From Tubiluchus corallicola (Eukaryota > Priapulida > Priapulimorpha > Priapulimorphida > Tubiluchidae): DNA of 64,000 nt. The notes below the pieces were generated by a model. That model saw only the letters and a list, made by a program, of their open reading frames with translations, did not search any database and had not been told where the DNA came from. The DNA lies in contig JAQGDQ010002407.1 in the NCBI GenBank assembly GCA_030141605.1, positions 7,769 to 71,768 on the forward strand. The letters run 5' to 3'. Positions 1-64,000 of this stretch are shown here, piece by piece (the first letter of the stretch is position 1; each line of letters opens with the position of its first letter). Position numbers and translations under genes: made by a program.

Positions 1-1777
1 AGAATGTTGCTTCTAAATTAACTGTGTAATCCCGAGCGGTGCCGTCTGCTGCTGTTACTGTATATGTGACGGGAGTCGTAAAATCTTGGGGTGTCTCTCC
101 ACTATCTTGGATCTCCTCATCTACCGTTACTGTAGCTCCATCAGATACCTCAAAACTGGCTATTAAACCGTCCCTAGTTACTCCAAAAAGGAGTGTTAAT
201 ACAATATCAGGGCCTGTTACATCGTCGGCGTATACATCTTCAATTAAAGAACCATTTTTTATTGCATCAAACCCAAATCTGATTATTTCGTTTGCACTAC
301 TCGCTGCTTCATTATTAACCGTTACAGTATACTTCTTCACACTACCATCATACGCTGTTACTGTATACTCTACAGGTCTCGTAAAGTTATTCTGATTAAC
401 CGGGTCCGGGGCTATACTTTTCCCAATATACTTAATATCAGGAATAAGACCTGTCAAGTCTGTGCCATAGGGCACTGTAAGGGTTATCGTTCCCTCTTCC
501 TGATCTATATCACCTTCCACTACATCCGGATCCGAAAACGGATTGTTCGCAGCAAGAAAGTTGAACTCTATTATATCTTTACTTGTGCTTGAAGCAATTG
601 CCACCCAATACTCCTGCTGAGTTTTCCCATCCTGAGCTGCTACTACGTATTCGACAGGACGTGTAAAGTTTTGCGCATCACCCACAGAAGGAAAAATACT
701 CGCTCCGTCAGATATCTTAATATCCGGAACTATTATGTTTAAATCTGCTCCAGATAAAGCAGTACCTGTAATTGTGCCGTTAACATGATCAATCACCAGC
801 TCATCTTCTTCCACAACTCCACCAAGCTTAAACTCCTTGATCCTTGCATCTGTAACTTTATCCACTTCGAGTACAACAGTGTACTTATGTGTAGTTTCAT
901 TTTCAGCCGTTACTATGTAGTGTACATTACTGGAAAAGTCCTGCGGGGCACCACTGACAGGATCAATACCTACTCCTGTGTAGGAAATAGTGGGGGTAAG
1001 CTCGCCAATAGCCTTGTAAGATACAGTGGCTGATATTATTGTACCATCTATGTCCACTTTTACATCCTTACCTTCCAATATAGAGTTATTTGCCGCCTCA
1101 AAGATAAAGCTGACAATCCCTTTACTATCCTCAGAATCAACCTCAACAACAGCAGTATACTCTTTTGTGCTACCATCAATTGCAGTTACAATATATGATA
1201 CATCTTCGGTGAAGTCCTGCGCCTCTTTTTTACCGGGAGATATAGAGGCACCCTGATATCTGATAAAAGGTGCCAGATGCTCCCTATCTGCCAGATATGG
1301 CACTATGATTTTCATAACCCCGGATGACTCAATTATCTCATCCACAGCTATATCTTCTGCCAGACTTTTATTATCATCAGCTCTAAATGTAAAGCTGGTG
1401 ATGACTTTCGCATCGCTGGGTATTAAATCTATAGTTACAATATAGGGCTGAGTGCTCCCATCCTCTGCCTCTACAATATACTCTACAGGGTCGGTAAAAT
1501 CCTTCTCCTTCTTAACATCGCTCTCAGGTGTTACTCTAGCCTTATCGGAAACAACAATCTTATCAGGAGCTATGTAGGTTATGTCAGTCCCATATTGAGG
1601 TAAAGCAACAAGTACAGTGTGATTCTCATTATCAATCTCCGCTTTATCAATGCTACCCTCTACTTCAAACTCAAGAATCTCTTTTTTATCAGAGAGAAGT
1701 CCTACTTCCTGTTTTTTGCATGTTACTACAAATAAAAAAGATGTAAGCAACAAAAATGAAATCACCGAATTTCTCAT
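1..1777 (-). CDS. DUF5018-repeat surface lipoprotein (3' end outside window)
   Basis: An uninterrupted minus-strand frame runs from ATG at 1777 off the window start, giving 592 codons and no stop. The N-terminus MRNSVISFLLLTSFLFVVTC is a lipoprotein-type signal ending in Cys20, so the product is probably lipidated and exported. The rest is about six imperfect repeats of roughly 90 residues. Each has the DUF5018 pattern: an I-x-S/E-F strand, a stretch like VPYGTDLTGLIPDI, a QDFT/QNFTRPV segment, then YTVTAxDGSxxxYTV. Function is unknown; such repeats form extracellular beta-sandwich stalks in Bacteroidota. In-frame ATGs also exist at 1798 and 1813; I prefer 1777 because AAGGA sits five bases upstream. 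Only 1500 bases separate its far end from the known inverted-repeat arm, so it may also be duplicated beyond the window. Confidence 0.8.
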   Translation of the reverse strand, partial: MRNSVISFLLLTSFLFVVTCKKQEVGLLSDKKEILEFEVEGSIDKAEIDNENHTVLVALPQYGTDITYIAPDKIVVSDKARVTPESDVKKEKDFTDPVEYIVEAEDGSTQPYIVTIDLIPSDAKVITSFTFRADDNKSLAEDIAVDEIIESSGVMKIIVPYLADREHLAPFIRYQGASISPGKKEAQDFTEDVSYIVTAIDGSTKEYTAVVEVDSEDSKGIVSFIFEAANNSILEGKDVKVDIDGTIISATVSYKAIGELTPTISYTGVGIDPVSGAPQDFSSNVHYIVTAENETTHKYTVVLEVDKVTDARIKEFKLGGVVEEDELVIDHVNGTITGTALSGADLNIIVPDIKISDGASIFPSVGDAQNFTRPVEYVVAAQDGKTQQEYWVAIASSTSKDIIEFNFLAANNPFSDPDVVEGDIDQEEGTITLTVPYGTDLTGLIPDIKYIGKSIAPDPVNQNNFTRPVEYTVTAYDGSVKKYTVTVNNEAASSANEIIRFGFDAIKNGSLIEDVYADDVTGPDIVLTLLFGVTRDGLIASFEVSDGATVTVDEEIQDSGETPQDFTTPVTYTVTAADGTARDYTVNLEATF

Positions 1778-2036
1778 AATAGTCCTTTTCGTTCTCATAA
1801 TAACCCCTTCCATAAGAGGTTAAATATTAATGAATTTCAATAATCGTGTATGCCTTTAAAACAATAATAAATGAACACTTAACTCAAATCCTATCAGAAC
1901 AAATTTATGATAAGCAAAATATTTTTGCAAACATTTTACTTTTAATTTTTAATTTTTAATTTTTAAACCAATTTGTCCGAATTAAGCTGAAGACTTACAA
2001 TTAAATCCCGACATTAAATAGGGAATTAAACACACA

Positions 2037-2044
2037 CAAAGGTA
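2037..2044 (-). promoter_or_regulatory. Bacteroidota-type -7 box candidate upstream of the DUF5018 lipoprotein
   Basis: The minus strand reads TACCTTTG, a perfect match to the TAnnTTTG -7 consensus of Bacteroidota. It would give a leader of about 230 nt for the lipoprotein. No clear TTG -33 box is seen, so this is a weak call. Confidence 0.35.
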
Positions 2045-2329
2045 GTAAATATTCTGCACTTATTGTTGTTTTGTCTGTTAAATTATGTTAACCACCGCAC
2101 CAAAATCCAGTGGGGTTTGGAAAGCTGGCTTGTTCTGGCATTTAACTGTGAAACAGTCAAATATTGTCGGAAATTAGAAGCCTCTCCCTTGCCGGCTTAA
2201 ATGGTGTACTATAAAAAAAGAGCATGCAAAATGAGTGGCCTATTTGTGTCATAGTGTAATTACATTATGGCGTATTCTGATCATTATTAATAGGTTTCCA
2301 TCCAATCTTGCCCCTTTTTAATCCTGTTT

Positions 2330-2467
2330 TTAGTTATTGTTCTGCCAGTGGAGAGTAGGCCACTGTCCATCACCCTGCCACTCCCAGGGGTTATCATCAT
2401 TGTCACCAAATTTCCAGTCAACGAAAACTTCAACATAAGGGCCTGCGTAGCAAAGTGTAGAAATACT
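2330..2467 (-). pseudogene. Remnant: C-terminal tail of a GLUG/beta-helix surface protein
   Basis: The minus strand has 45 open codons ending in TAA at 2330-2332. It includes DWKFGDNDDNPWEW followed by GQWPTLHWQ. A tail ending in W-x-x-G...NPW-x-W...PTLxWQ is typical of the last strand of GLUG-motif lipoproteins in Bacteroidota. A stop at 2468-2470 closes it upstream and no GLUG repeats precede it, so it looks like a leftover end of a lost gene. It could instead be a chance frame; the tryptophan spacing makes me favour a remnant. Confidence 0.4.
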
Positions 2468-2522
2468 TTACCTGTAATACCTCAAAAAAAACTATTTTTA
2501 GCCAACACCATATACAACAAAG

Positions 2523-4601
2523 ATGAGAGCAACACATGCACAGCTACTGAGTCTTATGAGTGGGGAGAAACAGTTTACCATACCGGTATACCAGAGGAGG
2601 TACTTCTGGCGAACAGAGCAGCTTCAGCAACTATTTGATGATATTATACATATTGGCAGCAGCAACTCAGAAGCTTCACATTTCATCGGAACCATAACCT
2701 GCTTTAGCCCGGACAGTCTCTCTACATCTGCAACTTCTATCCCTGAGCTATTGGTAATAGACGGGCAACAGCGCCTCCTCACTGTCTCTCTACTTCTTTT
2801 GGCGCTAATACGCTATATAAAACAGAGTAAAGATACTTCTCCGTCCTGTGAGAGCTGGAAGGATATACAAGCATACCTTATTAACAGACACAGGAACGAC
2901 AGCTACAGATATAAGCTCCTTCCAACTGAAAAAGACAGGGAGTCATATATAAAATTGATTGAAAGTGCGAAAACTAACACCCAACACTCTAAGCGGATAT
3001 TCAAAAACTATAGATTTTTTATGGATAATATCCATAAAAAAAATGTTTCCAAACTATATCTGGGCATAAAAAGGCTAACTATAATTAATATAACCCTTGA
3101 CATGGAGAAAGACAATCTCCGTCCTATCTTTGAGGGCCTCAATCCTCCCTTCTCCCAGTCTGACTTGGTTCGAAACTACATATTCATGAAGCATCCACTA
3201 AATGCTCAGCAGGATTTATACGAAAAGTACTGGCAGCCGATGGAGCATAGCTTTGAGGGAAGAGCAGAGCTGCTTACCCGATTTATCAGAGACTACCTGA
3301 CAATGAAACACTCCTCAGTCCCCAAGGAGGGCCTTGTTTATGAAACCTATAAACGATTTTTCAGCATTTGGAGTAGTTTTAGTACAATAGGGGAAGCGCT
3401 CAGGGATCTTTACAAGTACTCTAAGTATTATACCCGGATCGCACTGTTAAAGGAAAAGAATTTAGATATATTGAAAAAACTAAAAGAGATTGCCAAGCTG
3501 AGAATATACTCCTCATACCCATTCCTCCTTGCTGTCTACAATGACTATGAGGAAGGGAAAATTACAAAAAATGAGTTTATCGAAATTATTGATATGCTCT
3601 CCAGCTACCTGTTTAGAAGGGTCATATGCGGCATTTCCTCCAACAGCCTGGGAAAAACTTTCACCACGCTTTATAAACGATCCGGGGGAGGGGTACTCCC
3701 GGAATCTCTCAAAGCGCTGTTTCTGATAATGGAGGGCTACGAAAGGTTCCCTTCTGATGCGGAGTTTATCAGGGAACTGCAAATAAAAGATGTTTACAAT
3801 TTCAGGTTGAGGAATTATCTGTTAGAATCGCTTGAAAATCAAAATAGTAAAGAGTCAATAAGCGTAGAGAACTACACTATAGAGCATATCCTGCCACAAA
3901 ATCCGAATATCTCTCCCCGATGGCAACAAGAGCTTGGAGAAAGCCTGGAAATAGTAAAGGAGAGATATCTTCATACTCTGGGGAACCTTTCGCTTACAAA
4001 CTACAGTTCCGAGTTCTCAGTTAGCTCGTTCGAAGAGAAAAAAACAGTAGAGGGAGGATTCAATGCCAGCCCGCTATATCTTAATCAAACAGTAAAAGAT
4101 GTTCAGGTGTGGAATGAGAAAGCAATCCTGTTGAGAGCCGCCAAACTGAGCAAATCGGCTTGCAGCATATGGAAAAGGCCATACCTTCCACATGACAGAT
4201 TTAATCTCTATAAGAAGCGGGGAAAGGCAAAAAAAGCAGTAGTTTATAGTCCCGGCCATTATGAACATCTGCGGGGGGAGATGCTTGACCTTTATAAAAG
4301 CCTTTCAAAAAGGGTTTTGAACCTCGATGCAGCAGTCAAGATGGAGCTTAAAAAACTATATATCACATTTAAGATCCAAACCAGCTTTGTAGATGTGATC
4401 CCCAAAAGAGAGCGGCTAAGTCTTGCTTTGCATATAGATTTTGATAAGGTAAAGGATCCTAAGGGCATCTGCAGGGATATATCGGAAGCAGGCAATTGGG
4501 GCAACGGCAGTGTTGAGGTGGAACTAGAAGAGCCTGCCGGGCTGGACTATATAATGGAGCTGATTGAGCAGGCACTTGATGAGCAGGTGGAGACAGTGTA
4601 G
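2523..4601 (+). CDS. GmrSD-like modification-dependent restriction protein (DUF262-DUF1524-DUF5655)
   Basis: Probable defence nuclease of the GmrSD (type IV) family, which cleaves modified, typically phage, DNA using NTP hydrolysis in the DUF262 half and an HNH-like nuclease in the DUF1524 half. The DUF262 motifs are clear: PVYQRRYFW at residues 21-29 and IDGQQR at 79-84. The nuclease motif IEHILPQ starts at about residue 453 (Glu454-His455), followed by LGNLSLTN near 490. The last 110 residues (roughly 580-692), with KDPKGICRDISEAGNWGNG, match DUF5655, an accessory domain found at the end of many such proteins. At 692 residues it is a complete single-chain enzyme. It stands alone with no methylase or other defence genes beside it. 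A second copy, cut by the window end, is at 62690-64000. Confidence 0.85.
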   Translation: MRATHAQLLSLMSGEKQFTIPVYQRRYFWRTEQLQQLFDDIIHIGSSNSEASHFIGTITCFSPDSLSTSATSIPELLVIDGQQRLLTVSLLLLALIRYIKQSKDTSPSCESWKDIQAYLINRHRNDSYRYKLLPTEKDRESYIKLIESAKTNTQHSKRIFKNYRFFMDNIHKKNVSKLYLGIKRLTIINITLDMEKDNLRPIFEGLNPPFSQSDLVRNYIFMKHPLNAQQDLYEKYWQPMEHSFEGRAELLTRFIRDYLTMKHSSVPKEGLVYETYKRFFSIWSSFSTIGEALRDLYKYSKYYTRIALLKEKNLDILKKLKEIAKLRIYSSYPFLLAVYNDYEEGKITKNEFIEIIDMLSSYLFRRVICGISSNSLGKTFTTLYKRSGGGVLPESLKALFLIMEGYERFPSDAEFIRELQIKDVYNFRLRNYLLESLENQNSKESISVENYTIEHILPQNPNISPRWQQELGESLEIVKERYLHTLGNLSLTNYSSEFSVSSFEEKKTVEGGFNASPLYLNQTVKDVQVWNEKAILLRAAKLSKSACSIWKRPYLPHDRFNLYKKRGKAKKAVVYSPGHYEHLRGEMLDLYKSLSKRVLNLDAAVKMELKKLYITFKIQTSFVDVIPKRERLSLALHIDFDKVKDPKGICRDISEAGNWGNGSVEVELEEPAGLDYIMELIEQALDEQVETV

Positions 4602-4995
4602 CCCCAAGTAAAGCATTTGTACTACCGGTTCTGTATAAAGCTTATCACCTGTTTGAAACACCTGACAACATCCACTTCAAAAATAAAACTGCCCAAAATT
4701 CGTATTTCATTGCTCAAATTTTGTACCTTGCGCCACATTTTGAAAAAGTTAACGGTAGCAAAGCTGCCTTAAACTAATAGATTGAAGCCTTTGCAAGGTG
4801 AAAGATTTTGGTTCTGGCTGAGAAGCAATTCGGTGAGAATCGCAGTTTACTAATGTTAAGTAAAGACTTTTGAAGAGAGTTTTGGGAAGTATTAGTAAAA
4901 GATGAGTTTTTGCAAAGGCTCCAAAACACAACCCACTACAGCAATACGCCTGCTCACTACAATACAGAAGGGGAAAGCTGTGTAAAAACAATGAT
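4602..4995. other. Intergenic region between the GmrSD-like gene and deaD
   Basis: 394 bp. The first part (4602-4786) is AT-rich with no recognisable feature beyond a TTTTGTACCTTGC stretch near 4719 that weakly resembles a Bacteroidota promoter. The second part is a full copy of the leader repeat (4787-4923) plus its short reading frame, which ends ten bases before deaD. Confidence 0.5.
4787..4923 (+). repeat. Leader repeat upstream of deaD
   Basis: Runs from GCCTTTGCAAGGTGAAAG to TTTTTGCAAAGGCTCC with the family's internal order kept (GGCTGAGAAG, CAGTTTACTAATGTTAAG, GACTTTTGAAG, AAAAGATGAG). It is on the plus strand, like deaD, whereas all other copies in this arm are on the minus strand like their genes. 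The ATG at 4902 opens a 27-codon frame (MSFCKGSK...) that stops at 4983-4985, ten bases before the deaD start. Confidence 0.75.
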
Positions 4996-6675
4996 ATGAT
5001 GAGATTTGATGATATGGGGCTTTATCCCGATATATTAAAAGCCATCCAGGAGATGGGATTTGAACAGCCGTCGGCTATTCAAGAAAAAGTGATTCCCCGA
5101 CTTTTGGAAGAGCCTGCCGACTTGGTGGGGCTAGCACAAACAGGGACAGGAAAAACGGCAGCATTTGGACTGCCTGTACTGCAATCTATTGACCCCCATA
5201 AGAAGGAGGTGCAAGCACTTATCCTCAGCCCGACACGCGAGCTGTGTGTCCAGATTGCAAAAGAGATAAAAAACTTTTCAAAGCATCTTCCAAAAATAGT
5301 CATTACACCTGTCTACGGGGGTGCCGATATTGGGAAGCAGCTCAAAGCGCTGGAGAAAGGTACCCATATAATTACGGCTACTCCCGGACGCATGCACGAC
5401 ATTTTGAGAAGAAAAAAGATTGATCTCTCCGGGATCTCAACACTGGTTCTTGATGAAGCCGATGAAATGCTGAACATGGGGTTTAAGGAGGATGTTGATG
5501 CTATACTTGCTACCACTCCTGAAAGCAAAAATACACTCCTCTTTTCGGCAACAATGCCCAAAGGGGTGTCAGAGATAGCAAAGAGCTACATGAGCAATCC
5601 CATTGAGATCACAGTTGGGAAAAAGAACCACGGAGCAGAAAATGTTAACCACTACTACCATATGGTGCAGGCAAAAGACAGATATGCTGCATTAAAACGT
5701 GTGATGGACTTTACTCCCGATATTTATGGTATAGTGTTTTGCCGTACCAGGATGGATACAAAGAGTATTGCTGCCCAGCTTATAAAAGATGGCTACAGTG
5801 CGGAAGCGTTGCATGGAGACCTTATGCAGCAGCAGCGCGATTATGTGATGGGGAAGTTCCGAGCCAGGGGAGTTAAAATACTTGTTGCTACTGATGTTGC
5901 GGCAAGGGGGATTGATGTAAACGACCTTACTCACGTTATCAATTATAACTTGCCGGAGGATAATGAGAATTATACCCATCGTACCGGTCGTACCGGAAGG
6001 GCTGGAAAGTCAGGAGTGTCGATATCTATTATTCACATGAGGGAGAAGGGAAAAATCAGCCAGATTGAAAGGGCACTGGGCAAAAAGATTGAGAGGCTAC
6101 CCGTTCCAGGGGGGAAAGAGATATGTAAGAAGCAGCTCCTACACCTTATCGACAGACTACAAAAAGTTGAAGTAAATAGGGAGCAGATAGCTCCATTTAT
6201 GCAGGTGGTGTTTGACAAGCTGGAAAAGTTGTCCCGAGAGGAGTTGATAACACATTTTGTCTCATTGGAGTTTAACCGCTTTCTGCATTACTATCAGGAT
6301 GCACCTGACCTGAATGCTGTTGATACTAGTGGCCGGAAAGCAAGGGGCAGCGACAGGGCAAAAGGCAGTGATGCAAATATGACATCTTTAAGGCTAAACA
6401 TTGGAATGGCAAAGGGGATTAAGCCCAAAGATATAATATCACTTGTAGTGCAGGCTACAGGTAACAAGAGCGTTGATGTAGGGCGCATTGAGCTTAGGGG
6501 GAGGCACTCTATCGTAAGTATTGAATCCGGACAGGCAGATGCGTTCCGGAAGAACTGTAAGAATTTTACATTTAACGGCATCCCTATCGCCGCAGATATA
6601 ATCACTAAGGCAAATAAGTTTAAAAGGAAGCCGGGGCAGCAAAGAAAAGGTGGCAGAAACAGGAGAGCAAGGTAG
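4996..6675 (+). CDS. deaD: DEAD-box ATP-dependent RNA helicase with DbpA-type RNA-binding domain
   Basis: Unwinds structured RNA, probably in ribosome assembly, mRNA decay or cold adaptation. All family motifs are present: Q motif near 22-28 (FEQPSAIQ), Walker A AQTGTGKT 47-54, PTREL 79-83, TPGR 129-132, DEAD 153-156, SAT 184-186, ATDVAARGID 298-307 and HRTGRTGR 328-335. A DbpA-type RNA-binding domain covers about 462-535 and a basic tail (KRKPGQQRKGGRNRRAR) closes the protein, which is the normal architecture for the 550-600 residue DeaD/CsdA group. The start has two adjacent ATGs (4996, 4999). The gene converges on the LysM gene with 65 bases between stops. Its leader contains the dispersed repeat, so expression may be controlled through that element. 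Confidence 0.93.
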   Translation: MMRFDDMGLYPDILKAIQEMGFEQPSAIQEKVIPRLLEEPADLVGLAQTGTGKTAAFGLPVLQSIDPHKKEVQALILSPTRELCVQIAKEIKNFSKHLPKIVITPVYGGADIGKQLKALEKGTHIITATPGRMHDILRRKKIDLSGISTLVLDEADEMLNMGFKEDVDAILATTPESKNTLLFSATMPKGVSEIAKSYMSNPIEITVGKKNHGAENVNHYYHMVQAKDRYAALKRVMDFTPDIYGIVFCRTRMDTKSIAAQLIKDGYSAEALHGDLMQQQRDYVMGKFRARGVKILVATDVAARGIDVNDLTHVINYNLPEDNENYTHRTGRTGRAGKSGVSISIIHMREKGKISQIERALGKKIERLPVPGGKEICKKQLLHLIDRLQKVEVNREQIAPFMQVVFDKLEKLSREELITHFVSLEFNRFLHYYQDAPDLNAVDTSGRKARGSDRAKGSDANMTSLRLNIGMAKGIKPKDIISLVVQATGNKSVDVGRIELRGRHSIVSIESGQADAFRKNCKNFTFNGIPIAADIITKANKFKRKPGQQRKGGRNRRAR

Positions 6676-6720
6676 TAAGGAGCTCGTTTTGTTACAAATG
6701 GTTTTTTTACAATGTCTACC

Positions 6721-6764
6721 AAAAAAAGCTTTCCCCTTTCTCAAAAAAAAGCTTTCCCCCTTTC
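6721..6764. repeat. 22-bp tandem duplication at the end of the LysM gene
   Basis: Two near-identical units (6721-6742 and 6743-6764), each an A-run followed by GCTTTCCCC and a TTTCT tail. The duplication covers the stop codon of the LysM gene (its C-terminal GKAFF) and repeats those codons just after the stop. It looks like a slippage duplication. Confidence 0.7.
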
Positions 6765-9098
6765 TTTGTACGGTGCCTGATGCTTAATAAAAGGCTGATT
6801 CCCCATTTCTCCCTTCAGCTCTACTTCAAAGTCTTTTGAGTACTCCATTATTAAGAGCGAGTAGTTCATATATCCTCCGTATTCGGACATCTTCTGGAAG
6901 TTATAGTCCGCCTGAAGCATATCGAAGCTGTAAAATGGTAAGCAGTCGATAAAATCCTTCCCCGACCTGCCTATAGCATTAAGGAAATACCATACAACAT
7001 CGTAGCCCTGAAAGCTGAATGGGGTTGGCTCCGTATAAAACTCCCTTCTGTAGTCTCTGATAAACCTGTTTACATTTCTTTTAGTGTAGTCAATCCGGTA
7101 TGGTGTGAGGTAGTTCATTTTAAGGTTATGGAGATGTTCTGTATCGATACTTTCAAACCTGCTAAATTCCAAAAATCCTATCAGGGTTATACTAAATTTC
7201 TTAGAGGCAGTATTTATATTATTTATAGCTTTACTCACTTCGGCTTCATTGCTTATAGGAAGTATAACTATATTTTCTTTGCGCGGACTCATCAGTCGCT
7301 CCAGTGCGTAATACCCTTCTTCATCAAAGTTGAACTCATGAAAAAGTATTTCGTTTGTATTGTTGTAGTACCCCGTTGTAAATAGCTTCTCACGTATCCT
7401 ATCAACAACCATTTTCTCATCAAGGTGCTGGGTGTTGTCAAACCCCATTACAATAATGTTTTGGTTGAAAAAATCTTCTACTATGTAATCACTTGTCGCC
7501 TTCAGCTTGTACTCCTTCCACGGATTAACTTGAAAGTAGTAGGGGTTCTTTTTTGCTAAAGAACTATTTTCCGACAACGGGGATACCATAGGTATATGCT
7601 TTTTGGCAGCAATCTCAGATACCGGTTTCTGGCATTTAATATATACCGGACCTATGATAAGGTCAAGTTCAAGAACTTCAGGTTTTTTCACCAACTGTTC
7701 AACGACTTTGGGATCACTCTCTGTATCATATACAAATAGTTCAACACTCATACCCCTATTTTGCAAGTCATAGATTGCCAAAAGTGCCCCTTCATAAAAG
7801 TGAAGGAAGTTTACTGTCCGTGGGTGTATGGTTTTGTAAGCTTTTATATTTTCCCGGACAGCTGTCTCTTCGCTCGTATTTCCACTTATTGAGTCATTAT
7901 TGTTCAGGCATAAAGGCAGGAACAGTCCCACTTTCACCAGGTTGCCCATAAACTGCCGAGAGCTGAGACATTGGGGGGGAACACTCTTCAGTTTTTCTCC
8001 TGTGCTGCTCTCCACTTTTTCAATATACTCTGACCTGGATGAGAAGTATCCATTTCTTGGGAGCAATAGTTTTTCTCCTGCAATAAGCCCTCTGCCCTTT
8101 AACCCAGGGTTTAGCTCTTTGATCTGGCTTATTTTTAGACCATACAGCAGAGAAAGGCTATATAGTGTTTCTCCTTTTGTAACTACATGGTATGAAAACC
8201 TGTTTTTATCTATCGGGATAATGTGATTAACAGCTATCTGCTTTTTGGGAATGTTTATAATTAGTCCTGCTTTCAACCCGTCATTCAACTGAGGGTTTAG
8301 TTCTGTTAACTCCTTTTGCTCCACCCCATATCTTCTTTTTAGTCCAAAATAGGTGTCTCCTGAAACGACACGATATGAAAAGTATTTTGCACTATTCGGC
8401 AACTCCTGCATGTCTACTCCTGGGGATTTTTCTTCGAGAGCCTCTTTTACACTCTCCTTTTCTGTTGTCTCTTTGGGTATTTTTATCACTGTCCCGGTAG
8501 ATAGCACCATTTCAATTCCCGGGTTGGCCTGAGATAGTAGGCTTATGCTGCAGTTATATTTTTTCGATATTGAGTACAGTGTTTCTCCTTTAGCCACAGT
8601 GTGGAGAGTAAAGTTGTCTTTGCCTGCCTGTCGGGCAGGTGGAATTTTCAGAACAACACCCTGTTTAATTTTTTTTCTGGAGCTCGGGTTAAGCCTGTAA
8701 ATATCTTCTGTGTCAACATCGTATATTTTGGAAATGGAATATACCGTCTCTCTCCTTTTTACCTTGTGGGTTCTCAGGGGGGGCTCTTGCTGCTGATCAT
8801 GGACTGAGGGCTCCTGCTGCTGTTCTGCTACCGGGATTTTTAATATTTGCTCCGTGTTCAGGCTGTTTTGCTTAAGGTGATTTGCCTCTTTTACACTATT
8901 TATATCTACTTTATACGCTTTTGATATTGAGTAGAGTGTCTCCCCTTTTTTGACTGTATGAAGCAGGTAGTCCTTCCCCCGAATAACAACAATTTCAGAT
9001 GATACTTTCACCTGTGCTAAAGCTATTACAGGCAGGAGCATGCAAAGCAGGAAAGTAGATAAGAAAAGGCTTCTGTTTATTTTAATGCCTGAGATCAT
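6741..9098 (-). CDS. Exported LysM-repeat protein with periplasmic-binding-protein-like domain (785 aa)
   Basis: Probably a periplasmic, peptidoglycan-associated ligand-binding protein; ligand unknown. The signal peptide is residues 1-28 (hydrophobic run ending VIALA-Q). Five LysM modules follow at about 44-89, 109-153, 163-208, 240-284 and 301-347, most with the HxVxKGETLYSISK signature. From about 395 (VKVGLFLPL) to the end the protein resembles type-1 periplasmic binding proteins (Leu/Ile/Val-receptor fold). The LysM1-LysM2 linker is a Gln/Glu/Pro tandem repeat with unit QQQEPSVHD; this copy is one unit shorter than the 793-residue copy in the other arm. The gene starts 27 bases after the DHOD-like stop, so it is probably the last gene of the nfnB run. 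Confidence 0.85.
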   Translation of the reverse strand: MISGIKINRSLFLSTFLLCMLLPVIALAQVKVSSEIVVIRGKDYLLHTVKKGETLYSISKAYKVDINSVKEANHLKQNSLNTEQILKIPVAEQQQEPSVHDQQQEPPLRTHKVKRRETVYSISKIYDVDTEDIYRLNPSSRKKIKQGVVLKIPPARQAGKDNFTLHTVAKGETLYSISKKYNCSISLLSQANPGIEMVLSTGTVIKIPKETTEKESVKEALEEKSPGVDMQELPNSAKYFSYRVVSGDTYFGLKRRYGVEQKELTELNPQLNDGLKAGLIINIPKKQIAVNHIIPIDKNRFSYHVVTKGETLYSLSLLYGLKISQIKELNPGLKGRGLIAGEKLLLPRNGYFSSRSEYIEKVESSTGEKLKSVPPQCLSSRQFMGNLVKVGLFLPLCLNNNDSISGNTSEETAVRENIKAYKTIHPRTVNFLHFYEGALLAIYDLQNRGMSVELFVYDTESDPKVVEQLVKKPEVLELDLIIGPVYIKCQKPVSEIAAKKHIPMVSPLSENSSLAKKNPYYFQVNPWKEYKLKATSDYIVEDFFNQNIIVMGFDNTQHLDEKMVVDRIREKLFTTGYYNNTNEILFHEFNFDEEGYYALERLMSPRKENIVILPISNEAEVSKAINNINTASKKFSITLIGFLEFSRFESIDTEHLHNLKMNYLTPYRIDYTKRNVNRFIRDYRREFYTEPTPFSFQGYDVVWYFLNAIGRSGKDFIDCLPFYSFDMLQADYNFQKMSEYGGYMNYSLLIMEYSKDFEVELKGEMGNQPFIKHQAPYKERGKAFF

Positions 9099-9125
9099 AT
9101 AGTGTGTATCCGGTTTTCTAACATT

Positions 9126-10133
9126 TCATTCCTGGCTACTACCCGGAAATTTATCACTGCCAAAATGGCGCATATACTGTACGCGCTCATAGTCAGATGG
9201 GTTCGCGCTATTTTCAAGGCTAAGTTTTCCCCTGAAGCTTTTAATATCTGAGTAGTGATGATTTTTCATCCATAAAGCAAGCTGTTGAATCATTTTTGAG
9301 ATTACAGGAATCCCGTGAATGTACATTGCTGAGACTACCTGGACAGCAGTTGCTCCCGCCAGCAGCATTTTTACTACTGTCTCCCAATTGTGTATACCTG
9401 TCGAGCTGATAAGGTCGCAATTGATTCGGTTAGACATCATACCAACCCACCTTAGAGGGAGTATGTACTCATCAGGGTGGCTAAAAGGGTTTGAAGTTAT
9501 TAGCGACTCCTTTTTGATGTCTATGTCCGGAGAGTAAAACCTGTTAAACAGCACCAATCCTTTTGCCTCAGTAAAAGATATTTCTTTAATCATTTTTCCC
9601 AGGCTTGATAAGTGTGGGCTTATTTTTACAGAGACGGGTATTTTAGCATTCAATGCAACTCCCGATATTATATCGAAATAGGTTTTTTCATTTTCTTCTC
9701 CAGATTGTGATATGTTAGAGGGAAGAATGAATATATTTAGTTCAATGGCATCGGCTCCCGCCTCCTCTATTTTTTGTGCAAAAAATGGCCACTCCTGGGA
9801 ACTGAGGCAGTTAATGCTTGCAATTATTGGAATATTGATCTCTTTTTTGGCATTTTTAATAAGGGTAAGGTATCTGGCGAGATTGTTTTCACGTATTTTG
9901 TAGTCGTAGTAATCGAGAAATTCAAGATTATTACTCATAGGGCCGAGTTTACTGAACTCTTCAGCATATTCGGCATATATCTCCTCTTCAAATATCGATT
10001 TTAAGACAATAGCTCCTGCTCCTGCCTTTTCAATTTTCCTGAGATTATCTATTGAGTTTGTAAGGCCACAGCTTCCCGCAATAAGTGGATTACGCATCTC
10101 AATTCCAAGATATGATACTGACAGGTTTGACAT
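9126..10133 (-). CDS. Dihydroorotate dehydrogenase-like flavoprotein
   Basis: FMN-dependent TIM-barrel oxidoreductase of the DHOD/PreA family. The N-terminus MSNLSVSYLGIEMRNPLIAG and the phosphate-binding end (SSTGIHNWETVVKMLLAGA, then AVQVVSAMY) are typical. A DHOD in pyrimidine synthesis is possible, but this family is usually annotated only as DHOD-like and its substrate is unknown. The frame extends to a TTG at 10154; I start at the ATG at 10133, which aligns with the family start. It lies directly after nfnB and before the LysM gene, so it is co-transcribed with an NADPH/ferredoxin enzyme that could supply or take its electrons (inference). Confidence 0.8.
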   Translation of the reverse strand: MSNLSVSYLGIEMRNPLIAGSCGLTNSIDNLRKIEKAGAGAIVLKSIFEEEIYAEYAEEFSKLGPMSNNLEFLDYYDYKIRENNLARYLTLIKNAKKEINIPIIASINCLSSQEWPFFAQKIEEAGADAIELNIFILPSNISQSGEENEKTYFDIISGVALNAKIPVSVKISPHLSSLGKMIKEISFTEAKGLVLFNRFYSPDIDIKKESLITSNPFSHPDEYILPLRWVGMMSNRINCDLISSTGIHNWETVVKMLLAGATAVQVVSAMYIHGIPVISKMIQQLALWMKNHHYSDIKSFRGKLSLENSANPSDYERVQYMRHFGSDKFPGSSQE

Positions 10134-10155
10134 ATTCAAGTATGTTTTGTTCAAA

Positions 10156-11637
10156 CTATTTTTTTTCTTTCAGATAATTATGCATGTTTTCAGCTGCTTT
10201 TCTTCCATCTCCCATAGCAAGTATTACAGTTGCTCCGCCTCTTACAATATCGCCTCCTGCAAACATATCTTTTTCGGATGATTGCATTTTATTTTCATCA
10301 ACGACTATTGTTCCCCAGCTGGATGTTTTTAAAGATGGAAGGCATTCTGGCACTAACGGATTTGGAGATACGCCGACAGCGATAATAACAATGTCTGCTT
10401 CAAATTCAAATTCAGACCCCTCTACCGCAATAGGGCGTCTTCTGCCAGAGTCATCCGGTTTGCCAAGCTCCATACGTATAAGCTCTATCCCTTTTACCCT
10501 TCCGTTTTCATCAGCTTTATATTTAACGGGATTACATAGTGTATAAAATTCTATCCCCTCCTCTTTAGCATGTTTTATTTCTTCTATACGGGCAGGCATC
10601 TCCCGCTCTGAGCGCCTGTATATTATTGCAGCTCTTTTGGCTCCAAGCCTTTTTGCAGTACGCACTGAGTCAATTGCGGTATTTCCGCCTCCTATTATAG
10701 CTACATTTTTCCCATACAATACAGGAGTATCGTTTGTGTCATCATCAGCTCCCATAAGGTTTACGCGCGTAAGGTATTCGTTGGCAGATAGTACGCCATT
10801 GCTATTTTCGCCTGGGATGTTCATAAAGCGTGGGAGCCCTGCCCCACTGCCTATAAAAAAAGCTTTAAATCCTTCCTCCCGGAGTTTGTCAAATGACGCT
10901 GTCCTCCCAACAATAAAGTTTGTTTCAAATTTAACGCCCATTTTTTTCAGAATGTCCAGCTCAGTATCCACAATTGTGTTGGGCAGCCTGAATTCGGGGA
11001 TCCCGTATTTTAAGACCCCTCCTATTTCGTGAAGCGCCTCAAATACTGTTACGTCAAAGCCCCGTTTTATCATTTCGCCTGCAAATGAGAGGGATGCCGG
11101 GCCCGAACCCACTGCTGCCACTTTTACACCGTTTCTTGGAACCGCTTCAGGGACAGCCATCTTCCCGGATTCGCGCTCATAGTCAGCTGCAAATCTCTCC
11201 AGGTATCCAATTGCAACCGGCTCTTTGTCTAGTTTTGTAAAATAAAAGCATTCAGCTTCACATTGTTTCTCTTGGGGACACACCCTCCCACAGACAGCGG
11301 GTAAGGCATTGGTCTCTTTCAGTGTGGCAATTGCTTCCCCAAATTCTTGCCTTTCAATGTTCTTAATAAATTTTGGAATATTTATGCCCACAGGGCATCC
11401 CCCGATGCATGTGGGATTTGCACAATCCAAGCACCTGACAGCTTCTTTTACCGCTTGTTCTACAGACAGCCCTGTATTCACCTCTTTATTTTGTGACTTA
11501 GCCCTTGTCATAGGCTCAAGCTCGGGCATTAGCACTCTGTCGATGAGTGTGCGTTCTTTATTTTTGATGCTTTTCCGCAATTCAGCGCGCCATTCTGCAT
11601 CTCTCTCTTTTTTCAGATATTCAGGGGTTACTAGCAT
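10156..11637 (-). CDS. nfnB: NfnB-like large subunit (glutamate synthase small-chain family) of NADH-dependent ferredoxin:NADP oxidoreductase
   Basis: GltD-type FAD/NADPH enzyme. The N-terminal domain has two [4Fe-4S] Cys sets: C69, C72, C77, C81 and C116, C120, C126, C130. The FAD motif GSGPAS is at 177-182 and the NADPH motif GGGNTA at 316-321; AGGDIVRGGATV near the C-terminus closes the FAD site. On its own this would be called glutamate synthase small subunit, but no large GltB subunit is present, and the neighbouring FNR-like gene is exactly the NfnA partner. Together they would exchange electrons between NADH, NADPH and ferredoxin by flavin-based bifurcation. It follows nfnA by 177 bases with a short leader-repeat fragment in between. 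Confidence 0.85.
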   Translation of the reverse strand: MLVTPEYLKKERDAEWRAELRKSIKNKERTLIDRVLMPELEPMTRAKSQNKEVNTGLSVEQAVKEAVRCLDCANPTCIGGCPVGINIPKFIKNIERQEFGEAIATLKETNALPAVCGRVCPQEKQCEAECFYFTKLDKEPVAIGYLERFAADYERESGKMAVPEAVPRNGVKVAAVGSGPASLSFAGEMIKRGFDVTVFEALHEIGGVLKYGIPEFRLPNTIVDTELDILKKMGVKFETNFIVGRTASFDKLREEGFKAFFIGSGAGLPRFMNIPGENSNGVLSANEYLTRVNLMGADDDTNDTPVLYGKNVAIIGGGNTAIDSVRTAKRLGAKRAAIIYRRSEREMPARIEEIKHAKEEGIEFYTLCNPVKYKADENGRVKGIELIRMELGKPDDSGRRRPIAVEGSEFEFEADIVIIAVGVSPNPLVPECLPSLKTSSWGTIVVDENKMQSSEKDMFAGGDIVRGGATVILAMGDGRKAAENMHNYLKEKK

Positions 11638-11654
11638 CTATTAATATTTTATTT

Positions 11655-11685
11655 TAGCCCTTTGCAAAGAGTTCATTTTATTATA
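11655..11685 (-). repeat. Truncated leader repeat upstream of nfnB
   Basis: Only the 3' end of the element is kept: an A-rich stretch, ATGAACTCTTTGCAAAGG, then the nfnB leader. The ATG (11674-11676) opens a frame MNSLQRAKIKY that stops three bases before the nfnB ATG. Confidence 0.55.
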
Positions 11686-11814
11686 AAGGAGCAATTATTT
11701 ATGGGTTAGTTAACCTTTTTATCAGAAAGCCAAAGTACGAAAAACAGGTAATGCCTGAAAATTAAAAAGGAAATTTCGCTTTTTGTATGTGATATATCAT
11801 ACTGTTTAGCCAAG

Positions 11815-12645
11815 CTATATATTAAGTTTTTTAAAGTGCCTTCTATTTGCTTTTTCCTCTTCTTTTACGTAGCCCTCCAGACGCATTAGCATTTCATCAA
11901 AGTCAACTATGTGTGCATCAAATTCCGGCCCGTCCACGCAAGTAAATTTTGTTTCTCCTCCAACTGTAACCCTACATGCCCCGCACATTCCTGTGCCATC
12001 TACCATTATGGTATTGAGGCTTGCCTGGGTGGGTATTTTATATTTTTTTGTCAGTAAGGAAGCAAATTTCATCATAATTGCGGGGCCTATGACAATACAT
12101 TCGTCTACTTTCTCTCTTTCTATTATATTCTTCATCCCATCTGTAATCAACCCCTTTTCTCCGTATGAGCCATCGTCTGTCATAATAACAAGTTTGTCCG
12201 ACCATTTACGCATCTTCTCTTCAAGAATAATCAACTCTTTATTTCTCGCTGCAATAACAGATATAACTCTGTTCCCCGCTTTTTTAAATGCTTCAACAAT
12301 AGGGAGAAGTGGAGCTATACCCACTCCTCCTCCGGCGGCAAGGATAGTTCCGGTGTTCTCTATTTTAGTTGGCTTCCCAAGCGGTCCTACCAAGTCGGTT
12401 ATATGGTCCCCAGGTTCAAGGTTTGCCAGTTTCGATGAGCTCACACCAACCACCTGTGCTACCAGTGTGATTGTTCCCCTCTCTTTGTCCGCTTCCGCTA
12501 TTGTTAATGGAATTCTTTCTCCCGTTTTACCCACCCTGAGTATTACAAAGTTCCCTGCTTTTCTGGCCCTTGCAATTTTCGGGTTTTCAACAACCAGGCT
12601 GACAACTTTGTCTGAAAAAAACTCTTTTTTGACTATCTTATTCAT
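11815..12645 (-). CDS. nfnA: NfnA-like FAD/[2Fe-2S] subunit of NADH-dependent ferredoxin:NADP oxidoreductase
   Basis: Ferredoxin-NADP reductase-like subunit that holds the bifurcating flavin in NfnAB/SudAB complexes. The sequence shows an FNR beta-barrel with GERIPLTIAEAD (FAD), the nucleotide motif AAGGGVGIAPLLP, and a C-terminal [2Fe-2S] site MCGACRVTVGG...FTCVDGPEFDAH. The frame continues upstream to 12690, but those 15 residues (HRPQYGLKLL...) are encoded by the intergenic repeat; the ATG at 12645 (MNKIVKKEFFSDKVVSLVVENP) fits the family start. That ATG overlaps a stop codon of a short upstream frame (ATGA). Partner of the nfnB gene next to it. Confidence 0.85.
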   Translation of the reverse strand: MNKIVKKEFFSDKVVSLVVENPKIARARKAGNFVILRVGKTGERIPLTIAEADKERGTITLVAQVVGVSSSKLANLEPGDHITDLVGPLGKPTKIENTGTILAAGGGVGIAPLLPIVEAFKKAGNRVISVIAARNKELIILEEKMRKWSDKLVIMTDDGSYGEKGLITDGMKNIIEREKVDECIVIGPAIMMKFASLLTKKYKIPTQASLNTIMVDGTGMCGACRVTVGGETKFTCVDGPEFDAHIVDFDEMLMRLEGYVKEEEKANRRHFKKLNI

Positions 12646-12676
12646 ATAATCGGTGATAAGTAATTTAAGTCCATAC

Positions 12677-12806
12677 TGAGGCCTATGCAAAGCCTATGTT
12701 TATATTAATGTTTTCGTCAAAGTTCCTTTTAAAGCCTCCTGTATATCCTAGGTTTTCACTGAGCTTCCCTCAATCTGGAGTAAAATACTTTCACTTTGCA
12801 AAGGTC
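12677..12806 (-). repeat. Leader repeat upstream of nfnA
   Basis: Begins GACCTTTGCAAAGTGAAAG and keeps CTCAGTGAAAACC, GAGGCTTTAAAAGG and GACGAAAACATTAAT. The usual terminal ATGAGC is ATAGGC here, so the conserved start codon is lost. A different short frame (ATG at 12674) instead ends in a four-base overlap with the nfnA ATG. Confidence 0.7.
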
Positions 12807-12894
12807 TTACTCTTTTCACCTGCGTGGCGGTATCAATTCAAGGAAGACTTTTTCTCTGAGCTGAAAAAAGCCCAGGTACATTATGGCACCATGT

Positions 12895-13320
12895 TTATTT
12901 TTCTTCCTTATTATTGCCTTCCTGCTTTTTATCCTCTTCCTCAAAGTTTAAAAGCCCCTTTTCCTGAAGTATGTTATACCATGCTATCACTTTTTTGATA
13001 TCGGAGATATAAACCCTGTCTTTATCATAACCCGGCAATGCCTTTTCAAAGTACTCCCGCAGCTCCTCTATCTCCGATTTATGGTTTATGGCTTTACCTC
13101 CGCTCTCTTTTTCAAAAATGTTTTTGAACACATCATTTAGAGGCACATCTTCCTGAGTTGTAAAAATGGCGATATCTTCGAGGGCAGTCATTTTTGAGCT
13201 GGGAAAGGCGGGAGACCGCTTCCCTGTCAGAAGAGATTCTACTATTATACTGTTTTTCCCTTCGGATATCGACTTGAAAAGCCCGGGTTGACCGGGTATT
13301 GTCAAAATACCTTTTAGCAT
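12895..13320 (-). CDS. DUF5606 protein (conserved Bacteroidota protein of unknown function)
   Basis: 141 residues beginning MLKGILTIPGQPGLFK, the hallmark of DUF5606, a single-domain cytoplasmic family restricted to Bacteroidota. Residues 1-60 look like a beta-rich domain (SIIVESLLTGKRSPAF), 60-120 are mainly helical (YISDIKKVIAWYNILQEKG), and the tail is a charged Lys/Glu run (KKQEGNNKEEK). No signal peptide or membrane segment. No function known. It has its own long upstream region (13321-13884), shared with the divergent permease gene, which carries a leader repeat about 215 bases before the start. Confidence 0.85.
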   Translation of the reverse strand: MLKGILTIPGQPGLFKSISEGKNSIIVESLLTGKRSPAFPSSKMTALEDIAIFTTQEDVPLNDVFKNIFEKESGGKAINHKSEIEELREYFEKALPGYDKDRVYISDIKKVIAWYNILQEKGLLNFEEEDKKQEGNNKEEK

Positions 13321-13536
13321 AATTATTTACCTTTTGTACAAAATATTAGGGTGGCAATATAGGTAAAAATCCCCACTTTTATACCGCATGCAGTTTTTTA
13401 TATTCCAACGGAAAGTCCTTGCTCTCACGCTAATGAGTAGCAGGCTAAATTTGGGTCCATTCTGCTCCTAAAAAAGGGAGAAGCTATAGAGGAATAAGCT
13501 AGTGTTTGATTCAAAAGTTTGAGAGTATTTTTATTA

Positions 13537-13662
13537 AGCCTTTATGGGGCTAATCTCTTTATCAATATTTTCATGAAGCCCCCTCATTTACGTCAGTAAT
13601 CTGCAATTTTTCAGCGAAGTTTTTCAGTTTGATCCAAAATGTTTCGCTTTGTAAGAGCCTCG
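13537..13662 (-). repeat. Leader repeat facing the DUF5606 gene
   Basis: Starts GAGGCTCTTACAAAGCGAAA and keeps ACATTTTGGATCAAACTGAA, GCAGATTACTGACGTAAATG and CATGAAAATATTGATAAAG. The 3' end has ATTAGCCCC in place of ATGAGCTTT, so no start codon remains, and it lies further from its gene than other copies. Confidence 0.7.
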
Positions 13663-13702
13663 GTATGGATTTAAAGGGAAAATTTGTTATAATTACAGGA
13701 GA

Positions 13703-13769
13703 AAGCAGGGATATAGGGTTATTTGGCAATAAGCGCTGGCACTGATGTTAAAAGAGCGTTTCCCTGCTT
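13703..13769. other. Inverted repeat upstream of the TauE/SafE permease gene
   Basis: AAGCAGGGA (13703-13711) pairs perfectly with TCCCTGCTT (13761-13769) around a 49-base loop that itself contains the weak pair GCGCT/AGAGCG. It lies 115 bases before the permease start, on the side with no leader repeat, and could be an operator or structured leader. No family recognised. Confidence 0.4.
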
Positions 13770-13884
13770 ATAGGTATATTTAAATCTGAGGCTATTCATA
13801 AGGCATAAATCAACTGGGTAATTCCACTGGTTCGTATAGCAGAGTTAAAAGTTTTGTGAGCAGCTTCCATCTTTTTTTAAAAGC

Positions 13885-14631
13885 TTGGGCTTACTTGATT
13901 ATCTTTTTCTTATTCTTGCCGGTACAGGAGCAGGGTTTATAAATGTGGTTGCCGGAGGGGGGTCTTTAATTACGCTTCCGTTAATGATTTTTTTAGGTCT
14001 TCCACCTGTTGTTGCAAATGGAACTAACAGGCTTGCTTTGCTTGTTCAGAATATAGTAGCTGTTTCAAATTTCAGAGCAAAGAGGGTCTTCCCTGGAGCG
14101 TATGGAGTGCATCTTGGTATAACTGCCCTGGCCGGTGCTGTTATAGGTGCTTCTCTTGCGATAGATGTTTCAGAAAAGCTATTTAATGGCATTCTTTCCA
14201 TTATTATAGTTATTGTGGGAGCAATACTTGTATTTAAGCCTCCATTTCCCAACAGCGCTGTAGAGCACATGGGTAGAAAAAGGAAGGTTCTGGGGCTTAT
14301 ATCCTTCTTTTTTATCGGCATATACGGAGGCTTTATACACGCCGGTATTGGATTTGTTATAATGTTGGCCCTGGTTAAGATAAACGGATTCTCTCTCGCT
14401 AAAGTTAATAGTATAAAGGTGATGGTTGCACTTATTTATACTATTGCCGCACTCAGCATTTTTATTTGGGAGGGTGCTATTGACTGGAAAGCGGGCTTTA
14501 TACTTGCAATCGGGAATGCTACCGGAGGCTGGTTAGGCAGTACCTTTTCGGTTAAGCATGGGGATGTGTGGATCAGGCGAATAATGTTTGTAGCCATTGT
14601 GCTTATTGCTGCCAGATTATGGTTTTTTTAA
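13885..14631 (+). CDS. TauE/SafE (TSUP) family membrane permease
   Basis: Integral inner-membrane transporter of 248 residues with about eight hydrophobic segments, the usual TSUP size. The N-terminal helix carries GAGFINVVAGGGSLITLP and ends in LGLPPVVANGTNR, the conserved TSUP signature; the related C-terminal half has GGFIHAGIGFV. The family exports or imports sulfite, sulfonates or organic acids; the substrate here is unknown. The start is TTG at 13885, since no in-frame ATG lies upstream. It is the only gene in the arm interior that runs against its neighbours, converging on ornithine aminotransferase. Confidence 0.85.
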   Translation: MGLLDYLFLILAGTGAGFINVVAGGGSLITLPLMIFLGLPPVVANGTNRLALLVQNIVAVSNFRAKRVFPGAYGVHLGITALAGAVIGASLAIDVSEKLFNGILSIIIVIVGAILVFKPPFPNSAVEHMGRKRKVLGLISFFFIGIYGGFIHAGIGFVIMLALVKINGFSLAKVNSIKVMVALIYTIAALSIFIWEGAIDWKAGFILAIGNATGGWLGSTFSVKHGDVWIRRIMFVAIVLIAARLWFF

Positions 14632-15192
14632 AAGCTAAAGAGAGGGGGATCTCTCTTCCAAAATACAACCCCGGCCGCTTTTTGTCCAGGGGAAAAAAGA
14701 TTCTCTTTTGAAGTTCTACAAGTCAATTGTAAGGAGCCATTTCATAAAATTCGCCTACATCTATTTTTACATATAGTTGATATAGACGCGCTCAAGTTTT
14801 TCTAACTGTCCTAAAATAAAAGAAAATTAGTATACGTAAATTACTGCACTATCGATGAGCTTAAGTTTTCTATATCTGTATTTTCCAGTATAAGTTTTAA
14901 GAGAAAAGCAACTGAACAGCAGTTGTTTATATATAAGAAAGCATAAAAAACCCCGTGCTATTGTACTACAGCACGAGTTTAGATATCATTAGCAGTAGAA
15001 CTCCTGTCCCCCCCTTTCAATACTGCTTAATACTGCTTTTATTTGCCCTACCCCTGCCAATAGACAGGCTGCTGTTCATAAAGACTGTCATCAAGGCAGT
15101 TGTATATTCAGCTTTGTATAGAAGCAAAGAGGGATTTTGTACTTTTCGCAAATGTTACTTTTTGCGCGTGTGCGATGCAAGCTATTTTTTGC
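14632..15192. other. Convergent intergenic region (permease / ornithine aminotransferase)
   Basis: 561 bp, strongly AT-rich. It contains a terminator hairpin for the aminotransferase (14945-14980), a smaller hairpin CAACTG-aacag-CAGTTG around 14911-14927, and the direct repeat AATACTGCTT twice near 15018-15038 after a C-run. A weak AAGAGAG...CTCTCTT stem right after the permease stop may terminate that gene. No gene seen. Confidence 0.5.
14945..14980 (-). terminator. Rho-independent terminator downstream of ornithine aminotransferase
   Basis: On the minus strand AAACTCGTGCT and AGCACGGGGTTT form a stem with one bulge around GTAGTACAAT, followed by a run of six T. It is about 210 bases past the aminotransferase stop. 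Confidence 0.65.
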
Positions 15193-16407
15193 TTAAAATT
15201 GTTCAATTGTTTTTTTTATCAGTTTTGTTGCATTGATCATCTCCTGTTCTGTAATTATGAGAGGAGGGGTGAATCTGATAGTGTGTTTGTGAGTTGGTTT
15301 TGCAATTATTCCATTTTCTTTAAGAGCCAGGCACAGCTCCCATGCAGTTTTGCCATTGGCAGGTTGAATCTGGACGGCATTGAGCATTCCTTTGCCTCGT
15401 ACATCCTGTATTATATCTGATTTTATTTTTCTCATTTCCCCCCGAAATATTTCTCCCATTTTTGCTGCATTTTCAGCAAGGTTTTCATCTATAAGGGTAC
15501 TTATGGCAGCCATTGATATTTTTCCAGCTATAGGGTTCCCTCCATACGTAGATCCGTGCTCACCGGGTTTTATATTCAGCATAATTTCATTGTTGGCAAG
15601 TACGCATGAGACAGGGAACATTCCTCCTGAGAGAGCTTTCCCCAATACCAGTATGTCGGGTTTTACGTTTTCATGTTGACACGCAAGCATTTTCCCTGTT
15701 CTGCAGAGCCCTGTTTGTATTTCGTCAGCTACAAATAGGACGTTGTGTTTTTTACATAGTTCGTATGCCCTACTCAGGTAACCGGAGTCTGGGACATAAA
15801 CCCCCGCTTCTGCCTGTATAGGTTCAACGAGGAATCCTGCTACGTGAGGGTTTTTTAGTTCTTTTTCAAGTGCGTCAATGTTGTTATACGGGATGTTAAT
15901 AAATCCCGGAGTGTATGGTCCATAATCATTATATGCATCTGGGTCTGACGACATTGAGATAATTGTGATTGTTCGCCCATGGAAGTTGCCATCGCACACA
16001 ATTATTTTTGCTTTGTCTTTGGGTACTCCCTTAGTTTTATACGCCCATTTTCGTATAAGTTTTATGGCTGTTTCGTCTGCCTCTGCGCCAGAGTTCATAG
16101 GCAGCATTTTGTCATAGCCAAATAGTTTAGACATGTACTCCTCCCACTCCCCCAGGACATCATTGTAAAATGCACGTGAAGTAAGTGCCAGTTTTGAGGC
16201 CTGTTCAGTAAGGGCGGCTACGAGCCTGGGATGACAGTGTCCCTGGTTTACTGCTGAGTAAGCCGACAGGAAGTCATAGTATTTTTTTCCCTCCACATCC
16301 CACAGGTATATTCCTTCTCCACGGTCTAGTACAACCGGTAGAGGATGGTAGTTGTGGGCTCCATATTCATTTTCTCTATCGATATAGTTTTTGGTTGTCA
16401 TTTTCAT
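15193..16407 (-). CDS. rocD: Ornithine aminotransferase
   Basis: PLP enzyme (class III aminotransferase) converting ornithine and 2-oxoglutarate to glutamate semialdehyde and glutamate in arginine/proline metabolism. Seen: the family start [35 protein letters not shown], the PLP-Asp motif [17 protein letters not shown] and the lysine motif [15 protein letters not shown]. The frame extends to an ATG at 16446, but the first residues ([13 protein letters not shown]) come from the 3' end of the intergenic repeat. I take the ATG at 16407 ([13 protein letters not shown]); 16401 is also possible. If the upstream ATG is used, the protein has a repeat-derived 13-residue extension. Confidence 0.9.
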
Positions 16408-16432
16408 AGCAGCAGTTTTGTCGAGTGATGTT

Positions 16433-16545
16433 TTTGCAAAGTTCATATTTTTTAATGTTTTCGTGAAAGGTTTTCATTTGGGTTTAGGTAAGCTTGGGAT
16501 TTCATATCGTTTTTCCTCAATTCAAATTCGGATTGCAAAGGCCTT
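16433..16545 (-). repeat. Leader repeat upstream of, and overlapping, rocD frame
   Basis: Starts AAGGCCTTTGCAATCCGAA, is diverged in the middle, and ends with TTTCACGAAAACATTAA then ATGAACTTTGCAAAAAC. The terminal ATG (16444-16446) is in frame with rocD, unlike in other copies. Confidence 0.65.
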
Positions 16546-16610
16546 GCTTTTTACTTCCTTAGATGCAAGGGGTCTGTTTTTTCACGAGGATAAGTGTAGC
16601 AATAGATATT

Positions 16611-16618
16611 CAAAGGTA
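16611..16618 (-). promoter_or_regulatory. -7 box candidate upstream of the rocD leader repeat
   Basis: TACCTTTG on the minus strand matches the Bacteroidota TAnnTTTG box and lies just upstream of the leader repeat, so the repeat would be transcribed as 5' leader. No convincing -33 TTG. Confidence 0.35.
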
Positions 16619-16691
16619 AGATTTTTTGTTAGTTTTCTTTGTTCCTACCGGTCTATTTTATTCAACGTTACCCTATATTTGGTTGATCTTT

Positions 16692-18536
16692 TCATCGTGC
16701 CCCGAGGTTGCTTTGTCTTAGGCTAGGGAAAAGTTTTTTTATTAAGTCGTGACGCCCTATTTTTTTAAGTTCTTTTTTAATGTTGGCTATGTTCTGTTTT
16801 TTATACCAGAAGAGCAGGGAGTGTTGTGTGCGTTTTTCTATTTTCGATTTTGCGGTATATATTTTTTCAAGTGTGTAAGGGTGATATCCGGAGTAGTATA
16901 TTGCTGTAGCGAGTGTCATTGGAGTGGGTGTAAATCCCTGTACTTGTTCAAGTTTAAATCCCATTTTTTTTGTTTCGGCAGCGAGTTCTGCCATGTCTTC
17001 CAAGGTGCTTCCAGGATGCCCCGATATAAAGTATGGTATTAGTTGCTGGTTTATCTTTTCTTCTTTGTTGATTTTGTAGTATAGGTTGTTAAGTTTTTTA
17101 AATATGGAGAACGATGGTTTTCGCATAATGTTCAATATTTTGTCTGATATGTGTTCAGGTGCTACTTTTAGCCTTCCCGAGATATGCCTTTTGATGGTAT
17201 TTTTAAGGTACTCAATGTTGTTTTGATCTTTTTTTCTGTTTCCGGTTTTATTAAGTATAAGGTCGTATCGTATACCACTGCTAATGGCTATTTTTTTTAT
17301 TCCGGGGATGTTGTTAGTTTTTTCATATAGCATGGTAATGTGTTTGTGTTCGGTGTCAAGGTTTTCACATATGTATGGGTTTATGCATGATGGGCGGGAG
17401 CATTTTTTACATTTTTCCATTTTAATTCCTCGCATTTTATACATGTTTGCAGAGGGACCTCCGAGGTCAGTTATCGTGCCTTTAAAGTCAGGCATCTCAG
17501 ATATGAGTTGAGTCTCTTTTAGTATTGATTTTTCGGTTCGTGAAATGATGTGTTTCCCTTGATGGGCAGATATTGTGCAGAATGAGCATCCTCCAAAACA
17601 TCCTCTGTGAATGTTTACAGAGTGTTTTATCATTTCATACGCCGGTATTTTCCCTTTGTTTGCGTATCTGGGGTGAGGCAGGCGCGTGTAAGGCAGGTCG
17701 TAATAGCTGTCAGCTTCTTTTTCAGAGATTGTCTGCCACGGGGGGTTAGTTATTATGTGTTTGTCATATAGCTTTTGTGTAAGTCTGGCTGAGTCGAGGC
17801 GGTTTGATTCAGTTTCAATGTGTTTAAAGTTAATGGCGTATTTTTTTTTATTTTTCATGCACTCTTCGTGGGAGTAGAGGTTTTTATTTTTCCAGACTGC
17901 ATTTGTAGGGAATCCCTCTGTTTTCTTACGAATGAACGAAGTTTGTGGTATGTTTGTAAGTGATTCAAAGGGGATGCCTTTTTTTAGGAGTTTCACAAAC
18001 TGAGTTATTGATTTTTCTGCCATCCCGTAAAATAGGAGATCTGCTTTGCTATCGTGCAAAATTCCCGGTTTTAGTGTATCTGAGCAGTAGTCGTAGTGAG
18101 TAAATCGTCGCAGAGATGCCTCTATTCCCCCTATTACCAGAGGTGTGTCGGGGTATAGTTTTTTTAGAATATTTGAGTATGTCACGGTAGCGTAGTCAGG
18201 ACGGTATCCTGCTTTTCCCCCCGGGGTGTATGCATCATCAGACCGGCGTCTTTTAAATGCAGTGTAGTGATTTACCATTGAGTCCATAGATCCCGCTGTA
18301 ACGGCAAAGAAAAGGCGCGGGATACCCAGTTTTTTAAAGTCCCTCAGGTCATCTTTCCAGTTTGGCTGAGGTACAATAGCAATGCGCAAGCCCTGATTTT
18401 CAAGTAGTCTCCCTATGATTGCTGTACCAAAGGAGGGGTGGTCTACATATGCATCGCCGGAGAAGATGATTATGTCTAGTTCATCCCATCCCCGCTTTTC
18501 CACTTCTTTTAGGGAGGTTGGCAAGTGTTTTTTCAA
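16692..18536 (-). CDS. ygiQ: YgiQ-family radical SAM protein
   Basis: Radical SAM enzyme of the UPF0313/YgiQ family; reaction unknown. The N-terminal half has the B12-like fold signature WDELDIIIFSGDAYVDHPSF. The [4Fe-4S]/SAM site is HRGCFGGCSFCTI with C313, C317, C320. A second cysteine group (MEKCKKCSRPSCINPYIC, about 380-397) is usual for the family, as are GRLKVAPEHIS and VQGFTPTPMTLAT. 614 residues is normal length. It starts with TTG at 18536; the TTG overlaps the TGA of a 12-codon frame begun in the leader repeat (TTGA), with AAGGA just upstream. Confidence 0.9.
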   Translation of the reverse strand: MKKHLPTSLKEVEKRGWDELDIIIFSGDAYVDHPSFGTAIIGRLLENQGLRIAIVPQPNWKDDLRDFKKLGIPRLFFAVTAGSMDSMVNHYTAFKRRRSDDAYTPGGKAGYRPDYATVTYSNILKKLYPDTPLVIGGIEASLRRFTHYDYCSDTLKPGILHDSKADLLFYGMAEKSITQFVKLLKKGIPFESLTNIPQTSFIRKKTEGFPTNAVWKNKNLYSHEECMKNKKKYAINFKHIETESNRLDSARLTQKLYDKHIITNPPWQTISEKEADSYYDLPYTRLPHPRYANKGKIPAYEMIKHSVNIHRGCFGGCSFCTISAHQGKHIISRTEKSILKETQLISEMPDFKGTITDLGGPSANMYKMRGIKMEKCKKCSRPSCINPYICENLDTEHKHITMLYEKTNNIPGIKKIAISSGIRYDLILNKTGNRKKDQNNIEYLKNTIKRHISGRLKVAPEHISDKILNIMRKPSFSIFKKLNNLYYKINKEEKINQQLIPYFISGHPGSTLEDMAELAAETKKMGFKLEQVQGFTPTPMTLATAIYYSGYHPYTLEKIYTAKSKIEKRTQHSLLFWYKKQNIANIKKELKKIGRHDLIKKLFPSLRQSNLGAR

Positions 18537-18556
18537 TTTCCTTGTTTTTTGATTTT

Positions 18557-18671
18557 TTTTACAACGTTCATTTTTTTGTTCGCATTTTTATGTAAGTTTT
18601 CTTCAAAGTCCTGATTTCGCTAGTAAACTACAGTTTTTCATCGGCAAAGACTTAGTGTTTTGGGAGGGCCT
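18557..18671 (-). repeat. Leader repeat upstream of ygiQ
   Basis: Diverged 5' end (AAAGGCCCTCCCAAAACAC), then GATGAAAAACTGTAGTTTAC, AATCAGGACTTTGAAGAAAA and ATGAACGTTGTAAAA. The ATG at 18569-18571 starts MNVVKKIKKQGN, whose stop overlaps the ygiQ start codon. Confidence 0.7.
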
Positions 18672-18765
18672 TTAAAAAAATTTTAGTTTGTGGTTGGGCT
18701 GAAAGTTCTCACTCCCTTTTTTCAATGAGGGCCAAGTATTTTGTTTTGGAAAGGGTTTTTGTTTG

Positions 18766-21700
18766 TTATTTTTTTATGTTTTTAAGCACCCCAATAATGG
18801 CAGGGAAGTCATTGATAAGTTTTTTCATCCTTCCTACACCAAAAGTGTTTAGTGAAATTTCAATTTCATTTGCGTATATTTTAAGGATGTCAATGTCGTA
18901 TTTTTGAGCTATTTCCTTTATTTGTATCATAAAGTTTTTCACTTTATTGAGTGGTTGTATATCCTGTATTTCCCGCCAGGCTGTTTTATGAATGTGCTCT
19001 ATTTTTTCGATTATGAGAGGGAGTTGTGTTTTTGTTTTTAGAGGTAGGCCTATTTTTTGTTCTCCTAGTAAGGTGTTATTCAGGATTGTGGCATTGGGGG
19101 AGGAGTGTTTGTCCTGGTTGTCTAATGGTGCTCTTTTTTGTGTTTTACGCTCTTCTTTTTCATTGTGTTTCAGTTCCGACTGTTTTACTTTTTTTATAGT
19201 TATGGTGAATTTGCTTCCTTTATTAACAATGCTTGATACTGATATTTTTCCTCCCATCATTTCAATGAGTTTTTTTGATATAGCGAGCCCCAGTCCCGAG
19301 CCTCCATATTTTTTTATGTCAAGGTTGTCAGCCTGGTCGAAAGAGCTAAATATTTTTTTCTGATTGTTTTTTGCTATTCCTATACCGCTATCTTCTACAG
19401 TGATGTAAAGGGTTACCGTATTGTTTTCGTATTTTTCTGTATGGATATTTATTTTTACGAATCCTGTGTGTGTAAATTTTATGGCATTTTCAATAAGATT
19501 AATCATCACCTGGTGTATTCTCAGCTCATCCAGTTCAAGGTATTGAGGTGTGTTGTCTGAGATGTTTGTATTGAAAGTGAGTCCTTTTTCCCTGACCCTA
19601 ATTTTAAATATGCTTTCTATGTCATTTATTGTGTTTTTGAGGCTTACGGGCATGGTTCTTATCTGTAGTTTTCCCGATTCTATTCTGGAAAGGTCAAGTA
19701 TGTCATTTATCAATCCCAGCAGTATTTTCCCGCTTGTTTTTATAGAGCTTACGTAGGGAGATATGGATTCATCTTTTATGTGTTTTGAAAGTATTTCCGA
19801 GAATCCTATTATTGAGTTCATAGGGGTTCGTATTTCGTGGCTCATGTTTGCGAGGAATTTGGATTTTGCGGTGTTTGCTACTTCCGCTGCTTCTTTGGCT
19901 TTTTTAAGTGCGTGCGTTCTTTTTTTTACGATTTCTTCGAGATGTTCCCGGTATTTCTGCAGTTCTTTGTCTGTAAGTTTTCTGTCTGTAATATCCCCAT
20001 TTACACCAATCATGCGTACCGGCTCCCCCTTACTGTTTCGAGATATGTTTGCATATGCGTCAATGTAACGCACTATTCCCCTTTTTATACGGATTCGAAA
20101 TTCGGTGTGGAGCTCTTTTTCGGCTTTGAGGCAGGTTTTAATTGTGCTTTGAAAATGTTTTAAGTCATCTGGATGCAGGTGTTTTGTCCAACTGCTGTAT
20201 GTTTCATGGAATTCCTCTTTTTTCAGTTTATATAAGTCGTACATCCCGTTATCCCATCTAAGTTTATCGTTTTTTATATCCCAGTCCCATATTCCCAGTT
20301 TTGCCGAACGACACGCTATTGAGAGGCGTTCTTCCCCCTCTTTTAATGATTTTTCAGCTTCACGTTGCTTGAATATTTTAAATAGCTCCCCTGCGATTAG
20401 CTGAACTTGCATAACATCGCGTTTTTCATATTTTTTAAATTTATTCCCTATGCAAAAGATATATTTCACTTTGCTTCCATCTACTATAGGGACGCTTATA
20501 AATCGCATAAGTTTAGGGGTTCCTGAGAGAAAGCCTCCTTTGCTTGTATCGCTAGGTATGGTATTGTATATAGCGGGTTGTTTTCTTTGAACGCAAGCTT
20601 CTAGTATTTCTGTATCTGCAATTTTATGGTGCTGTTCATTTATTACCTGATGTTTTTTGTTGGTTTTATTTTTCTCTTTTGTTGCTGAGATCCATCCGGT
20701 AGTAATTACAGATTTTTGATCGTTGCCTACTCTGTGAAAGAACCCTATTTTACTACGTGTCAGCTCAACAACCTTCCCCAGTATATACATGTATAGCTCT
20801 TTGTCTGACATGTCTGGTGCCTGGTGATATAGTTTTAAAAGAAATTTGGTTATGTTCGCCTCCCTCCTCAGTTGTTTTTCGCTTTCATGGAGAGCTTCAC
20901 CGGCCTGTTTTCGGCTTAGTGCGGTGATAAGTATTTCACCTATCAGCCGTACTTTTTTTACCTGCTCATCTGTCCATAAAAGTTCGCTGGATACTCCTGC
21001 CGATATGGTTCCAAAGATTTTTCCCCTGATAGTAAACGGGATTATGAGCAACGATTTAAGTTTAGCTCGTTCGTAGTAGTTACGTTCTTCGCTCACTTCT
21101 TCCGGTAGCGAGTCAGGAAGGTCGTTTTTTATGAGGACCTCCCCTTTATTTAGCGTGGTTAAGGTTCCGGGGAGTATCTCATTTGTTATTGTATTTTTCA
21201 GTTTTTCATATCCCGGAGCTGCATAGTAGTGAGAATTTTCGGATGACGCTGTTCCTTCAAAGTGTAGTTTTACCCCTATCAGTGGAAGGTTCAGGAGTTT
21301 GGCAAAGAGGGGCAGGTATTTTTGTATTTCGCTATCAATTTTATCGTATGAGACAGATACAAAAGTGTTTGATGTTTCGGAGTGCAGTTTTTCAAATTGA
21401 AGTTGTTTTTTAAGCTCCTGTTCCGCCAGCTTTCGTTCGGTTATGTCTGCTACTACGCCTACCATACGGTATGGCTCCCCATCATTATTGAAAAAAACTT
21501 TTGCGTTACTGCTTATCCACCTCTCTGATAAACCATGTTTTATGATTCTGTATTCTACGCTGTATGTAATTTTTCCCTCCAGTGCTTCTTTAAGCCTGTG
21601 CTGAACCATCTGCTGGTCGTCGGGGTGAACAATGTCGAGCCATTTTTTTTCTGCGCTTGTCCGTTTTTGAAGGTCTATTCCAAATATTTCAGAGTAGCGC

Positions 21701-21810
21701 TCGTTATAAACTGCAGTGTCTCTATGAATATCCCAGTCAAACATCCCCATGCCCGCTACATCAAGAGCCTGCTTTAATCTCTCCTCATTTGCACTGTAGC
21801 GTTCCTGCAT
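18766..21810 (-). CDS. PAS/GAF sensor histidine kinase without receiver domain
   Basis: Two-component sensor kinase, 1014 residues, with no signal peptide or membrane helix visible, so probably cytosolic. Order: PAS (about 10-130, GMGMFDWDIHRDTAVYNERY...), GAF (about 150-305), a second GAF-like domain (about 325-495), PAS (about 510-635), coiled coil, then HisKA with MSHEIRTP (phosphorylated His658), N box NLIENAIKFT (Asn775), DSGIGI and GGSGLGLAISK. In related Bacteroidota kinases a receiver domain follows the ATPase, then a helical C-terminal tail. Here a low-complexity linker (about 885-925) takes the receiver's place, but the tail (LPLIIEKIEHIHKTAWREIQ...) remains. No response regulator is adjacent. 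Confidence 0.88.
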   Translation of the reverse strand: MQERYSANEERLKQALDVAGMGMFDWDIHRDTAVYNERYSEIFGIDLQKRTSAEKKWLDIVHPDDQQMVQHRLKEALEGKITYSVEYRIIKHGLSERWISSNAKVFFNNDGEPYRMVGVVADITERKLAEQELKKQLQFEKLHSETSNTFVSVSYDKIDSEIQKYLPLFAKLLNLPLIGVKLHFEGTASSENSHYYAAPGYEKLKNTITNEILPGTLTTLNKGEVLIKNDLPDSLPEEVSEERNYYERAKLKSLLIIPFTIRGKIFGTISAGVSSELLWTDEQVKKVRLIGEILITALSRKQAGEALHESEKQLRREANITKFLLKLYHQAPDMSDKELYMYILGKVVELTRSKIGFFHRVGNDQKSVITTGWISATKEKNKTNKKHQVINEQHHKIADTEILEACVQRKQPAIYNTIPSDTSKGGFLSGTPKLMRFISVPIVDGSKVKYIFCIGNKFKKYEKRDVMQVQLIAGELFKIFKQREAEKSLKEGEERLSIACRSAKLGIWDWDIKNDKLRWDNGMYDLYKLKKEEFHETYSSWTKHLHPDDLKHFQSTIKTCLKAEKELHTEFRIRIKRGIVRYIDAYANISRNSKGEPVRMIGVNGDITDRKLTDKELQKYREHLEEIVKKRTHALKKAKEAAEVANTAKSKFLANMSHEIRTPMNSIIGFSEILSKHIKDESISPYVSSIKTSGKILLGLINDILDLSRIESGKLQIRTMPVSLKNTINDIESIFKIRVREKGLTFNTNISDNTPQYLELDELRIHQVMINLIENAIKFTHTGFVKINIHTEKYENNTVTLYITVEDSGIGIAKNNQKKIFSSFDQADNLDIKKYGGSGLGLAISKKLIEMMGGKISVSSIVNKGSKFTITIKKVKQSELKHNEKEERKTQKRAPLDNQDKHSSPNATILNNTLLGEQKIGLPLKTKTQLPLIIEKIEHIHKTAWREIQDIQPLNKVKNFMIQIKEIAQKYDIDILKIYANEIEISLNTFGVGRMKKLINDFPAIIGVLKNIKK

Positions 21811-21826
21811 ATTGGAAAGGTACGTT

Positions 21827-21966
21827 TAGAGCTCTCTGCGAAGCTCATCTTTTTATTAATATTTTCGCCAAATCCTCTTCAATATCCTGATTTACATCCG
21901 TAAACTACGATTTTCATCGAGTCTTTACTCAGCCTAAACCAAAGCATTTGCTTTGCAAAAGTCTCA
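21827..21966 (-). repeat. Leader repeat upstream of the histidine kinase
   Basis: One of the best-conserved copies: starts TGAGACTTTTGCAAAGC, keeps TTTGGTTTAGGCTGAG, TCGATGAAAATCGTAGTTTA, GGATGTAAATCAGGATATTG and ATTAATAAAAAGATGAGC, and ends CGCAGAGAGCTC. Its ATG (21846-21848) opens a 24-codon frame that overlaps the kinase start by about 37 bases in another frame. Confidence 0.78.
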
Positions 21967-22063
21967 GTTCACTATTCCACCTTGCCAGAAAGGTAGAGTG
22001 CCAGCAGCCACTTACCAGCTATCAATTTACGCAGCCTGAAGGGGTGTTGTTTATTTTACGTAT

Positions 22064-22126
22064 TTACAAGACACCAAGTTTATGTTTCAGTTTTTCAACG
22101 GTGTCACCCTCTTTTAGTCACGTGTG
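22064..22126 (-). pseudogene. Frameshifted LysM fragment after the OmpA/LysM gene
   Basis: Minus strand encodes HVTKRG, then, after one extra base, GDTVEKLKHKLGVL and a stop. That is the first half of a LysM module split by a frameshift. It lies about 30 bases after the stop of a protein that itself ends in LysM, so an extra C-terminal module has probably decayed. Confidence 0.4.
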
Positions 22127-22167
22127 AGAGGTTTTCTTTTTCTCCTTATGTTATTTGATCCTGCGAG

Positions 22168-24489
22168 TTATGGTTTTTTTACTCCTTTATCTCCAGGGAT
22201 ACGCAGTTTGTCTCCAATTTGTAATGTGTACTTCTCCTGAATATTATTTATTAAAAGTATTTCACGTGGATGTACTCCATATTTATCTCCCAGTTTCCAT
22301 ACTGTTTCGCCTGCTTCTACTGTGTGTAAAAAGAAGGATGTTTTGTAGTTGTCCGTTGCATCATCAACATTTCTCGGAGACGGCTTGTAAGCGCCTTTTA
22401 CCAGGAACCACCCAAACCCTTTTGAGGCTAGTACGTCACACTCCATTCTAAGGAGGTCTGTCAGTTCTTCTCTTGATTCAAATTTAATTTCATCCATTTC
22501 CAGGAATTGTTCGTTTTTGTTGGTCAAAACAATTTCCCCTTCATTCATTGAAGGCAGGTCTATGTGCCGGTGCAGTGATATCAGTGCTACCCTATTTTTT
22601 GTACTATTTTGATGAAAGAAGGGAGAGTATTCTCCATGGGCTATTATTGATATTTTGTCATGCGGAATACTATTTTCTATCAATATTTCAGCAATTCTTC
22701 CCGCCCGCTTTTCAGATAGCCATAAGTTGTAACGGGCATCACCGACTTTGTCTGCCAGTCCGGTAATTACAATACGTGTATTGTGTCGTATAACTTCTTC
22801 AGCTATAAGAGAGAGAGAGAATTTGTCAATATCGGAGTATGTTCTTTTATAGACATTGTGGTCAAAGTACTGAGGGAATATACGCCTAGTAATTTCACCC
22901 CCAGTTGGTAGTTGAATCTGTACTTTTTTTTCTGATGGTCTTTCTTCTGCAGGCGGCGGCGTTACTTGCGTCAATAGTAATGTTTCGAGTTTCACCAGAG
23001 AGAGGTCATTGCTTGCATAGTGTGTTACGGCCTTCCAGTCACATATGAGATTGGCTATGCCTGCACCTTCCGAGAGTAGTTGCGCTTTCTCATTCAGGTT
23101 CATAAGGTAGGTGTTTTCAAAGCCTCCTTCATTGAGGCTCGACATAACCAGCAGTGAGTCATTTATTACAGCAAGAGGATATATAGGGGAGTTTGATAAA
23201 AATTCTACCGGCAATGCTTCCGGATTAGACCATGTTCCATCTTTTTTTTCTGCACGGTGTAGTACTCCTTTTTGCATATCTTCTCCGGCAGTAAAAATAA
23301 CTTTATTCCCTCCTGCATATTTTACGCTATTGATACTGGTAAAGCTATTATCATCAAATACAGGGACTCCGTAAATGGGAAGTTTACTGTCTTCCCCCTT
23401 GTAAAGCACCAGATCTTCCCATTTTTCGCTCTTCTCAGGTTCAACAAGTTCTCCCCAGTTTATTGTTACGATATCCTTCACGGTAAGTTTCACTGTATTC
23501 CCTGATATTTCAGAGTGTGTCTCTTTTTTTGGGGAGTTTTCAAATAGTCCGGGGTCTTCTTCTCCATTAAGTTTCAACAGTGTATAAACAAATATATTGG
23601 AGTCATCCATTTGTCGAAATGAGAAGTTGTATCCTCCCTGGTTGAAAGGGTAAGATAGTTTTTCCGCTTTGTGGCTAGGGTCATTAAGGTTTTTCCAGTA
23701 GAGATATAGCATGTCTCCTTTTTCCCTATCGGATGAGAATATCAGTAATGAATCGTTTACGACTTCAGGAAATATATCATTGCCAGTTGAGTTTACATAG
23801 TTATCCAAGACTTTCGGCTCACTCCATCTCCCTTTCCCTATTCTGCTTTTGTGGGATAAATACAAGTTTGCCTGTTTTCTCCTATCTTTTGTTTTATCAT
23901 CTACTACAAAGATCATTTTAGATCCGTTATCAAAGACAGTCGGATGCATTTTCATTTTTTTGTTTATTTTCTTGAAGTCCTCAAAGATCAGCTTTTCCTC
24001 ATCCGATCCCTTAGAAGCGCTACATATTTCATATCTTCTGCGATGAAGTTTGGTATAGTAAACGGTACTGTCATTATCCCAACTAAAGTGAGAGTCGATA
24101 GCCTGTATGTTAACCTCTCCTGTTTTTTCTATGTCTGAGAAGTTTGTTATATATAGTTTCGCTCCGGCATGTATTGAGCTTTTGTTCCGCATTTTTTTCA
24201 TGTTTTCAAATTCAACACTATAGTCCCGCCTGATTTTGCCGGGATCGGACACAGAGAAATCCCTAGCATGGTATAGCATTCCATCTTTTGCACCAATACC
24301 CAGGTTAGGCAGTAAAGGGATATCCAGCGTGTCAAAACGCATTAGGCAATTGGTTCCTAACATACGATCTTCCATGATATACCATTTATCCAACATTTTA
24401 GTGTTTGAGGTGGTATTTTGTGCACTACACAGAGAGGTAGGCAGCAATGAAAGTACCGCAATACTTAAATAGATAAAAGCCATTTTCAT
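22168..24489 (-). CDS. Exported OmpA-family protein with PD40-like repeats and C-terminal LysM
   Basis: Probable cell-envelope anchor protein of 773 residues. Signal peptide at 1-23 (MKMAFIYLSIAVLSLLPTSL, cleaved near CSA-Q). Residues about 90-520 resemble the beta-propeller (PD40/TolB-like) region common in Bacteroidota OmpA proteins, e.g. DIFPEVVNDSLLIFSSDREK. An OmpA peptidoglycan-binding domain covers about 545-660 (TRIVITGLADKVGDARYN, SEKRAGRIAEIL). A LysM module (FFLHTVEAGETVWKLGDKYG...LRIPGDKG) ends the protein, so two cell-wall-binding modules are combined. It follows ferritin by 77 bases with no leader repeat and may be read with it. Confidence 0.85.
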   Translation of the reverse strand: MKMAFIYLSIAVLSLLPTSLCSAQNTTSNTKMLDKWYIMEDRMLGTNCLMRFDTLDIPLLPNLGIGAKDGMLYHARDFSVSDPGKIRRDYSVEFENMKKMRNKSSIHAGAKLYITNFSDIEKTGEVNIQAIDSHFSWDNDSTVYYTKLHRRRYEICSASKGSDEEKLIFEDFKKINKKMKMHPTVFDNGSKMIFVVDDKTKDRRKQANLYLSHKSRIGKGRWSEPKVLDNYVNSTGNDIFPEVVNDSLLIFSSDREKGDMLYLYWKNLNDPSHKAEKLSYPFNQGGYNFSFRQMDDSNIFVYTLLKLNGEEDPGLFENSPKKETHSEISGNTVKLTVKDIVTINWGELVEPEKSEKWEDLVLYKGEDSKLPIYGVPVFDDNSFTSINSVKYAGGNKVIFTAGEDMQKGVLHRAEKKDGTWSNPEALPVEFLSNSPIYPLAVINDSLLVMSSLNEGGFENTYLMNLNEKAQLLSEGAGIANLICDWKAVTHYASNDLSLVKLETLLLTQVTPPPAEERPSEKKVQIQLPTGGEITRRIFPQYFDHNVYKRTYSDIDKFSLSLIAEEVIRHNTRIVITGLADKVGDARYNLWLSEKRAGRIAEILIENSIPHDKISIIAHGEYSPFFHQNSTKNRVALISLHRHIDLPSMNEGEIVLTNKNEQFLEMDEIKFESREELTDLLRMECDVLASKGFGWFLVKGAYKPSPRNVDDATDNYKTSFFLHTVEAGETVWKLGDKYGVHPREILLINNIQEKYTLQIGDKLRIPGDKGVKKP

Positions 24490-24566
24490 AATTTTTATTG
24501 TTTTATTTGTGCATTACAGTAAGATAATATAATCCTAGTTTCATTTCGTATGAGAAACAGATAGGT

Positions 24567-25079
24567 CTATTTTTGTTCCAGGTCATTGAAGGTGCGGGTG
24601 CCCATTTCTCTATCCATCATAAGCAGTCCCTGTCCTTCTCCATTAATAATTTTCAGGTTATTAAGTATGTCTTCTACGCTTGATTCCTCCTCCACTTGCT
24701 CGTCTACAAACCATTGCAAGAAGCTTTTTGTTGCATAGTCTCTTTCTTTTATAGCGATATCCATCATTTTATTGATCCGCTCTGTAATCATTTGCTCGTG
24801 TGCCAGTGTCTGTTCAAATACGTCAATTACACCATTAAAGCCAACAGGTACATTTTCAGAAATGGGAGCTAATTCAACTTTTCCTCCACGTTCATTTATA
24901 TAATTAAAGAGTTTCAACGCATGTGCTTGCTCTTCTTTAAACTGTACTAGCATCCAGTTTGCAAATCCAGATAGGCCTATGTTTTCAAAGTAAGCAGACA
25001 TTGAAAGATAGAGGTATGCAGAGAAAAACTCTGCATTTATTTGATCATTAACCGACTTTTCAATCTTCTTTTTTATCAT
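24567..25079 (-). CDS. ftnA: Bacterial non-haem ferritin
   Basis: Iron-storage protein forming a 24-subunit shell and oxidising Fe(II) at a ferroxidase centre. The 170 residues show the four-helix pattern with the metal ligands Glu17, Glu50 and His53 (KEEQAH), Glu95 and Gln128. The C-terminus GTRTFNDLEQK is typical of Bacteroides FtnA. It starts with MIKKKIEKSVNDQINAEF; the ATG lies only two bases after the stop of the 13-codon frame in its leader repeat (MSFAKSSYRNKKV). Confidence 0.93.
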   Translation of the reverse strand: MIKKKIEKSVNDQINAEFFSAYLYLSMSAYFENIGLSGFANWMLVQFKEEQAHALKLFNYINERGGKVELAPISENVPVGFNGVIDVFEQTLAHEQMITERINKMMDIAIKERDYATKSFLQWFVDEQVEEESSVEDILNNLKIINGEGQGLLMMDREMGTRTFNDLEQK

Positions 25080-25100
25080 TTTTACACTTTTTTGTTACGG

Positions 25101-25240
25101 TATGAGCTCTTTGCAAAGCTCATCTTTTTATTAGTGTTTCGTGAAAATATTCTTCACAAAGCTCATTTACATCAGTAATTTGCTGCTCTTTTCTTGATTA
25201 TTCCAGAGTGGATCAAATCTTCGCCTTTTCTTGCAAAGGT
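25101..25240 (-). repeat. Leader repeat upstream of ferritin gene
   Basis: Starts AACCTTTGCAAGAAAAGG and keeps GATTTGATCCACTCTGG, CAGCAAATTACTGATGTAAA, GAGCTTTGTGAAG and AAAGATGAGCTTTGCAAAG, ending in the palindromic GAGCTTTGCAAAGAGCTC. The ATG is at 25121-25123. Confidence 0.8.
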
Positions 25241-25329
25241 TTTGATATTTCACCTCCTCCCAAAGTTACGAAAAAAGTAATTCATAGCTTGATTTACATT
25301 TTCAAGGTTTTATAAACAGTTTCATAGAG

Positions 25330-26553
25330 CTATACCCTTTTATTCAACTCAGATGCCAATGCGTCTATAAATTCTTCTGTTGTCAAATAGTGCTCCCGTT
25401 TCATAGTTTTACCATATATAGCCAATGCCAAGTCTTTGGTCATTTTGCCCGATTCGACCACATCAACACAGGTCCTTTCCAGCTTGTCTGTAAAGCTGAT
25501 TAGTTCTCTATTATCATCCAGTTTCCCTCTAAAAGCCAGTCCCTTTGTCCATGCGTATATTGATGCTATGGGGTTTGTTGATGTAGGGTTTCCTTTCTGA
25601 TGCTCTCTGTAATGTCGTGTAACAGTCCCATGTGCAGCTTCAGCTTCTACTATATCTCCATCCGGAACCATTAGTACAGATGTCATAAGTCCGAGCGACC
25701 CAAATCCCTGAGCAACCGTATCCGATTGTACATCGCCATCATAGTTTTTGCATGCCCACACAAAGTTGCCTTCCCACTTCAAAGCCGCAGCTACCATGTC
25801 GTCAATAAGGCGGTGCTCGTAAATAATTCCGGCATTTTTAAATTCCTCGTAGTATTTGCTTTCGTATGTTTCCTGGAAAATATCTTTAAAGAAGCCATCA
25901 TATTTTTTGAGAATGGTATTTTTTGTAGAAAGGTAGAGCGGCCATTTTTTAAGGAGCGCCATTTTGAAACAGCTATGTGCAAATCCCCTGATAGATTCTT
26001 CCGTGTTGTACATAGATAGTGCAATTCCCGCTCCATCAAAATGATAAACATTGTGGTGTTCCGGGTCAGATCCATCGTCAGGAGTAAATGACATCGTTAG
26101 CGTACCCGGCTTCTTCACTGTTATGTCTACAGCCCTGTATTGATCGCCAAAAGCGTGACGCCCTATTATTATGGGCCCCTTCCACTGAGGAACCAGACGC
26201 GGAACATTTTTCACAAAGATGGGCTCTCTAAATATAGTCCCCCCAATAATGTTTCTAATCGTTCCATTTGGGGATTTGTACATCTCTTTCAGCCCAAATT
26301 CTTCTACCCTCTTCTCGTCAGGTGTAATGGTTGCGCACTTAATCCCTACTTTATGTTTTTTTATTGCATAGGCAGCATCAACAGTTACCTGATCCCTCGT
26401 TTCATCGCGATGTTCAATTCCAAGATCAAAATACTTGATATCCAGGTCAAGATATGGTTTTATCAACTGATTTTTTATCATTTTCCATATAATCCTGGTC
26501 ATTTCATCACCATCAAGCTCCACAACAGGGGCAACCACTTTAATCTTTTTCAT
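25330..26553 (-). CDS. icd: NADP-dependent isocitrate dehydrogenase (eukaryotic-type)
   Basis: Oxidative decarboxylation of isocitrate to 2-oxoglutarate with NADP in the TCA cycle, a main NADPH source in Bacteroidota. The 407 residues match the homodimeric type II enzyme: [32 protein letters not shown] (substrate loop), [20 protein letters not shown] and [19 protein letters not shown]. Stands alone; the product feeds glutamate and ornithine metabolism (rocD nearby). A TATCTTCG box about 110 bases upstream may be a weak -7 element; its leader repeat lies further up and has lost the 3' ATG end. Confidence 0.95.
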
Positions 26554-26700
26554 GACAGATCTTTTTATTAATTCATAAATTATAAGTTAATAGTTTCCAG
26601 TTAGCAGAGATCTGCAATCTTTCATCTATTTTCCCCACTTTGTAACGCTTCTGCTTCGCAAAATCGAAGATAGTATTTTTTATTCAGTTTTGAGGTTTTT

Positions 26701-26810
26701 TAAAATTAATATTTTCGTGAAAGCTCGCTTCAAAGCCCTCATTTACATTAGTAGTTAGAGGGGCGGATTATTTTCCAACTCGAGTCAATTTTTTCTCCTT
26801 TGCAAAGGTT
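26701..26810 (-). repeat. Leader repeat upstream of icd (3' end lost)
   Basis: Starts AACCTTTGCAAAGGAG and keeps ACTACTAATGTAAATGAGG, GCTTTGAAGCGAGC and TTTCACGAAAATATTAAT. The terminal ATG-TTTGCAAAG part is missing and about 145 bases separate it from icd. Confidence 0.65.
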
Positions 26811-26818
26811 TTTAGCTG

Positions 26819-27907
26819 TTATTTATTAATCATTTCTGATTGTTGACGAACAGAGTCCTCATGAATTAGCTGAAAAAGGGTTTTTACAAACATATCGTTC
26901 ATGTGTAGTTTTTTCGCTAACGAGAGTCTTTCTTCTATCATAGATGTAAATCTGTCTATTTGAAGGACAGTAGCTTTGTTCTCTTTTTTAAATTTTCCTA
27001 TTTTTTTTACAATCTCCGCTCTTGATGAGAGCATTTCAAGTATTTCACAGTCAATTTCATCAATTCTTTCTCTTAGATGATCAAGCTGGTTTTCAAATTG
27101 CGGATCGTTAGGGTGTTCATATTTTATAACCAGTTTATCAAGTATTTCGCCCAGCCCGGCAGGTGTTATTTGTTGTTCTTTATCACTAAGGGCCAATGAC
27201 GGGTTTATGTGGACCTCCAGCATAAGTCCGTCCATCCCCATATCAAATGCTTTTTGCGATATTTCAAAAAGGAATTTTCTTTCTCCCGCTATATGGCTTG
27301 GGTCGCAAATTATTGGTAGTTTGGGTAAAAGGCGCTTTAGTTCAATAATCGTTTTCCATCCCGGATAGTTGCGGTATTTTGTTTCTGTAAACGGTGTAAA
27401 CCCACGGTGTATGGCAACAAGGTTATCTATTCCGGAGCGGTTCAGCCTCTCCAATGCCCCTATCCACAGTTGAACGTCAGGGTTAACCGGATTTTTTACC
27501 ATTACCACCTTGTCGGTTCCTTTTAATACATCAGCAATTTCCTGTACAACGAAAGGAGATGCCGTTGAACGCGCCCCTATCCATAAGATATCTATATCCG
27601 CTTTTAAGCATTCTTCAACATGGGAGGCATTAGCTACTTCTGTTCCTATGCGAAGACCGGTTTCATTTTTAACTTTTTTCATCCATTCAAGCCCTACGCT
27701 TCCCACCCCTTCAAAAGAGCCCGGGCGAGTACGCGGCTTCCACACCCCTCCGCGAAAGATAAACACCCTTTTGTCTTTTGCCAATTCTCTGGCGGTAGCG
27801 ATTGCCTGCTCCTCTGTTTCAAGGCTGCACGGCCCCGCTATTAACAAGGGATTATCAATATCGGGGAGCCAGTGATTGACAGGGTTTATTCCCATTTTTG
27901 TATGCAT
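26819..27907 (-). CDS. Bifunctional 3-deoxy-7-phosphoheptulonate synthase / chorismate mutase
   Basis: Catalyses the first step of the shikimate pathway and the chorismate-to-prephenate step. Residues about 1-265 are a type I-beta DAHP synthase with GPCSLETEEQA, FRGGVWKPRTRPGSFEGVG, GTEVANASH and DPSHIAGERK. Residues about 275-360 are an AroQ-class chorismate mutase (LRERIDEIDCEILEMLSSRA, KIGKFKKENK, RIxxxxE-type tail HEDSVRQQSE). In such fusions the mutase part also serves feedback control of the synthase. The start is four bases after the tyrA stop, so prephenate made here is used by the co-transcribed dehydrogenase. Confidence 0.93.
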   Translation of the reverse strand: MHTKMGINPVNHWLPDIDNPLLIAGPCSLETEEQAIATARELAKDKRVFIFRGGVWKPRTRPGSFEGVGSVGLEWMKKVKNETGLRIGTEVANASHVEECLKADIDILWIGARSTASPFVVQEIADVLKGTDKVVMVKNPVNPDVQLWIGALERLNRSGIDNLVAIHRGFTPFTETKYRNYPGWKTIIELKRLLPKLPIICDPSHIAGERKFLFEISQKAFDMGMDGLMLEVHINPSLALSDKEQQITPAGLGEILDKLVIKYEHPNDPQFENQLDHLRERIDEIDCEILEMLSSRAEIVKKIGKFKKENKATVLQIDRFTSMIEERLSLAKKLHMNDMFVKTLFQLIHEDSVRQQSEMINK

Positions 27908-27910
27908 AAA

Positions 27911-28807
27911 TCAACTTTTTGTATATAGTTTCACTATTGTTTTTTCACTTTTTGTTAATGATGGGTTATCATTTTCGAGCACTTCACGAATGCTGTTGGC
28001 TTTGTTTATAAGCTTCATCATATTTTTATCGTTGTTTTCAATACTGCTTTTCAGTTCCTGAAGGTGGGTTATGTATACTTCAAGCGCCTGCGATATGTAG
28101 TCTTTGTTTTGTTTAAAAATTGGGCCCCACATTGCCGGAGAGCTTTTGGCAAGTCTCACAGTTGATCTGAACCCACCTGATGCCAGGTCAAAAATAATGC
28201 TTCTATCCTCTTTTGCCAATACAGCGTTTGCAAGCGCAAATGCAGCAGCATGAGGAAGATGTGATACAAATGCCGTGGTATGATCCTGTTCATCACTAGA
28301 CATGTAAGCCGTTGACATACCCATGGAGTGATACATTTTCTCAACTATTGCAACATGCTGAGGTTTAGAGTCTTGCTGGTCACAAATAATAGATATTTTC
28401 CCTTCAAACAGGTTGTCTGTAGCAGCAGACGGGCCACTGTTTTCCGTTCCCGACATTGGATGGGAAGGTACAAAGCAGGAGCGGTTAGGGTGGTTTTTGA
28501 CTTTCGCGACTATGCTGCGCTTTGAGGAGCCTACGTCTGTAACAGTTGTAGAGGGGCTAATCAAGTCAAGTACTTTAGGCAGCACAGTTATAATTTTATC
28601 TACGGGAATAGCCACCAGTACCATGTCAGCTTTTTTTACCGATGGCTTGAGTGTGCCTGTGCGGTCAACAATCCCTAGTTTTACAGCTTCTCTGGCATGA
28701 GCAGGATTAACATCAACGCCAATTATTTCTGTGGCAAATCCCGCCTTCCGCAAGTCCTTTGCCATTGATCCCCCTATCAACCCAAGCCCTATGATCGTTA
28801 GTTTCAT
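27911..28807 (-). CDS. tyrA: Prephenate dehydrogenase
   Basis: NAD-dependent oxidative decarboxylation of prephenate to 4-hydroxyphenylpyruvate for tyrosine synthesis. The 298 residues start with the Rossmann motif IGLGLIGGSMAKDLRKAGF; further conserved pieces are VTDVGSSKRSIV, HPMSGTENSG and FVSHLPHAAAFALAN with the active-site histidines. No ACT domain, so feedback probably acts on the neighbouring DAHP synthase. First gene of a two-gene operon. The short frame from its leader repeat (MSFVETQYKKAGQPVRTN) stops nine bases before its ATG. Confidence 0.92.
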   Translation of the reverse strand: MKLTIIGLGLIGGSMAKDLRKAGFATEIIGVDVNPAHAREAVKLGIVDRTGTLKPSVKKADMVLVAIPVDKIITVLPKVLDLISPSTTVTDVGSSKRSIVAKVKNHPNRSCFVPSHPMSGTENSGPSAATDNLFEGKISIICDQQDSKPQHVAIVEKMYHSMGMSTAYMSSDEQDHTTAFVSHLPHAAAFALANAVLAKEDRSIIFDLASGGFRSTVRLAKSSPAMWGPIFKQNKDYISQALEVYITHLQELKSSIENNDKNMMKLINKANSIREVLENDNPSLTKSEKTIVKLYTKS

Positions 28808-28854
28808 TTATTTAAATCAATTTGTTCGAACAGGTTGTCCTGCTTTTTTATATT

Positions 28855-29011
28855 GAGTTTCTACAAAGCTCATCCCTTTTTTTTGCAAAGGCAGCGTCTT
28901 CATTAGTTTTCGTGAGAGTTTTGGTCAAAATGTTTATTTATGATCAGGCTGAAGGATTTCAACGATTTTTCTCAGCGTGATCCCAAGGTGTTTTGCGTTG
29001 CAAAGGTATTG
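28855..29011 (-). repeat. Leader repeat upstream of tyrA (gene-proximal copy)
   Basis: Starts ATACCTTTGCAACGCAAAAC and has GGGATCACGCTGAGAAAAAT, CTCTCACGAAAACTAATGAAG and GGGATGAGCTTTGTAG. The middle part is rearranged: TTCAGCCTGATCATAAATAA sits where the TTACTGATGTAAATG block is usually found. ATG at 28871-28873. Confidence 0.7.
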
Positions 29012-29026
29012 CAATTTTGTCAAATT

Positions 29027-29122
29027 TTGCTTTAAAGACCTCATTTAAGTCAGTAAGTTGCTGTTTTTGACGGTTTTTCAGCGTAAGCCAATGTGCTGTT
29101 TTGGGCAGGGCAAGCCTTTTAG
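29027..29122 (-). repeat. Leader repeat upstream of tyrA (distal, 3'-truncated copy)
   Basis: Starts AAGGCTTGCCCTGCCC, with CATTGGCTTACGCTGAAAAA, CAGCAACTTACTGACTTAAA and TGAGGTCTTTAAAGC. It stops where the second copy begins, suggesting that one element inserted into, or was duplicated onto, another. Confidence 0.65.
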
Positions 29123-29144
29123 TCCATTTTTGTAAGAGTTTATG

Positions 29145-30620
29145 TTATTTGTTTTCTACTTCAATAAAGTGTGGGAGTTTATTTTTATATTTTGGCATAG
29201 ACGCCCCAATTGAAGCATTTATAAATGTAGGGTCTGCGATATAAAATTTTCTGCCTGATATGTCAAAGTAAGTTCCGCTAAAGTCCTGTCCCTCGATAGC
29301 TGTTGCCGCATGCCCCGGGTACTGTAGCCCAACAACGTCAGTAGTGATAAGGTGCTTGGCAAAGTGAGAGAATAGTACAGCGCGGTCTTCACAGTCGGAG
29401 TAAGGGTAATAAAAGAGCTCTTCGGCAAAGAATGATTTTTCCCTCCCAAATTGTTCCCCGTCTGTTTTGTATTTAAATGCGTTCTGCACAAATGATAGTA
29501 GGAACTCCGCTCTTTCCTTTTTTGTCATAGTATTGATATTTCTTTTTAGTTGTGAGTATAGGGAGTTTTTCAGCTGTTTGGATATTGGAGTGTTAAAGTA
29601 TACTTGTAACTCTGTTGCCGGATAGTCATTGTAAAAATCAATGACACCTCTGTTACATTTGATATCTATGTTGTATTTTTTCCCTTCAAATGAGAATAAG
29701 AACGACCGGCTGAATGTTTTTCCTTCGAAGTTTAACGCCTTGGCAAATCCCATGTCAAATATTCGCCCCTTTTCATTGTAGTCTTCATCGTAAGTATAGA
29801 GGTTGTTATTTTTTTGTTTTTCTGCATAGTAGTATTTTTCACCATTAAGTATAACATACTGCCTGGCGTATATTATAGTTTTGGCAGGGAGTAAAAGAAC
29901 AGCTCCACCGGCACCGTCATATCCCACTTTTGCAGAGTACCCGGCTTTGTTAAGTAAAAACCATGTTGCCAGCGTTGCTTGCGTGTTGTTTCCACAAGTT
30001 TTCAGTAGTGTTGCTTGTGTCAACCGGTAAAATCCCCAATCATTGAGTTGCAGTTTTTTCGTTGCTTCTGCGAGACTGCTAAGGAGAACATGGTGATTAG
30101 TCCCGGCCATTTGTTCCCAAAATCGGGCAATTGTTTTGTTGTCTATTTTCGTTATTTTCGGTATGCTAAAGTTGTTGTCAATAGATATGTCAAGGTTGTT
30201 CCCATAGAAGGTGAGGGATGTTTTTTTTACCGGAACGTCTGTGGGCACTACCCGGGAAGTCGGTAAGGGCTCTACTAAATCGGGTTTTTCCCAGGGAGTA
30301 ATTATTTCTGGGATACGGGCAGGGAGGGAAGGAGGCGCAGCATCCCGCTCCGGAAGATAAGTGGGTATTTTATCAGGTTTGGGAGTTTCGTCTCTATTTT
30401 TACTCGTCAGTACATCAAGTTCTTTCCATCGTTTTTCAAGGAATGCTACAAACTCCTTATCTCTTTTTTCTACATATTGTTTAAAGTCCTGTTGCTGCTG
30501 TTGCATAAATTTATCCCTCTGCCGTCCCATTTCTTCTATGTTTTGAGAGAAAGAAAGGTTGTAAGAGAGAAGTGTGAGCAATAGCGGAGGTAGTGTGTAT
30601 ATGGTTATTTTTGTTTTCAT
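29145..30620 (-). CDS. Exported transglutaminase-like protein
   Basis: Unknown exported protein of 491 residues. Signal peptide 1-25 (hydrophobic run ending SLSFSQ). A charged Gln/Lys/Glu coiled-coil segment follows (about 28-70), then a proline-rich linker (about 80-125). The C-terminal third is a transglutaminase/protease-like fold: SDCEDRAVLFSHF with Cys410, PGHAATAI with His437, and FYIADPTF with Asp463 give a plausible catalytic triad. A cysteine protease or peptide ligase acting on envelope proteins is possible; the target is unknown. It has its own leader repeat and sits upstream of tyrA with no operon link. Confidence 0.75.
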   Translation of the reverse strand: MKTKITIYTLPPLLLTLLSYNLSFSQNIEEMGRQRDKFMQQQQQDFKQYVEKRDKEFVAFLEKRWKELDVLTSKNRDETPKPDKIPTYLPERDAAPPSLPARIPEIITPWEKPDLVEPLPTSRVVPTDVPVKKTSLTFYGNNLDISIDNNFSIPKITKIDNKTIARFWEQMAGTNHHVLLSSLAEATKKLQLNDWGFYRLTQATLLKTCGNNTQATLATWFLLNKAGYSAKVGYDGAGGAVLLLPAKTIIYARQYVILNGEKYYYAEKQKNNNLYTYDEDYNEKGRIFDMGFAKALNFEGKTFSRSFLFSFEGKKYNIDIKCNRGVIDFYNDYPATELQVYFNTPISKQLKNSLYSQLKRNINTMTKKERAEFLLSFVQNAFKYKTDGEQFGREKSFFAEELFYYPYSDCEDRAVLFSHFAKHLITTDVVGLQYPGHAATAIEGQDFSGTYFDISGRKFYIADPTFINASIGASMPKYKNKLPHFIEVENK

Positions 30621-30756
30621 AGTTTTTTGTTTTAAAGCTTTTTATTCTGTTTTTCCTTGATTTATAATAGTTCCCCAGGTTGTTAAATACCTACTGACAG
30701 TACTTATAGGGGGAAAGTGTTAAGTAAGTTATCTGTTTCAGCTCAGATGCTAAAGG

Positions 30757-30886
30757 GAAGTTTTACAGAGTTCATTTTTTGTTTGTCTTTTTGCGAGTGC
30801 CTTGTTCAAAGTGTTCATTTGTTAGCGGGCTGAAAGTTTGCATTTTTTTCAGCATGAGCCAAGGTGTTTCATCTTGAAAAGGTCTC
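30757..30886 (-). repeat. Leader repeat upstream of the transglutaminase-like gene
   Basis: Starts GAGACCTTTTCAAGATGAA and has CCTTGGCTCATGCTGAAAAA, CAAATGAACACTTTGAACAA and AAAAAATGAACTCTGTAAAA. ATG at 30773-30775 starts MNSVKLPFSI, which stops 122 bases before the gene; this copy is therefore not coupled. Confidence 0.68.
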
Positions 30887-31024
30887 ATAGCCAGAAGGTC
30901 ATGATCTGTGTTGTGCATGATGTTTATTTGAGCACAGAGATCGAGTCTTTTCAGTGGTCACGGTTGTGTGGCAGAGTAAAGTCTTTCGCCATGTACATCT
31001 CCTATTTATTAAATAAAGAGATGT

Positions 31025-31070
31025 AAAAAAGCTGATGCTGTACTTTAATCAAATTCAGCATCAGCTTTTT
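31025..31070 (-). terminator. Rho-independent terminator after the LPP20-type lipoprotein gene
   Basis: A perfect stem AAAAGCTGATGCTG/CAGCATCAGCTTTT with a 15-base loop and trailing T residues, 27 bases after the lipoprotein stop. The strongest terminator in the window. Confidence 0.9.
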
Positions 31071-31096
31071 ATTATAGTTCTGTTTTTTAAGTTGTA

Positions 31097-31681
31097 TTAT
31101 TCCTCATCATATCTCTCCATTTCAGCGTTAAATTCTTTTTTGAATCGCTCGTAGTTGTAGTCAACACGAAGTTTTGCATCTTCAGAGAGACGTTTATTCA
31201 TGTCTGATAATACTTCATCTCCTGATAGTTCTATTGCTACATATGTTTTGTAAGTACCATCAGTCGTTTTTGTTTGTTTTTCGCAAATAACGCGGGTTCC
31301 TGCGAGTCTTTGGCTTACAACCTCTCTTGCAAGGTATTCATACCTATCCTGAGATTCTTCTGTATTATTGACAGCAAGAGACTTTACATAAGCGTCTGTC
31401 ACCCTTTTTACACGAGTTTCGAGAACAGAAGCCAGGCTGCTTCTCGCAGCAGTGTAAGCTTTTTGTTGAGATATGGATTGATTATTACTAGCCCCAATTG
31501 CGCTAGCTCTAAAGTAATTTTTGTCCGACTGAAATTTAGGGCCGTGACAGAAGTTTTCAATTTCTACTTCAACATTAGCTTTCGAAATGTTTTTGGCAGC
31601 TTTTTTTGCCCTGCATGACGGAAAAGAGATTATGGCTGCCACGCTTAATACCGATATTAAAAGAGTAAGTGTCTTTTTCAT
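31097..31681 (-). CDS. LPP20-type lipoprotein
   Basis: 194 residues. The N-terminus is a lipoprotein signal ending at Cys23 (AAIISFPSC). The rest, with AIGASNNQSISQQKAYTAAR, VSQRLAGTRVICEKQTKT and YKTYVAIELSGDEVL, resembles the LPP20/FlgT-N fold often found in Bacteroidales envelope lipoproteins of unknown function. It lies downstream of the GLUG lipoprotein gene, separated by a 275-bp gap with a leader repeat, and ends in a strong terminator, so it forms its own unit. Confidence 0.75.
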   Translation of the reverse strand: MKKTLTLLISVLSVAAIISFPSCRAKKAAKNISKANVEVEIENFCHGPKFQSDKNYFRASAIGASNNQSISQQKAYTAARSSLASVLETRVKRVTDAYVKSLAVNNTEESQDRYEYLAREVVSQRLAGTRVICEKQTKTTDGTYKTYVAIELSGDEVLSDMNKRLSEDAKLRVDYNYERFKKEFNAEMERYDEE

Positions 31682-31776
31682 TGATCTTTGATTTTAAAGT
31701 TTAATTTTTAATATTAAAAACAGATATGCTACGTTTAGCTTATTTCACCTTGTGCCGTAAGCTAAGTAAGTTCTCC

Positions 31777-31901
31777 ATGTTTTGCAAGACCTTTGCTTTA
31801 GTTTTTTATTAACATTTTAAATTCTCATTTACGCTAGCAAGTTGGATTTTATCGAGTTTTTCAGTCGTCTAATCCAAGATACTTCGTCTTGCAAAGGCCT
31901 C
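31777..31901 (-). repeat. Leader repeat upstream of the LPP20-type gene
   Basis: Starts GAGGCCTTTGCAAGACGAAG and has ATCTTGGATTAGACGACTG, AACTTGCTAGCGTAAATGAG and AAAATGTTAATAAAAAACT. The 3' TTTGCAAAG block is altered (GCAAAGGTCTTGCAAAAC) and the conserved ATG is lost; a different ATG follows it. 95 bases before the gene. Confidence 0.68.
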
Positions 31902-31956
31902 ATTTCAAAGTAAGAATGTGTTTTCCATTAAGTTTTATTTTTTTAATGTTTGTTAA

Positions 31957-33585
31957 TTATAATAGCTTGTACAAGTTATGTTTTTCAGCCTGTACATAGT
32001 CATCACTCACTTTTACATCACGAAGGAAAGGGTAGCCATCGTTAATGTAATAGGATATTCTCCAAATAGTGGTAAAGTTCCAGTGCTGATATGTTTTTTC
32101 ATCCCTCATAGCTGTTTCAGTTTTACCTGTTATGCCTGAGCTGCTTCCACTTCCTACACTTGTATTTGCATCATTGTCTGTCGTGTCCCAATAACAGTTG
32201 GTTATTGTACTGCTATCGCTGATATGCCCTCCAAATCCACCGCAGATGTCAAGACCACTCACATCTCCTGCTGCATAGCAGTTTTCTACAGTACCACTAT
32301 TATTGATATATCCTACAAACCCACCTAAGAACTTGTTGCAATCATCTACGTCTCCCATGGCATAGCAGTTTTTTATAGTGCCATTATTGATATATCCTGC
32401 GAACCCACCTATGTAGCTATCGCATTCGTCGATATCTCCCGTAGCGTAGCAGTTTTCTATAGTACCATTATCGAAATAGCCCACAAACCCTCCTGCATAG
32501 TTATTACTATCGTCGATGTCTCCTGTAGCGTAACTATTAGTTATAGTGCCATCACCAATATACCCCACCAAGCCTCCCACATAAGAGCGCCCTATTATTT
32601 CAGATGCATGCACTCCTACATTTTTTATTTTGGAAGAACTGCCGTTTACGTATCCAAACAAGGCTATGTTATCCTGGCCGCTACAGTCTATATAAAGATT
32701 AAAGATTTCATGTCCCTTGCCATCAAAAGTGCCTGTGAAGGGAATATTAGTAGTACCTATAGGGTTAAATCCTTTTAAGTCAAAGCCATTTGTTCCGGGG
32801 TTAGGGAAAGTTATATTCTTTTCCATAGTGTAACTTCCTGCCAAGTCATACTGTACTCCCTGTAAGTCCTCCCATGTTTTTATTTTATACTGTTCCTTAG
32901 GGATTGTGTAAGCAAGGCTTTGCGTTGCTACTCCTGTTTTGGAAAGTTTTAATGTTACATTGAGCTCTTTGTCATAGCCTATATCCAACCAGTCATTCAG
33001 GCTCAAAGGGTTATTGATAGTTCCTCTGCTTCCTGATATTGTAACCTTTCCATGTACTTCCGGTCTTCCATCTATGGATATATAATAGTCCCATGTATTC
33101 CCCGAAGGTAAGTTGCTTATTTCAAAAAGATCAGTTTTTTTAAAGTCCCCTGATCCTATTCTGTTTTCATTATTGTGGCTAACAGCTCTTAGCAATACTC
33201 CTTCTGTTTGCTGCTGTATTGTAAAGCTAATTTCATTTCCTAAGACAATTTTTCCATCAACACCCTTTATATAAGTGCGGATATAGTATGTTACACCCAA
33301 AGCTAAGTCGCTTATTGCTATAGTAAAGCTTCCTATGCCTACAGGTCCATGTTCCGACGAGATGCGGTAACCTCTCTCTGAGCCAGGAGCATTGAAATAG
33401 TATACTCCATACTCTGTAGCACCTTCTCCTAAGTCGACTATCTCCCCGTCTACATAAACAACACCACTTTCAGACAAGTTAAATACGTTGGTGGTTTTCA
33501 CACACATAAGACGTTTTAAGTCTACTTCCTCACAGGCAAAGAGAGCCAATAAAAGCATCGAAAATATTAAAGTTATTTTTCCCAT
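31957..33585 (-). CDS. GLUG-motif surface lipoprotein (intact copy)
   Basis: 542-residue exported lipoprotein with lipobox LFAC at Cys18. Residues about 30-125 and 130-230 look like fibronectin-type beta-sandwich domains (ATEYGVYYF, GVTYYIRTYIKG). Residues about 265-470 form a right-handed beta-helix: five GLUG repeats of the form GGLVGYIGDGTITNSYATGD, each about 33 residues and alike at DNA level. Function unknown; such proteins are surface adhesin or binding structures. The 5' 306 codons lie in or next to the unique spacer, the 3' part in the left arm. The PEGA gene precedes it by 42 bases, probably the same operon. Confidence 0.85.
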   Translation of the reverse strand: MGKITLIFSMLLLALFACEEVDLKRLMCVKTTNVFNLSESGVVYVDGEIVDLGEGATEYGVYYFNAPGSERGYRISSEHGPVGIGSFTIAISDLALGVTYYIRTYIKGVDGKIVLGNEISFTIQQQTEGVLLRAVSHNNENRIGSGDFKKTDLFEISNLPSGNTWDYYISIDGRPEVHGKVTISGSRGTINNPLSLNDWLDIGYDKELNVTLKLSKTGVATQSLAYTIPKEQYKIKTWEDLQGVQYDLAGSYTMEKNITFPNPGTNGFDLKGFNPIGTTNIPFTGTFDGKGHEIFNLYIDCSGQDNIALFGYVNGSSSKIKNVGVHASEIIGRSYVGGLVGYIGDGTITNSYATGDIDDSNNYAGGFVGYFDNGTIENCYATGDIDECDSYIGGFAGYINNGTIKNCYAMGDVDDCNKFLGGFVGYINNSGTVENCYAAGDVSGLDICGGFGGHISDSSTITNCYWDTTDNDANTSVGSGSSSGITGKTETAMRDEKTYQHWNFTTIWRISYYINDGYPFLRDVKVSDDYVQAEKHNLYKLL

Positions 33586-34598
33586 AACACGCTTTATTAA
33601 GCTTTAAATATATGATCTTCCATTTTATTATTTATTCAGTTTAATTGCTAATCCATAAGTAACTGCTCCCGTTTGTATATCATAGTTTACAATGGGTTTA
33701 ACCCGACTTTTTGATTTGTTTTCAATAAGGGCAGTCCAAACCATATTGGCTACCCATAATGCACCGGCAGAGTAAAAGAGTATTCGTGAGTCGTCATATC
33801 TGCTTTTAGCCTCATTGAAATAGTGATCCCGGTCGTATGCATTATCCGAGTTGTGATAGTTTCTCATATTTACCGCTGCCATATTGTTTTGAATTATTCC
33901 AAAAGATAGCAGCCCGTAAAATGCTCCCCCCAGTCCCCAGTTTACACCGCTTTTATCGCTTAAGTAGTGCTGTCCGGCGCCCGGTAATATAGCACTGTAC
34001 AATAATGCCGTAGCTCTGCTGCGGTGCTTCTCTCCTTTTATTGTTATGTCCGATGGTTTTGTCTTCTTTTTCGGACTCTCTTTTGCCTCCTCACTCTCTT
34101 TAGCAAAAATTTCTTTCAGGTAAGTGGTCTCATCTTCTTTTATGGTTATTATCTTATTTATTGTAGTGTAATCTTTTTTCTCGAGGCTAAGGATGTGTTC
34201 TCCTATCAACAAACCTCTCAAAGTATTAGGTGTGACTCCTTGCTCTACGCCATCCAGCTTTATGATAGCGTCTATAGGCGATGTAGTAATATCAAGGCTT
34301 CCTACCCTAGCACGCAGATTCAAGTTAATAGTTTGTTCATCGCCAGCTTTCAGTTCCATCTGTTTTGGGTATCCATAGTGTTTGTCTTTTTTGGCCTCGA
34401 ATCTATAAACTCCTTCCGTTGCTCTTCCTGTATAAGTTCCAAAGCCAACTTTTTTAGAGTTAACATATATATCCGCTTCCGGGCTGGTATTTATAGTAAT
34501 ATTTGCAAATCCTGGCAGGAGGTTAATCTGTACATCAACCGTATCTCCTTCGGTAATGGCAAATTCTTTTGTAGCAGTCTGATACCATGACTTTTTAG
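32669..34598. other. Unique spacer between the arms of the inverted repeat
   Basis: The only 1930 bp present once in the window between 3291 and 64000. It carries the 5' 305 codons of the GLUG lipoprotein gene and almost all that remains of the PEGA/DUF5683 gene. The symmetry axis falls at about 33633/33634. No recombinase site or mobile-element gene is present in it. Confidence 0.93.
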
Positions 34599-34659
34599 CA
34601 TAGCCTTGTTTGGATACGTAAACGGCAGTTCTTCCAAAATAAAAAATGTAGGAGTGCAT
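33628..34659 (-). pseudogene. PEGA-domain / DUF5683 protein, 5'-truncated at the palindrome junction
   Basis: Envelope protein with PEGA repeats: VYVSKQGYAKKSW...INLLPG (end of one), then about residues 50-115 and 115-190 (SLDITTSPIDAIIKLDGVE, GEHILSLEKKDY). A linker follows, then a DUF5683 domain at about 220-330 (AILPGAGQHYLSDKSG, LFYSAGALWVANMVW), which normally spans the membrane. The frame opens at an ATG (34659) inside the right arm, antisense to the GLUG fragment, so MHSYIFYFGRTA is not native. Native sequence begins no later than 34598, possibly up to about 34623. The real start, signal peptide and N-terminal PEGA domains are missing. It lies 42 bases before the GLUG gene. Confidence 0.8.
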
Positions 34660-35310
34660 GCATCTGAAATAATAGGGCGCTCTTATGTGGGAGGCTTGGT
34701 GGGGTATATTGGTGATGGCACTATAACTAATAGTTACGCTACAGGAGACATCGACGATAGTAATAACTATGCAGGAGGGTTTGTGGGCTATTTCGATAAT
34801 GGTACTATAGAAAACTGCTACGCTACGGGAGATATCGACGAATGCGATAGCTACATAGGTGGGTTCGCAGGATATATCAATAATGGCACTATAAAAAACT
34901 GCTATGCCATGGGAGACGTAGATGATTGCAACAAGTTCTTAGGTGGGTTTGTAGGATATATCAATAATAGTGGTACTGTAGAAAACTGCTATGCAGCAGG
35001 AGATGTGAGTGGTCTTGACATCTGCGGTGGATTTGGAGGGCATATCAGCGATAGCAGTACAATAACCAACTGTTATTGGGACACGACAGACAATGATGCA
35101 AATACAAGTGTAGGAAGTGGAAGCAGCTCAGGCATAACAGGTAAAACTGAAACAGCTATGAGGGATGAAAAAACATATCAGCACTGGAACTTTACCACTA
35201 TTTGGAGAATATCCTATTACATTAACGATGGCTACCCTTTCCTTCGTGATGTAAAAGTGAGTGATGACTATGTACAGGCTGAAAAACATAACTTGTACAA
35301 GCTATTATAA
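34606..35310 (+). pseudogene. GLUG-motif lipoprotein, 5'-truncated copy
   Basis: Carries residues from about 307 to 542 of the intact gene at 31957-33585: all five GLUG repeats and the C-terminal tail, but no signal peptide, lipobox or beta-sandwich domains. The frame can start only at a TTG (34606) within the coding sequence. The cut is at the arm boundary 34599, where it fuses head-on to the PEGA gene. It cannot make a lipidated surface protein. Confidence 0.85.
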
Positions 35311-35365
35311 TTAACAAACATTAAAAAAATAAAACTTAATGGAAAACACATTCTTACTTTGAAAT

Positions 35366-35490
35366 GAGGCCTTTGCAAGACGAAGTATCTTGGATTAGAC
35401 GACTGAAAAACTCGATAAAATCCAACTTGCTAGCGTAAATGAGAATTTAAAATGTTAATAAAAAACTAAAGCAAAGGTCTTGCAAAACAT
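35366..35490 (+). repeat. Leader repeat upstream of the LPP20-type gene (right arm)
   Basis: Copy with the altered 3' end lacking the conserved ATG. The gene start is 95 bases further on. Mirror of 31777-31901. Confidence 0.68.
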
Positions 35491-35585
35491 GGAGAACTTA
35501 CTTAGCTTACGGCACAAGGTGAAATAAGCTAAACGTAGCATATCTGTTTTTAATATTAAAAATTAAACTTTAAAATCAAAGATCA

Positions 35586-36170
35586 ATGAAAAAGACACTT
35601 ACTCTTTTAATATCGGTATTAAGCGTGGCAGCCATAATCTCTTTTCCGTCATGCAGGGCAAAAAAAGCTGCCAAAAACATTTCGAAAGCTAATGTTGAAG
35701 TAGAAATTGAAAACTTCTGTCACGGCCCTAAATTTCAGTCGGACAAAAATTACTTTAGAGCTAGCGCAATTGGGGCTAGTAATAATCAATCCATATCTCA
35801 ACAAAAAGCTTACACTGCTGCGAGAAGCAGCCTGGCTTCTGTTCTCGAAACTCGTGTAAAAAGGGTGACAGACGCTTATGTAAAGTCTCTTGCTGTCAAT
35901 AATACAGAAGAATCTCAGGATAGGTATGAATACCTTGCAAGAGAGGTTGTAAGCCAAAGACTCGCAGGAACCCGCGTTATTTGCGAAAAACAAACAAAAA
36001 CGACTGATGGTACTTACAAAACATATGTAGCAATAGAACTATCAGGAGATGAAGTATTATCAGACATGAATAAACGTCTCTCTGAAGATGCAAAACTTCG
36101 TGTTGACTACAACTACGAGCGATTCAAAAAAGAATTTAACGCTGAAATGGAGAGATATGATGAGGAATAA
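35586..36170 (+). CDS. LPP20-type lipoprotein (right arm)
   Basis: Second, identical copy of the 194-residue lipoprotein with lipid attachment at Cys23. Here it follows the truncated GLUG copy instead of the intact one, but its leader repeat and terminator are kept, so it should be expressed alike. Confidence 0.75.
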   Translation: MKKTLTLLISVLSVAAIISFPSCRAKKAAKNISKANVEVEIENFCHGPKFQSDKNYFRASAIGASNNQSISQQKAYTAARSSLASVLETRVKRVTDAYVKSLAVNNTEESQDRYEYLAREVVSQRLAGTRVICEKQTKTTDGTYKTYVAIELSGDEVLSDMNKRLSEDAKLRVDYNYERFKKEFNAEMERYDEE

Positions 36171-36196
36171 TACAACTTAAAAAACAGAACTATAAT

Positions 36197-36242
36197 AAAA
36201 AGCTGATGCTGAATTTGATTAAAGTACAGCATCAGCTTTTTT
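36197..36242 (+). terminator. Rho-independent terminator after the LPP20-type gene (right arm)
   Basis: Stem AAAAGCTGATGCTG/CAGCATCAGCTTTT, loop AATTTGATTAAAGTA, T-run at the end. Confidence 0.9.
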
Positions 36243-36380
36243 ACATCTCTTTATTTAATAAATAGGAGATGTACATGGCGAAAGACTTTACTCTGCCACA
36301 CAACCGTGACCACTGAAAAGACTCGATCTCTGTGCTCAAATAAACATCATGCACAACACAGATCATGACCTTCTGGCTAT

Positions 36381-36510
36381 GAGACCTTTTCAAGATGAAA
36401 CACCTTGGCTCATGCTGAAAAAAATGCAAACTTTCAGCCCGCTAACAAATGAACACTTTGAACAAGGCACTCGCAAAAAGACAAACAAAAAATGAACTCT
36501 GTAAAACTTC
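36381..36510 (+). repeat. Leader repeat upstream of the transglutaminase-like gene (right arm)
   Basis: Terminal ATG at 36492 opens a 10-codon frame stopping at 36524, well before the gene at 36647. Mirror of 30757-30886. Confidence 0.68.
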
Positions 36511-36646
36511 CCTTTAGCATCTGAGCTGAAACAGATAACTTACTTAACACTTTCCCCCTATAAGTACTGTCAGTAGGTATTTAACAACCTGGGGAACTAT
36601 TATAAATCAAGGAAAAACAGAATAAAAAGCTTTAAAACAAAAAACT

Positions 36647-38122
36647 ATGAAAACAAAAATAACCATATACACACTACCTCCGCTATTGCTCACACTTCTC
36701 TCTTACAACCTTTCTTTCTCTCAAAACATAGAAGAAATGGGACGGCAGAGGGATAAATTTATGCAACAGCAGCAACAGGACTTTAAACAATATGTAGAAA
36801 AAAGAGATAAGGAGTTTGTAGCATTCCTTGAAAAACGATGGAAAGAACTTGATGTACTGACGAGTAAAAATAGAGACGAAACTCCCAAACCTGATAAAAT
36901 ACCCACTTATCTTCCGGAGCGGGATGCTGCGCCTCCTTCCCTCCCTGCCCGTATCCCAGAAATAATTACTCCCTGGGAAAAACCCGATTTAGTAGAGCCC
37001 TTACCGACTTCCCGGGTAGTGCCCACAGACGTTCCGGTAAAAAAAACATCCCTCACCTTCTATGGGAACAACCTTGACATATCTATTGACAACAACTTTA
37101 GCATACCGAAAATAACGAAAATAGACAACAAAACAATTGCCCGATTTTGGGAACAAATGGCCGGGACTAATCACCATGTTCTCCTTAGCAGTCTCGCAGA
37201 AGCAACGAAAAAACTGCAACTCAATGATTGGGGATTTTACCGGTTGACACAAGCAACACTACTGAAAACTTGTGGAAACAACACGCAAGCAACGCTGGCA
37301 ACATGGTTTTTACTTAACAAAGCCGGGTACTCTGCAAAAGTGGGATATGACGGTGCCGGTGGAGCTGTTCTTTTACTCCCTGCCAAAACTATAATATACG
37401 CCAGGCAGTATGTTATACTTAATGGTGAAAAATACTACTATGCAGAAAAACAAAAAAATAACAACCTCTATACTTACGATGAAGACTACAATGAAAAGGG
37501 GCGAATATTTGACATGGGATTTGCCAAGGCGTTAAACTTCGAAGGAAAAACATTCAGCCGGTCGTTCTTATTCTCATTTGAAGGGAAAAAATACAACATA
37601 GATATCAAATGTAACAGAGGTGTCATTGATTTTTACAATGACTATCCGGCAACAGAGTTACAAGTATACTTTAACACTCCAATATCCAAACAGCTGAAAA
37701 ACTCCCTATACTCACAACTAAAAAGAAATATCAATACTATGACAAAAAAGGAAAGAGCGGAGTTCCTACTATCATTTGTGCAGAACGCATTTAAATACAA
37801 AACAGACGGGGAACAATTTGGGAGGGAAAAATCATTCTTTGCCGAAGAGCTCTTTTATTACCCTTACTCCGACTGTGAAGACCGCGCTGTACTATTCTCT
37901 CACTTTGCCAAGCACCTTATCACTACTGACGTTGTTGGGCTACAGTACCCGGGGCATGCGGCAACAGCTATCGAGGGACAGGACTTTAGCGGAACTTACT
38001 TTGACATATCAGGCAGAAAATTTTATATCGCAGACCCTACATTTATAAATGCTTCAATTGGGGCGTCTATGCCAAAATATAAAAATAAACTCCCACACTT
38101 TATTGAAGTAGAAAACAAATAA
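36647..38122 (+). CDS. Exported transglutaminase-like protein (right arm)
   Basis: Identical second copy of the 491-residue exported protein with the Cys410-His437-Asp463 transglutaminase-type triad. The start is the first ATG before a clear signal peptide (MKTKITIYTLPPLLLTLLS), with an A-rich leader and no Shine-Dalgarno sequence, usual for Bacteroidota. Confidence 0.75.
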   Translation: MKTKITIYTLPPLLLTLLSYNLSFSQNIEEMGRQRDKFMQQQQQDFKQYVEKRDKEFVAFLEKRWKELDVLTSKNRDETPKPDKIPTYLPERDAAPPSLPARIPEIITPWEKPDLVEPLPTSRVVPTDVPVKKTSLTFYGNNLDISIDNNFSIPKITKIDNKTIARFWEQMAGTNHHVLLSSLAEATKKLQLNDWGFYRLTQATLLKTCGNNTQATLATWFLLNKAGYSAKVGYDGAGGAVLLLPAKTIIYARQYVILNGEKYYYAEKQKNNNLYTYDEDYNEKGRIFDMGFAKALNFEGKTFSRSFLFSFEGKKYNIDIKCNRGVIDFYNDYPATELQVYFNTPISKQLKNSLYSQLKRNINTMTKKERAEFLLSFVQNAFKYKTDGEQFGREKSFFAEELFYYPYSDCEDRAVLFSHFAKHLITTDVVGLQYPGHAATAIEGQDFSGTYFDISGRKFYIADPTFINASIGASMPKYKNKLPHFIEVENK

Positions 38123-38144
38123 CATAAACTCTTACAAAAATGGA

Positions 38145-38240
38145 CTAAAAGGCTTGCCCTGCCCAAAACAGCACATTGGCTTACGCTGAAAAACCGTCAA
38201 AAACAGCAACTTACTGACTTAAATGAGGTCTTTAAAGCAA
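38145..38240 (+). repeat. Leader repeat upstream of tyrA, distal truncated copy (right arm)
   Basis: Contains the 5' two-thirds of the family pattern and ends at GGTCTTTAAAGC, just before the second copy. Confidence 0.65.
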
Positions 38241-38255
38241 AATTTGACAAAATTG

Positions 38256-38412
38256 CAATACCTTTGCAACGCAAAACACCTTGGGATCACGCTGAGAAAA
38301 ATCGTTGAAATCCTTCAGCCTGATCATAAATAAACATTTTGACCAAAACTCTCACGAAAACTAATGAAGACGCTGCCTTTGCAAAAAAAAGGGATGAGCT
38401 TTGTAGAAACTC
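38256..38412 (+). repeat. Leader repeat upstream of tyrA, proximal copy (right arm)
   Basis: Its ATG (38394) opens an 18-codon frame whose TGA is at 38448-38450, nine bases before tyrA. Confidence 0.7.
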
Positions 38413-38459
38413 AATATAAAAAAGCAGGACAACCTGTTCGAACAAATTGATTTAAATAA

Positions 38460-39356
38460 ATGAAACTAACGATCATAGGGCTTGGGTTGATAGGGGGATC
38501 AATGGCAAAGGACTTGCGGAAGGCGGGATTTGCCACAGAAATAATTGGCGTTGATGTTAATCCTGCTCATGCCAGAGAAGCTGTAAAACTAGGGATTGTT
38601 GACCGCACAGGCACACTCAAGCCATCGGTAAAAAAAGCTGACATGGTACTGGTGGCTATTCCCGTAGATAAAATTATAACTGTGCTGCCTAAAGTACTTG
38701 ACTTGATTAGCCCCTCTACAACTGTTACAGACGTAGGCTCCTCAAAGCGCAGCATAGTCGCGAAAGTCAAAAACCACCCTAACCGCTCCTGCTTTGTACC
38801 TTCCCATCCAATGTCGGGAACGGAAAACAGTGGCCCGTCTGCTGCTACAGACAACCTGTTTGAAGGGAAAATATCTATTATTTGTGACCAGCAAGACTCT
38901 AAACCTCAGCATGTTGCAATAGTTGAGAAAATGTATCACTCCATGGGTATGTCAACGGCTTACATGTCTAGTGATGAACAGGATCATACCACGGCATTTG
39001 TATCACATCTTCCTCATGCTGCTGCATTTGCGCTTGCAAACGCTGTATTGGCAAAAGAGGATAGAAGCATTATTTTTGACCTGGCATCAGGTGGGTTCAG
39101 ATCAACTGTGAGACTTGCCAAAAGCTCTCCGGCAATGTGGGGCCCAATTTTTAAACAAAACAAAGACTACATATCGCAGGCGCTTGAAGTATACATAACC
39201 CACCTTCAGGAACTGAAAAGCAGTATTGAAAACAACGATAAAAATATGATGAAGCTTATAAACAAAGCCAACAGCATTCGTGAAGTGCTCGAAAATGATA
39301 ACCCATCATTAACAAAAAGTGAAAAAACAATAGTGAAACTATATACAAAAAGTTGA
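38460..39356 (+). CDS. tyrA: Prephenate dehydrogenase (right arm)
   Basis: Identical second copy of the 298-residue tyrosine-pathway enzyme (Rossmann GLGLIGGS, HPMSGTE). Its stop is three bases before the DAHP synthase/chorismate mutase start, so translation of the pair is likely coupled. Confidence 0.92.
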   Translation: MKLTIIGLGLIGGSMAKDLRKAGFATEIIGVDVNPAHAREAVKLGIVDRTGTLKPSVKKADMVLVAIPVDKIITVLPKVLDLISPSTTVTDVGSSKRSIVAKVKNHPNRSCFVPSHPMSGTENSGPSAATDNLFEGKISIICDQQDSKPQHVAIVEKMYHSMGMSTAYMSSDEQDHTTAFVSHLPHAAAFALANAVLAKEDRSIIFDLASGGFRSTVRLAKSSPAMWGPIFKQNKDYISQALEVYITHLQELKSSIENNDKNMMKLINKANSIREVLENDNPSLTKSEKTIVKLYTKS

Positions 39357-39359
39357 TTT

Positions 39360-40448
39360 ATGCATACAAAAATGGGAATAAACCCTGTCAATCACTGGCT
39401 CCCCGATATTGATAATCCCTTGTTAATAGCGGGGCCGTGCAGCCTTGAAACAGAGGAGCAGGCAATCGCTACCGCCAGAGAATTGGCAAAAGACAAAAGG
39501 GTGTTTATCTTTCGCGGAGGGGTGTGGAAGCCGCGTACTCGCCCGGGCTCTTTTGAAGGGGTGGGAAGCGTAGGGCTTGAATGGATGAAAAAAGTTAAAA
39601 ATGAAACCGGTCTTCGCATAGGAACAGAAGTAGCTAATGCCTCCCATGTTGAAGAATGCTTAAAAGCGGATATAGATATCTTATGGATAGGGGCGCGTTC
39701 AACGGCATCTCCTTTCGTTGTACAGGAAATTGCTGATGTATTAAAAGGAACCGACAAGGTGGTAATGGTAAAAAATCCGGTTAACCCTGACGTTCAACTG
39801 TGGATAGGGGCATTGGAGAGGCTGAACCGCTCCGGAATAGATAACCTTGTTGCCATACACCGTGGGTTTACACCGTTTACAGAAACAAAATACCGCAACT
39901 ATCCGGGATGGAAAACGATTATTGAACTAAAGCGCCTTTTACCCAAACTACCAATAATTTGCGACCCAAGCCATATAGCGGGAGAAAGAAAATTCCTTTT
40001 TGAAATATCGCAAAAAGCATTTGATATGGGGATGGACGGACTTATGCTGGAGGTCCACATAAACCCGTCATTGGCCCTTAGTGATAAAGAACAACAAATA
40101 ACACCTGCCGGGCTGGGCGAAATACTTGATAAACTGGTTATAAAATATGAACACCCTAACGATCCGCAATTTGAAAACCAGCTTGATCATCTAAGAGAAA
40201 GAATTGATGAAATTGACTGTGAAATACTTGAAATGCTCTCATCAAGAGCGGAGATTGTAAAAAAAATAGGAAAATTTAAAAAAGAGAACAAAGCTACTGT
40301 CCTTCAAATAGACAGATTTACATCTATGATAGAAGAAAGACTCTCGTTAGCGAAAAAACTACACATGAACGATATGTTTGTAAAAACCCTTTTTCAGCTA
40401 ATTCATGAGGACTCTGTTCGTCAACAATCAGAAATGATTAATAAATAA
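39360..40448 (+). CDS. DAHP synthase / chorismate mutase (right arm)
   Basis: Identical second copy of the 362-residue fusion: aldolase-type DAHP synthase followed by AroQ chorismate mutase. The frame starts MHTKMGINPVNHWLP; the second Met (39372) is an alternative start that would shorten it by four residues. Confidence 0.93.
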   Translation: MHTKMGINPVNHWLPDIDNPLLIAGPCSLETEEQAIATARELAKDKRVFIFRGGVWKPRTRPGSFEGVGSVGLEWMKKVKNETGLRIGTEVANASHVEECLKADIDILWIGARSTASPFVVQEIADVLKGTDKVVMVKNPVNPDVQLWIGALERLNRSGIDNLVAIHRGFTPFTETKYRNYPGWKTIIELKRLLPKLPIICDPSHIAGERKFLFEISQKAFDMGMDGLMLEVHINPSLALSDKEQQITPAGLGEILDKLVIKYEHPNDPQFENQLDHLRERIDEIDCEILEMLSSRAEIVKKIGKFKKENKATVLQIDRFTSMIEERLSLAKKLHMNDMFVKTLFQLIHEDSVRQQSEMINK

Positions 40449-40456
40449 CAGCTAAA

Positions 40457-40566
40457 AACCTTTGCAAAGGAGAAAAAATTGACTCGAGTTGGAAAATAAT
40501 CCGCCCCTCTAACTACTAATGTAAATGAGGGCTTTGAAGCGAGCTTTCACGAAAATATTAATTTTA
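40457..40566 (+). repeat. Leader repeat upstream of icd (right arm)
   Basis: Begins within nine bases of the preceding stop codon; lacks the 3' ATG block. Mirror of 26701-26810. Confidence 0.65.
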
Positions 40567-40713
40567 AAAAACCTCAAAACTGAATAAAAAATACTATCTT
40601 CGATTTTGCGAAGCAGAAGCGTTACAAAGTGGGGAAAATAGATGAAAGATTGCAGATCTCTGCTAACTGGAAACTATTAACTTATAATTTATGAATTAAT
40701 AAAAAGATCTGTC

Positions 40714-41937
40714 ATGAAAAAGATTAAAGTGGTTGCCCCTGTTGTGGAGCTTGATGGTGATGAAATGACCAGGATTATATGGAAAATGATAAAAAATCAG
40801 TTGATAAAACCATATCTTGACCTGGATATCAAGTATTTTGATCTTGGAATTGAACATCGCGATGAAACGAGGGATCAGGTAACTGTTGATGCTGCCTATG
40901 CAATAAAAAAACATAAAGTAGGGATTAAGTGCGCAACCATTACACCTGACGAGAAGAGGGTAGAAGAATTTGGGCTGAAAGAGATGTACAAATCCCCAAA
41001 TGGAACGATTAGAAACATTATTGGGGGGACTATATTTAGAGAGCCCATCTTTGTGAAAAATGTTCCGCGTCTGGTTCCTCAGTGGAAGGGGCCCATAATA
41101 ATAGGGCGTCACGCTTTTGGCGATCAATACAGGGCTGTAGACATAACAGTGAAGAAGCCGGGTACGCTAACGATGTCATTTACTCCTGACGATGGATCTG
41201 ACCCGGAACACCACAATGTTTATCATTTTGATGGAGCGGGAATTGCACTATCTATGTACAACACGGAAGAATCTATCAGGGGATTTGCACATAGCTGTTT
41301 CAAAATGGCGCTCCTTAAAAAATGGCCGCTCTACCTTTCTACAAAAAATACCATTCTCAAAAAATATGATGGCTTCTTTAAAGATATTTTCCAGGAAACA
41401 TACGAAAGCAAATACTACGAGGAATTTAAAAATGCCGGAATTATTTACGAGCACCGCCTTATTGACGACATGGTAGCTGCGGCTTTGAAGTGGGAAGGCA
41501 ACTTTGTGTGGGCATGCAAAAACTATGATGGCGATGTACAATCGGATACGGTTGCTCAGGGATTTGGGTCGCTCGGACTTATGACATCTGTACTAATGGT
41601 TCCGGATGGAGATATAGTAGAAGCTGAAGCTGCACATGGGACTGTTACACGACATTACAGAGAGCATCAGAAAGGAAACCCTACATCAACAAACCCCATA
41701 GCATCAATATACGCATGGACAAAGGGACTGGCTTTTAGAGGGAAACTGGATGATAATAGAGAACTAATCAGCTTTACAGACAAGCTGGAAAGGACCTGTG
41801 TTGATGTGGTCGAATCGGGCAAAATGACCAAAGACTTGGCATTGGCTATATATGGTAAAACTATGAAACGGGAGCACTATTTGACAACAGAAGAATTTAT
41901 AGACGCATTGGCATCTGAGTTGAATAAAAGGGTATAG
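40714..41937 (+). CDS. icd: NADP-dependent isocitrate dehydrogenase (right arm)
   Basis: Identical second copy of the 407-residue TCA-cycle enzyme. Duplication of a single-copy central-metabolism gene inside the arm is one reason to suspect that the palindrome may not be a stable chromosomal state. Confidence 0.95.
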
Positions 41938-42026
41938 CTCTATGAAACTGTTTATAAAACCTTGAAAATGTAAATCAAGCTATGAATTACTTTTTTCGTA
42001 ACTTTGGGAGGAGGTGAAATATCAAA

Positions 42027-42166
42027 ACCTTTGCAAGAAAAGGCGAAGATTTGATCCACTCTGGAATAATCAAGAAAAGAGCAGCAAATTACTGATGTAA
42101 ATGAGCTTTGTGAAGAATATTTTCACGAAACACTAATAAAAAGATGAGCTTTGCAAAGAGCTCATA
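42027..42166 (+). repeat. Leader repeat upstream of ferritin gene (right arm)
   Basis: The most complete copy. ATG at 42144 starts MSFAKSSYRNKKV; its TAA (42183-42185) is two bases from the ferritin ATG at 42188. Confidence 0.8.
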
Positions 42167-42187
42167 CCGTAACAAAAAAGTGTAAAA

Positions 42188-42700
42188 ATGATAAAAAAGA
42201 AGATTGAAAAGTCGGTTAATGATCAAATAAATGCAGAGTTTTTCTCTGCATACCTCTATCTTTCAATGTCTGCTTACTTTGAAAACATAGGCCTATCTGG
42301 ATTTGCAAACTGGATGCTAGTACAGTTTAAAGAAGAGCAAGCACATGCGTTGAAACTCTTTAATTATATAAATGAACGTGGAGGAAAAGTTGAATTAGCT
42401 CCCATTTCTGAAAATGTACCTGTTGGCTTTAATGGTGTAATTGACGTATTTGAACAGACACTGGCACACGAGCAAATGATTACAGAGCGGATCAATAAAA
42501 TGATGGATATCGCTATAAAAGAAAGAGACTATGCAACAAAAAGCTTCTTGCAATGGTTTGTAGACGAGCAAGTGGAGGAGGAATCAAGCGTAGAAGACAT
42601 ACTTAATAACCTGAAAATTATTAATGGAGAAGGACAGGGACTGCTTATGATGGATAGAGAAATGGGCACCCGCACCTTCAATGACCTGGAACAAAAATAG
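42188..42700 (+). CDS. ftnA: Bacterial non-haem ferritin (right arm)
   Basis: Identical second copy of the 170-residue iron-storage protein with ferroxidase ligands Glu17, Glu50, His53, Glu95 and Gln128. The OmpA/LysM gene follows after 77 bases. Confidence 0.93.
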   Translation: MIKKKIEKSVNDQINAEFFSAYLYLSMSAYFENIGLSGFANWMLVQFKEEQAHALKLFNYINERGGKVELAPISENVPVGFNGVIDVFEQTLAHEQMITERINKMMDIAIKERDYATKSFLQWFVDEQVEEESSVEDILNNLKIINGEGQGLLMMDREMGTRTFNDLEQK

Positions 42701-42777
42701 ACCTATCTGTTTCTCATACGAAATGAAACTAGGATTATATTATCTTACTGTAATGCACAAATAAAACAATAAAAATT

Positions 42778-45099
42778 ATGAAAATGGCTTTTATCTATTT
42801 AAGTATTGCGGTACTTTCATTGCTGCCTACCTCTCTGTGTAGTGCACAAAATACCACCTCAAACACTAAAATGTTGGATAAATGGTATATCATGGAAGAT
42901 CGTATGTTAGGAACCAATTGCCTAATGCGTTTTGACACGCTGGATATCCCTTTACTGCCTAACCTGGGTATTGGTGCAAAAGATGGAATGCTATACCATG
43001 CTAGGGATTTCTCTGTGTCCGATCCCGGCAAAATCAGGCGGGACTATAGTGTTGAATTTGAAAACATGAAAAAAATGCGGAACAAAAGCTCAATACATGC
43101 CGGAGCGAAACTATATATAACAAACTTCTCAGACATAGAAAAAACAGGAGAGGTTAACATACAGGCTATCGACTCTCACTTTAGTTGGGATAATGACAGT
43201 ACCGTTTACTATACCAAACTTCATCGCAGAAGATATGAAATATGTAGCGCTTCTAAGGGATCGGATGAGGAAAAGCTGATCTTTGAGGACTTCAAGAAAA
43301 TAAACAAAAAAATGAAAATGCATCCGACTGTCTTTGATAACGGATCTAAAATGATCTTTGTAGTAGATGATAAAACAAAAGATAGGAGAAAACAGGCAAA
43401 CTTGTATTTATCCCACAAAAGCAGAATAGGGAAAGGGAGATGGAGTGAGCCGAAAGTCTTGGATAACTATGTAAACTCAACTGGCAATGATATATTTCCT
43501 GAAGTCGTAAACGATTCATTACTGATATTCTCATCCGATAGGGAAAAAGGAGACATGCTATATCTCTACTGGAAAAACCTTAATGACCCTAGCCACAAAG
43601 CGGAAAAACTATCTTACCCTTTCAACCAGGGAGGATACAACTTCTCATTTCGACAAATGGATGACTCCAATATATTTGTTTATACACTGTTGAAACTTAA
43701 TGGAGAAGAAGACCCCGGACTATTTGAAAACTCCCCAAAAAAAGAGACACACTCTGAAATATCAGGGAATACAGTGAAACTTACCGTGAAGGATATCGTA
43801 ACAATAAACTGGGGAGAACTTGTTGAACCTGAGAAGAGCGAAAAATGGGAAGATCTGGTGCTTTACAAGGGGGAAGACAGTAAACTTCCCATTTACGGAG
43901 TCCCTGTATTTGATGATAATAGCTTTACCAGTATCAATAGCGTAAAATATGCAGGAGGGAATAAAGTTATTTTTACTGCCGGAGAAGATATGCAAAAAGG
44001 AGTACTACACCGTGCAGAAAAAAAAGATGGAACATGGTCTAATCCGGAAGCATTGCCGGTAGAATTTTTATCAAACTCCCCTATATATCCTCTTGCTGTA
44101 ATAAATGACTCACTGCTGGTTATGTCGAGCCTCAATGAAGGAGGCTTTGAAAACACCTACCTTATGAACCTGAATGAGAAAGCGCAACTACTCTCGGAAG
44201 GTGCAGGCATAGCCAATCTCATATGTGACTGGAAGGCCGTAACACACTATGCAAGCAATGACCTCTCTCTGGTGAAACTCGAAACATTACTATTGACGCA
44301 AGTAACGCCGCCGCCTGCAGAAGAAAGACCATCAGAAAAAAAAGTACAGATTCAACTACCAACTGGGGGTGAAATTACTAGGCGTATATTCCCTCAGTAC
44401 TTTGACCACAATGTCTATAAAAGAACATACTCCGATATTGACAAATTCTCTCTCTCTCTTATAGCTGAAGAAGTTATACGACACAATACACGTATTGTAA
44501 TTACCGGACTGGCAGACAAAGTCGGTGATGCCCGTTACAACTTATGGCTATCTGAAAAGCGGGCGGGAAGAATTGCTGAAATATTGATAGAAAATAGTAT
44601 TCCGCATGACAAAATATCAATAATAGCCCATGGAGAATACTCTCCCTTCTTTCATCAAAATAGTACAAAAAATAGGGTAGCACTGATATCACTGCACCGG
44701 CACATAGACCTGCCTTCAATGAATGAAGGGGAAATTGTTTTGACCAACAAAAACGAACAATTCCTGGAAATGGATGAAATTAAATTTGAATCAAGAGAAG
44801 AACTGACAGACCTCCTTAGAATGGAGTGTGACGTACTAGCCTCAAAAGGGTTTGGGTGGTTCCTGGTAAAAGGCGCTTACAAGCCGTCTCCGAGAAATGT
44901 TGATGATGCAACGGACAACTACAAAACATCCTTCTTTTTACACACAGTAGAAGCAGGCGAAACAGTATGGAAACTGGGAGATAAATATGGAGTACATCCA
45001 CGTGAAATACTTTTAATAAATAATATTCAGGAGAAGTACACATTACAAATTGGAGACAAACTGCGTATCCCTGGAGATAAAGGAGTAAAAAAACCATAA
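42778..45099 (+). CDS. Exported OmpA-family / LysM protein (right arm)
   Basis: Identical second copy of the 773-residue envelope protein: signal peptide, propeller-like repeats, OmpA domain near 545-660, LysM at the end. MKM start: the second Met (42784) is a possible alternative. Confidence 0.85.
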   Translation: MKMAFIYLSIAVLSLLPTSLCSAQNTTSNTKMLDKWYIMEDRMLGTNCLMRFDTLDIPLLPNLGIGAKDGMLYHARDFSVSDPGKIRRDYSVEFENMKKMRNKSSIHAGAKLYITNFSDIEKTGEVNIQAIDSHFSWDNDSTVYYTKLHRRRYEICSASKGSDEEKLIFEDFKKINKKMKMHPTVFDNGSKMIFVVDDKTKDRRKQANLYLSHKSRIGKGRWSEPKVLDNYVNSTGNDIFPEVVNDSLLIFSSDREKGDMLYLYWKNLNDPSHKAEKLSYPFNQGGYNFSFRQMDDSNIFVYTLLKLNGEEDPGLFENSPKKETHSEISGNTVKLTVKDIVTINWGELVEPEKSEKWEDLVLYKGEDSKLPIYGVPVFDDNSFTSINSVKYAGGNKVIFTAGEDMQKGVLHRAEKKDGTWSNPEALPVEFLSNSPIYPLAVINDSLLVMSSLNEGGFENTYLMNLNEKAQLLSEGAGIANLICDWKAVTHYASNDLSLVKLETLLLTQVTPPPAEERPSEKKVQIQLPTGGEITRRIFPQYFDHNVYKRTYSDIDKFSLSLIAEEVIRHNTRIVITGLADKVGDARYNLWLSEKRAGRIAEILIENSIPHDKISIIAHGEYSPFFHQNSTKNRVALISLHRHIDLPSMNEGEIVLTNKNEQFLEMDEIKFESREELTDLLRMECDVLASKGFGWFLVKGAYKPSPRNVDDATDNYKTSFFLHTVEAGETVWKLGDKYGVHPREILLINNIQEKYTLQIGDKLRIPGDKGVKKP

Positions 45100-45140
45100 C
45101 TCGCAGGATCAAATAACATAAGGAGAAAAAGAAAACCTCT

Positions 45141-45203
45141 CACACGTGACTAAAAGAGGGTGACACCGTTGAAAAACTGAAACATAAACTTGGTGTCTTG
45201 TAA
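45141..45203 (+). pseudogene. Frameshifted LysM fragment (right arm)
   Basis: HVTKR in one frame and GDTVEKLKHKLGVL in the next, separated by one extra G; same decay as at 22064-22126, so the frameshift predates the arm duplication. Confidence 0.4.
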
Positions 45204-45300
45204 ATACGTAAAATAAACAACACCCCTTCAGGCTGCGTAAATTGATAGCTGGTAAGTGGCTGCTGGCACTCTACCTTTCTGGCAAGGTGGAATAGTGAAC

Positions 45301-45440
45301 TGAGACTTTTGCAAAGCAAATGCTTTGGTTTAGGCTGAGTAAAGACTCGATGAAAATCGTAGTTTACGGATGTAAATCAGGATATTGAAGAGGATTTGGC
45401 GAAAATATTAATAAAAAGATGAGCTTCGCAGAGAGCTCTA
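45301..45440 (+). repeat. Leader repeat upstream of the histidine kinase (right arm)
   Basis: ATG at 45419 opens a 24-codon frame overlapping the kinase start at 45457 out of frame. Confidence 0.78.
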
Positions 45441-45456
45441 AACGTACCTTTCCAAT

Positions 45457-48400
45457 ATGCAGGAACGCTACAGTGCAAATGAGGAGAGATTAAAGCAGGC
45501 TCTTGATGTAGCGGGCATGGGGATGTTTGACTGGGATATTCATAGAGACACTGCAGTTTATAACGAGCGCTACTCTGAAATATTTGGAATAGACCTTCAA
45601 AAACGGACAAGCGCAGAAAAAAAATGGCTCGACATTGTTCACCCCGACGACCAGCAGATGGTTCAGCACAGGCTTAAAGAAGCACTGGAGGGAAAAATTA
45701 CATACAGCGTAGAATACAGAATCATAAAACATGGTTTATCAGAGAGGTGGATAAGCAGTAACGCAAAAGTTTTTTTCAATAATGATGGGGAGCCATACCG
45801 TATGGTAGGCGTAGTAGCAGACATAACCGAACGAAAGCTGGCGGAACAGGAGCTTAAAAAACAACTTCAATTTGAAAAACTGCACTCCGAAACATCAAAC
45901 ACTTTTGTATCTGTCTCATACGATAAAATTGATAGCGAAATACAAAAATACCTGCCCCTCTTTGCCAAACTCCTGAACCTTCCACTGATAGGGGTAAAAC
46001 TACACTTTGAAGGAACAGCGTCATCCGAAAATTCTCACTACTATGCAGCTCCGGGATATGAAAAACTGAAAAATACAATAACAAATGAGATACTCCCCGG
46101 AACCTTAACCACGCTAAATAAAGGGGAGGTCCTCATAAAAAACGACCTTCCTGACTCGCTACCGGAAGAAGTGAGCGAAGAACGTAACTACTACGAACGA
46201 GCTAAACTTAAATCGTTGCTCATAATCCCGTTTACTATCAGGGGAAAAATCTTTGGAACCATATCGGCAGGAGTATCCAGCGAACTTTTATGGACAGATG
46301 AGCAGGTAAAAAAAGTACGGCTGATAGGTGAAATACTTATCACCGCACTAAGCCGAAAACAGGCCGGTGAAGCTCTCCATGAAAGCGAAAAACAACTGAG
46401 GAGGGAGGCGAACATAACCAAATTTCTTTTAAAACTATATCACCAGGCACCAGACATGTCAGACAAAGAGCTATACATGTATATACTGGGGAAGGTTGTT
46501 GAGCTGACACGTAGTAAAATAGGGTTCTTTCACAGAGTAGGCAACGATCAAAAATCTGTAATTACTACCGGATGGATCTCAGCAACAAAAGAGAAAAATA
46601 AAACCAACAAAAAACATCAGGTAATAAATGAACAGCACCATAAAATTGCAGATACAGAAATACTAGAAGCTTGCGTTCAAAGAAAACAACCCGCTATATA
46701 CAATACCATACCTAGCGATACAAGCAAAGGAGGCTTTCTCTCAGGAACCCCTAAACTTATGCGATTTATAAGCGTCCCTATAGTAGATGGAAGCAAAGTG
46801 AAATATATCTTTTGCATAGGGAATAAATTTAAAAAATATGAAAAACGCGATGTTATGCAAGTTCAGCTAATCGCAGGGGAGCTATTTAAAATATTCAAGC
46901 AACGTGAAGCTGAAAAATCATTAAAAGAGGGGGAAGAACGCCTCTCAATAGCGTGTCGTTCGGCAAAACTGGGAATATGGGACTGGGATATAAAAAACGA
47001 TAAACTTAGATGGGATAACGGGATGTACGACTTATATAAACTGAAAAAAGAGGAATTCCATGAAACATACAGCAGTTGGACAAAACACCTGCATCCAGAT
47101 GACTTAAAACATTTTCAAAGCACAATTAAAACCTGCCTCAAAGCCGAAAAAGAGCTCCACACCGAATTTCGAATCCGTATAAAAAGGGGAATAGTGCGTT
47201 ACATTGACGCATATGCAAACATATCTCGAAACAGTAAGGGGGAGCCGGTACGCATGATTGGTGTAAATGGGGATATTACAGACAGAAAACTTACAGACAA
47301 AGAACTGCAGAAATACCGGGAACATCTCGAAGAAATCGTAAAAAAAAGAACGCACGCACTTAAAAAAGCCAAAGAAGCAGCGGAAGTAGCAAACACCGCA
47401 AAATCCAAATTCCTCGCAAACATGAGCCACGAAATACGAACCCCTATGAACTCAATAATAGGATTCTCGGAAATACTTTCAAAACACATAAAAGATGAAT
47501 CCATATCTCCCTACGTAAGCTCTATAAAAACAAGCGGGAAAATACTGCTGGGATTGATAAATGACATACTTGACCTTTCCAGAATAGAATCGGGAAAACT
47601 ACAGATAAGAACCATGCCCGTAAGCCTCAAAAACACAATAAATGACATAGAAAGCATATTTAAAATTAGGGTCAGGGAAAAAGGACTCACTTTCAATACA
47701 AACATCTCAGACAACACACCTCAATACCTTGAACTGGATGAGCTGAGAATACACCAGGTGATGATTAATCTTATTGAAAATGCCATAAAATTTACACACA
47801 CAGGATTCGTAAAAATAAATATCCATACAGAAAAATACGAAAACAATACGGTAACCCTTTACATCACTGTAGAAGATAGCGGTATAGGAATAGCAAAAAA
47901 CAATCAGAAAAAAATATTTAGCTCTTTCGACCAGGCTGACAACCTTGACATAAAAAAATATGGAGGCTCGGGACTGGGGCTCGCTATATCAAAAAAACTC
48001 ATTGAAATGATGGGAGGAAAAATATCAGTATCAAGCATTGTTAATAAAGGAAGCAAATTCACCATAACTATAAAAAAAGTAAAACAGTCGGAACTGAAAC
48101 ACAATGAAAAAGAAGAGCGTAAAACACAAAAAAGAGCACCATTAGACAACCAGGACAAACACTCCTCCCCCAATGCCACAATCCTGAATAACACCTTACT
48201 AGGAGAACAAAAAATAGGCCTACCTCTAAAAACAAAAACACAACTCCCTCTCATAATCGAAAAAATAGAGCACATTCATAAAACAGCCTGGCGGGAAATA
48301 CAGGATATACAACCACTCAATAAAGTGAAAAACTTTATGATACAAATAAAGGAAATAGCTCAAAAATACGACATTGACATCCTTAAAATATACGCAAATG

Positions 48401-48501
48401 AAATTGAAATTTCACTAAACACTTTTGGTGTAGGAAGGATGAAAAAACTTATCAATGACTTCCCTGCCATTATTGGGGTGCTTAAAAACATAAAAAAATA
48501 A
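45457..48501 (+). CDS. PAS/GAF sensor histidine kinase without receiver (right arm)
   Basis: Identical second copy of the 1014-residue kinase with phospho-acceptor His658. The start codon is close to the first PAS domain (MQERYSANEERLKQALDVAG), so no N-terminal sensor has been missed unless translation begins further up; the frame has no earlier ATG after the repeat. Confidence 0.88.
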   Translation: MQERYSANEERLKQALDVAGMGMFDWDIHRDTAVYNERYSEIFGIDLQKRTSAEKKWLDIVHPDDQQMVQHRLKEALEGKITYSVEYRIIKHGLSERWISSNAKVFFNNDGEPYRMVGVVADITERKLAEQELKKQLQFEKLHSETSNTFVSVSYDKIDSEIQKYLPLFAKLLNLPLIGVKLHFEGTASSENSHYYAAPGYEKLKNTITNEILPGTLTTLNKGEVLIKNDLPDSLPEEVSEERNYYERAKLKSLLIIPFTIRGKIFGTISAGVSSELLWTDEQVKKVRLIGEILITALSRKQAGEALHESEKQLRREANITKFLLKLYHQAPDMSDKELYMYILGKVVELTRSKIGFFHRVGNDQKSVITTGWISATKEKNKTNKKHQVINEQHHKIADTEILEACVQRKQPAIYNTIPSDTSKGGFLSGTPKLMRFISVPIVDGSKVKYIFCIGNKFKKYEKRDVMQVQLIAGELFKIFKQREAEKSLKEGEERLSIACRSAKLGIWDWDIKNDKLRWDNGMYDLYKLKKEEFHETYSSWTKHLHPDDLKHFQSTIKTCLKAEKELHTEFRIRIKRGIVRYIDAYANISRNSKGEPVRMIGVNGDITDRKLTDKELQKYREHLEEIVKKRTHALKKAKEAAEVANTAKSKFLANMSHEIRTPMNSIIGFSEILSKHIKDESISPYVSSIKTSGKILLGLINDILDLSRIESGKLQIRTMPVSLKNTINDIESIFKIRVREKGLTFNTNISDNTPQYLELDELRIHQVMINLIENAIKFTHTGFVKINIHTEKYENNTVTLYITVEDSGIGIAKNNQKKIFSSFDQADNLDIKKYGGSGLGLAISKKLIEMMGGKISVSSIVNKGSKFTITIKKVKQSELKHNEKEERKTQKRAPLDNQDKHSSPNATILNNTLLGEQKIGLPLKTKTQLPLIIEKIEHIHKTAWREIQDIQPLNKVKNFMIQIKEIAQKYDIDILKIYANEIEISLNTFGVGRMKKLINDFPAIIGVLKNIKK

Positions 48502-48595
48502 CAAACAAAAACCCTTTCCAAAACAAAATACTTGGCCCTCATTGAAAAAAGGGAGTGAGAACTTTCAGCCCAACCACAAACTAAAATTTTTTTAA

Positions 48596-48710
48596 AGGCC
48601 CTCCCAAAACACTAAGTCTTTGCCGATGAAAAACTGTAGTTTACTAGCGAAATCAGGACTTTGAAGAAAACTTACATAAAAATGCGAACAAAAAAATGAA
48701 CGTTGTAAAA
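48596..48710 (+). repeat. Leader repeat upstream of ygiQ (right arm)
   Basis: ATG at 48696 opens a 12-codon frame with TGA at 48732-48734; the ygiQ TTG start is 48731-48733. Confidence 0.7.
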
Positions 48711-48730
48711 AAAATCAAAAAACAAGGAAA

Positions 48731-50575
48731 TTGAAAAAACACTTGCCAACCTCCCTAAAAGAAGTGGAAAAGCGGGGATGGGATGAACTAGACATAATCA
48801 TCTTCTCCGGCGATGCATATGTAGACCACCCCTCCTTTGGTACAGCAATCATAGGGAGACTACTTGAAAATCAGGGCTTGCGCATTGCTATTGTACCTCA
48901 GCCAAACTGGAAAGATGACCTGAGGGACTTTAAAAAACTGGGTATCCCGCGCCTTTTCTTTGCCGTTACAGCGGGATCTATGGACTCAATGGTAAATCAC
49001 TACACTGCATTTAAAAGACGCCGGTCTGATGATGCATACACCCCGGGGGGAAAAGCAGGATACCGTCCTGACTACGCTACCGTGACATACTCAAATATTC
49101 TAAAAAAACTATACCCCGACACACCTCTGGTAATAGGGGGAATAGAGGCATCTCTGCGACGATTTACTCACTACGACTACTGCTCAGATACACTAAAACC
49201 GGGAATTTTGCACGATAGCAAAGCAGATCTCCTATTTTACGGGATGGCAGAAAAATCAATAACTCAGTTTGTGAAACTCCTAAAAAAAGGCATCCCCTTT
49301 GAATCACTTACAAACATACCACAAACTTCGTTCATTCGTAAGAAAACAGAGGGATTCCCTACAAATGCAGTCTGGAAAAATAAAAACCTCTACTCCCACG
49401 AAGAGTGCATGAAAAATAAAAAAAAATACGCCATTAACTTTAAACACATTGAAACTGAATCAAACCGCCTCGACTCAGCCAGACTTACACAAAAGCTATA
49501 TGACAAACACATAATAACTAACCCCCCGTGGCAGACAATCTCTGAAAAAGAAGCTGACAGCTATTACGACCTGCCTTACACGCGCCTGCCTCACCCCAGA
49601 TACGCAAACAAAGGGAAAATACCGGCGTATGAAATGATAAAACACTCTGTAAACATTCACAGAGGATGTTTTGGAGGATGCTCATTCTGCACAATATCTG
49701 CCCATCAAGGGAAACACATCATTTCACGAACCGAAAAATCAATACTAAAAGAGACTCAACTCATATCTGAGATGCCTGACTTTAAAGGCACGATAACTGA
49801 CCTCGGAGGTCCCTCTGCAAACATGTATAAAATGCGAGGAATTAAAATGGAAAAATGTAAAAAATGCTCCCGCCCATCATGCATAAACCCATACATATGT
49901 GAAAACCTTGACACCGAACACAAACACATTACCATGCTATATGAAAAAACTAACAACATCCCCGGAATAAAAAAAATAGCCATTAGCAGTGGTATACGAT
50001 ACGACCTTATACTTAATAAAACCGGAAACAGAAAAAAAGATCAAAACAACATTGAGTACCTTAAAAATACCATCAAAAGGCATATCTCGGGAAGGCTAAA
50101 AGTAGCACCTGAACACATATCAGACAAAATATTGAACATTATGCGAAAACCATCGTTCTCCATATTTAAAAAACTTAACAACCTATACTACAAAATCAAC
50201 AAAGAAGAAAAGATAAACCAGCAACTAATACCATACTTTATATCGGGGCATCCTGGAAGCACCTTGGAAGACATGGCAGAACTCGCTGCCGAAACAAAAA
50301 AAATGGGATTTAAACTTGAACAAGTACAGGGATTTACACCCACTCCAATGACACTCGCTACAGCAATATACTACTCCGGATATCACCCTTACACACTTGA
50401 AAAAATATATACCGCAAAATCGAAAATAGAAAAACGCACACAACACTCCCTGCTCTTCTGGTATAAAAAACAGAACATAGCCAACATTAAAAAAGAACTT
50501 AAAAAAATAGGGCGTCACGACTTAATAAAAAAACTTTTCCCTAGCCTAAGACAAAGCAACCTCGGGGCACGATGA
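48731..50575 (+). CDS. ygiQ: YgiQ-family radical SAM protein (right arm)
   Basis: Identical second copy of the 614-residue radical SAM protein with the C313/C317/C320 cluster site. The TTG start is supported by AAGGA immediately upstream and by the family alignment of the following residues (KKHLPTSLKEVEKRGWDELD). Confidence 0.9.
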   Translation: MKKHLPTSLKEVEKRGWDELDIIIFSGDAYVDHPSFGTAIIGRLLENQGLRIAIVPQPNWKDDLRDFKKLGIPRLFFAVTAGSMDSMVNHYTAFKRRRSDDAYTPGGKAGYRPDYATVTYSNILKKLYPDTPLVIGGIEASLRRFTHYDYCSDTLKPGILHDSKADLLFYGMAEKSITQFVKLLKKGIPFESLTNIPQTSFIRKKTEGFPTNAVWKNKNLYSHEECMKNKKKYAINFKHIETESNRLDSARLTQKLYDKHIITNPPWQTISEKEADSYYDLPYTRLPHPRYANKGKIPAYEMIKHSVNIHRGCFGGCSFCTISAHQGKHIISRTEKSILKETQLISEMPDFKGTITDLGGPSANMYKMRGIKMEKCKKCSRPSCINPYICENLDTEHKHITMLYEKTNNIPGIKKIAISSGIRYDLILNKTGNRKKDQNNIEYLKNTIKRHISGRLKVAPEHISDKILNIMRKPSFSIFKKLNNLYYKINKEEKINQQLIPYFISGHPGSTLEDMAELAAETKKMGFKLEQVQGFTPTPMTLATAIYYSGYHPYTLEKIYTAKSKIEKRTQHSLLFWYKKQNIANIKKELKKIGRHDLIKKLFPSLRQSNLGAR

Positions 50576-50648
50576 AAAGATCAACCAAATATAGGGTAAC
50601 GTTGAATAAAATAGACCGGTAGGAACAAAGAAAACTAACAAAAAATCT

Positions 50649-50656
50649 TACCTTTG
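50649..50656 (+). promoter_or_regulatory. -7 box candidate upstream of rocD (right arm)
   Basis: TACCTTTG, 66 bases before the leader repeat; would put the repeat in the transcript. No clear -33 TTG. Confidence 0.35.
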
Positions 50657-50721
50657 AATATCTATTGCTACACTTATCCTCGTGAAAAAACAGACCCCTT
50701 GCATCTAAGGAAGTAAAAAGC

Positions 50722-50834
50722 AAGGCCTTTGCAATCCGAATTTGAATTGAGGAAAAACGATATGAAATCCCAAGCTTACCTAAACCCAAATGAAAACCTT
50801 TCACGAAAACATTAAAAAATATGAACTTTGCAAA
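50722..50834 (+). repeat. Leader repeat overlapping the rocD frame (right arm)
   Basis: The terminal ATGAACTTTGCAAAAAC (from 50821) is in frame with rocD. Confidence 0.65.
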
Positions 50835-50859
50835 AACATCACTCGACAAAACTGCTGCT

Positions 50860-52074
50860 ATGAAAATGACAACCAAAAACTATATCGATAGAGAAAATGA
50901 ATATGGAGCCCACAACTACCATCCTCTACCGGTTGTACTAGACCGTGGAGAAGGAATATACCTGTGGGATGTGGAGGGAAAAAAATACTATGACTTCCTG
51001 TCGGCTTACTCAGCAGTAAACCAGGGACACTGTCATCCCAGGCTCGTAGCCGCCCTTACTGAACAGGCCTCAAAACTGGCACTTACTTCACGTGCATTTT
51101 ACAATGATGTCCTGGGGGAGTGGGAGGAGTACATGTCTAAACTATTTGGCTATGACAAAATGCTGCCTATGAACTCTGGCGCAGAGGCAGACGAAACAGC
51201 CATAAAACTTATACGAAAATGGGCGTATAAAACTAAGGGAGTACCCAAAGACAAAGCAAAAATAATTGTGTGCGATGGCAACTTCCATGGGCGAACAATC
51301 ACAATTATCTCAATGTCGTCAGACCCAGATGCATATAATGATTATGGACCATACACTCCGGGATTTATTAACATCCCGTATAACAACATTGACGCACTTG
51401 AAAAAGAACTAAAAAACCCTCACGTAGCAGGATTCCTCGTTGAACCTATACAGGCAGAAGCGGGGGTTTATGTCCCAGACTCCGGTTACCTGAGTAGGGC
51501 ATACGAACTATGTAAAAAACACAACGTCCTATTTGTAGCTGACGAAATACAAACAGGGCTCTGCAGAACAGGGAAAATGCTTGCGTGTCAACATGAAAAC
51601 GTAAAACCCGACATACTGGTATTGGGGAAAGCTCTCTCAGGAGGAATGTTCCCTGTCTCATGCGTACTTGCCAACAATGAAATTATGCTGAATATAAAAC
51701 CCGGTGAGCACGGATCTACGTATGGAGGGAACCCTATAGCTGGAAAAATATCAATGGCTGCCATAAGTACCCTTATAGATGAAAACCTTGCTGAAAATGC
51801 AGCAAAAATGGGAGAAATATTTCGGGGGGAAATGAGAAAAATAAAATCAGATATAATACAGGATGTACGAGGCAAAGGAATGCTCAATGCCGTCCAGATT
51901 CAACCTGCCAATGGCAAAACTGCATGGGAGCTGTGCCTGGCTCTTAAAGAAAATGGAATAATTGCAAAACCAACTCACAAACACACTATCAGATTCACCC
52001 CTCCTCTCATAATTACAGAACAGGAGATGATCAATGCAACAAAACTGATAAAAAAAACAATTGAACAATTTTAA
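50860..52074 (+). CDS. rocD: Ornithine aminotransferase (right arm)
   Basis: Identical second copy of the PLP enzyme. The open frame begins at 50821; I place the start at 50860 because residues before it derive from the leader repeat and the family begins near KNYIDREN. The PLP lysine is residue 257 from this start (GKALSGG). Confidence 0.9.
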
Positions 52075-52635
52075 GCAAAAAATAGCTTGCATCGCACACG
52101 CGCAAAAAGTAACATTTGCGAAAAGTACAAAATCCCTCTTTGCTTCTATACAAAGCTGAATATACAACTGCCTTGATGACAGTCTTTATGAACAGCAGCC
52201 TGTCTATTGGCAGGGGTAGGGCAAATAAAAGCAGTATTAAGCAGTATTGAAAGGGGGGGACAGGAGTTCTACTGCTAATGATATCTAAACTCGTGCTGTA
52301 GTACAATAGCACGGGGTTTTTTATGCTTTCTTATATATAAACAACTGCTGTTCAGTTGCTTTTCTCTTAAAACTTATACTGGAAAATACAGATATAGAAA
52401 ACTTAAGCTCATCGATAGTGCAGTAATTTACGTATACTAATTTTCTTTTATTTTAGGACAGTTAGAAAAACTTGAGCGCGTCTATATCAACTATATGTAA
52501 AAATAGATGTAGGCGAATTTTATGAAATGGCTCCTTACAATTGACTTGTAGAACTTCAAAAGAGAATCTTTTTTCCCCTGGACAAAAAGCGGCCGGGGTT
52601 GTATTTTGGAAGAGAGATCCCCCTCTCTTTAGCTT
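52075..52635. other. Convergent intergenic region rocD / permease (right arm)
   Basis: 561 bp: terminator at 52287-52322, a GCAGTATTAAGCAGTATT direct repeat followed by a G-run near 52228-52258, and a CAACTG/CAGTTG hairpin with T-rich tail around 52340-52362 that may act as a second terminator. No gene. Confidence 0.5.
52287..52322 (+). terminator. Rho-independent terminator downstream of rocD (right arm)
   Basis: AAACTCGTGCT pairs with AGCACGGGGTTT (one bulge), followed by six T. Confidence 0.65.
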
Positions 52636-53382
52636 TTAAAAAAACCATAATCTGGCAGCAATAAGCACAATGGCTACAAACATTATTCGCCTGATCCACA
52701 CATCCCCATGCTTAACCGAAAAGGTACTGCCTAACCAGCCTCCGGTAGCATTCCCGATTGCAAGTATAAAGCCCGCTTTCCAGTCAATAGCACCCTCCCA
52801 AATAAAAATGCTGAGTGCGGCAATAGTATAAATAAGTGCAACCATCACCTTTATACTATTAACTTTAGCGAGAGAGAATCCGTTTATCTTAACCAGGGCC
52901 AACATTATAACAAATCCAATACCGGCGTGTATAAAGCCTCCGTATATGCCGATAAAAAAGAAGGATATAAGCCCCAGAACCTTCCTTTTTCTACCCATGT
53001 GCTCTACAGCGCTGTTGGGAAATGGAGGCTTAAATACAAGTATTGCTCCCACAATAACTATAATAATGGAAAGAATGCCATTAAATAGCTTTTCTGAAAC
53101 ATCTATCGCAAGAGAAGCACCTATAACAGCACCGGCCAGGGCAGTTATACCAAGATGCACTCCATACGCTCCAGGGAAGACCCTCTTTGCTCTGAAATTT
53201 GAAACAGCTACTATATTCTGAACAAGCAAAGCAAGCCTGTTAGTTCCATTTGCAACAACAGGTGGAAGACCTAAAAAAATCATTAACGGAAGCGTAATTA
53301 AAGACCCCCCTCCGGCAACCACATTTATAAACCCTGCTCCTGTACCGGCAAGAATAAGAAAAAGATAATCAAGTAAGCCCAA
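52636..53382 (-). CDS. TauE/SafE (TSUP) family membrane permease (right arm)
   Basis: Identical second copy of the 248-residue permease; here it is the minus-strand gene among plus-strand neighbours. TTG start at 53382. Confidence 0.85.
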   Translation of the reverse strand: MGLLDYLFLILAGTGAGFINVVAGGGSLITLPLMIFLGLPPVVANGTNRLALLVQNIVAVSNFRAKRVFPGAYGVHLGITALAGAVIGASLAIDVSEKLFNGILSIIIVIVGAILVFKPPFPNSAVEHMGRKRKVLGLISFFFIGIYGGFIHAGIGFVIMLALVKINGFSLAKVNSIKVMVALIYTIAALSIFIWEGAIDWKAGFILAIGNATGGWLGSTFSVKHGDVWIRRIMFVAIVLIAARLWFF

Positions 53383-53497
53383 GCTTTTAAAAAAAGATGG
53401 AAGCTGCTCACAAAACTTTTAACTCTGCTATACGAACCAGTGGAATTACCCAGTTGATTTATGCCTTATGAATAGCCTCAGATTTAAATATACCTAT

Positions 53498-53564
53498 AAG
53501 CAGGGAAACGCTCTTTTAACATCAGTGCCAGCGCTTATTGCCAAATAACCCTATATCCCTGCTT
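53498..53564. other. Inverted repeat upstream of the permease gene (right arm)
   Basis: AAGCAGGGA (53498-53506) with TCCCTGCTT (53556-53564), 49-base loop. Confidence 0.4.
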
Positions 53565-53604
53565 TCTCCTGTAATTATAACAAATTTTCCCTTTAAATCC
53601 ATAC

Positions 53605-53730
53605 CGAGGCTCTTACAAAGCGAAACATTTTGGATCAAACTGAAAAACTTCGCTGAAAAATTGCAGATTACTGACGTAAATGAGGGGGCTTCATGAAAAT
53701 ATTGATAAAGAGATTAGCCCCATAAAGGCT
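53605..53730 (+). repeat. Leader repeat facing the DUF5606 gene (right arm)
   Basis: Well-conserved core, but ATTAGCCCC replaces the terminal ATG block. 216 bases before the gene. Confidence 0.7.
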
Positions 53731-53946
53731 TAATAAAAATACTCTCAAACTTTTGAATCAAACACTAGCTTATTCCTCTATAGCTTCTCCCTTTTTTAGG
53801 AGCAGAATGGACCCAAATTTAGCCTGCTACTCATTAGCGTGAGAGCAAGGACTTTCCGTTGGAATATAAAAAACTGCATGCGGTATAAAAGTGGGGATTT
53901 TTACCTATATTGCCACCCTAATATTTTGTACAAAAGGTAAATAATT

Positions 53947-54372
53947 ATGCTAAAAGGTATTTTGACAATACCCGGTCAACCCGGGCTTTTCAAGTCGATA
54001 TCCGAAGGGAAAAACAGTATAATAGTAGAATCTCTTCTGACAGGGAAGCGGTCTCCCGCCTTTCCCAGCTCAAAAATGACTGCCCTCGAAGATATCGCCA
54101 TTTTTACAACTCAGGAAGATGTGCCTCTAAATGATGTGTTCAAAAACATTTTTGAAAAAGAGAGCGGAGGTAAAGCCATAAACCATAAATCGGAGATAGA
54201 GGAGCTGCGGGAGTACTTTGAAAAGGCATTGCCGGGTTATGATAAAGACAGGGTTTATATCTCCGATATCAAAAAAGTGATAGCATGGTATAACATACTT
54301 CAGGAAAAGGGGCTTTTAAACTTTGAGGAAGAGGATAAAAAGCAGGAAGGCAATAATAAGGAAGAAAAATAA
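53947..54372 (+). CDS. DUF5606 protein (right arm)
   Basis: Identical second copy of the 141-residue conserved Bacteroidota protein (MLKGILTIPGQPGLFK). Unknown function. nfnA follows after a 249-base gap containing a leader repeat. Confidence 0.85.
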   Translation: MLKGILTIPGQPGLFKSISEGKNSIIVESLLTGKRSPAFPSSKMTALEDIAIFTTQEDVPLNDVFKNIFEKESGGKAINHKSEIEELREYFEKALPGYDKDRVYISDIKKVIAWYNILQEKGLLNFEEEDKKQEGNNKEEK

Positions 54373-54460
54373 ACATGGTGCCATAATGTACCTGGGCTTT
54401 TTTCAGCTCAGAGAAAAAGTCTTCCTTGAATTGATACCGCCACGCAGGTGAAAAGAGTAA

Positions 54461-54590
54461 GACCTTTGCAAAGTGAAAGTATTTTACTCCAGATTGAGGG
54501 AAGCTCAGTGAAAACCTAGGATATACAGGAGGCTTTAAAAGGAACTTTGACGAAAACATTAATATAAACATAGGCTTTGCATAGGCCTCA
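54461..54590 (+). repeat. Leader repeat upstream of nfnA (right arm)
   Basis: Ends CTTTGCATAGGCCTC; a TTG inside this end (54577) would open an extended nfnA frame, and another short frame (54593-54625) ends in an ATGA overlap with nfnA. Confidence 0.7.
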
Positions 54591-54621
54591 GTATGGACTT
54601 AAATTACTTATCACCGATTAT

Positions 54622-55452
54622 ATGAATAAGATAGTCAAAAAAGAGTTTTTTTCAGACAAAGTTGTCAGCCTGGTTGTTGAAAACCCGAAAATTGCAAGGG
54701 CCAGAAAAGCAGGGAACTTTGTAATACTCAGGGTGGGTAAAACGGGAGAAAGAATTCCATTAACAATAGCGGAAGCGGACAAAGAGAGGGGAACAATCAC
54801 ACTGGTAGCACAGGTGGTTGGTGTGAGCTCATCGAAACTGGCAAACCTTGAACCTGGGGACCATATAACCGACTTGGTAGGACCGCTTGGGAAGCCAACT
54901 AAAATAGAGAACACCGGAACTATCCTTGCCGCCGGAGGAGGAGTGGGTATAGCTCCACTTCTCCCTATTGTTGAAGCATTTAAAAAAGCGGGGAACAGAG
55001 TTATATCTGTTATTGCAGCGAGAAATAAAGAGTTGATTATTCTTGAAGAGAAGATGCGTAAATGGTCGGACAAACTTGTTATTATGACAGACGATGGCTC
55101 ATACGGAGAAAAGGGGTTGATTACAGATGGGATGAAGAATATAATAGAAAGAGAGAAAGTAGACGAATGTATTGTCATAGGCCCCGCAATTATGATGAAA
55201 TTTGCTTCCTTACTGACAAAAAAATATAAAATACCCACCCAGGCAAGCCTCAATACCATAATGGTAGATGGCACAGGAATGTGCGGGGCATGTAGGGTTA
55301 CAGTTGGAGGAGAAACAAAATTTACTTGCGTGGACGGGCCGGAATTTGATGCACACATAGTTGACTTTGATGAAATGCTAATGCGTCTGGAGGGCTACGT
55401 AAAAGAAGAGGAAAAAGCAAATAGAAGGCACTTTAAAAAACTTAATATATAG
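54622..55452 (+). CDS. nfnA: NfnA-like subunit (right arm)
   Basis: Identical second copy of the FAD/[2Fe-2S] subunit. Start placed at the ATG 54622, within the ATGA overlap, rather than the repeat-derived TTG at 54577. Confidence 0.85.
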   Translation: MNKIVKKEFFSDKVVSLVVENPKIARARKAGNFVILRVGKTGERIPLTIAEADKERGTITLVAQVVGVSSSKLANLEPGDHITDLVGPLGKPTKIENTGTILAAGGGVGIAPLLPIVEAFKKAGNRVISVIAARNKELIILEEKMRKWSDKLVIMTDDGSYGEKGLITDGMKNIIEREKVDECIVIGPAIMMKFASLLTKKYKIPTQASLNTIMVDGTGMCGACRVTVGGETKFTCVDGPEFDAHIVDFDEMLMRLEGYVKEEEKANRRHFKKLNI

Positions 55453-55581
55453 CTTGGCTAAACAGTATGATATATCACATACAAAAAGCGAAATTTCCTT
55501 TTTAATTTTCAGGCATTACCTGTTTTTCGTACTTTGGCTTTCTGATAAAAAGGTTAACTAACCCATAAATAATTGCTCCTT

Positions 55582-55612
55582 TATAATAAAATGAACTCTT
55601 TGCAAAGGGCTA
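55582..55612 (+). repeat. Truncated leader repeat upstream of nfnB (right arm)
   Basis: Only the ATGAACTCTTTGCAAAGG end; its 11-codon frame (55591-55626) stops three bases before the nfnB ATG. Confidence 0.55.
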
Positions 55613-55629
55613 AAATAAAATATTAATAG

Positions 55630-57111
55630 ATGCTAGTAACCCCTGAATATCTGAAAAAAGAGAGAGATGCAGAATGGCGCGCTGAATTGCGGAAAAGCAT
55701 CAAAAATAAAGAACGCACACTCATCGACAGAGTGCTAATGCCCGAGCTTGAGCCTATGACAAGGGCTAAGTCACAAAATAAAGAGGTGAATACAGGGCTG
55801 TCTGTAGAACAAGCGGTAAAAGAAGCTGTCAGGTGCTTGGATTGTGCAAATCCCACATGCATCGGGGGATGCCCTGTGGGCATAAATATTCCAAAATTTA
55901 TTAAGAACATTGAAAGGCAAGAATTTGGGGAAGCAATTGCCACACTGAAAGAGACCAATGCCTTACCCGCTGTCTGTGGGAGGGTGTGTCCCCAAGAGAA
56001 ACAATGTGAAGCTGAATGCTTTTATTTTACAAAACTAGACAAAGAGCCGGTTGCAATTGGATACCTGGAGAGATTTGCAGCTGACTATGAGCGCGAATCC
56101 GGGAAGATGGCTGTCCCTGAAGCGGTTCCAAGAAACGGTGTAAAAGTGGCAGCAGTGGGTTCGGGCCCGGCATCCCTCTCATTTGCAGGCGAAATGATAA
56201 AACGGGGCTTTGACGTAACAGTATTTGAGGCGCTTCACGAAATAGGAGGGGTCTTAAAATACGGGATCCCCGAATTCAGGCTGCCCAACACAATTGTGGA
56301 TACTGAGCTGGACATTCTGAAAAAAATGGGCGTTAAATTTGAAACAAACTTTATTGTTGGGAGGACAGCGTCATTTGACAAACTCCGGGAGGAAGGATTT
56401 AAAGCTTTTTTTATAGGCAGTGGGGCAGGGCTCCCACGCTTTATGAACATCCCAGGCGAAAATAGCAATGGCGTACTATCTGCCAACGAATACCTTACGC
56501 GCGTAAACCTTATGGGAGCTGATGATGACACAAACGATACTCCTGTATTGTATGGGAAAAATGTAGCTATAATAGGAGGCGGAAATACCGCAATTGACTC
56601 AGTGCGTACTGCAAAAAGGCTTGGAGCCAAAAGAGCTGCAATAATATACAGGCGCTCAGAGCGGGAGATGCCTGCCCGTATAGAAGAAATAAAACATGCT
56701 AAAGAGGAGGGGATAGAATTTTATACACTATGTAATCCCGTTAAATATAAAGCTGATGAAAACGGAAGGGTAAAAGGGATAGAGCTTATACGTATGGAGC
56801 TTGGCAAACCGGATGACTCTGGCAGAAGACGCCCTATTGCGGTAGAGGGGTCTGAATTTGAATTTGAAGCAGACATTGTTATTATCGCTGTCGGCGTATC
56901 TCCAAATCCGTTAGTGCCAGAATGCCTTCCATCTTTAAAAACATCCAGCTGGGGAACAATAGTCGTTGATGAAAATAAAATGCAATCATCCGAAAAAGAT
57001 ATGTTTGCAGGAGGCGATATTGTAAGAGGCGGAGCAACTGTAATACTTGCTATGGGAGATGGAAGAAAAGCAGCTGAAAACATGCATAATTATCTGAAAG
57101 AAAAAAAATAG
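55630..57111 (+). CDS. nfnB: NfnB-like subunit (right arm)
   Basis: Identical second copy of the 493-residue GltD-type subunit with two 4-Cys groups. The DHOD-like frame begins one base after its stop if TTG is used, or 22 bases after with the preferred ATG. Confidence 0.85.
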   Translation: MLVTPEYLKKERDAEWRAELRKSIKNKERTLIDRVLMPELEPMTRAKSQNKEVNTGLSVEQAVKEAVRCLDCANPTCIGGCPVGINIPKFIKNIERQEFGEAIATLKETNALPAVCGRVCPQEKQCEAECFYFTKLDKEPVAIGYLERFAADYERESGKMAVPEAVPRNGVKVAAVGSGPASLSFAGEMIKRGFDVTVFEALHEIGGVLKYGIPEFRLPNTIVDTELDILKKMGVKFETNFIVGRTASFDKLREEGFKAFFIGSGAGLPRFMNIPGENSNGVLSANEYLTRVNLMGADDDTNDTPVLYGKNVAIIGGGNTAIDSVRTAKRLGAKRAAIIYRRSEREMPARIEEIKHAKEEGIEFYTLCNPVKYKADENGRVKGIELIRMELGKPDDSGRRRPIAVEGSEFEFEADIVIIAVGVSPNPLVPECLPSLKTSSWGTIVVDENKMQSSEKDMFAGGDIVRGGATVILAMGDGRKAAENMHNYLKEKK

Positions 57112-57133
57112 TTTGAACAAAACATACTTGAAT

Positions 57134-58141
57134 ATGTCAAACCTGTCAGTATCATATCTTGGAATTGAGATGCGTAATCCACTTATTGCGGGAAGCTGTG
57201 GCCTTACAAACTCAATAGATAATCTCAGGAAAATTGAAAAGGCAGGAGCAGGAGCTATTGTCTTAAAATCGATATTTGAAGAGGAGATATATGCCGAATA
57301 TGCTGAAGAGTTCAGTAAACTCGGCCCTATGAGTAATAATCTTGAATTTCTCGATTACTACGACTACAAAATACGTGAAAACAATCTCGCCAGATACCTT
57401 ACCCTTATTAAAAATGCCAAAAAAGAGATCAATATTCCAATAATTGCAAGCATTAACTGCCTCAGTTCCCAGGAGTGGCCATTTTTTGCACAAAAAATAG
57501 AGGAGGCGGGAGCCGATGCCATTGAACTAAATATATTCATTCTTCCCTCTAACATATCACAATCTGGAGAAGAAAATGAAAAAACCTATTTCGATATAAT
57601 ATCGGGAGTTGCATTGAATGCTAAAATACCCGTCTCTGTAAAAATAAGCCCACACTTATCAAGCCTGGGAAAAATGATTAAAGAAATATCTTTTACTGAG
57701 GCAAAAGGATTGGTGCTGTTTAACAGGTTTTACTCTCCGGACATAGACATCAAAAAGGAGTCGCTAATAACTTCAAACCCTTTTAGCCACCCTGATGAGT
57801 ACATACTCCCTCTAAGGTGGGTTGGTATGATGTCTAACCGAATCAATTGCGACCTTATCAGCTCGACAGGTATACACAATTGGGAGACAGTAGTAAAAAT
57901 GCTGCTGGCGGGAGCAACTGCTGTCCAGGTAGTCTCAGCAATGTACATTCACGGGATTCCTGTAATCTCAAAAATGATTCAACAGCTTGCTTTATGGATG
58001 AAAAATCATCACTACTCAGATATTAAAAGCTTCAGGGGAAAACTTAGCCTTGAAAATAGCGCGAACCCATCTGACTATGAGCGCGTACAGTATATGCGCC
58101 ATTTTGGCAGTGATAAATTTCCGGGTAGTAGCCAGGAATGA
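57134..58141 (+). CDS. Dihydroorotate dehydrogenase-like flavoprotein (right arm)
   Basis: Identical second copy of the FMN barrel protein. ATG at 57134 (MSNLSVSYLG) is preferred over the TTG at 57113. LysM gene follows after 27 bases. Confidence 0.8.
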   Translation: MSNLSVSYLGIEMRNPLIAGSCGLTNSIDNLRKIEKAGAGAIVLKSIFEEEIYAEYAEEFSKLGPMSNNLEFLDYYDYKIRENNLARYLTLIKNAKKEINIPIIASINCLSSQEWPFFAQKIEEAGADAIELNIFILPSNISQSGEENEKTYFDIISGVALNAKIPVSVKISPHLSSLGKMIKEISFTEAKGLVLFNRFYSPDIDIKKESLITSNPFSHPDEYILPLRWVGMMSNRINCDLISSTGIHNWETVVKMLLAGATAVQVVSAMYIHGIPVISKMIQQLALWMKNHHYSDIKSFRGKLSLENSANPSDYERVQYMRHFGSDKFPGSSQE

Positions 58142-58168
58142 AATGTTAGAAAACCGGATACACACTAT

Positions 58169-60550
58169 ATGATCTCAGGCATTAAAATAAACAGAAGCCT
58201 TTTCTTATCTACTTTCCTGCTTTGCATGCTCCTGCCTGTAATAGCTTTAGCACAGGTGAAAGTATCATCTGAAATTGTTGTTATTCGGGGGAAGGACTAC
58301 CTGCTTCATACAGTCAAAAAAGGGGAGACACTCTACTCAATATCAAAAGCGTATAAAGTAGATATAAATAGTGTAAAAGAGGCAAATCACCTTAAGCAAA
58401 ACAGCCTGAACACGGAGCAAATATTAAAAATCCCGGTAGCAGAACAGCAGCAGGAGCCCTCAGTCCATGATCAGCAGCAAGAGCCCCCTGTCCATGAGCA
58501 GCAAGAGCCCCCCCTGAGAACCCACAAGGTAAAAAGGAGAGAGACGGTATATTCCATTTCCAAAATATACGATGTTGACACAGAAGATATTTACAGGCTT
58601 AACCCGAGCTCCAGAAAAAAAATTAAACAGGGTGTTGTTCTGAAAATTCCACCTGCCCGACAGGCAGGCAAAGACAACTTTACTCTCCACACTGTGGCTA
58701 AAGGAGAAACACTGTACTCAATATCGAAAAAATATAACTGCAGCATAAGCCTACTATCTCAGGCCAACCCGGGAATTGAAATGGTGCTATCTACCGGGAC
58801 AGTGATAAAAATACCCAAAGAGACAACAGAAAAGGAGAGTGTAAAAGAGGCTCTCGAAGAAAAATCCCCAGGAGTAGACATGCAGGAGTTGCCGAATAGT
58901 GCAAAATACTTTTCATATCGTGTCGTTTCAGGAGACACCTATTTTGGACTAAAAAGAAGATATGGGGTGGAGCAAAAGGAGTTAACAGAACTAAACCCTC
59001 AGTTGAATGACGGGTTGAAAGCAGGACTAATTATAAACATTCCCAAAAAGCAGATAGCTGTTAATCACATTATCCCGATAGATAAAAACAGGTTTTCATA
59101 CCATGTAGTTACAAAAGGAGAAACACTATATAGCCTTTCTCTGCTGTATGGTCTAAAAATAAGCCAGATCAAAGAGCTAAACCCTGGGTTAAAGGGCAGA
59201 GGGCTTATTGCAGGAGAAAAACTATTGCTCCCAAGAAATGGATACTTCTCATCCAGGTCAGAGTATATTGAAAAAGTGGAGAGCAGCACAGGAGAAAAAC
59301 TGAAGAGTGTTCCCCCCCAATGTCTCAGCTCTCGGCAGTTTATGGGCAACCTGGTGAAAGTGGGACTGTTCCTGCCTTTATGCCTGAACAATAATGACTC
59401 AATAAGTGGAAATACGAGCGAAGAGACAGCTGTCCGGGAAAATATAAAAGCTTACAAAACCATACACCCACGGACAGTAAACTTCCTTCACTTTTATGAA
59501 GGGGCACTTTTGGCAATCTATGACTTGCAAAATAGGGGTATGAGTGTTGAACTATTTGTATATGATACAGAGAGTGATCCCAAAGTCGTTGAACAGTTGG
59601 TGAAAAAACCTGAAGTTCTTGAACTTGACCTTATCATAGGTCCGGTATATATTAAATGCCAGAAACCGGTATCTGAGATTGCTGCCAAAAAGCATATACC
59701 TATGGTATCCCCGTTGTCGGAAAATAGTTCTTTAGCAAAAAAGAACCCCTACTACTTTCAAGTTAATCCGTGGAAGGAGTACAAGCTGAAGGCGACAAGT
59801 GATTACATAGTAGAAGATTTTTTCAACCAAAACATTATTGTAATGGGGTTTGACAACACCCAGCACCTTGATGAGAAAATGGTTGTTGATAGGATACGTG
59901 AGAAGCTATTTACAACGGGGTACTACAACAATACAAACGAAATACTTTTTCATGAGTTCAACTTTGATGAAGAAGGGTATTACGCACTGGAGCGACTGAT
60001 GAGTCCGCGCAAAGAAAATATAGTTATACTTCCTATAAGCAATGAAGCCGAAGTGAGTAAAGCTATAAATAATATAAATACTGCCTCTAAGAAATTTAGT
60101 ATAACCCTGATAGGATTTTTGGAATTTAGCAGGTTTGAAAGTATCGATACAGAACATCTCCATAACCTTAAAATGAACTACCTCACACCATACCGGATTG
60201 ACTACACTAAAAGAAATGTAAACAGGTTTATCAGAGACTACAGAAGGGAGTTTTATACGGAGCCAACCCCATTCAGCTTTCAGGGCTACGATGTTGTATG
60301 GTATTTCCTTAATGCTATAGGCAGGTCGGGGAAGGATTTTATCGACTGCTTACCATTTTACAGCTTCGATATGCTTCAGGCGGACTATAACTTCCAGAAG
60401 ATGTCCGAATACGGAGGATATATGAACTACTCGCTCTTAATAATGGAGTACTCAAAAGACTTTGAAGTAGAGCTGAAGGGAGAAATGGGGAATCAGCCTT
60501 TTATTAAGCATCAGGCACCGTACAAAGAAAGGGGGAAAGCTTTTTTTTGA
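58169..60550 (+). CDS. Exported LysM-repeat protein, long allele (793 aa, right arm)
   Basis: Same protein as at 6741-9098 except for eight extra residues (PVHEQQEP) in the Gln/Glu/Pro linker between LysM1 and LysM2. In DNA terms the copies differ by one 24-bp unit between two CAGCAAGAGCCCCC repeats at 58475 and 58499. This is the only difference seen between the arms. It converges on deaD. Confidence 0.85.
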   Translation: MISGIKINRSLFLSTFLLCMLLPVIALAQVKVSSEIVVIRGKDYLLHTVKKGETLYSISKAYKVDINSVKEANHLKQNSLNTEQILKIPVAEQQQEPSVHDQQQEPPVHEQQEPPLRTHKVKRRETVYSISKIYDVDTEDIYRLNPSSRKKIKQGVVLKIPPARQAGKDNFTLHTVAKGETLYSISKKYNCSISLLSQANPGIEMVLSTGTVIKIPKETTEKESVKEALEEKSPGVDMQELPNSAKYFSYRVVSGDTYFGLKRRYGVEQKELTELNPQLNDGLKAGLIINIPKKQIAVNHIIPIDKNRFSYHVVTKGETLYSLSLLYGLKISQIKELNPGLKGRGLIAGEKLLLPRNGYFSSRSEYIEKVESSTGEKLKSVPPQCLSSRQFMGNLVKVGLFLPLCLNNNDSISGNTSEETAVRENIKAYKTIHPRTVNFLHFYEGALLAIYDLQNRGMSVELFVYDTESDPKVVEQLVKKPEVLELDLIIGPVYIKCQKPVSEIAAKKHIPMVSPLSENSSLAKKNPYYFQVNPWKEYKLKATSDYIVEDFFNQNIIVMGFDNTQHLDEKMVVDRIREKLFTTGYYNNTNEILFHEFNFDEEGYYALERLMSPRKENIVILPISNEAEVSKAINNINTASKKFSITLIGFLEFSRFESIDTEHLHNLKMNYLTPYRIDYTKRNVNRFIRDYRREFYTEPTPFSFQGYDVVWYFLNAIGRSGKDFIDCLPFYSFDMLQADYNFQKMSEYGGYMNYSLLIMEYSKDFEVELKGEMGNQPFIKHQAPYKERGKAFF

Positions 60551-60615
60551 GAAAGGGGAAAGCTTTTTTTGGTAGACATTGTAAAAAAACCATTTGTAAC
60601 AAAACGAGCTCCTTA

Positions 60616-62295
60616 CTACCTTGCTCTCCTGTTTCTGCCACCTTTTCTTTGCTGCCCCGGCTTCCTTTTAAACTTATTTGCCTTAGTGATTATATCTGCG
60701 GCGATAGGGATGCCGTTAAATGTAAAATTCTTACAGTTCTTCCGGAACGCATCTGCCTGTCCGGATTCAATACTTACGATAGAGTGCCTCCCCCTAAGCT
60801 CAATGCGCCCTACATCAACGCTCTTGTTACCTGTAGCCTGCACTACAAGTGATATTATATCTTTGGGCTTAATCCCCTTTGCCATTCCAATGTTTAGCCT
60901 TAAAGATGTCATATTTGCATCACTGCCTTTTGCCCTGTCGCTGCCCCTTGCTTTCCGGCCACTAGTATCAACAGCATTCAGGTCAGGTGCATCCTGATAG
61001 TAATGCAGAAAGCGGTTAAACTCCAATGAGACAAAATGTGTTATCAACTCCTCTCGGGACAACTTTTCCAGCTTGTCAAACACCACCTGCATAAATGGAG
61101 CTATCTGCTCCCTATTTACTTCAACTTTTTGTAGTCTGTCGATAAGGTGTAGGAGCTGCTTCTTACATATCTCTTTCCCCCCTGGAACGGGTAGCCTCTC
61201 AATCTTTTTGCCCAGTGCCCTTTCAATCTGGCTGATTTTTCCCTTCTCCCTCATGTGAATAATAGATATCGACACTCCTGACTTTCCAGCCCTTCCGGTA
61301 CGACCGGTACGATGGGTATAATTCTCATTATCCTCCGGCAAGTTATAATTGATAACGTGAGTAAGGTCGTTTACATCAATCCCCCTTGCCGCAACATCAG
61401 TAGCAACAAGTATTTTAACTCCCCTGGCTCGGAACTTCCCCATCACATAATCGCGCTGCTGCTGCATAAGGTCTCCATGCAACGCTTCCGCACTGTAGCC
61501 ATCTTTTATAAGCTGGGCAGCAATACTCTTTGTATCCATCCTGGTACGGCAAAACACTATACCATAAATATCGGGAGTAAAGTCCATCACACGTTTTAAT
61601 GCAGCATATCTGTCTTTTGCCTGCACCATATGGTAGTAGTGGTTAACATTTTCTGCTCCGTGGTTCTTTTTCCCAACTGTGATCTCAATGGGATTGCTCA
61701 TGTAGCTCTTTGCTATCTCTGACACCCCTTTGGGCATTGTTGCCGAAAAGAGGAGTGTATTTTTGCTTTCAGGAGTGGTAGCAAGTATAGCATCAACATC
61801 CTCCTTAAACCCCATGTTCAGCATTTCATCGGCTTCATCAAGAACCAGTGTTGAGATCCCGGAGAGATCAATCTTTTTTCTTCTCAAAATGTCGTGCATG
61901 CGTCCGGGAGTAGCCGTAATTATATGGGTACCTTTCTCCAGCGCTTTGAGCTGCTTCCCAATATCGGCACCCCCGTAGACAGGTGTAATGACTATTTTTG
62001 GAAGATGCTTTGAAAAGTTTTTTATCTCTTTTGCAATCTGGACACACAGCTCGCGTGTCGGGCTGAGGATAAGTGCTTGCACCTCCTTCTTATGGGGGTC
62101 AATAGATTGCAGTACAGGCAGTCCAAATGCTGCCGTTTTTCCTGTCCCTGTTTGTGCTAGCCCCACCAAGTCGGCAGGCTCTTCCAAAAGTCGGGGAATC
62201 ACTTTTTCTTGAATAGCCGACGGCTGTTCAAATCCCATCTCCTGGATGGCTTTTAATATATCGGGATAAAGCCCCATATCATCAAATCTCATCAT
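60616..62295 (-). CDS. deaD: DEAD-box RNA helicase (right arm)
   Basis: Identical second copy of the 559-residue helicase with DbpA-type RNA-binding domain. Its leader repeat again follows its own orientation. Confidence 0.93.
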   Translation of the reverse strand: MMRFDDMGLYPDILKAIQEMGFEQPSAIQEKVIPRLLEEPADLVGLAQTGTGKTAAFGLPVLQSIDPHKKEVQALILSPTRELCVQIAKEIKNFSKHLPKIVITPVYGGADIGKQLKALEKGTHIITATPGRMHDILRRKKIDLSGISTLVLDEADEMLNMGFKEDVDAILATTPESKNTLLFSATMPKGVSEIAKSYMSNPIEITVGKKNHGAENVNHYYHMVQAKDRYAALKRVMDFTPDIYGIVFCRTRMDTKSIAAQLIKDGYSAEALHGDLMQQQRDYVMGKFRARGVKILVATDVAARGIDVNDLTHVINYNLPEDNENYTHRTGRTGRAGKSGVSISIIHMREKGKISQIERALGKKIERLPVPGGKEICKKQLLHLIDRLQKVEVNREQIAPFMQVVFDKLEKLSREELITHFVSLEFNRFLHYYQDAPDLNAVDTSGRKARGSDRAKGSDANMTSLRLNIGMAKGIKPKDIISLVVQATGNKSVDVGRIELRGRHSIVSIESGQADAFRKNCKNFTFNGIPIAADIITKANKFKRKPGQQRKGGRNRRAR

Positions 62296-62689
62296 ATCAT
62301 TGTTTTTACACAGCTTTCCCCTTCTGTATTGTAGTGAGCAGGCGTATTGCTGTAGTGGGTTGTGTTTTGGAGCCTTTGCAAAAACTCATCTTTTACTAAT
62401 ACTTCCCAAAACTCTCTTCAAAAGTCTTTACTTAACATTAGTAAACTGCGATTCTCACCGAATTGCTTCTCAGCCAGAACCAAAATCTTTCACCTTGCAA
62501 AGGCTTCAATCTATTAGTTTAAGGCAGCTTTGCTACCGTTAACTTTTTCAAAATGTGGCGCAAGGTACAAAATTTGAGCAATGAAATACGAATTTTGGGC
62601 AGTTTTATTTTTGAAGTGGATGTTGTCAGGTGTTTCAAACAGGTGATAAGCTTTATACAGAACCGGTAGTACAAATGCTTTACTTGGGG
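62296..62689. other. Intergenic region deaD / GmrSD-like gene (right arm)
   Basis: 394 bp with the deaD leader repeat (62368-62504) and 185 AT-rich bases without other recognisable features. Confidence 0.5.
62368..62504 (-). repeat. Leader repeat upstream of deaD (right arm)
   Basis: Minus strand, in deaD orientation; the 27-codon frame from its ATG (62387-62389) ends ten bases before deaD. Confidence 0.75.
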
Positions 62690-64000
62690 CTACACTGTCT
62701 CCACCTGCTCATCAAGTGCCTGCTCAATCAGCTCCATTATATAGTCCAGCCCGGCAGGCTCTTCTAGTTCCACCTCAACACTGCCGTTGCCCCAATTGCC
62801 TGCTTCCGATATATCCCTGCAGATGCCCTTAGGATCCTTTACCTTATCAAAATCTATATGCAAAGCAAGACTTAGCCGCTCTCTTTTGGGGATCACATCT
62901 ACAAAGCTGGTTTGGATCTTAAATGTGATATATAGTTTTTTAAGCTCCATCTTGACTGCTGCATCGAGGTTCAAAACCCTTTTTGAAAGGCTTTTATAAA
63001 GGTCAAGCATCTCCCCCCGCAGATGTTCATAATGGCCGGGACTATAAACTACTGCTTTTTTTGCCTTTCCCCGCTTCTTATAGAGATTAAATCTGTCATG
63101 TGGAAGGTATGGCCTTTTCCATATGCTGCAAGCCGATTTGCTCAGTTTGGCGGCTCTCAACAGGATTGCTTTCTCATTCCACACCTGAACATCTTTTACT
63201 GTTTGATTAAGATATAGCGGGCTGGCATTGAATCCTCCCTCTACTGTTTTTTTCTCTTCGAACGAGCTAACTGAGAACTCGGAACTGTAGTTTGTAAGCG
63301 AAAGGTTCCCCAGAGTATGAAGATATCTCTCCTTTACTATTTCCAGGCTTTCTCCAAGCTCTTGTTGCCATCGGGGAGAGATATTCGGATTTTGTGGCAG
63401 GATATGCTCTATAGTGTAGTTCTCTACGCTTATTGACTCTTTACTATTTTGATTTTCAAGCGATTCTAACAGATAATTCCTCAACCTGAAATTGTAAACA
63501 TCTTTTATTTGCAGTTCCCTGATAAACTCCGCATCAGAAGGGAACCTTTCGTAGCCCTCCATTATCAGAAACAGCGCTTTGAGAGATTCCGGGAGTACCC
63601 CTCCCCCGGATCGTTTATAAAGCGTGGTGAAAGTTTTTCCCAGGCTGTTGGAGGAAATGCCGCATATGACCCTTCTAAACAGGTAGCTGGAGAGCATATC
63701 AATAATTTCGATAAACTCATTTTTTGTAATTTTCCCTTCCTCATAGTCATTGTAGACAGCAAGGAGGAATGGGTATGAGGAGTATATTCTCAGCTTGGCA
63801 ATCTCTTTTAGTTTTTTCAATATATCTAAATTCTTTTCCTTTAACAGTGCGATCCGGGTATAATACTTAGAGTACTTGTAAAGATCCCTGAGCGCTTCCC
63901 CTATTGTACTAAAACTACTCCAAATGCTGAAAAATCGTTTATAGGTTTCATAAACAAGGCCCTCCTTGGGGACTGAGGAGTGTTTCATTGTCAGGTAGTC
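62690..64000 (-). CDS. GmrSD-like restriction protein, second copy cut by window end
   Basis: Encodes residues 257-692 of the protein at 2523-4601: the end of the DUF262 region, the DUF1524 nuclease site (IEHILPQ) and the DUF5655 tail. The 5' part is outside the window, so whether this copy is intact cannot be seen. The reading frame is still open at the last base. Confidence 0.85.
   Translation of the reverse strand, partial: DYLTMKHSSVPKEGLVYETYKRFFSIWSSFSTIGEALRDLYKYSKYYTRIALLKEKNLDILKKLKEIAKLRIYSSYPFLLAVYNDYEEGKITKNEFIEIIDMLSSYLFRRVICGISSNSLGKTFTTLYKRSGGGVLPESLKALFLIMEGYERFPSDAEFIRELQIKDVYNFRLRNYLLESLENQNSKESISVENYTIEHILPQNPNISPRWQQELGESLEIVKERYLHTLGNLSLTNYSSEFSVSSFEEKKTVEGGFNASPLYLNQTVKDVQVWNEKAILLRAAKLSKSACSIWKRPYLPHDRFNLYKKRGKAKKAVVYSPGHYEHLRGEMLDLYKSLSKRVLNLDAAVKMELKKLYITFKIQTSFVDVIPKRERLSLALHIDFDKVKDPKGICRDISEAGNWGNGSVEVELEEPAGLDYIMELIEQALDEQVETV

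What the first reader, a model, noticed from the sequence alone, without database searches (positions are those of the whole stretch)
3291..64000. Giant near-perfect palindrome: two arms of at least 29.4 kb around a 1.93-kb spacer
The genes from the GmrSD-like gene to the GLUG gene occur twice in mirror order, with identical products except one. Arms that long and that identical, carrying single-copy housekeeping genes (tyrA, icd, deaD, nfnAB), are very unusual in a bacterial chromosome. It is either a recent large inverted duplication (amplification intermediate, linear or dimeric palindromic replicon) or a chimera from DNA amplification or assembly. A perfect palindrome would be prone to SbcCD-type cleavage in vivo, but a 1.9-kb spacer makes it tolerable.
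Basis: seen in the sequence. Interest (0 to 1): 0.9.

Follow-up and report, generated by a model that had tools for sequence, protein, structure and literature searches.

The report
Fold-back chimera in bacterial contaminant contig
A huge mirror-image DNA contig that looked like a doubled piece of bacterial chromosome is most likely a copying or assembly artefact: the normal, unfolded continuation of the same chromosome sits on another contig of the same assembly.

Summary
The palindrome is in the sequence and is larger than reported. The window lies on a 75,058-bp bacterial contig, C1, of a 343.5-Mb, 2,344-contig assembly. All readable sequence of C1 (67,290 bp; its first 7,768 positions read N) is one end-to-end palindrome: arms of 32,668 and 32,692 bp, no mismatch, one 24-bp indel, 1,930-bp spacer. 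Window 1-3290 is therefore arm, not a unique flank.

The two inner junctions differ. The left one lies inside an intact GLUG gene. The right one cuts a GLUG copy and a PEGA-domain gene. Contig C1247 (426 kb) matches the spacer over 978 columns (no mismatch, one gap), runs through the right breakpoint and carries the PEGA gene as a 795-aa frame. So the right junction is secondary. It sits on a 10-bp inverted repeat 1.93 kb apart, as published for inverted chimeras of DNA amplification.

I judge it a fold-back chimera made in vitro or during assembly (0.85). A real rearrangement in the bacterium, with the Lactobacillus bulgaricus terminus repeats as precedent, is not excluded (about 0.12). No reads were available.

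The parts
1..32668 (+). left arm (native orientation); the finding's start 3291 is only where the window's own mirror ends
   Evidence: 32,668 bp mirror C1:42367-75058 with 0 mismatches and one 24-bp indel
34599..64000 (-). right arm, as far as the window goes; continues 3,290 bp to the end of contig C1 (L004)
32669..34598 (.). unique spacer, 1,930 bp: start of the GLUG gene and the 3' part of the PEGA gene
   Evidence: window 33633-34609 is also found at C1247:4-981
31957..33585 (-). intact GLUG-motif gene (542 aa) that crosses the left junction 32668/32669, which marks this junction as native
   Evidence: PF07581, 4e-25
34606..35310 (+). mirror copy of the GLUG gene, cut at its start by the right junction (234-aa ORF left)
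33628..34659 (-). PEGA-domain gene cut by the right junction; the homologous part begins at about residue 26 and aligns to residue 247 of a 589-aa homologue. A 795-aa frame of the gene is on C1247
34599..34609 (.). right (secondary) junction: spacer ...TTTTTAGC joined to arm ATAGCCTTGT TTGG; the 10-bp ATAGCCTTGT at 34600-34609 is shared by native C1247 and arm
32658..32667 (+). ACAAGGCTAT, inverted partner of ATAGCCTTGT, where the 3' end would have annealed
58489..58512 (.). 24 bases (8 codons in frame) present in the right arm and absent at 8778 in the left arm, inside a short tandem repeat of the LysM gene
2523..4601 (+). GmrSD-type gene (with DUF5655), near the outer end of the left arm
25330..28807 (-). 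icd, aroG-chorismate mutase and tyrA: ordinary chromosomal genes, one copy in each arm
   Evidence: tyrA lies directly before aroG in 63 of 65 related loci

Best explanation
The contig is a fold-back (inverted) chimera of one ordinary stretch of a Bacteroidota chromosome. Native order, inferred from the overlap of C1 and C1247: left arm - GLUG gene - PEGA gene - rest of C1247. A 3' end that stopped in the PEGA gene, at ATAGCCTTGT, annealed to ACAAGGCTAT 1.93 kb upstream, on a displaced strand of the same branched molecule or on its own strand, and was extended back along the left arm. The product reads arm - spacer - reversed arm. Either a whole molecule of this kind was sequenced, or (I think likelier) one or a few junction-crossing reads gave the assembler a false edge, and it then walked back along the reads of the single real arm until that arm's assembly ended. 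Both versions explain near-identical arms and a readable contig that is symmetrical to its last base. Shown: the geometry, the native continuation, the cut genes, the junction homology. Inferred: that it happened outside the cell, and by which polymerase.
For: Arms identical but for one 24-bp stretch, and all 67,290 readable bases of the contig are one palindrome. C1247 overlaps the spacer over 978 columns with no mismatch and one gap, continues past the breakpoint in another sequence and holds the PEGA gene as a 795-aa frame. The left junction lies in an intact gene, the right one breaks two genes. A 10-bp exact inverted repeat lies at the breakpoint: an exact match of 10 or more bases touching a random pair of points arose in 9e-5 of 200,000 random draws, while inverted 10-mers with a loop up to 5 kb are common in the native sequence (123 in 20 kb), so no special site is needed. 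This fits published amplification chimeras: 406 of 475 inverted, 337 of the 406 with segments under 10 kb apart, over 70% of junctions at 2-21 nt of complementarity (PMC1855051, passages); distances 0-5 kb, overlap peak 6 nt (PMC4595205, passages). The 1-kb arm piece searched has 2 places in the assembly, both on C1; for window 1-3000 the best-scoring match outside C1 is 92% over half of it (40 of 65 candidates scored).
Against: Palindromes are not widespread here: of 21 contigs with a HisKA match only C1 has an equal-scoring inverted twin pair on itself (one locus per contig as a rule), and in C1247 (first 80 of 426 kb), C1353 (20.0 of 20.6 kb) and C1851 (whole) the longest inverted self-match is 83 columns. 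A heavily amplified library should show more. The 24-bp in-frame difference means the arms are not a mere copy of one graph node; it needs separate consensus calling, a strain variant, or a real event after duplication. The product lacks one A next to the 10-bp stretch, which simple extension of the annealed native end would keep. The paper on amplification chimeras excludes hairpin self-priming as a major route and favours annealing to displaced strands. I do not know how the assembly was sequenced or whether its DNA was amplified.
Confidence: 0.85

Rival explanations
1. A real fold-back rearrangement in the bacterium: a broken or stalled 3' end primed on the short inverted repeat and copied the arm back, giving a large chromosomal inverted repeat or a tandem-inversion duplication carried by part of the population.
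For: Real precedent with similar geometry: L. delbrueckii ssp. bulgaricus terminus repeats of 38-76 kb, spacers of 1-8.8 kb, a 16-bp imperfect inverted repeat at the border, explained by fold-back synthesis followed by deletion (PMC5345009, abstract, section 8 and first part of section 9). Junction homology here is of the same kind. The 24-bp in-frame difference could be a change after duplication. Palindromes are not widespread in the other contigs sampled.
Against: Only that one subspecies had such repeats; none of 1373 other chromosomes did. A fixed repeat arm-spacer-arm leaves no place for C1247, which needs its own spacer copy. A tandem-inversion duplication needs a third arm copy and a second junction (recalled definition); no further copy of the 1-kb arm piece searched and no full-identity match to the outer end were found, though an assembler could have collapsed them. 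Near-identical arms and a readable contig symmetrical to the last base need extra coincidence.
Confidence: 0.12
2. A palindromic or hairpin-ended extrachromosomal replicon, or an inverted dimer of one.
For: The readable contig is palindromic from end to end.
Against: The arms hold ordinary chromosomal genes and no replication, partition or telomere-resolution gene among the 20 ORFs scanned with Pfam (2 of the 20 had no match, small ORFs and the open frame at 2-1813 were not scanned). The spacer continues into a 426-kb contig. Both ends of the readable sequence lie in an open reading frame (and the mirror). Window 20001-40000 has no match in 72,556 plasmid records (near mode only).
Confidence: 0.02
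3. A missed-adapter or template-plus-complement sequencing artefact without polymerase fold-back.
For: Foldback reads are 0.55-0.6% of nanopore genomic reads in one survey (PMC12870357, passages); missed adapters also give palindromic PacBio reads (PMC6218980, passages).
Against: Such reads turn at the molecule's end; the survey counts them only if the two parts map within 200 bp. Here 1.93 kb of unique spacer and a homology-marked junction separate the arms.
Confidence: 0.01

Closest known systems
Inverted chimeras of multiple displacement amplification and similar strand-displacement copying (Lasken and Stockwell 2007, PMC1855051; Pacasus, PMC6218980; PMC13265396; passages of each)
   Same: Inverted joining of two segments under 10 kb apart, junction on a short complementary stretch, the stretch between the join points left as single-copy spacer, arms nearly identical.
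   Different: Here in an assembled 67-kb palindrome rather than a read; the amplification history of the assembly is unknown; palindromes are not widespread in the other contigs tested.
Large inverted repeats at the replication terminus of Lactobacillus delbrueckii ssp. bulgaricus (PMC5345009)
   Same: Arms of tens of kb, spacer of 1-8.8 kb, short imperfect inverted repeat at the border, fold-back synthesis as part of the proposed origin.
   Different: Those are in 5 chromosomes, with arms eroded by deletions and two dif sites; here the arms are nearly identical, the unfolded form is present in the same assembly, and no terminus feature was looked for.
Tandem-inversion duplication in Salmonella (Kugelberg et al. 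[quoted passage not shown]
   Same: Inverted extra copies; joining at short inverted repeats (recalled).
   Different: These give three copies and two junctions (triplication; the rest recalled); here two copies and one junction were found.

Membership tests
Fold-back (inverted) amplification or assembly chimera | second segment inverted, join points under 10 kb apart | tested here: met
   inverted, spacer 1,930 bp
Fold-back (inverted) amplification or assembly chimera | junction at 2-21 nt of complementarity between the 3' end and the new template | tested here: met
   10 nt exact, one extra A on the native side
Fold-back (inverted) amplification or assembly chimera | unrearranged sequence across the breakpoint exists in the same sample | tested here: met
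   C1247
Fold-back (inverted) amplification or assembly chimera | arms without independent divergence | tested here: inconclusive
   0 mismatches in 32.7 kb but one 24-bp in-frame difference
Fold-back (inverted) amplification or assembly chimera | other palindromes in the same assembly, expected if the whole library was amplified (not defining for a single chimera) | tested here: inconclusive
   none seen: 0 of 20 other HisKA contigs show an equal-scoring inverted twin; longest inverted self-match in three other contigs 83 columns. An isolated chimera remains possible
Fold-back (inverted) amplification or assembly chimera | few reads across the junction; sample amplified before sequencing | not testable with these tools
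   no reads and no assembly metadata
Stable chromosomal inverted repeat (L. bulgaricus type) | both arms flanked by different unique chromosome sequence | tested here: inconclusive
   readable contig ends at the mirror point and no other scored contig matches window 1-3000 at full identity, but C1:1-7768 reads N, so one flank cannot be read
Stable chromosomal inverted repeat (L. bulgaricus type) | location at the replication terminus (dif) | not tested
   no dif search was made
Tandem-inversion duplication | three copies and two junctions | tested here: inconclusive
   one 1-kb arm piece gives 2 places, both on C1; one fold-back junction seen. Collapsed copies cannot be excluded without depth
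Palindromic or hairpin linear replicon | replication or telomere-resolution genes | tested here: not met
   none in the 20 ORFs scanned; small ORFs, the open frame at 2-1813 and C1:1-7768 not examined

The most novel reading that the evidence does not exclude
A Bacteroidota bacterium living with the sequenced host carries, in part of its population, a true 67-kb fold-back inverted duplication with a 1.93-kb spacer, made in vivo at a 10-bp inverted repeat: a second natural case of the very large inverted repeats that one survey (PMC5345009) found only in L. bulgaricus, caught together with its unrearranged parent.
Probability: 0.12. Interest if true: 0.6.

Novelty: not a real feature. Interest (0 to 1): 0.12.

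Why it matters
As an artefact it matters for curation: about 33 kb of bacterial genes are counted twice, and the contig is bacterial although it is filed in a eukaryote-sized assembly. It also shows how to tell the native from the false junction without reads: find the intact genes and the contig that overlaps the spacer. [quoted passage not shown]

Tried and rejected
Species-level relatives for an independent check: the genome-contig scan gave 65 loci, best full-length match 72% identity (Prolixibacteraceae and kin). With the window they share tyrA directly before aroG (63 of 65) and one weak hit each of two other genes among 20 proteins tried, too distant to test the junction. Protein searches with the PEGA and OmpA-family proteins gave 2 and 5 remote hits (in the second only 8000 candidates were scored), so no close relative was found by them; the third search was not used. 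Plasmid collection: no match. Rfam and tRNA scans of the window: none. A widespread palindrome problem in the assembly: not supported by the contigs sampled. Searches of the own genome with PF07517, PF18935, PF00691 and PF00593 did not complete. Kugelberg et al. 2010 could not be read.
Full report
What is there. Self-comparison of the window gives one inverted match: 34599-64000 mirrors 32668-3291 over 29,402 columns with no mismatch and one gap of 24 bases. The window is positions 7769-71768 of contig C1 of an assembly of 343,548,820 bases in 2,344 contigs, the size of a eukaryote's genome. C1 is 75,058 bp; its first 7,768 positions read N. The remaining 3,290 bp after the window mirror window 1-3290, so all 67,290 readable bases of C1 form one palindrome: left arm 32,668 bp, spacer 1,930 bp, right arm 32,692 bp. 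The finding's coordinates 3291 and 64000 are set by the window, and 1-3290 is not a unique flank. N runs at the very start are also present in 3 of 20 other contigs sampled (C3, C1597, C1299). I cannot say whether they come from the assembly or are withheld; the coincidence of the N border with the mirror of the contig's end is recorded, not explained.

Whose DNA. The closest full-length AroG-chorismate mutase in the genome collection is 72% identical, from Prolixibacteraceae and related Bacteroidota. tyrA lies directly before aroG in 63 of 65 of those loci, otherwise there is almost no shared order. So this is a symbiont or contaminant contig of a Bacteroidota bacterium for which I found no close relative.

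Which junction is native. The GLUG gene (31957-33585, minus) runs intact through the left junction. At the right junction the mirrored GLUG copy lacks its start (34606-35310, plus), and the PEGA gene in the spacer is cut: its homologous part starts at about residue 26 of the ORF and aligns to residue 247 of a 589-aa homologue. A search of the assembly with the spacer found contig C1247. It is 426,209 bp long and starts inside the spacer: C1247:4-981 equals window 33633-34609 with no mismatch and one gap, and then continues differently. C1247 carries the PEGA gene as a 795-aa frame that runs to the contig's edge and contains a 98% identical internal duplication, followed by further bacterial ORFs (two of them look to me like the subunits of a 2-oxoacid:ferredoxin oxidoreductase, by eye only). 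Thus the natural order is left arm - GLUG - PEGA - C1247, and the right junction is a secondary fold-back.

The junction itself. Aligned on ATAGCCTTGT, the three sequences read: native C1247 TTTTTAGCA-ATAGCCTTGT-GTGTTCC; product TTTTTAGC-ATAGCCTTGT-TTGGATA; left arm reversed GGATAAC-ATAGCCTTGT-TTGGATA. Ten bases are shared exactly. The product lacks one A of the native sequence, which could be a homopolymer error or a repaired bulge. An exact match of 10 or more bases touching a random pair of points occurred in 9e-5 of 200,000 draws, so homology at the join is not chance. But inverted 10-mers with loops up to 5 kb are frequent in the native sequence (123 in 20 kb), so nothing special is needed about this site.

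Mechanism. A 3' end in the PEGA gene annealed back to ACAAGGCTAT (32658-32667) and was extended along the arm. Inverted chimeras in strand-displacement amplification look like this: 406 of 475 chimeras inverted, 337 of these within 10 kb, over 70% of junctions at 2-21 complementary nucleotides (PMC1855051, abstract and passages); distances of 0-5 kb and overlaps peaking at 6 nt (PMC4595205, passages). The first paper favours annealing to displaced strands of the same branched molecule and excludes hairpin self-priming as a major route; the sequence here cannot tell these apart. Palindromes made up 44-48% of amplified Arabidopsis PacBio reads and 12% of amplified gorilla reads, against 0.5% in an unamplified control (PMC6218980, passages). 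Either the whole molecule was sequenced or, more economically, a false edge led the assembler back along the reads of one real arm. The second version explains why both ends of the readable contig stop at the same base. The arm's outer end lies in a gene whose relative on C1299 holds several copies of one part of it at 86-92% identity, a plausible place for an assembly to break.

What speaks against the artefact. Of 21 contigs with a HisKA match, C1 alone shows an equal-scoring inverted pair on itself, and in the stretches of three other contigs that I read the longest inverted self-match is 83 columns, so the assembly does not seem full of palindromes. The arms differ by 24 bp, in frame, inside a short tandem repeat (785 against 793 aa), so they were not simply copied as one consensus. 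And real precedents exist: terminus inverted repeats of 38-76 kb in all 5 L. bulgaricus chromosomes studied, with 1-8.8-kb spacers and a 16-bp imperfect inverted repeat at the border, yet in none of 1373 other chromosomes (PMC5345009, abstract, section 8 and the first part of section 9).

Weighing. A fixed inverted repeat cannot easily hold C1247 as well, since C1247 needs its own copy of the spacer. A tandem-inversion duplication would need a third arm and a second junction; neither was found, although collapse by the assembler cannot be excluded without read depth. I put the fold-back chimera at 0.85, a real rearrangement at 0.12, the rest at 0.03. Read mapping would settle it.

Noticed in passing
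C1:1-7768 (L003): The first 7,768 positions of the contig read N, and the border of this run coincides to the base with the mirror of the contig's last base. 3 of 20 other sampled contigs also begin with N.
   Followed up: partly
L070 (C1247) 464-1756: The PEGA gene on C1247 holds a 645-bp tandem internal duplication, 98.45% identical.
   Followed up: partly
window 1956-2006 and its mirror: A dispersed element of about 50 bp, AT-rich on one side, matches 94-98% at many places on many other contigs (C1299, C1700, C1719, C31 and others), but not in the first 80 kb of C1247 or in C1353 and C1851. It may mark contigs of the same or related bacteria.
   Followed up: partly
window 2-1813; C1299:118662-120975: The open gene at the arm's outer end, with repeated 'YTVTA.DGS'-like units, has a 92% identical relative on C1299, where window 275-580 matches several times in a row.
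   Followed up: no
C1851:1-5884 (L100) and C1719, C1851, C1853: C1851 begins with a 2.94-kb direct duplication at 99.86% identity, and HisKA matches with the same score lie on C1719, C1851 and C1853, which suggests redundant assembly of bacterial contigs.
   Followed up: no
window 58445-58512 and 8778: The LysM protein's linker has a variable number of short Q/E/P/V/H-rich units; the two arms differ by 8 residues there.
   Followed up: partly
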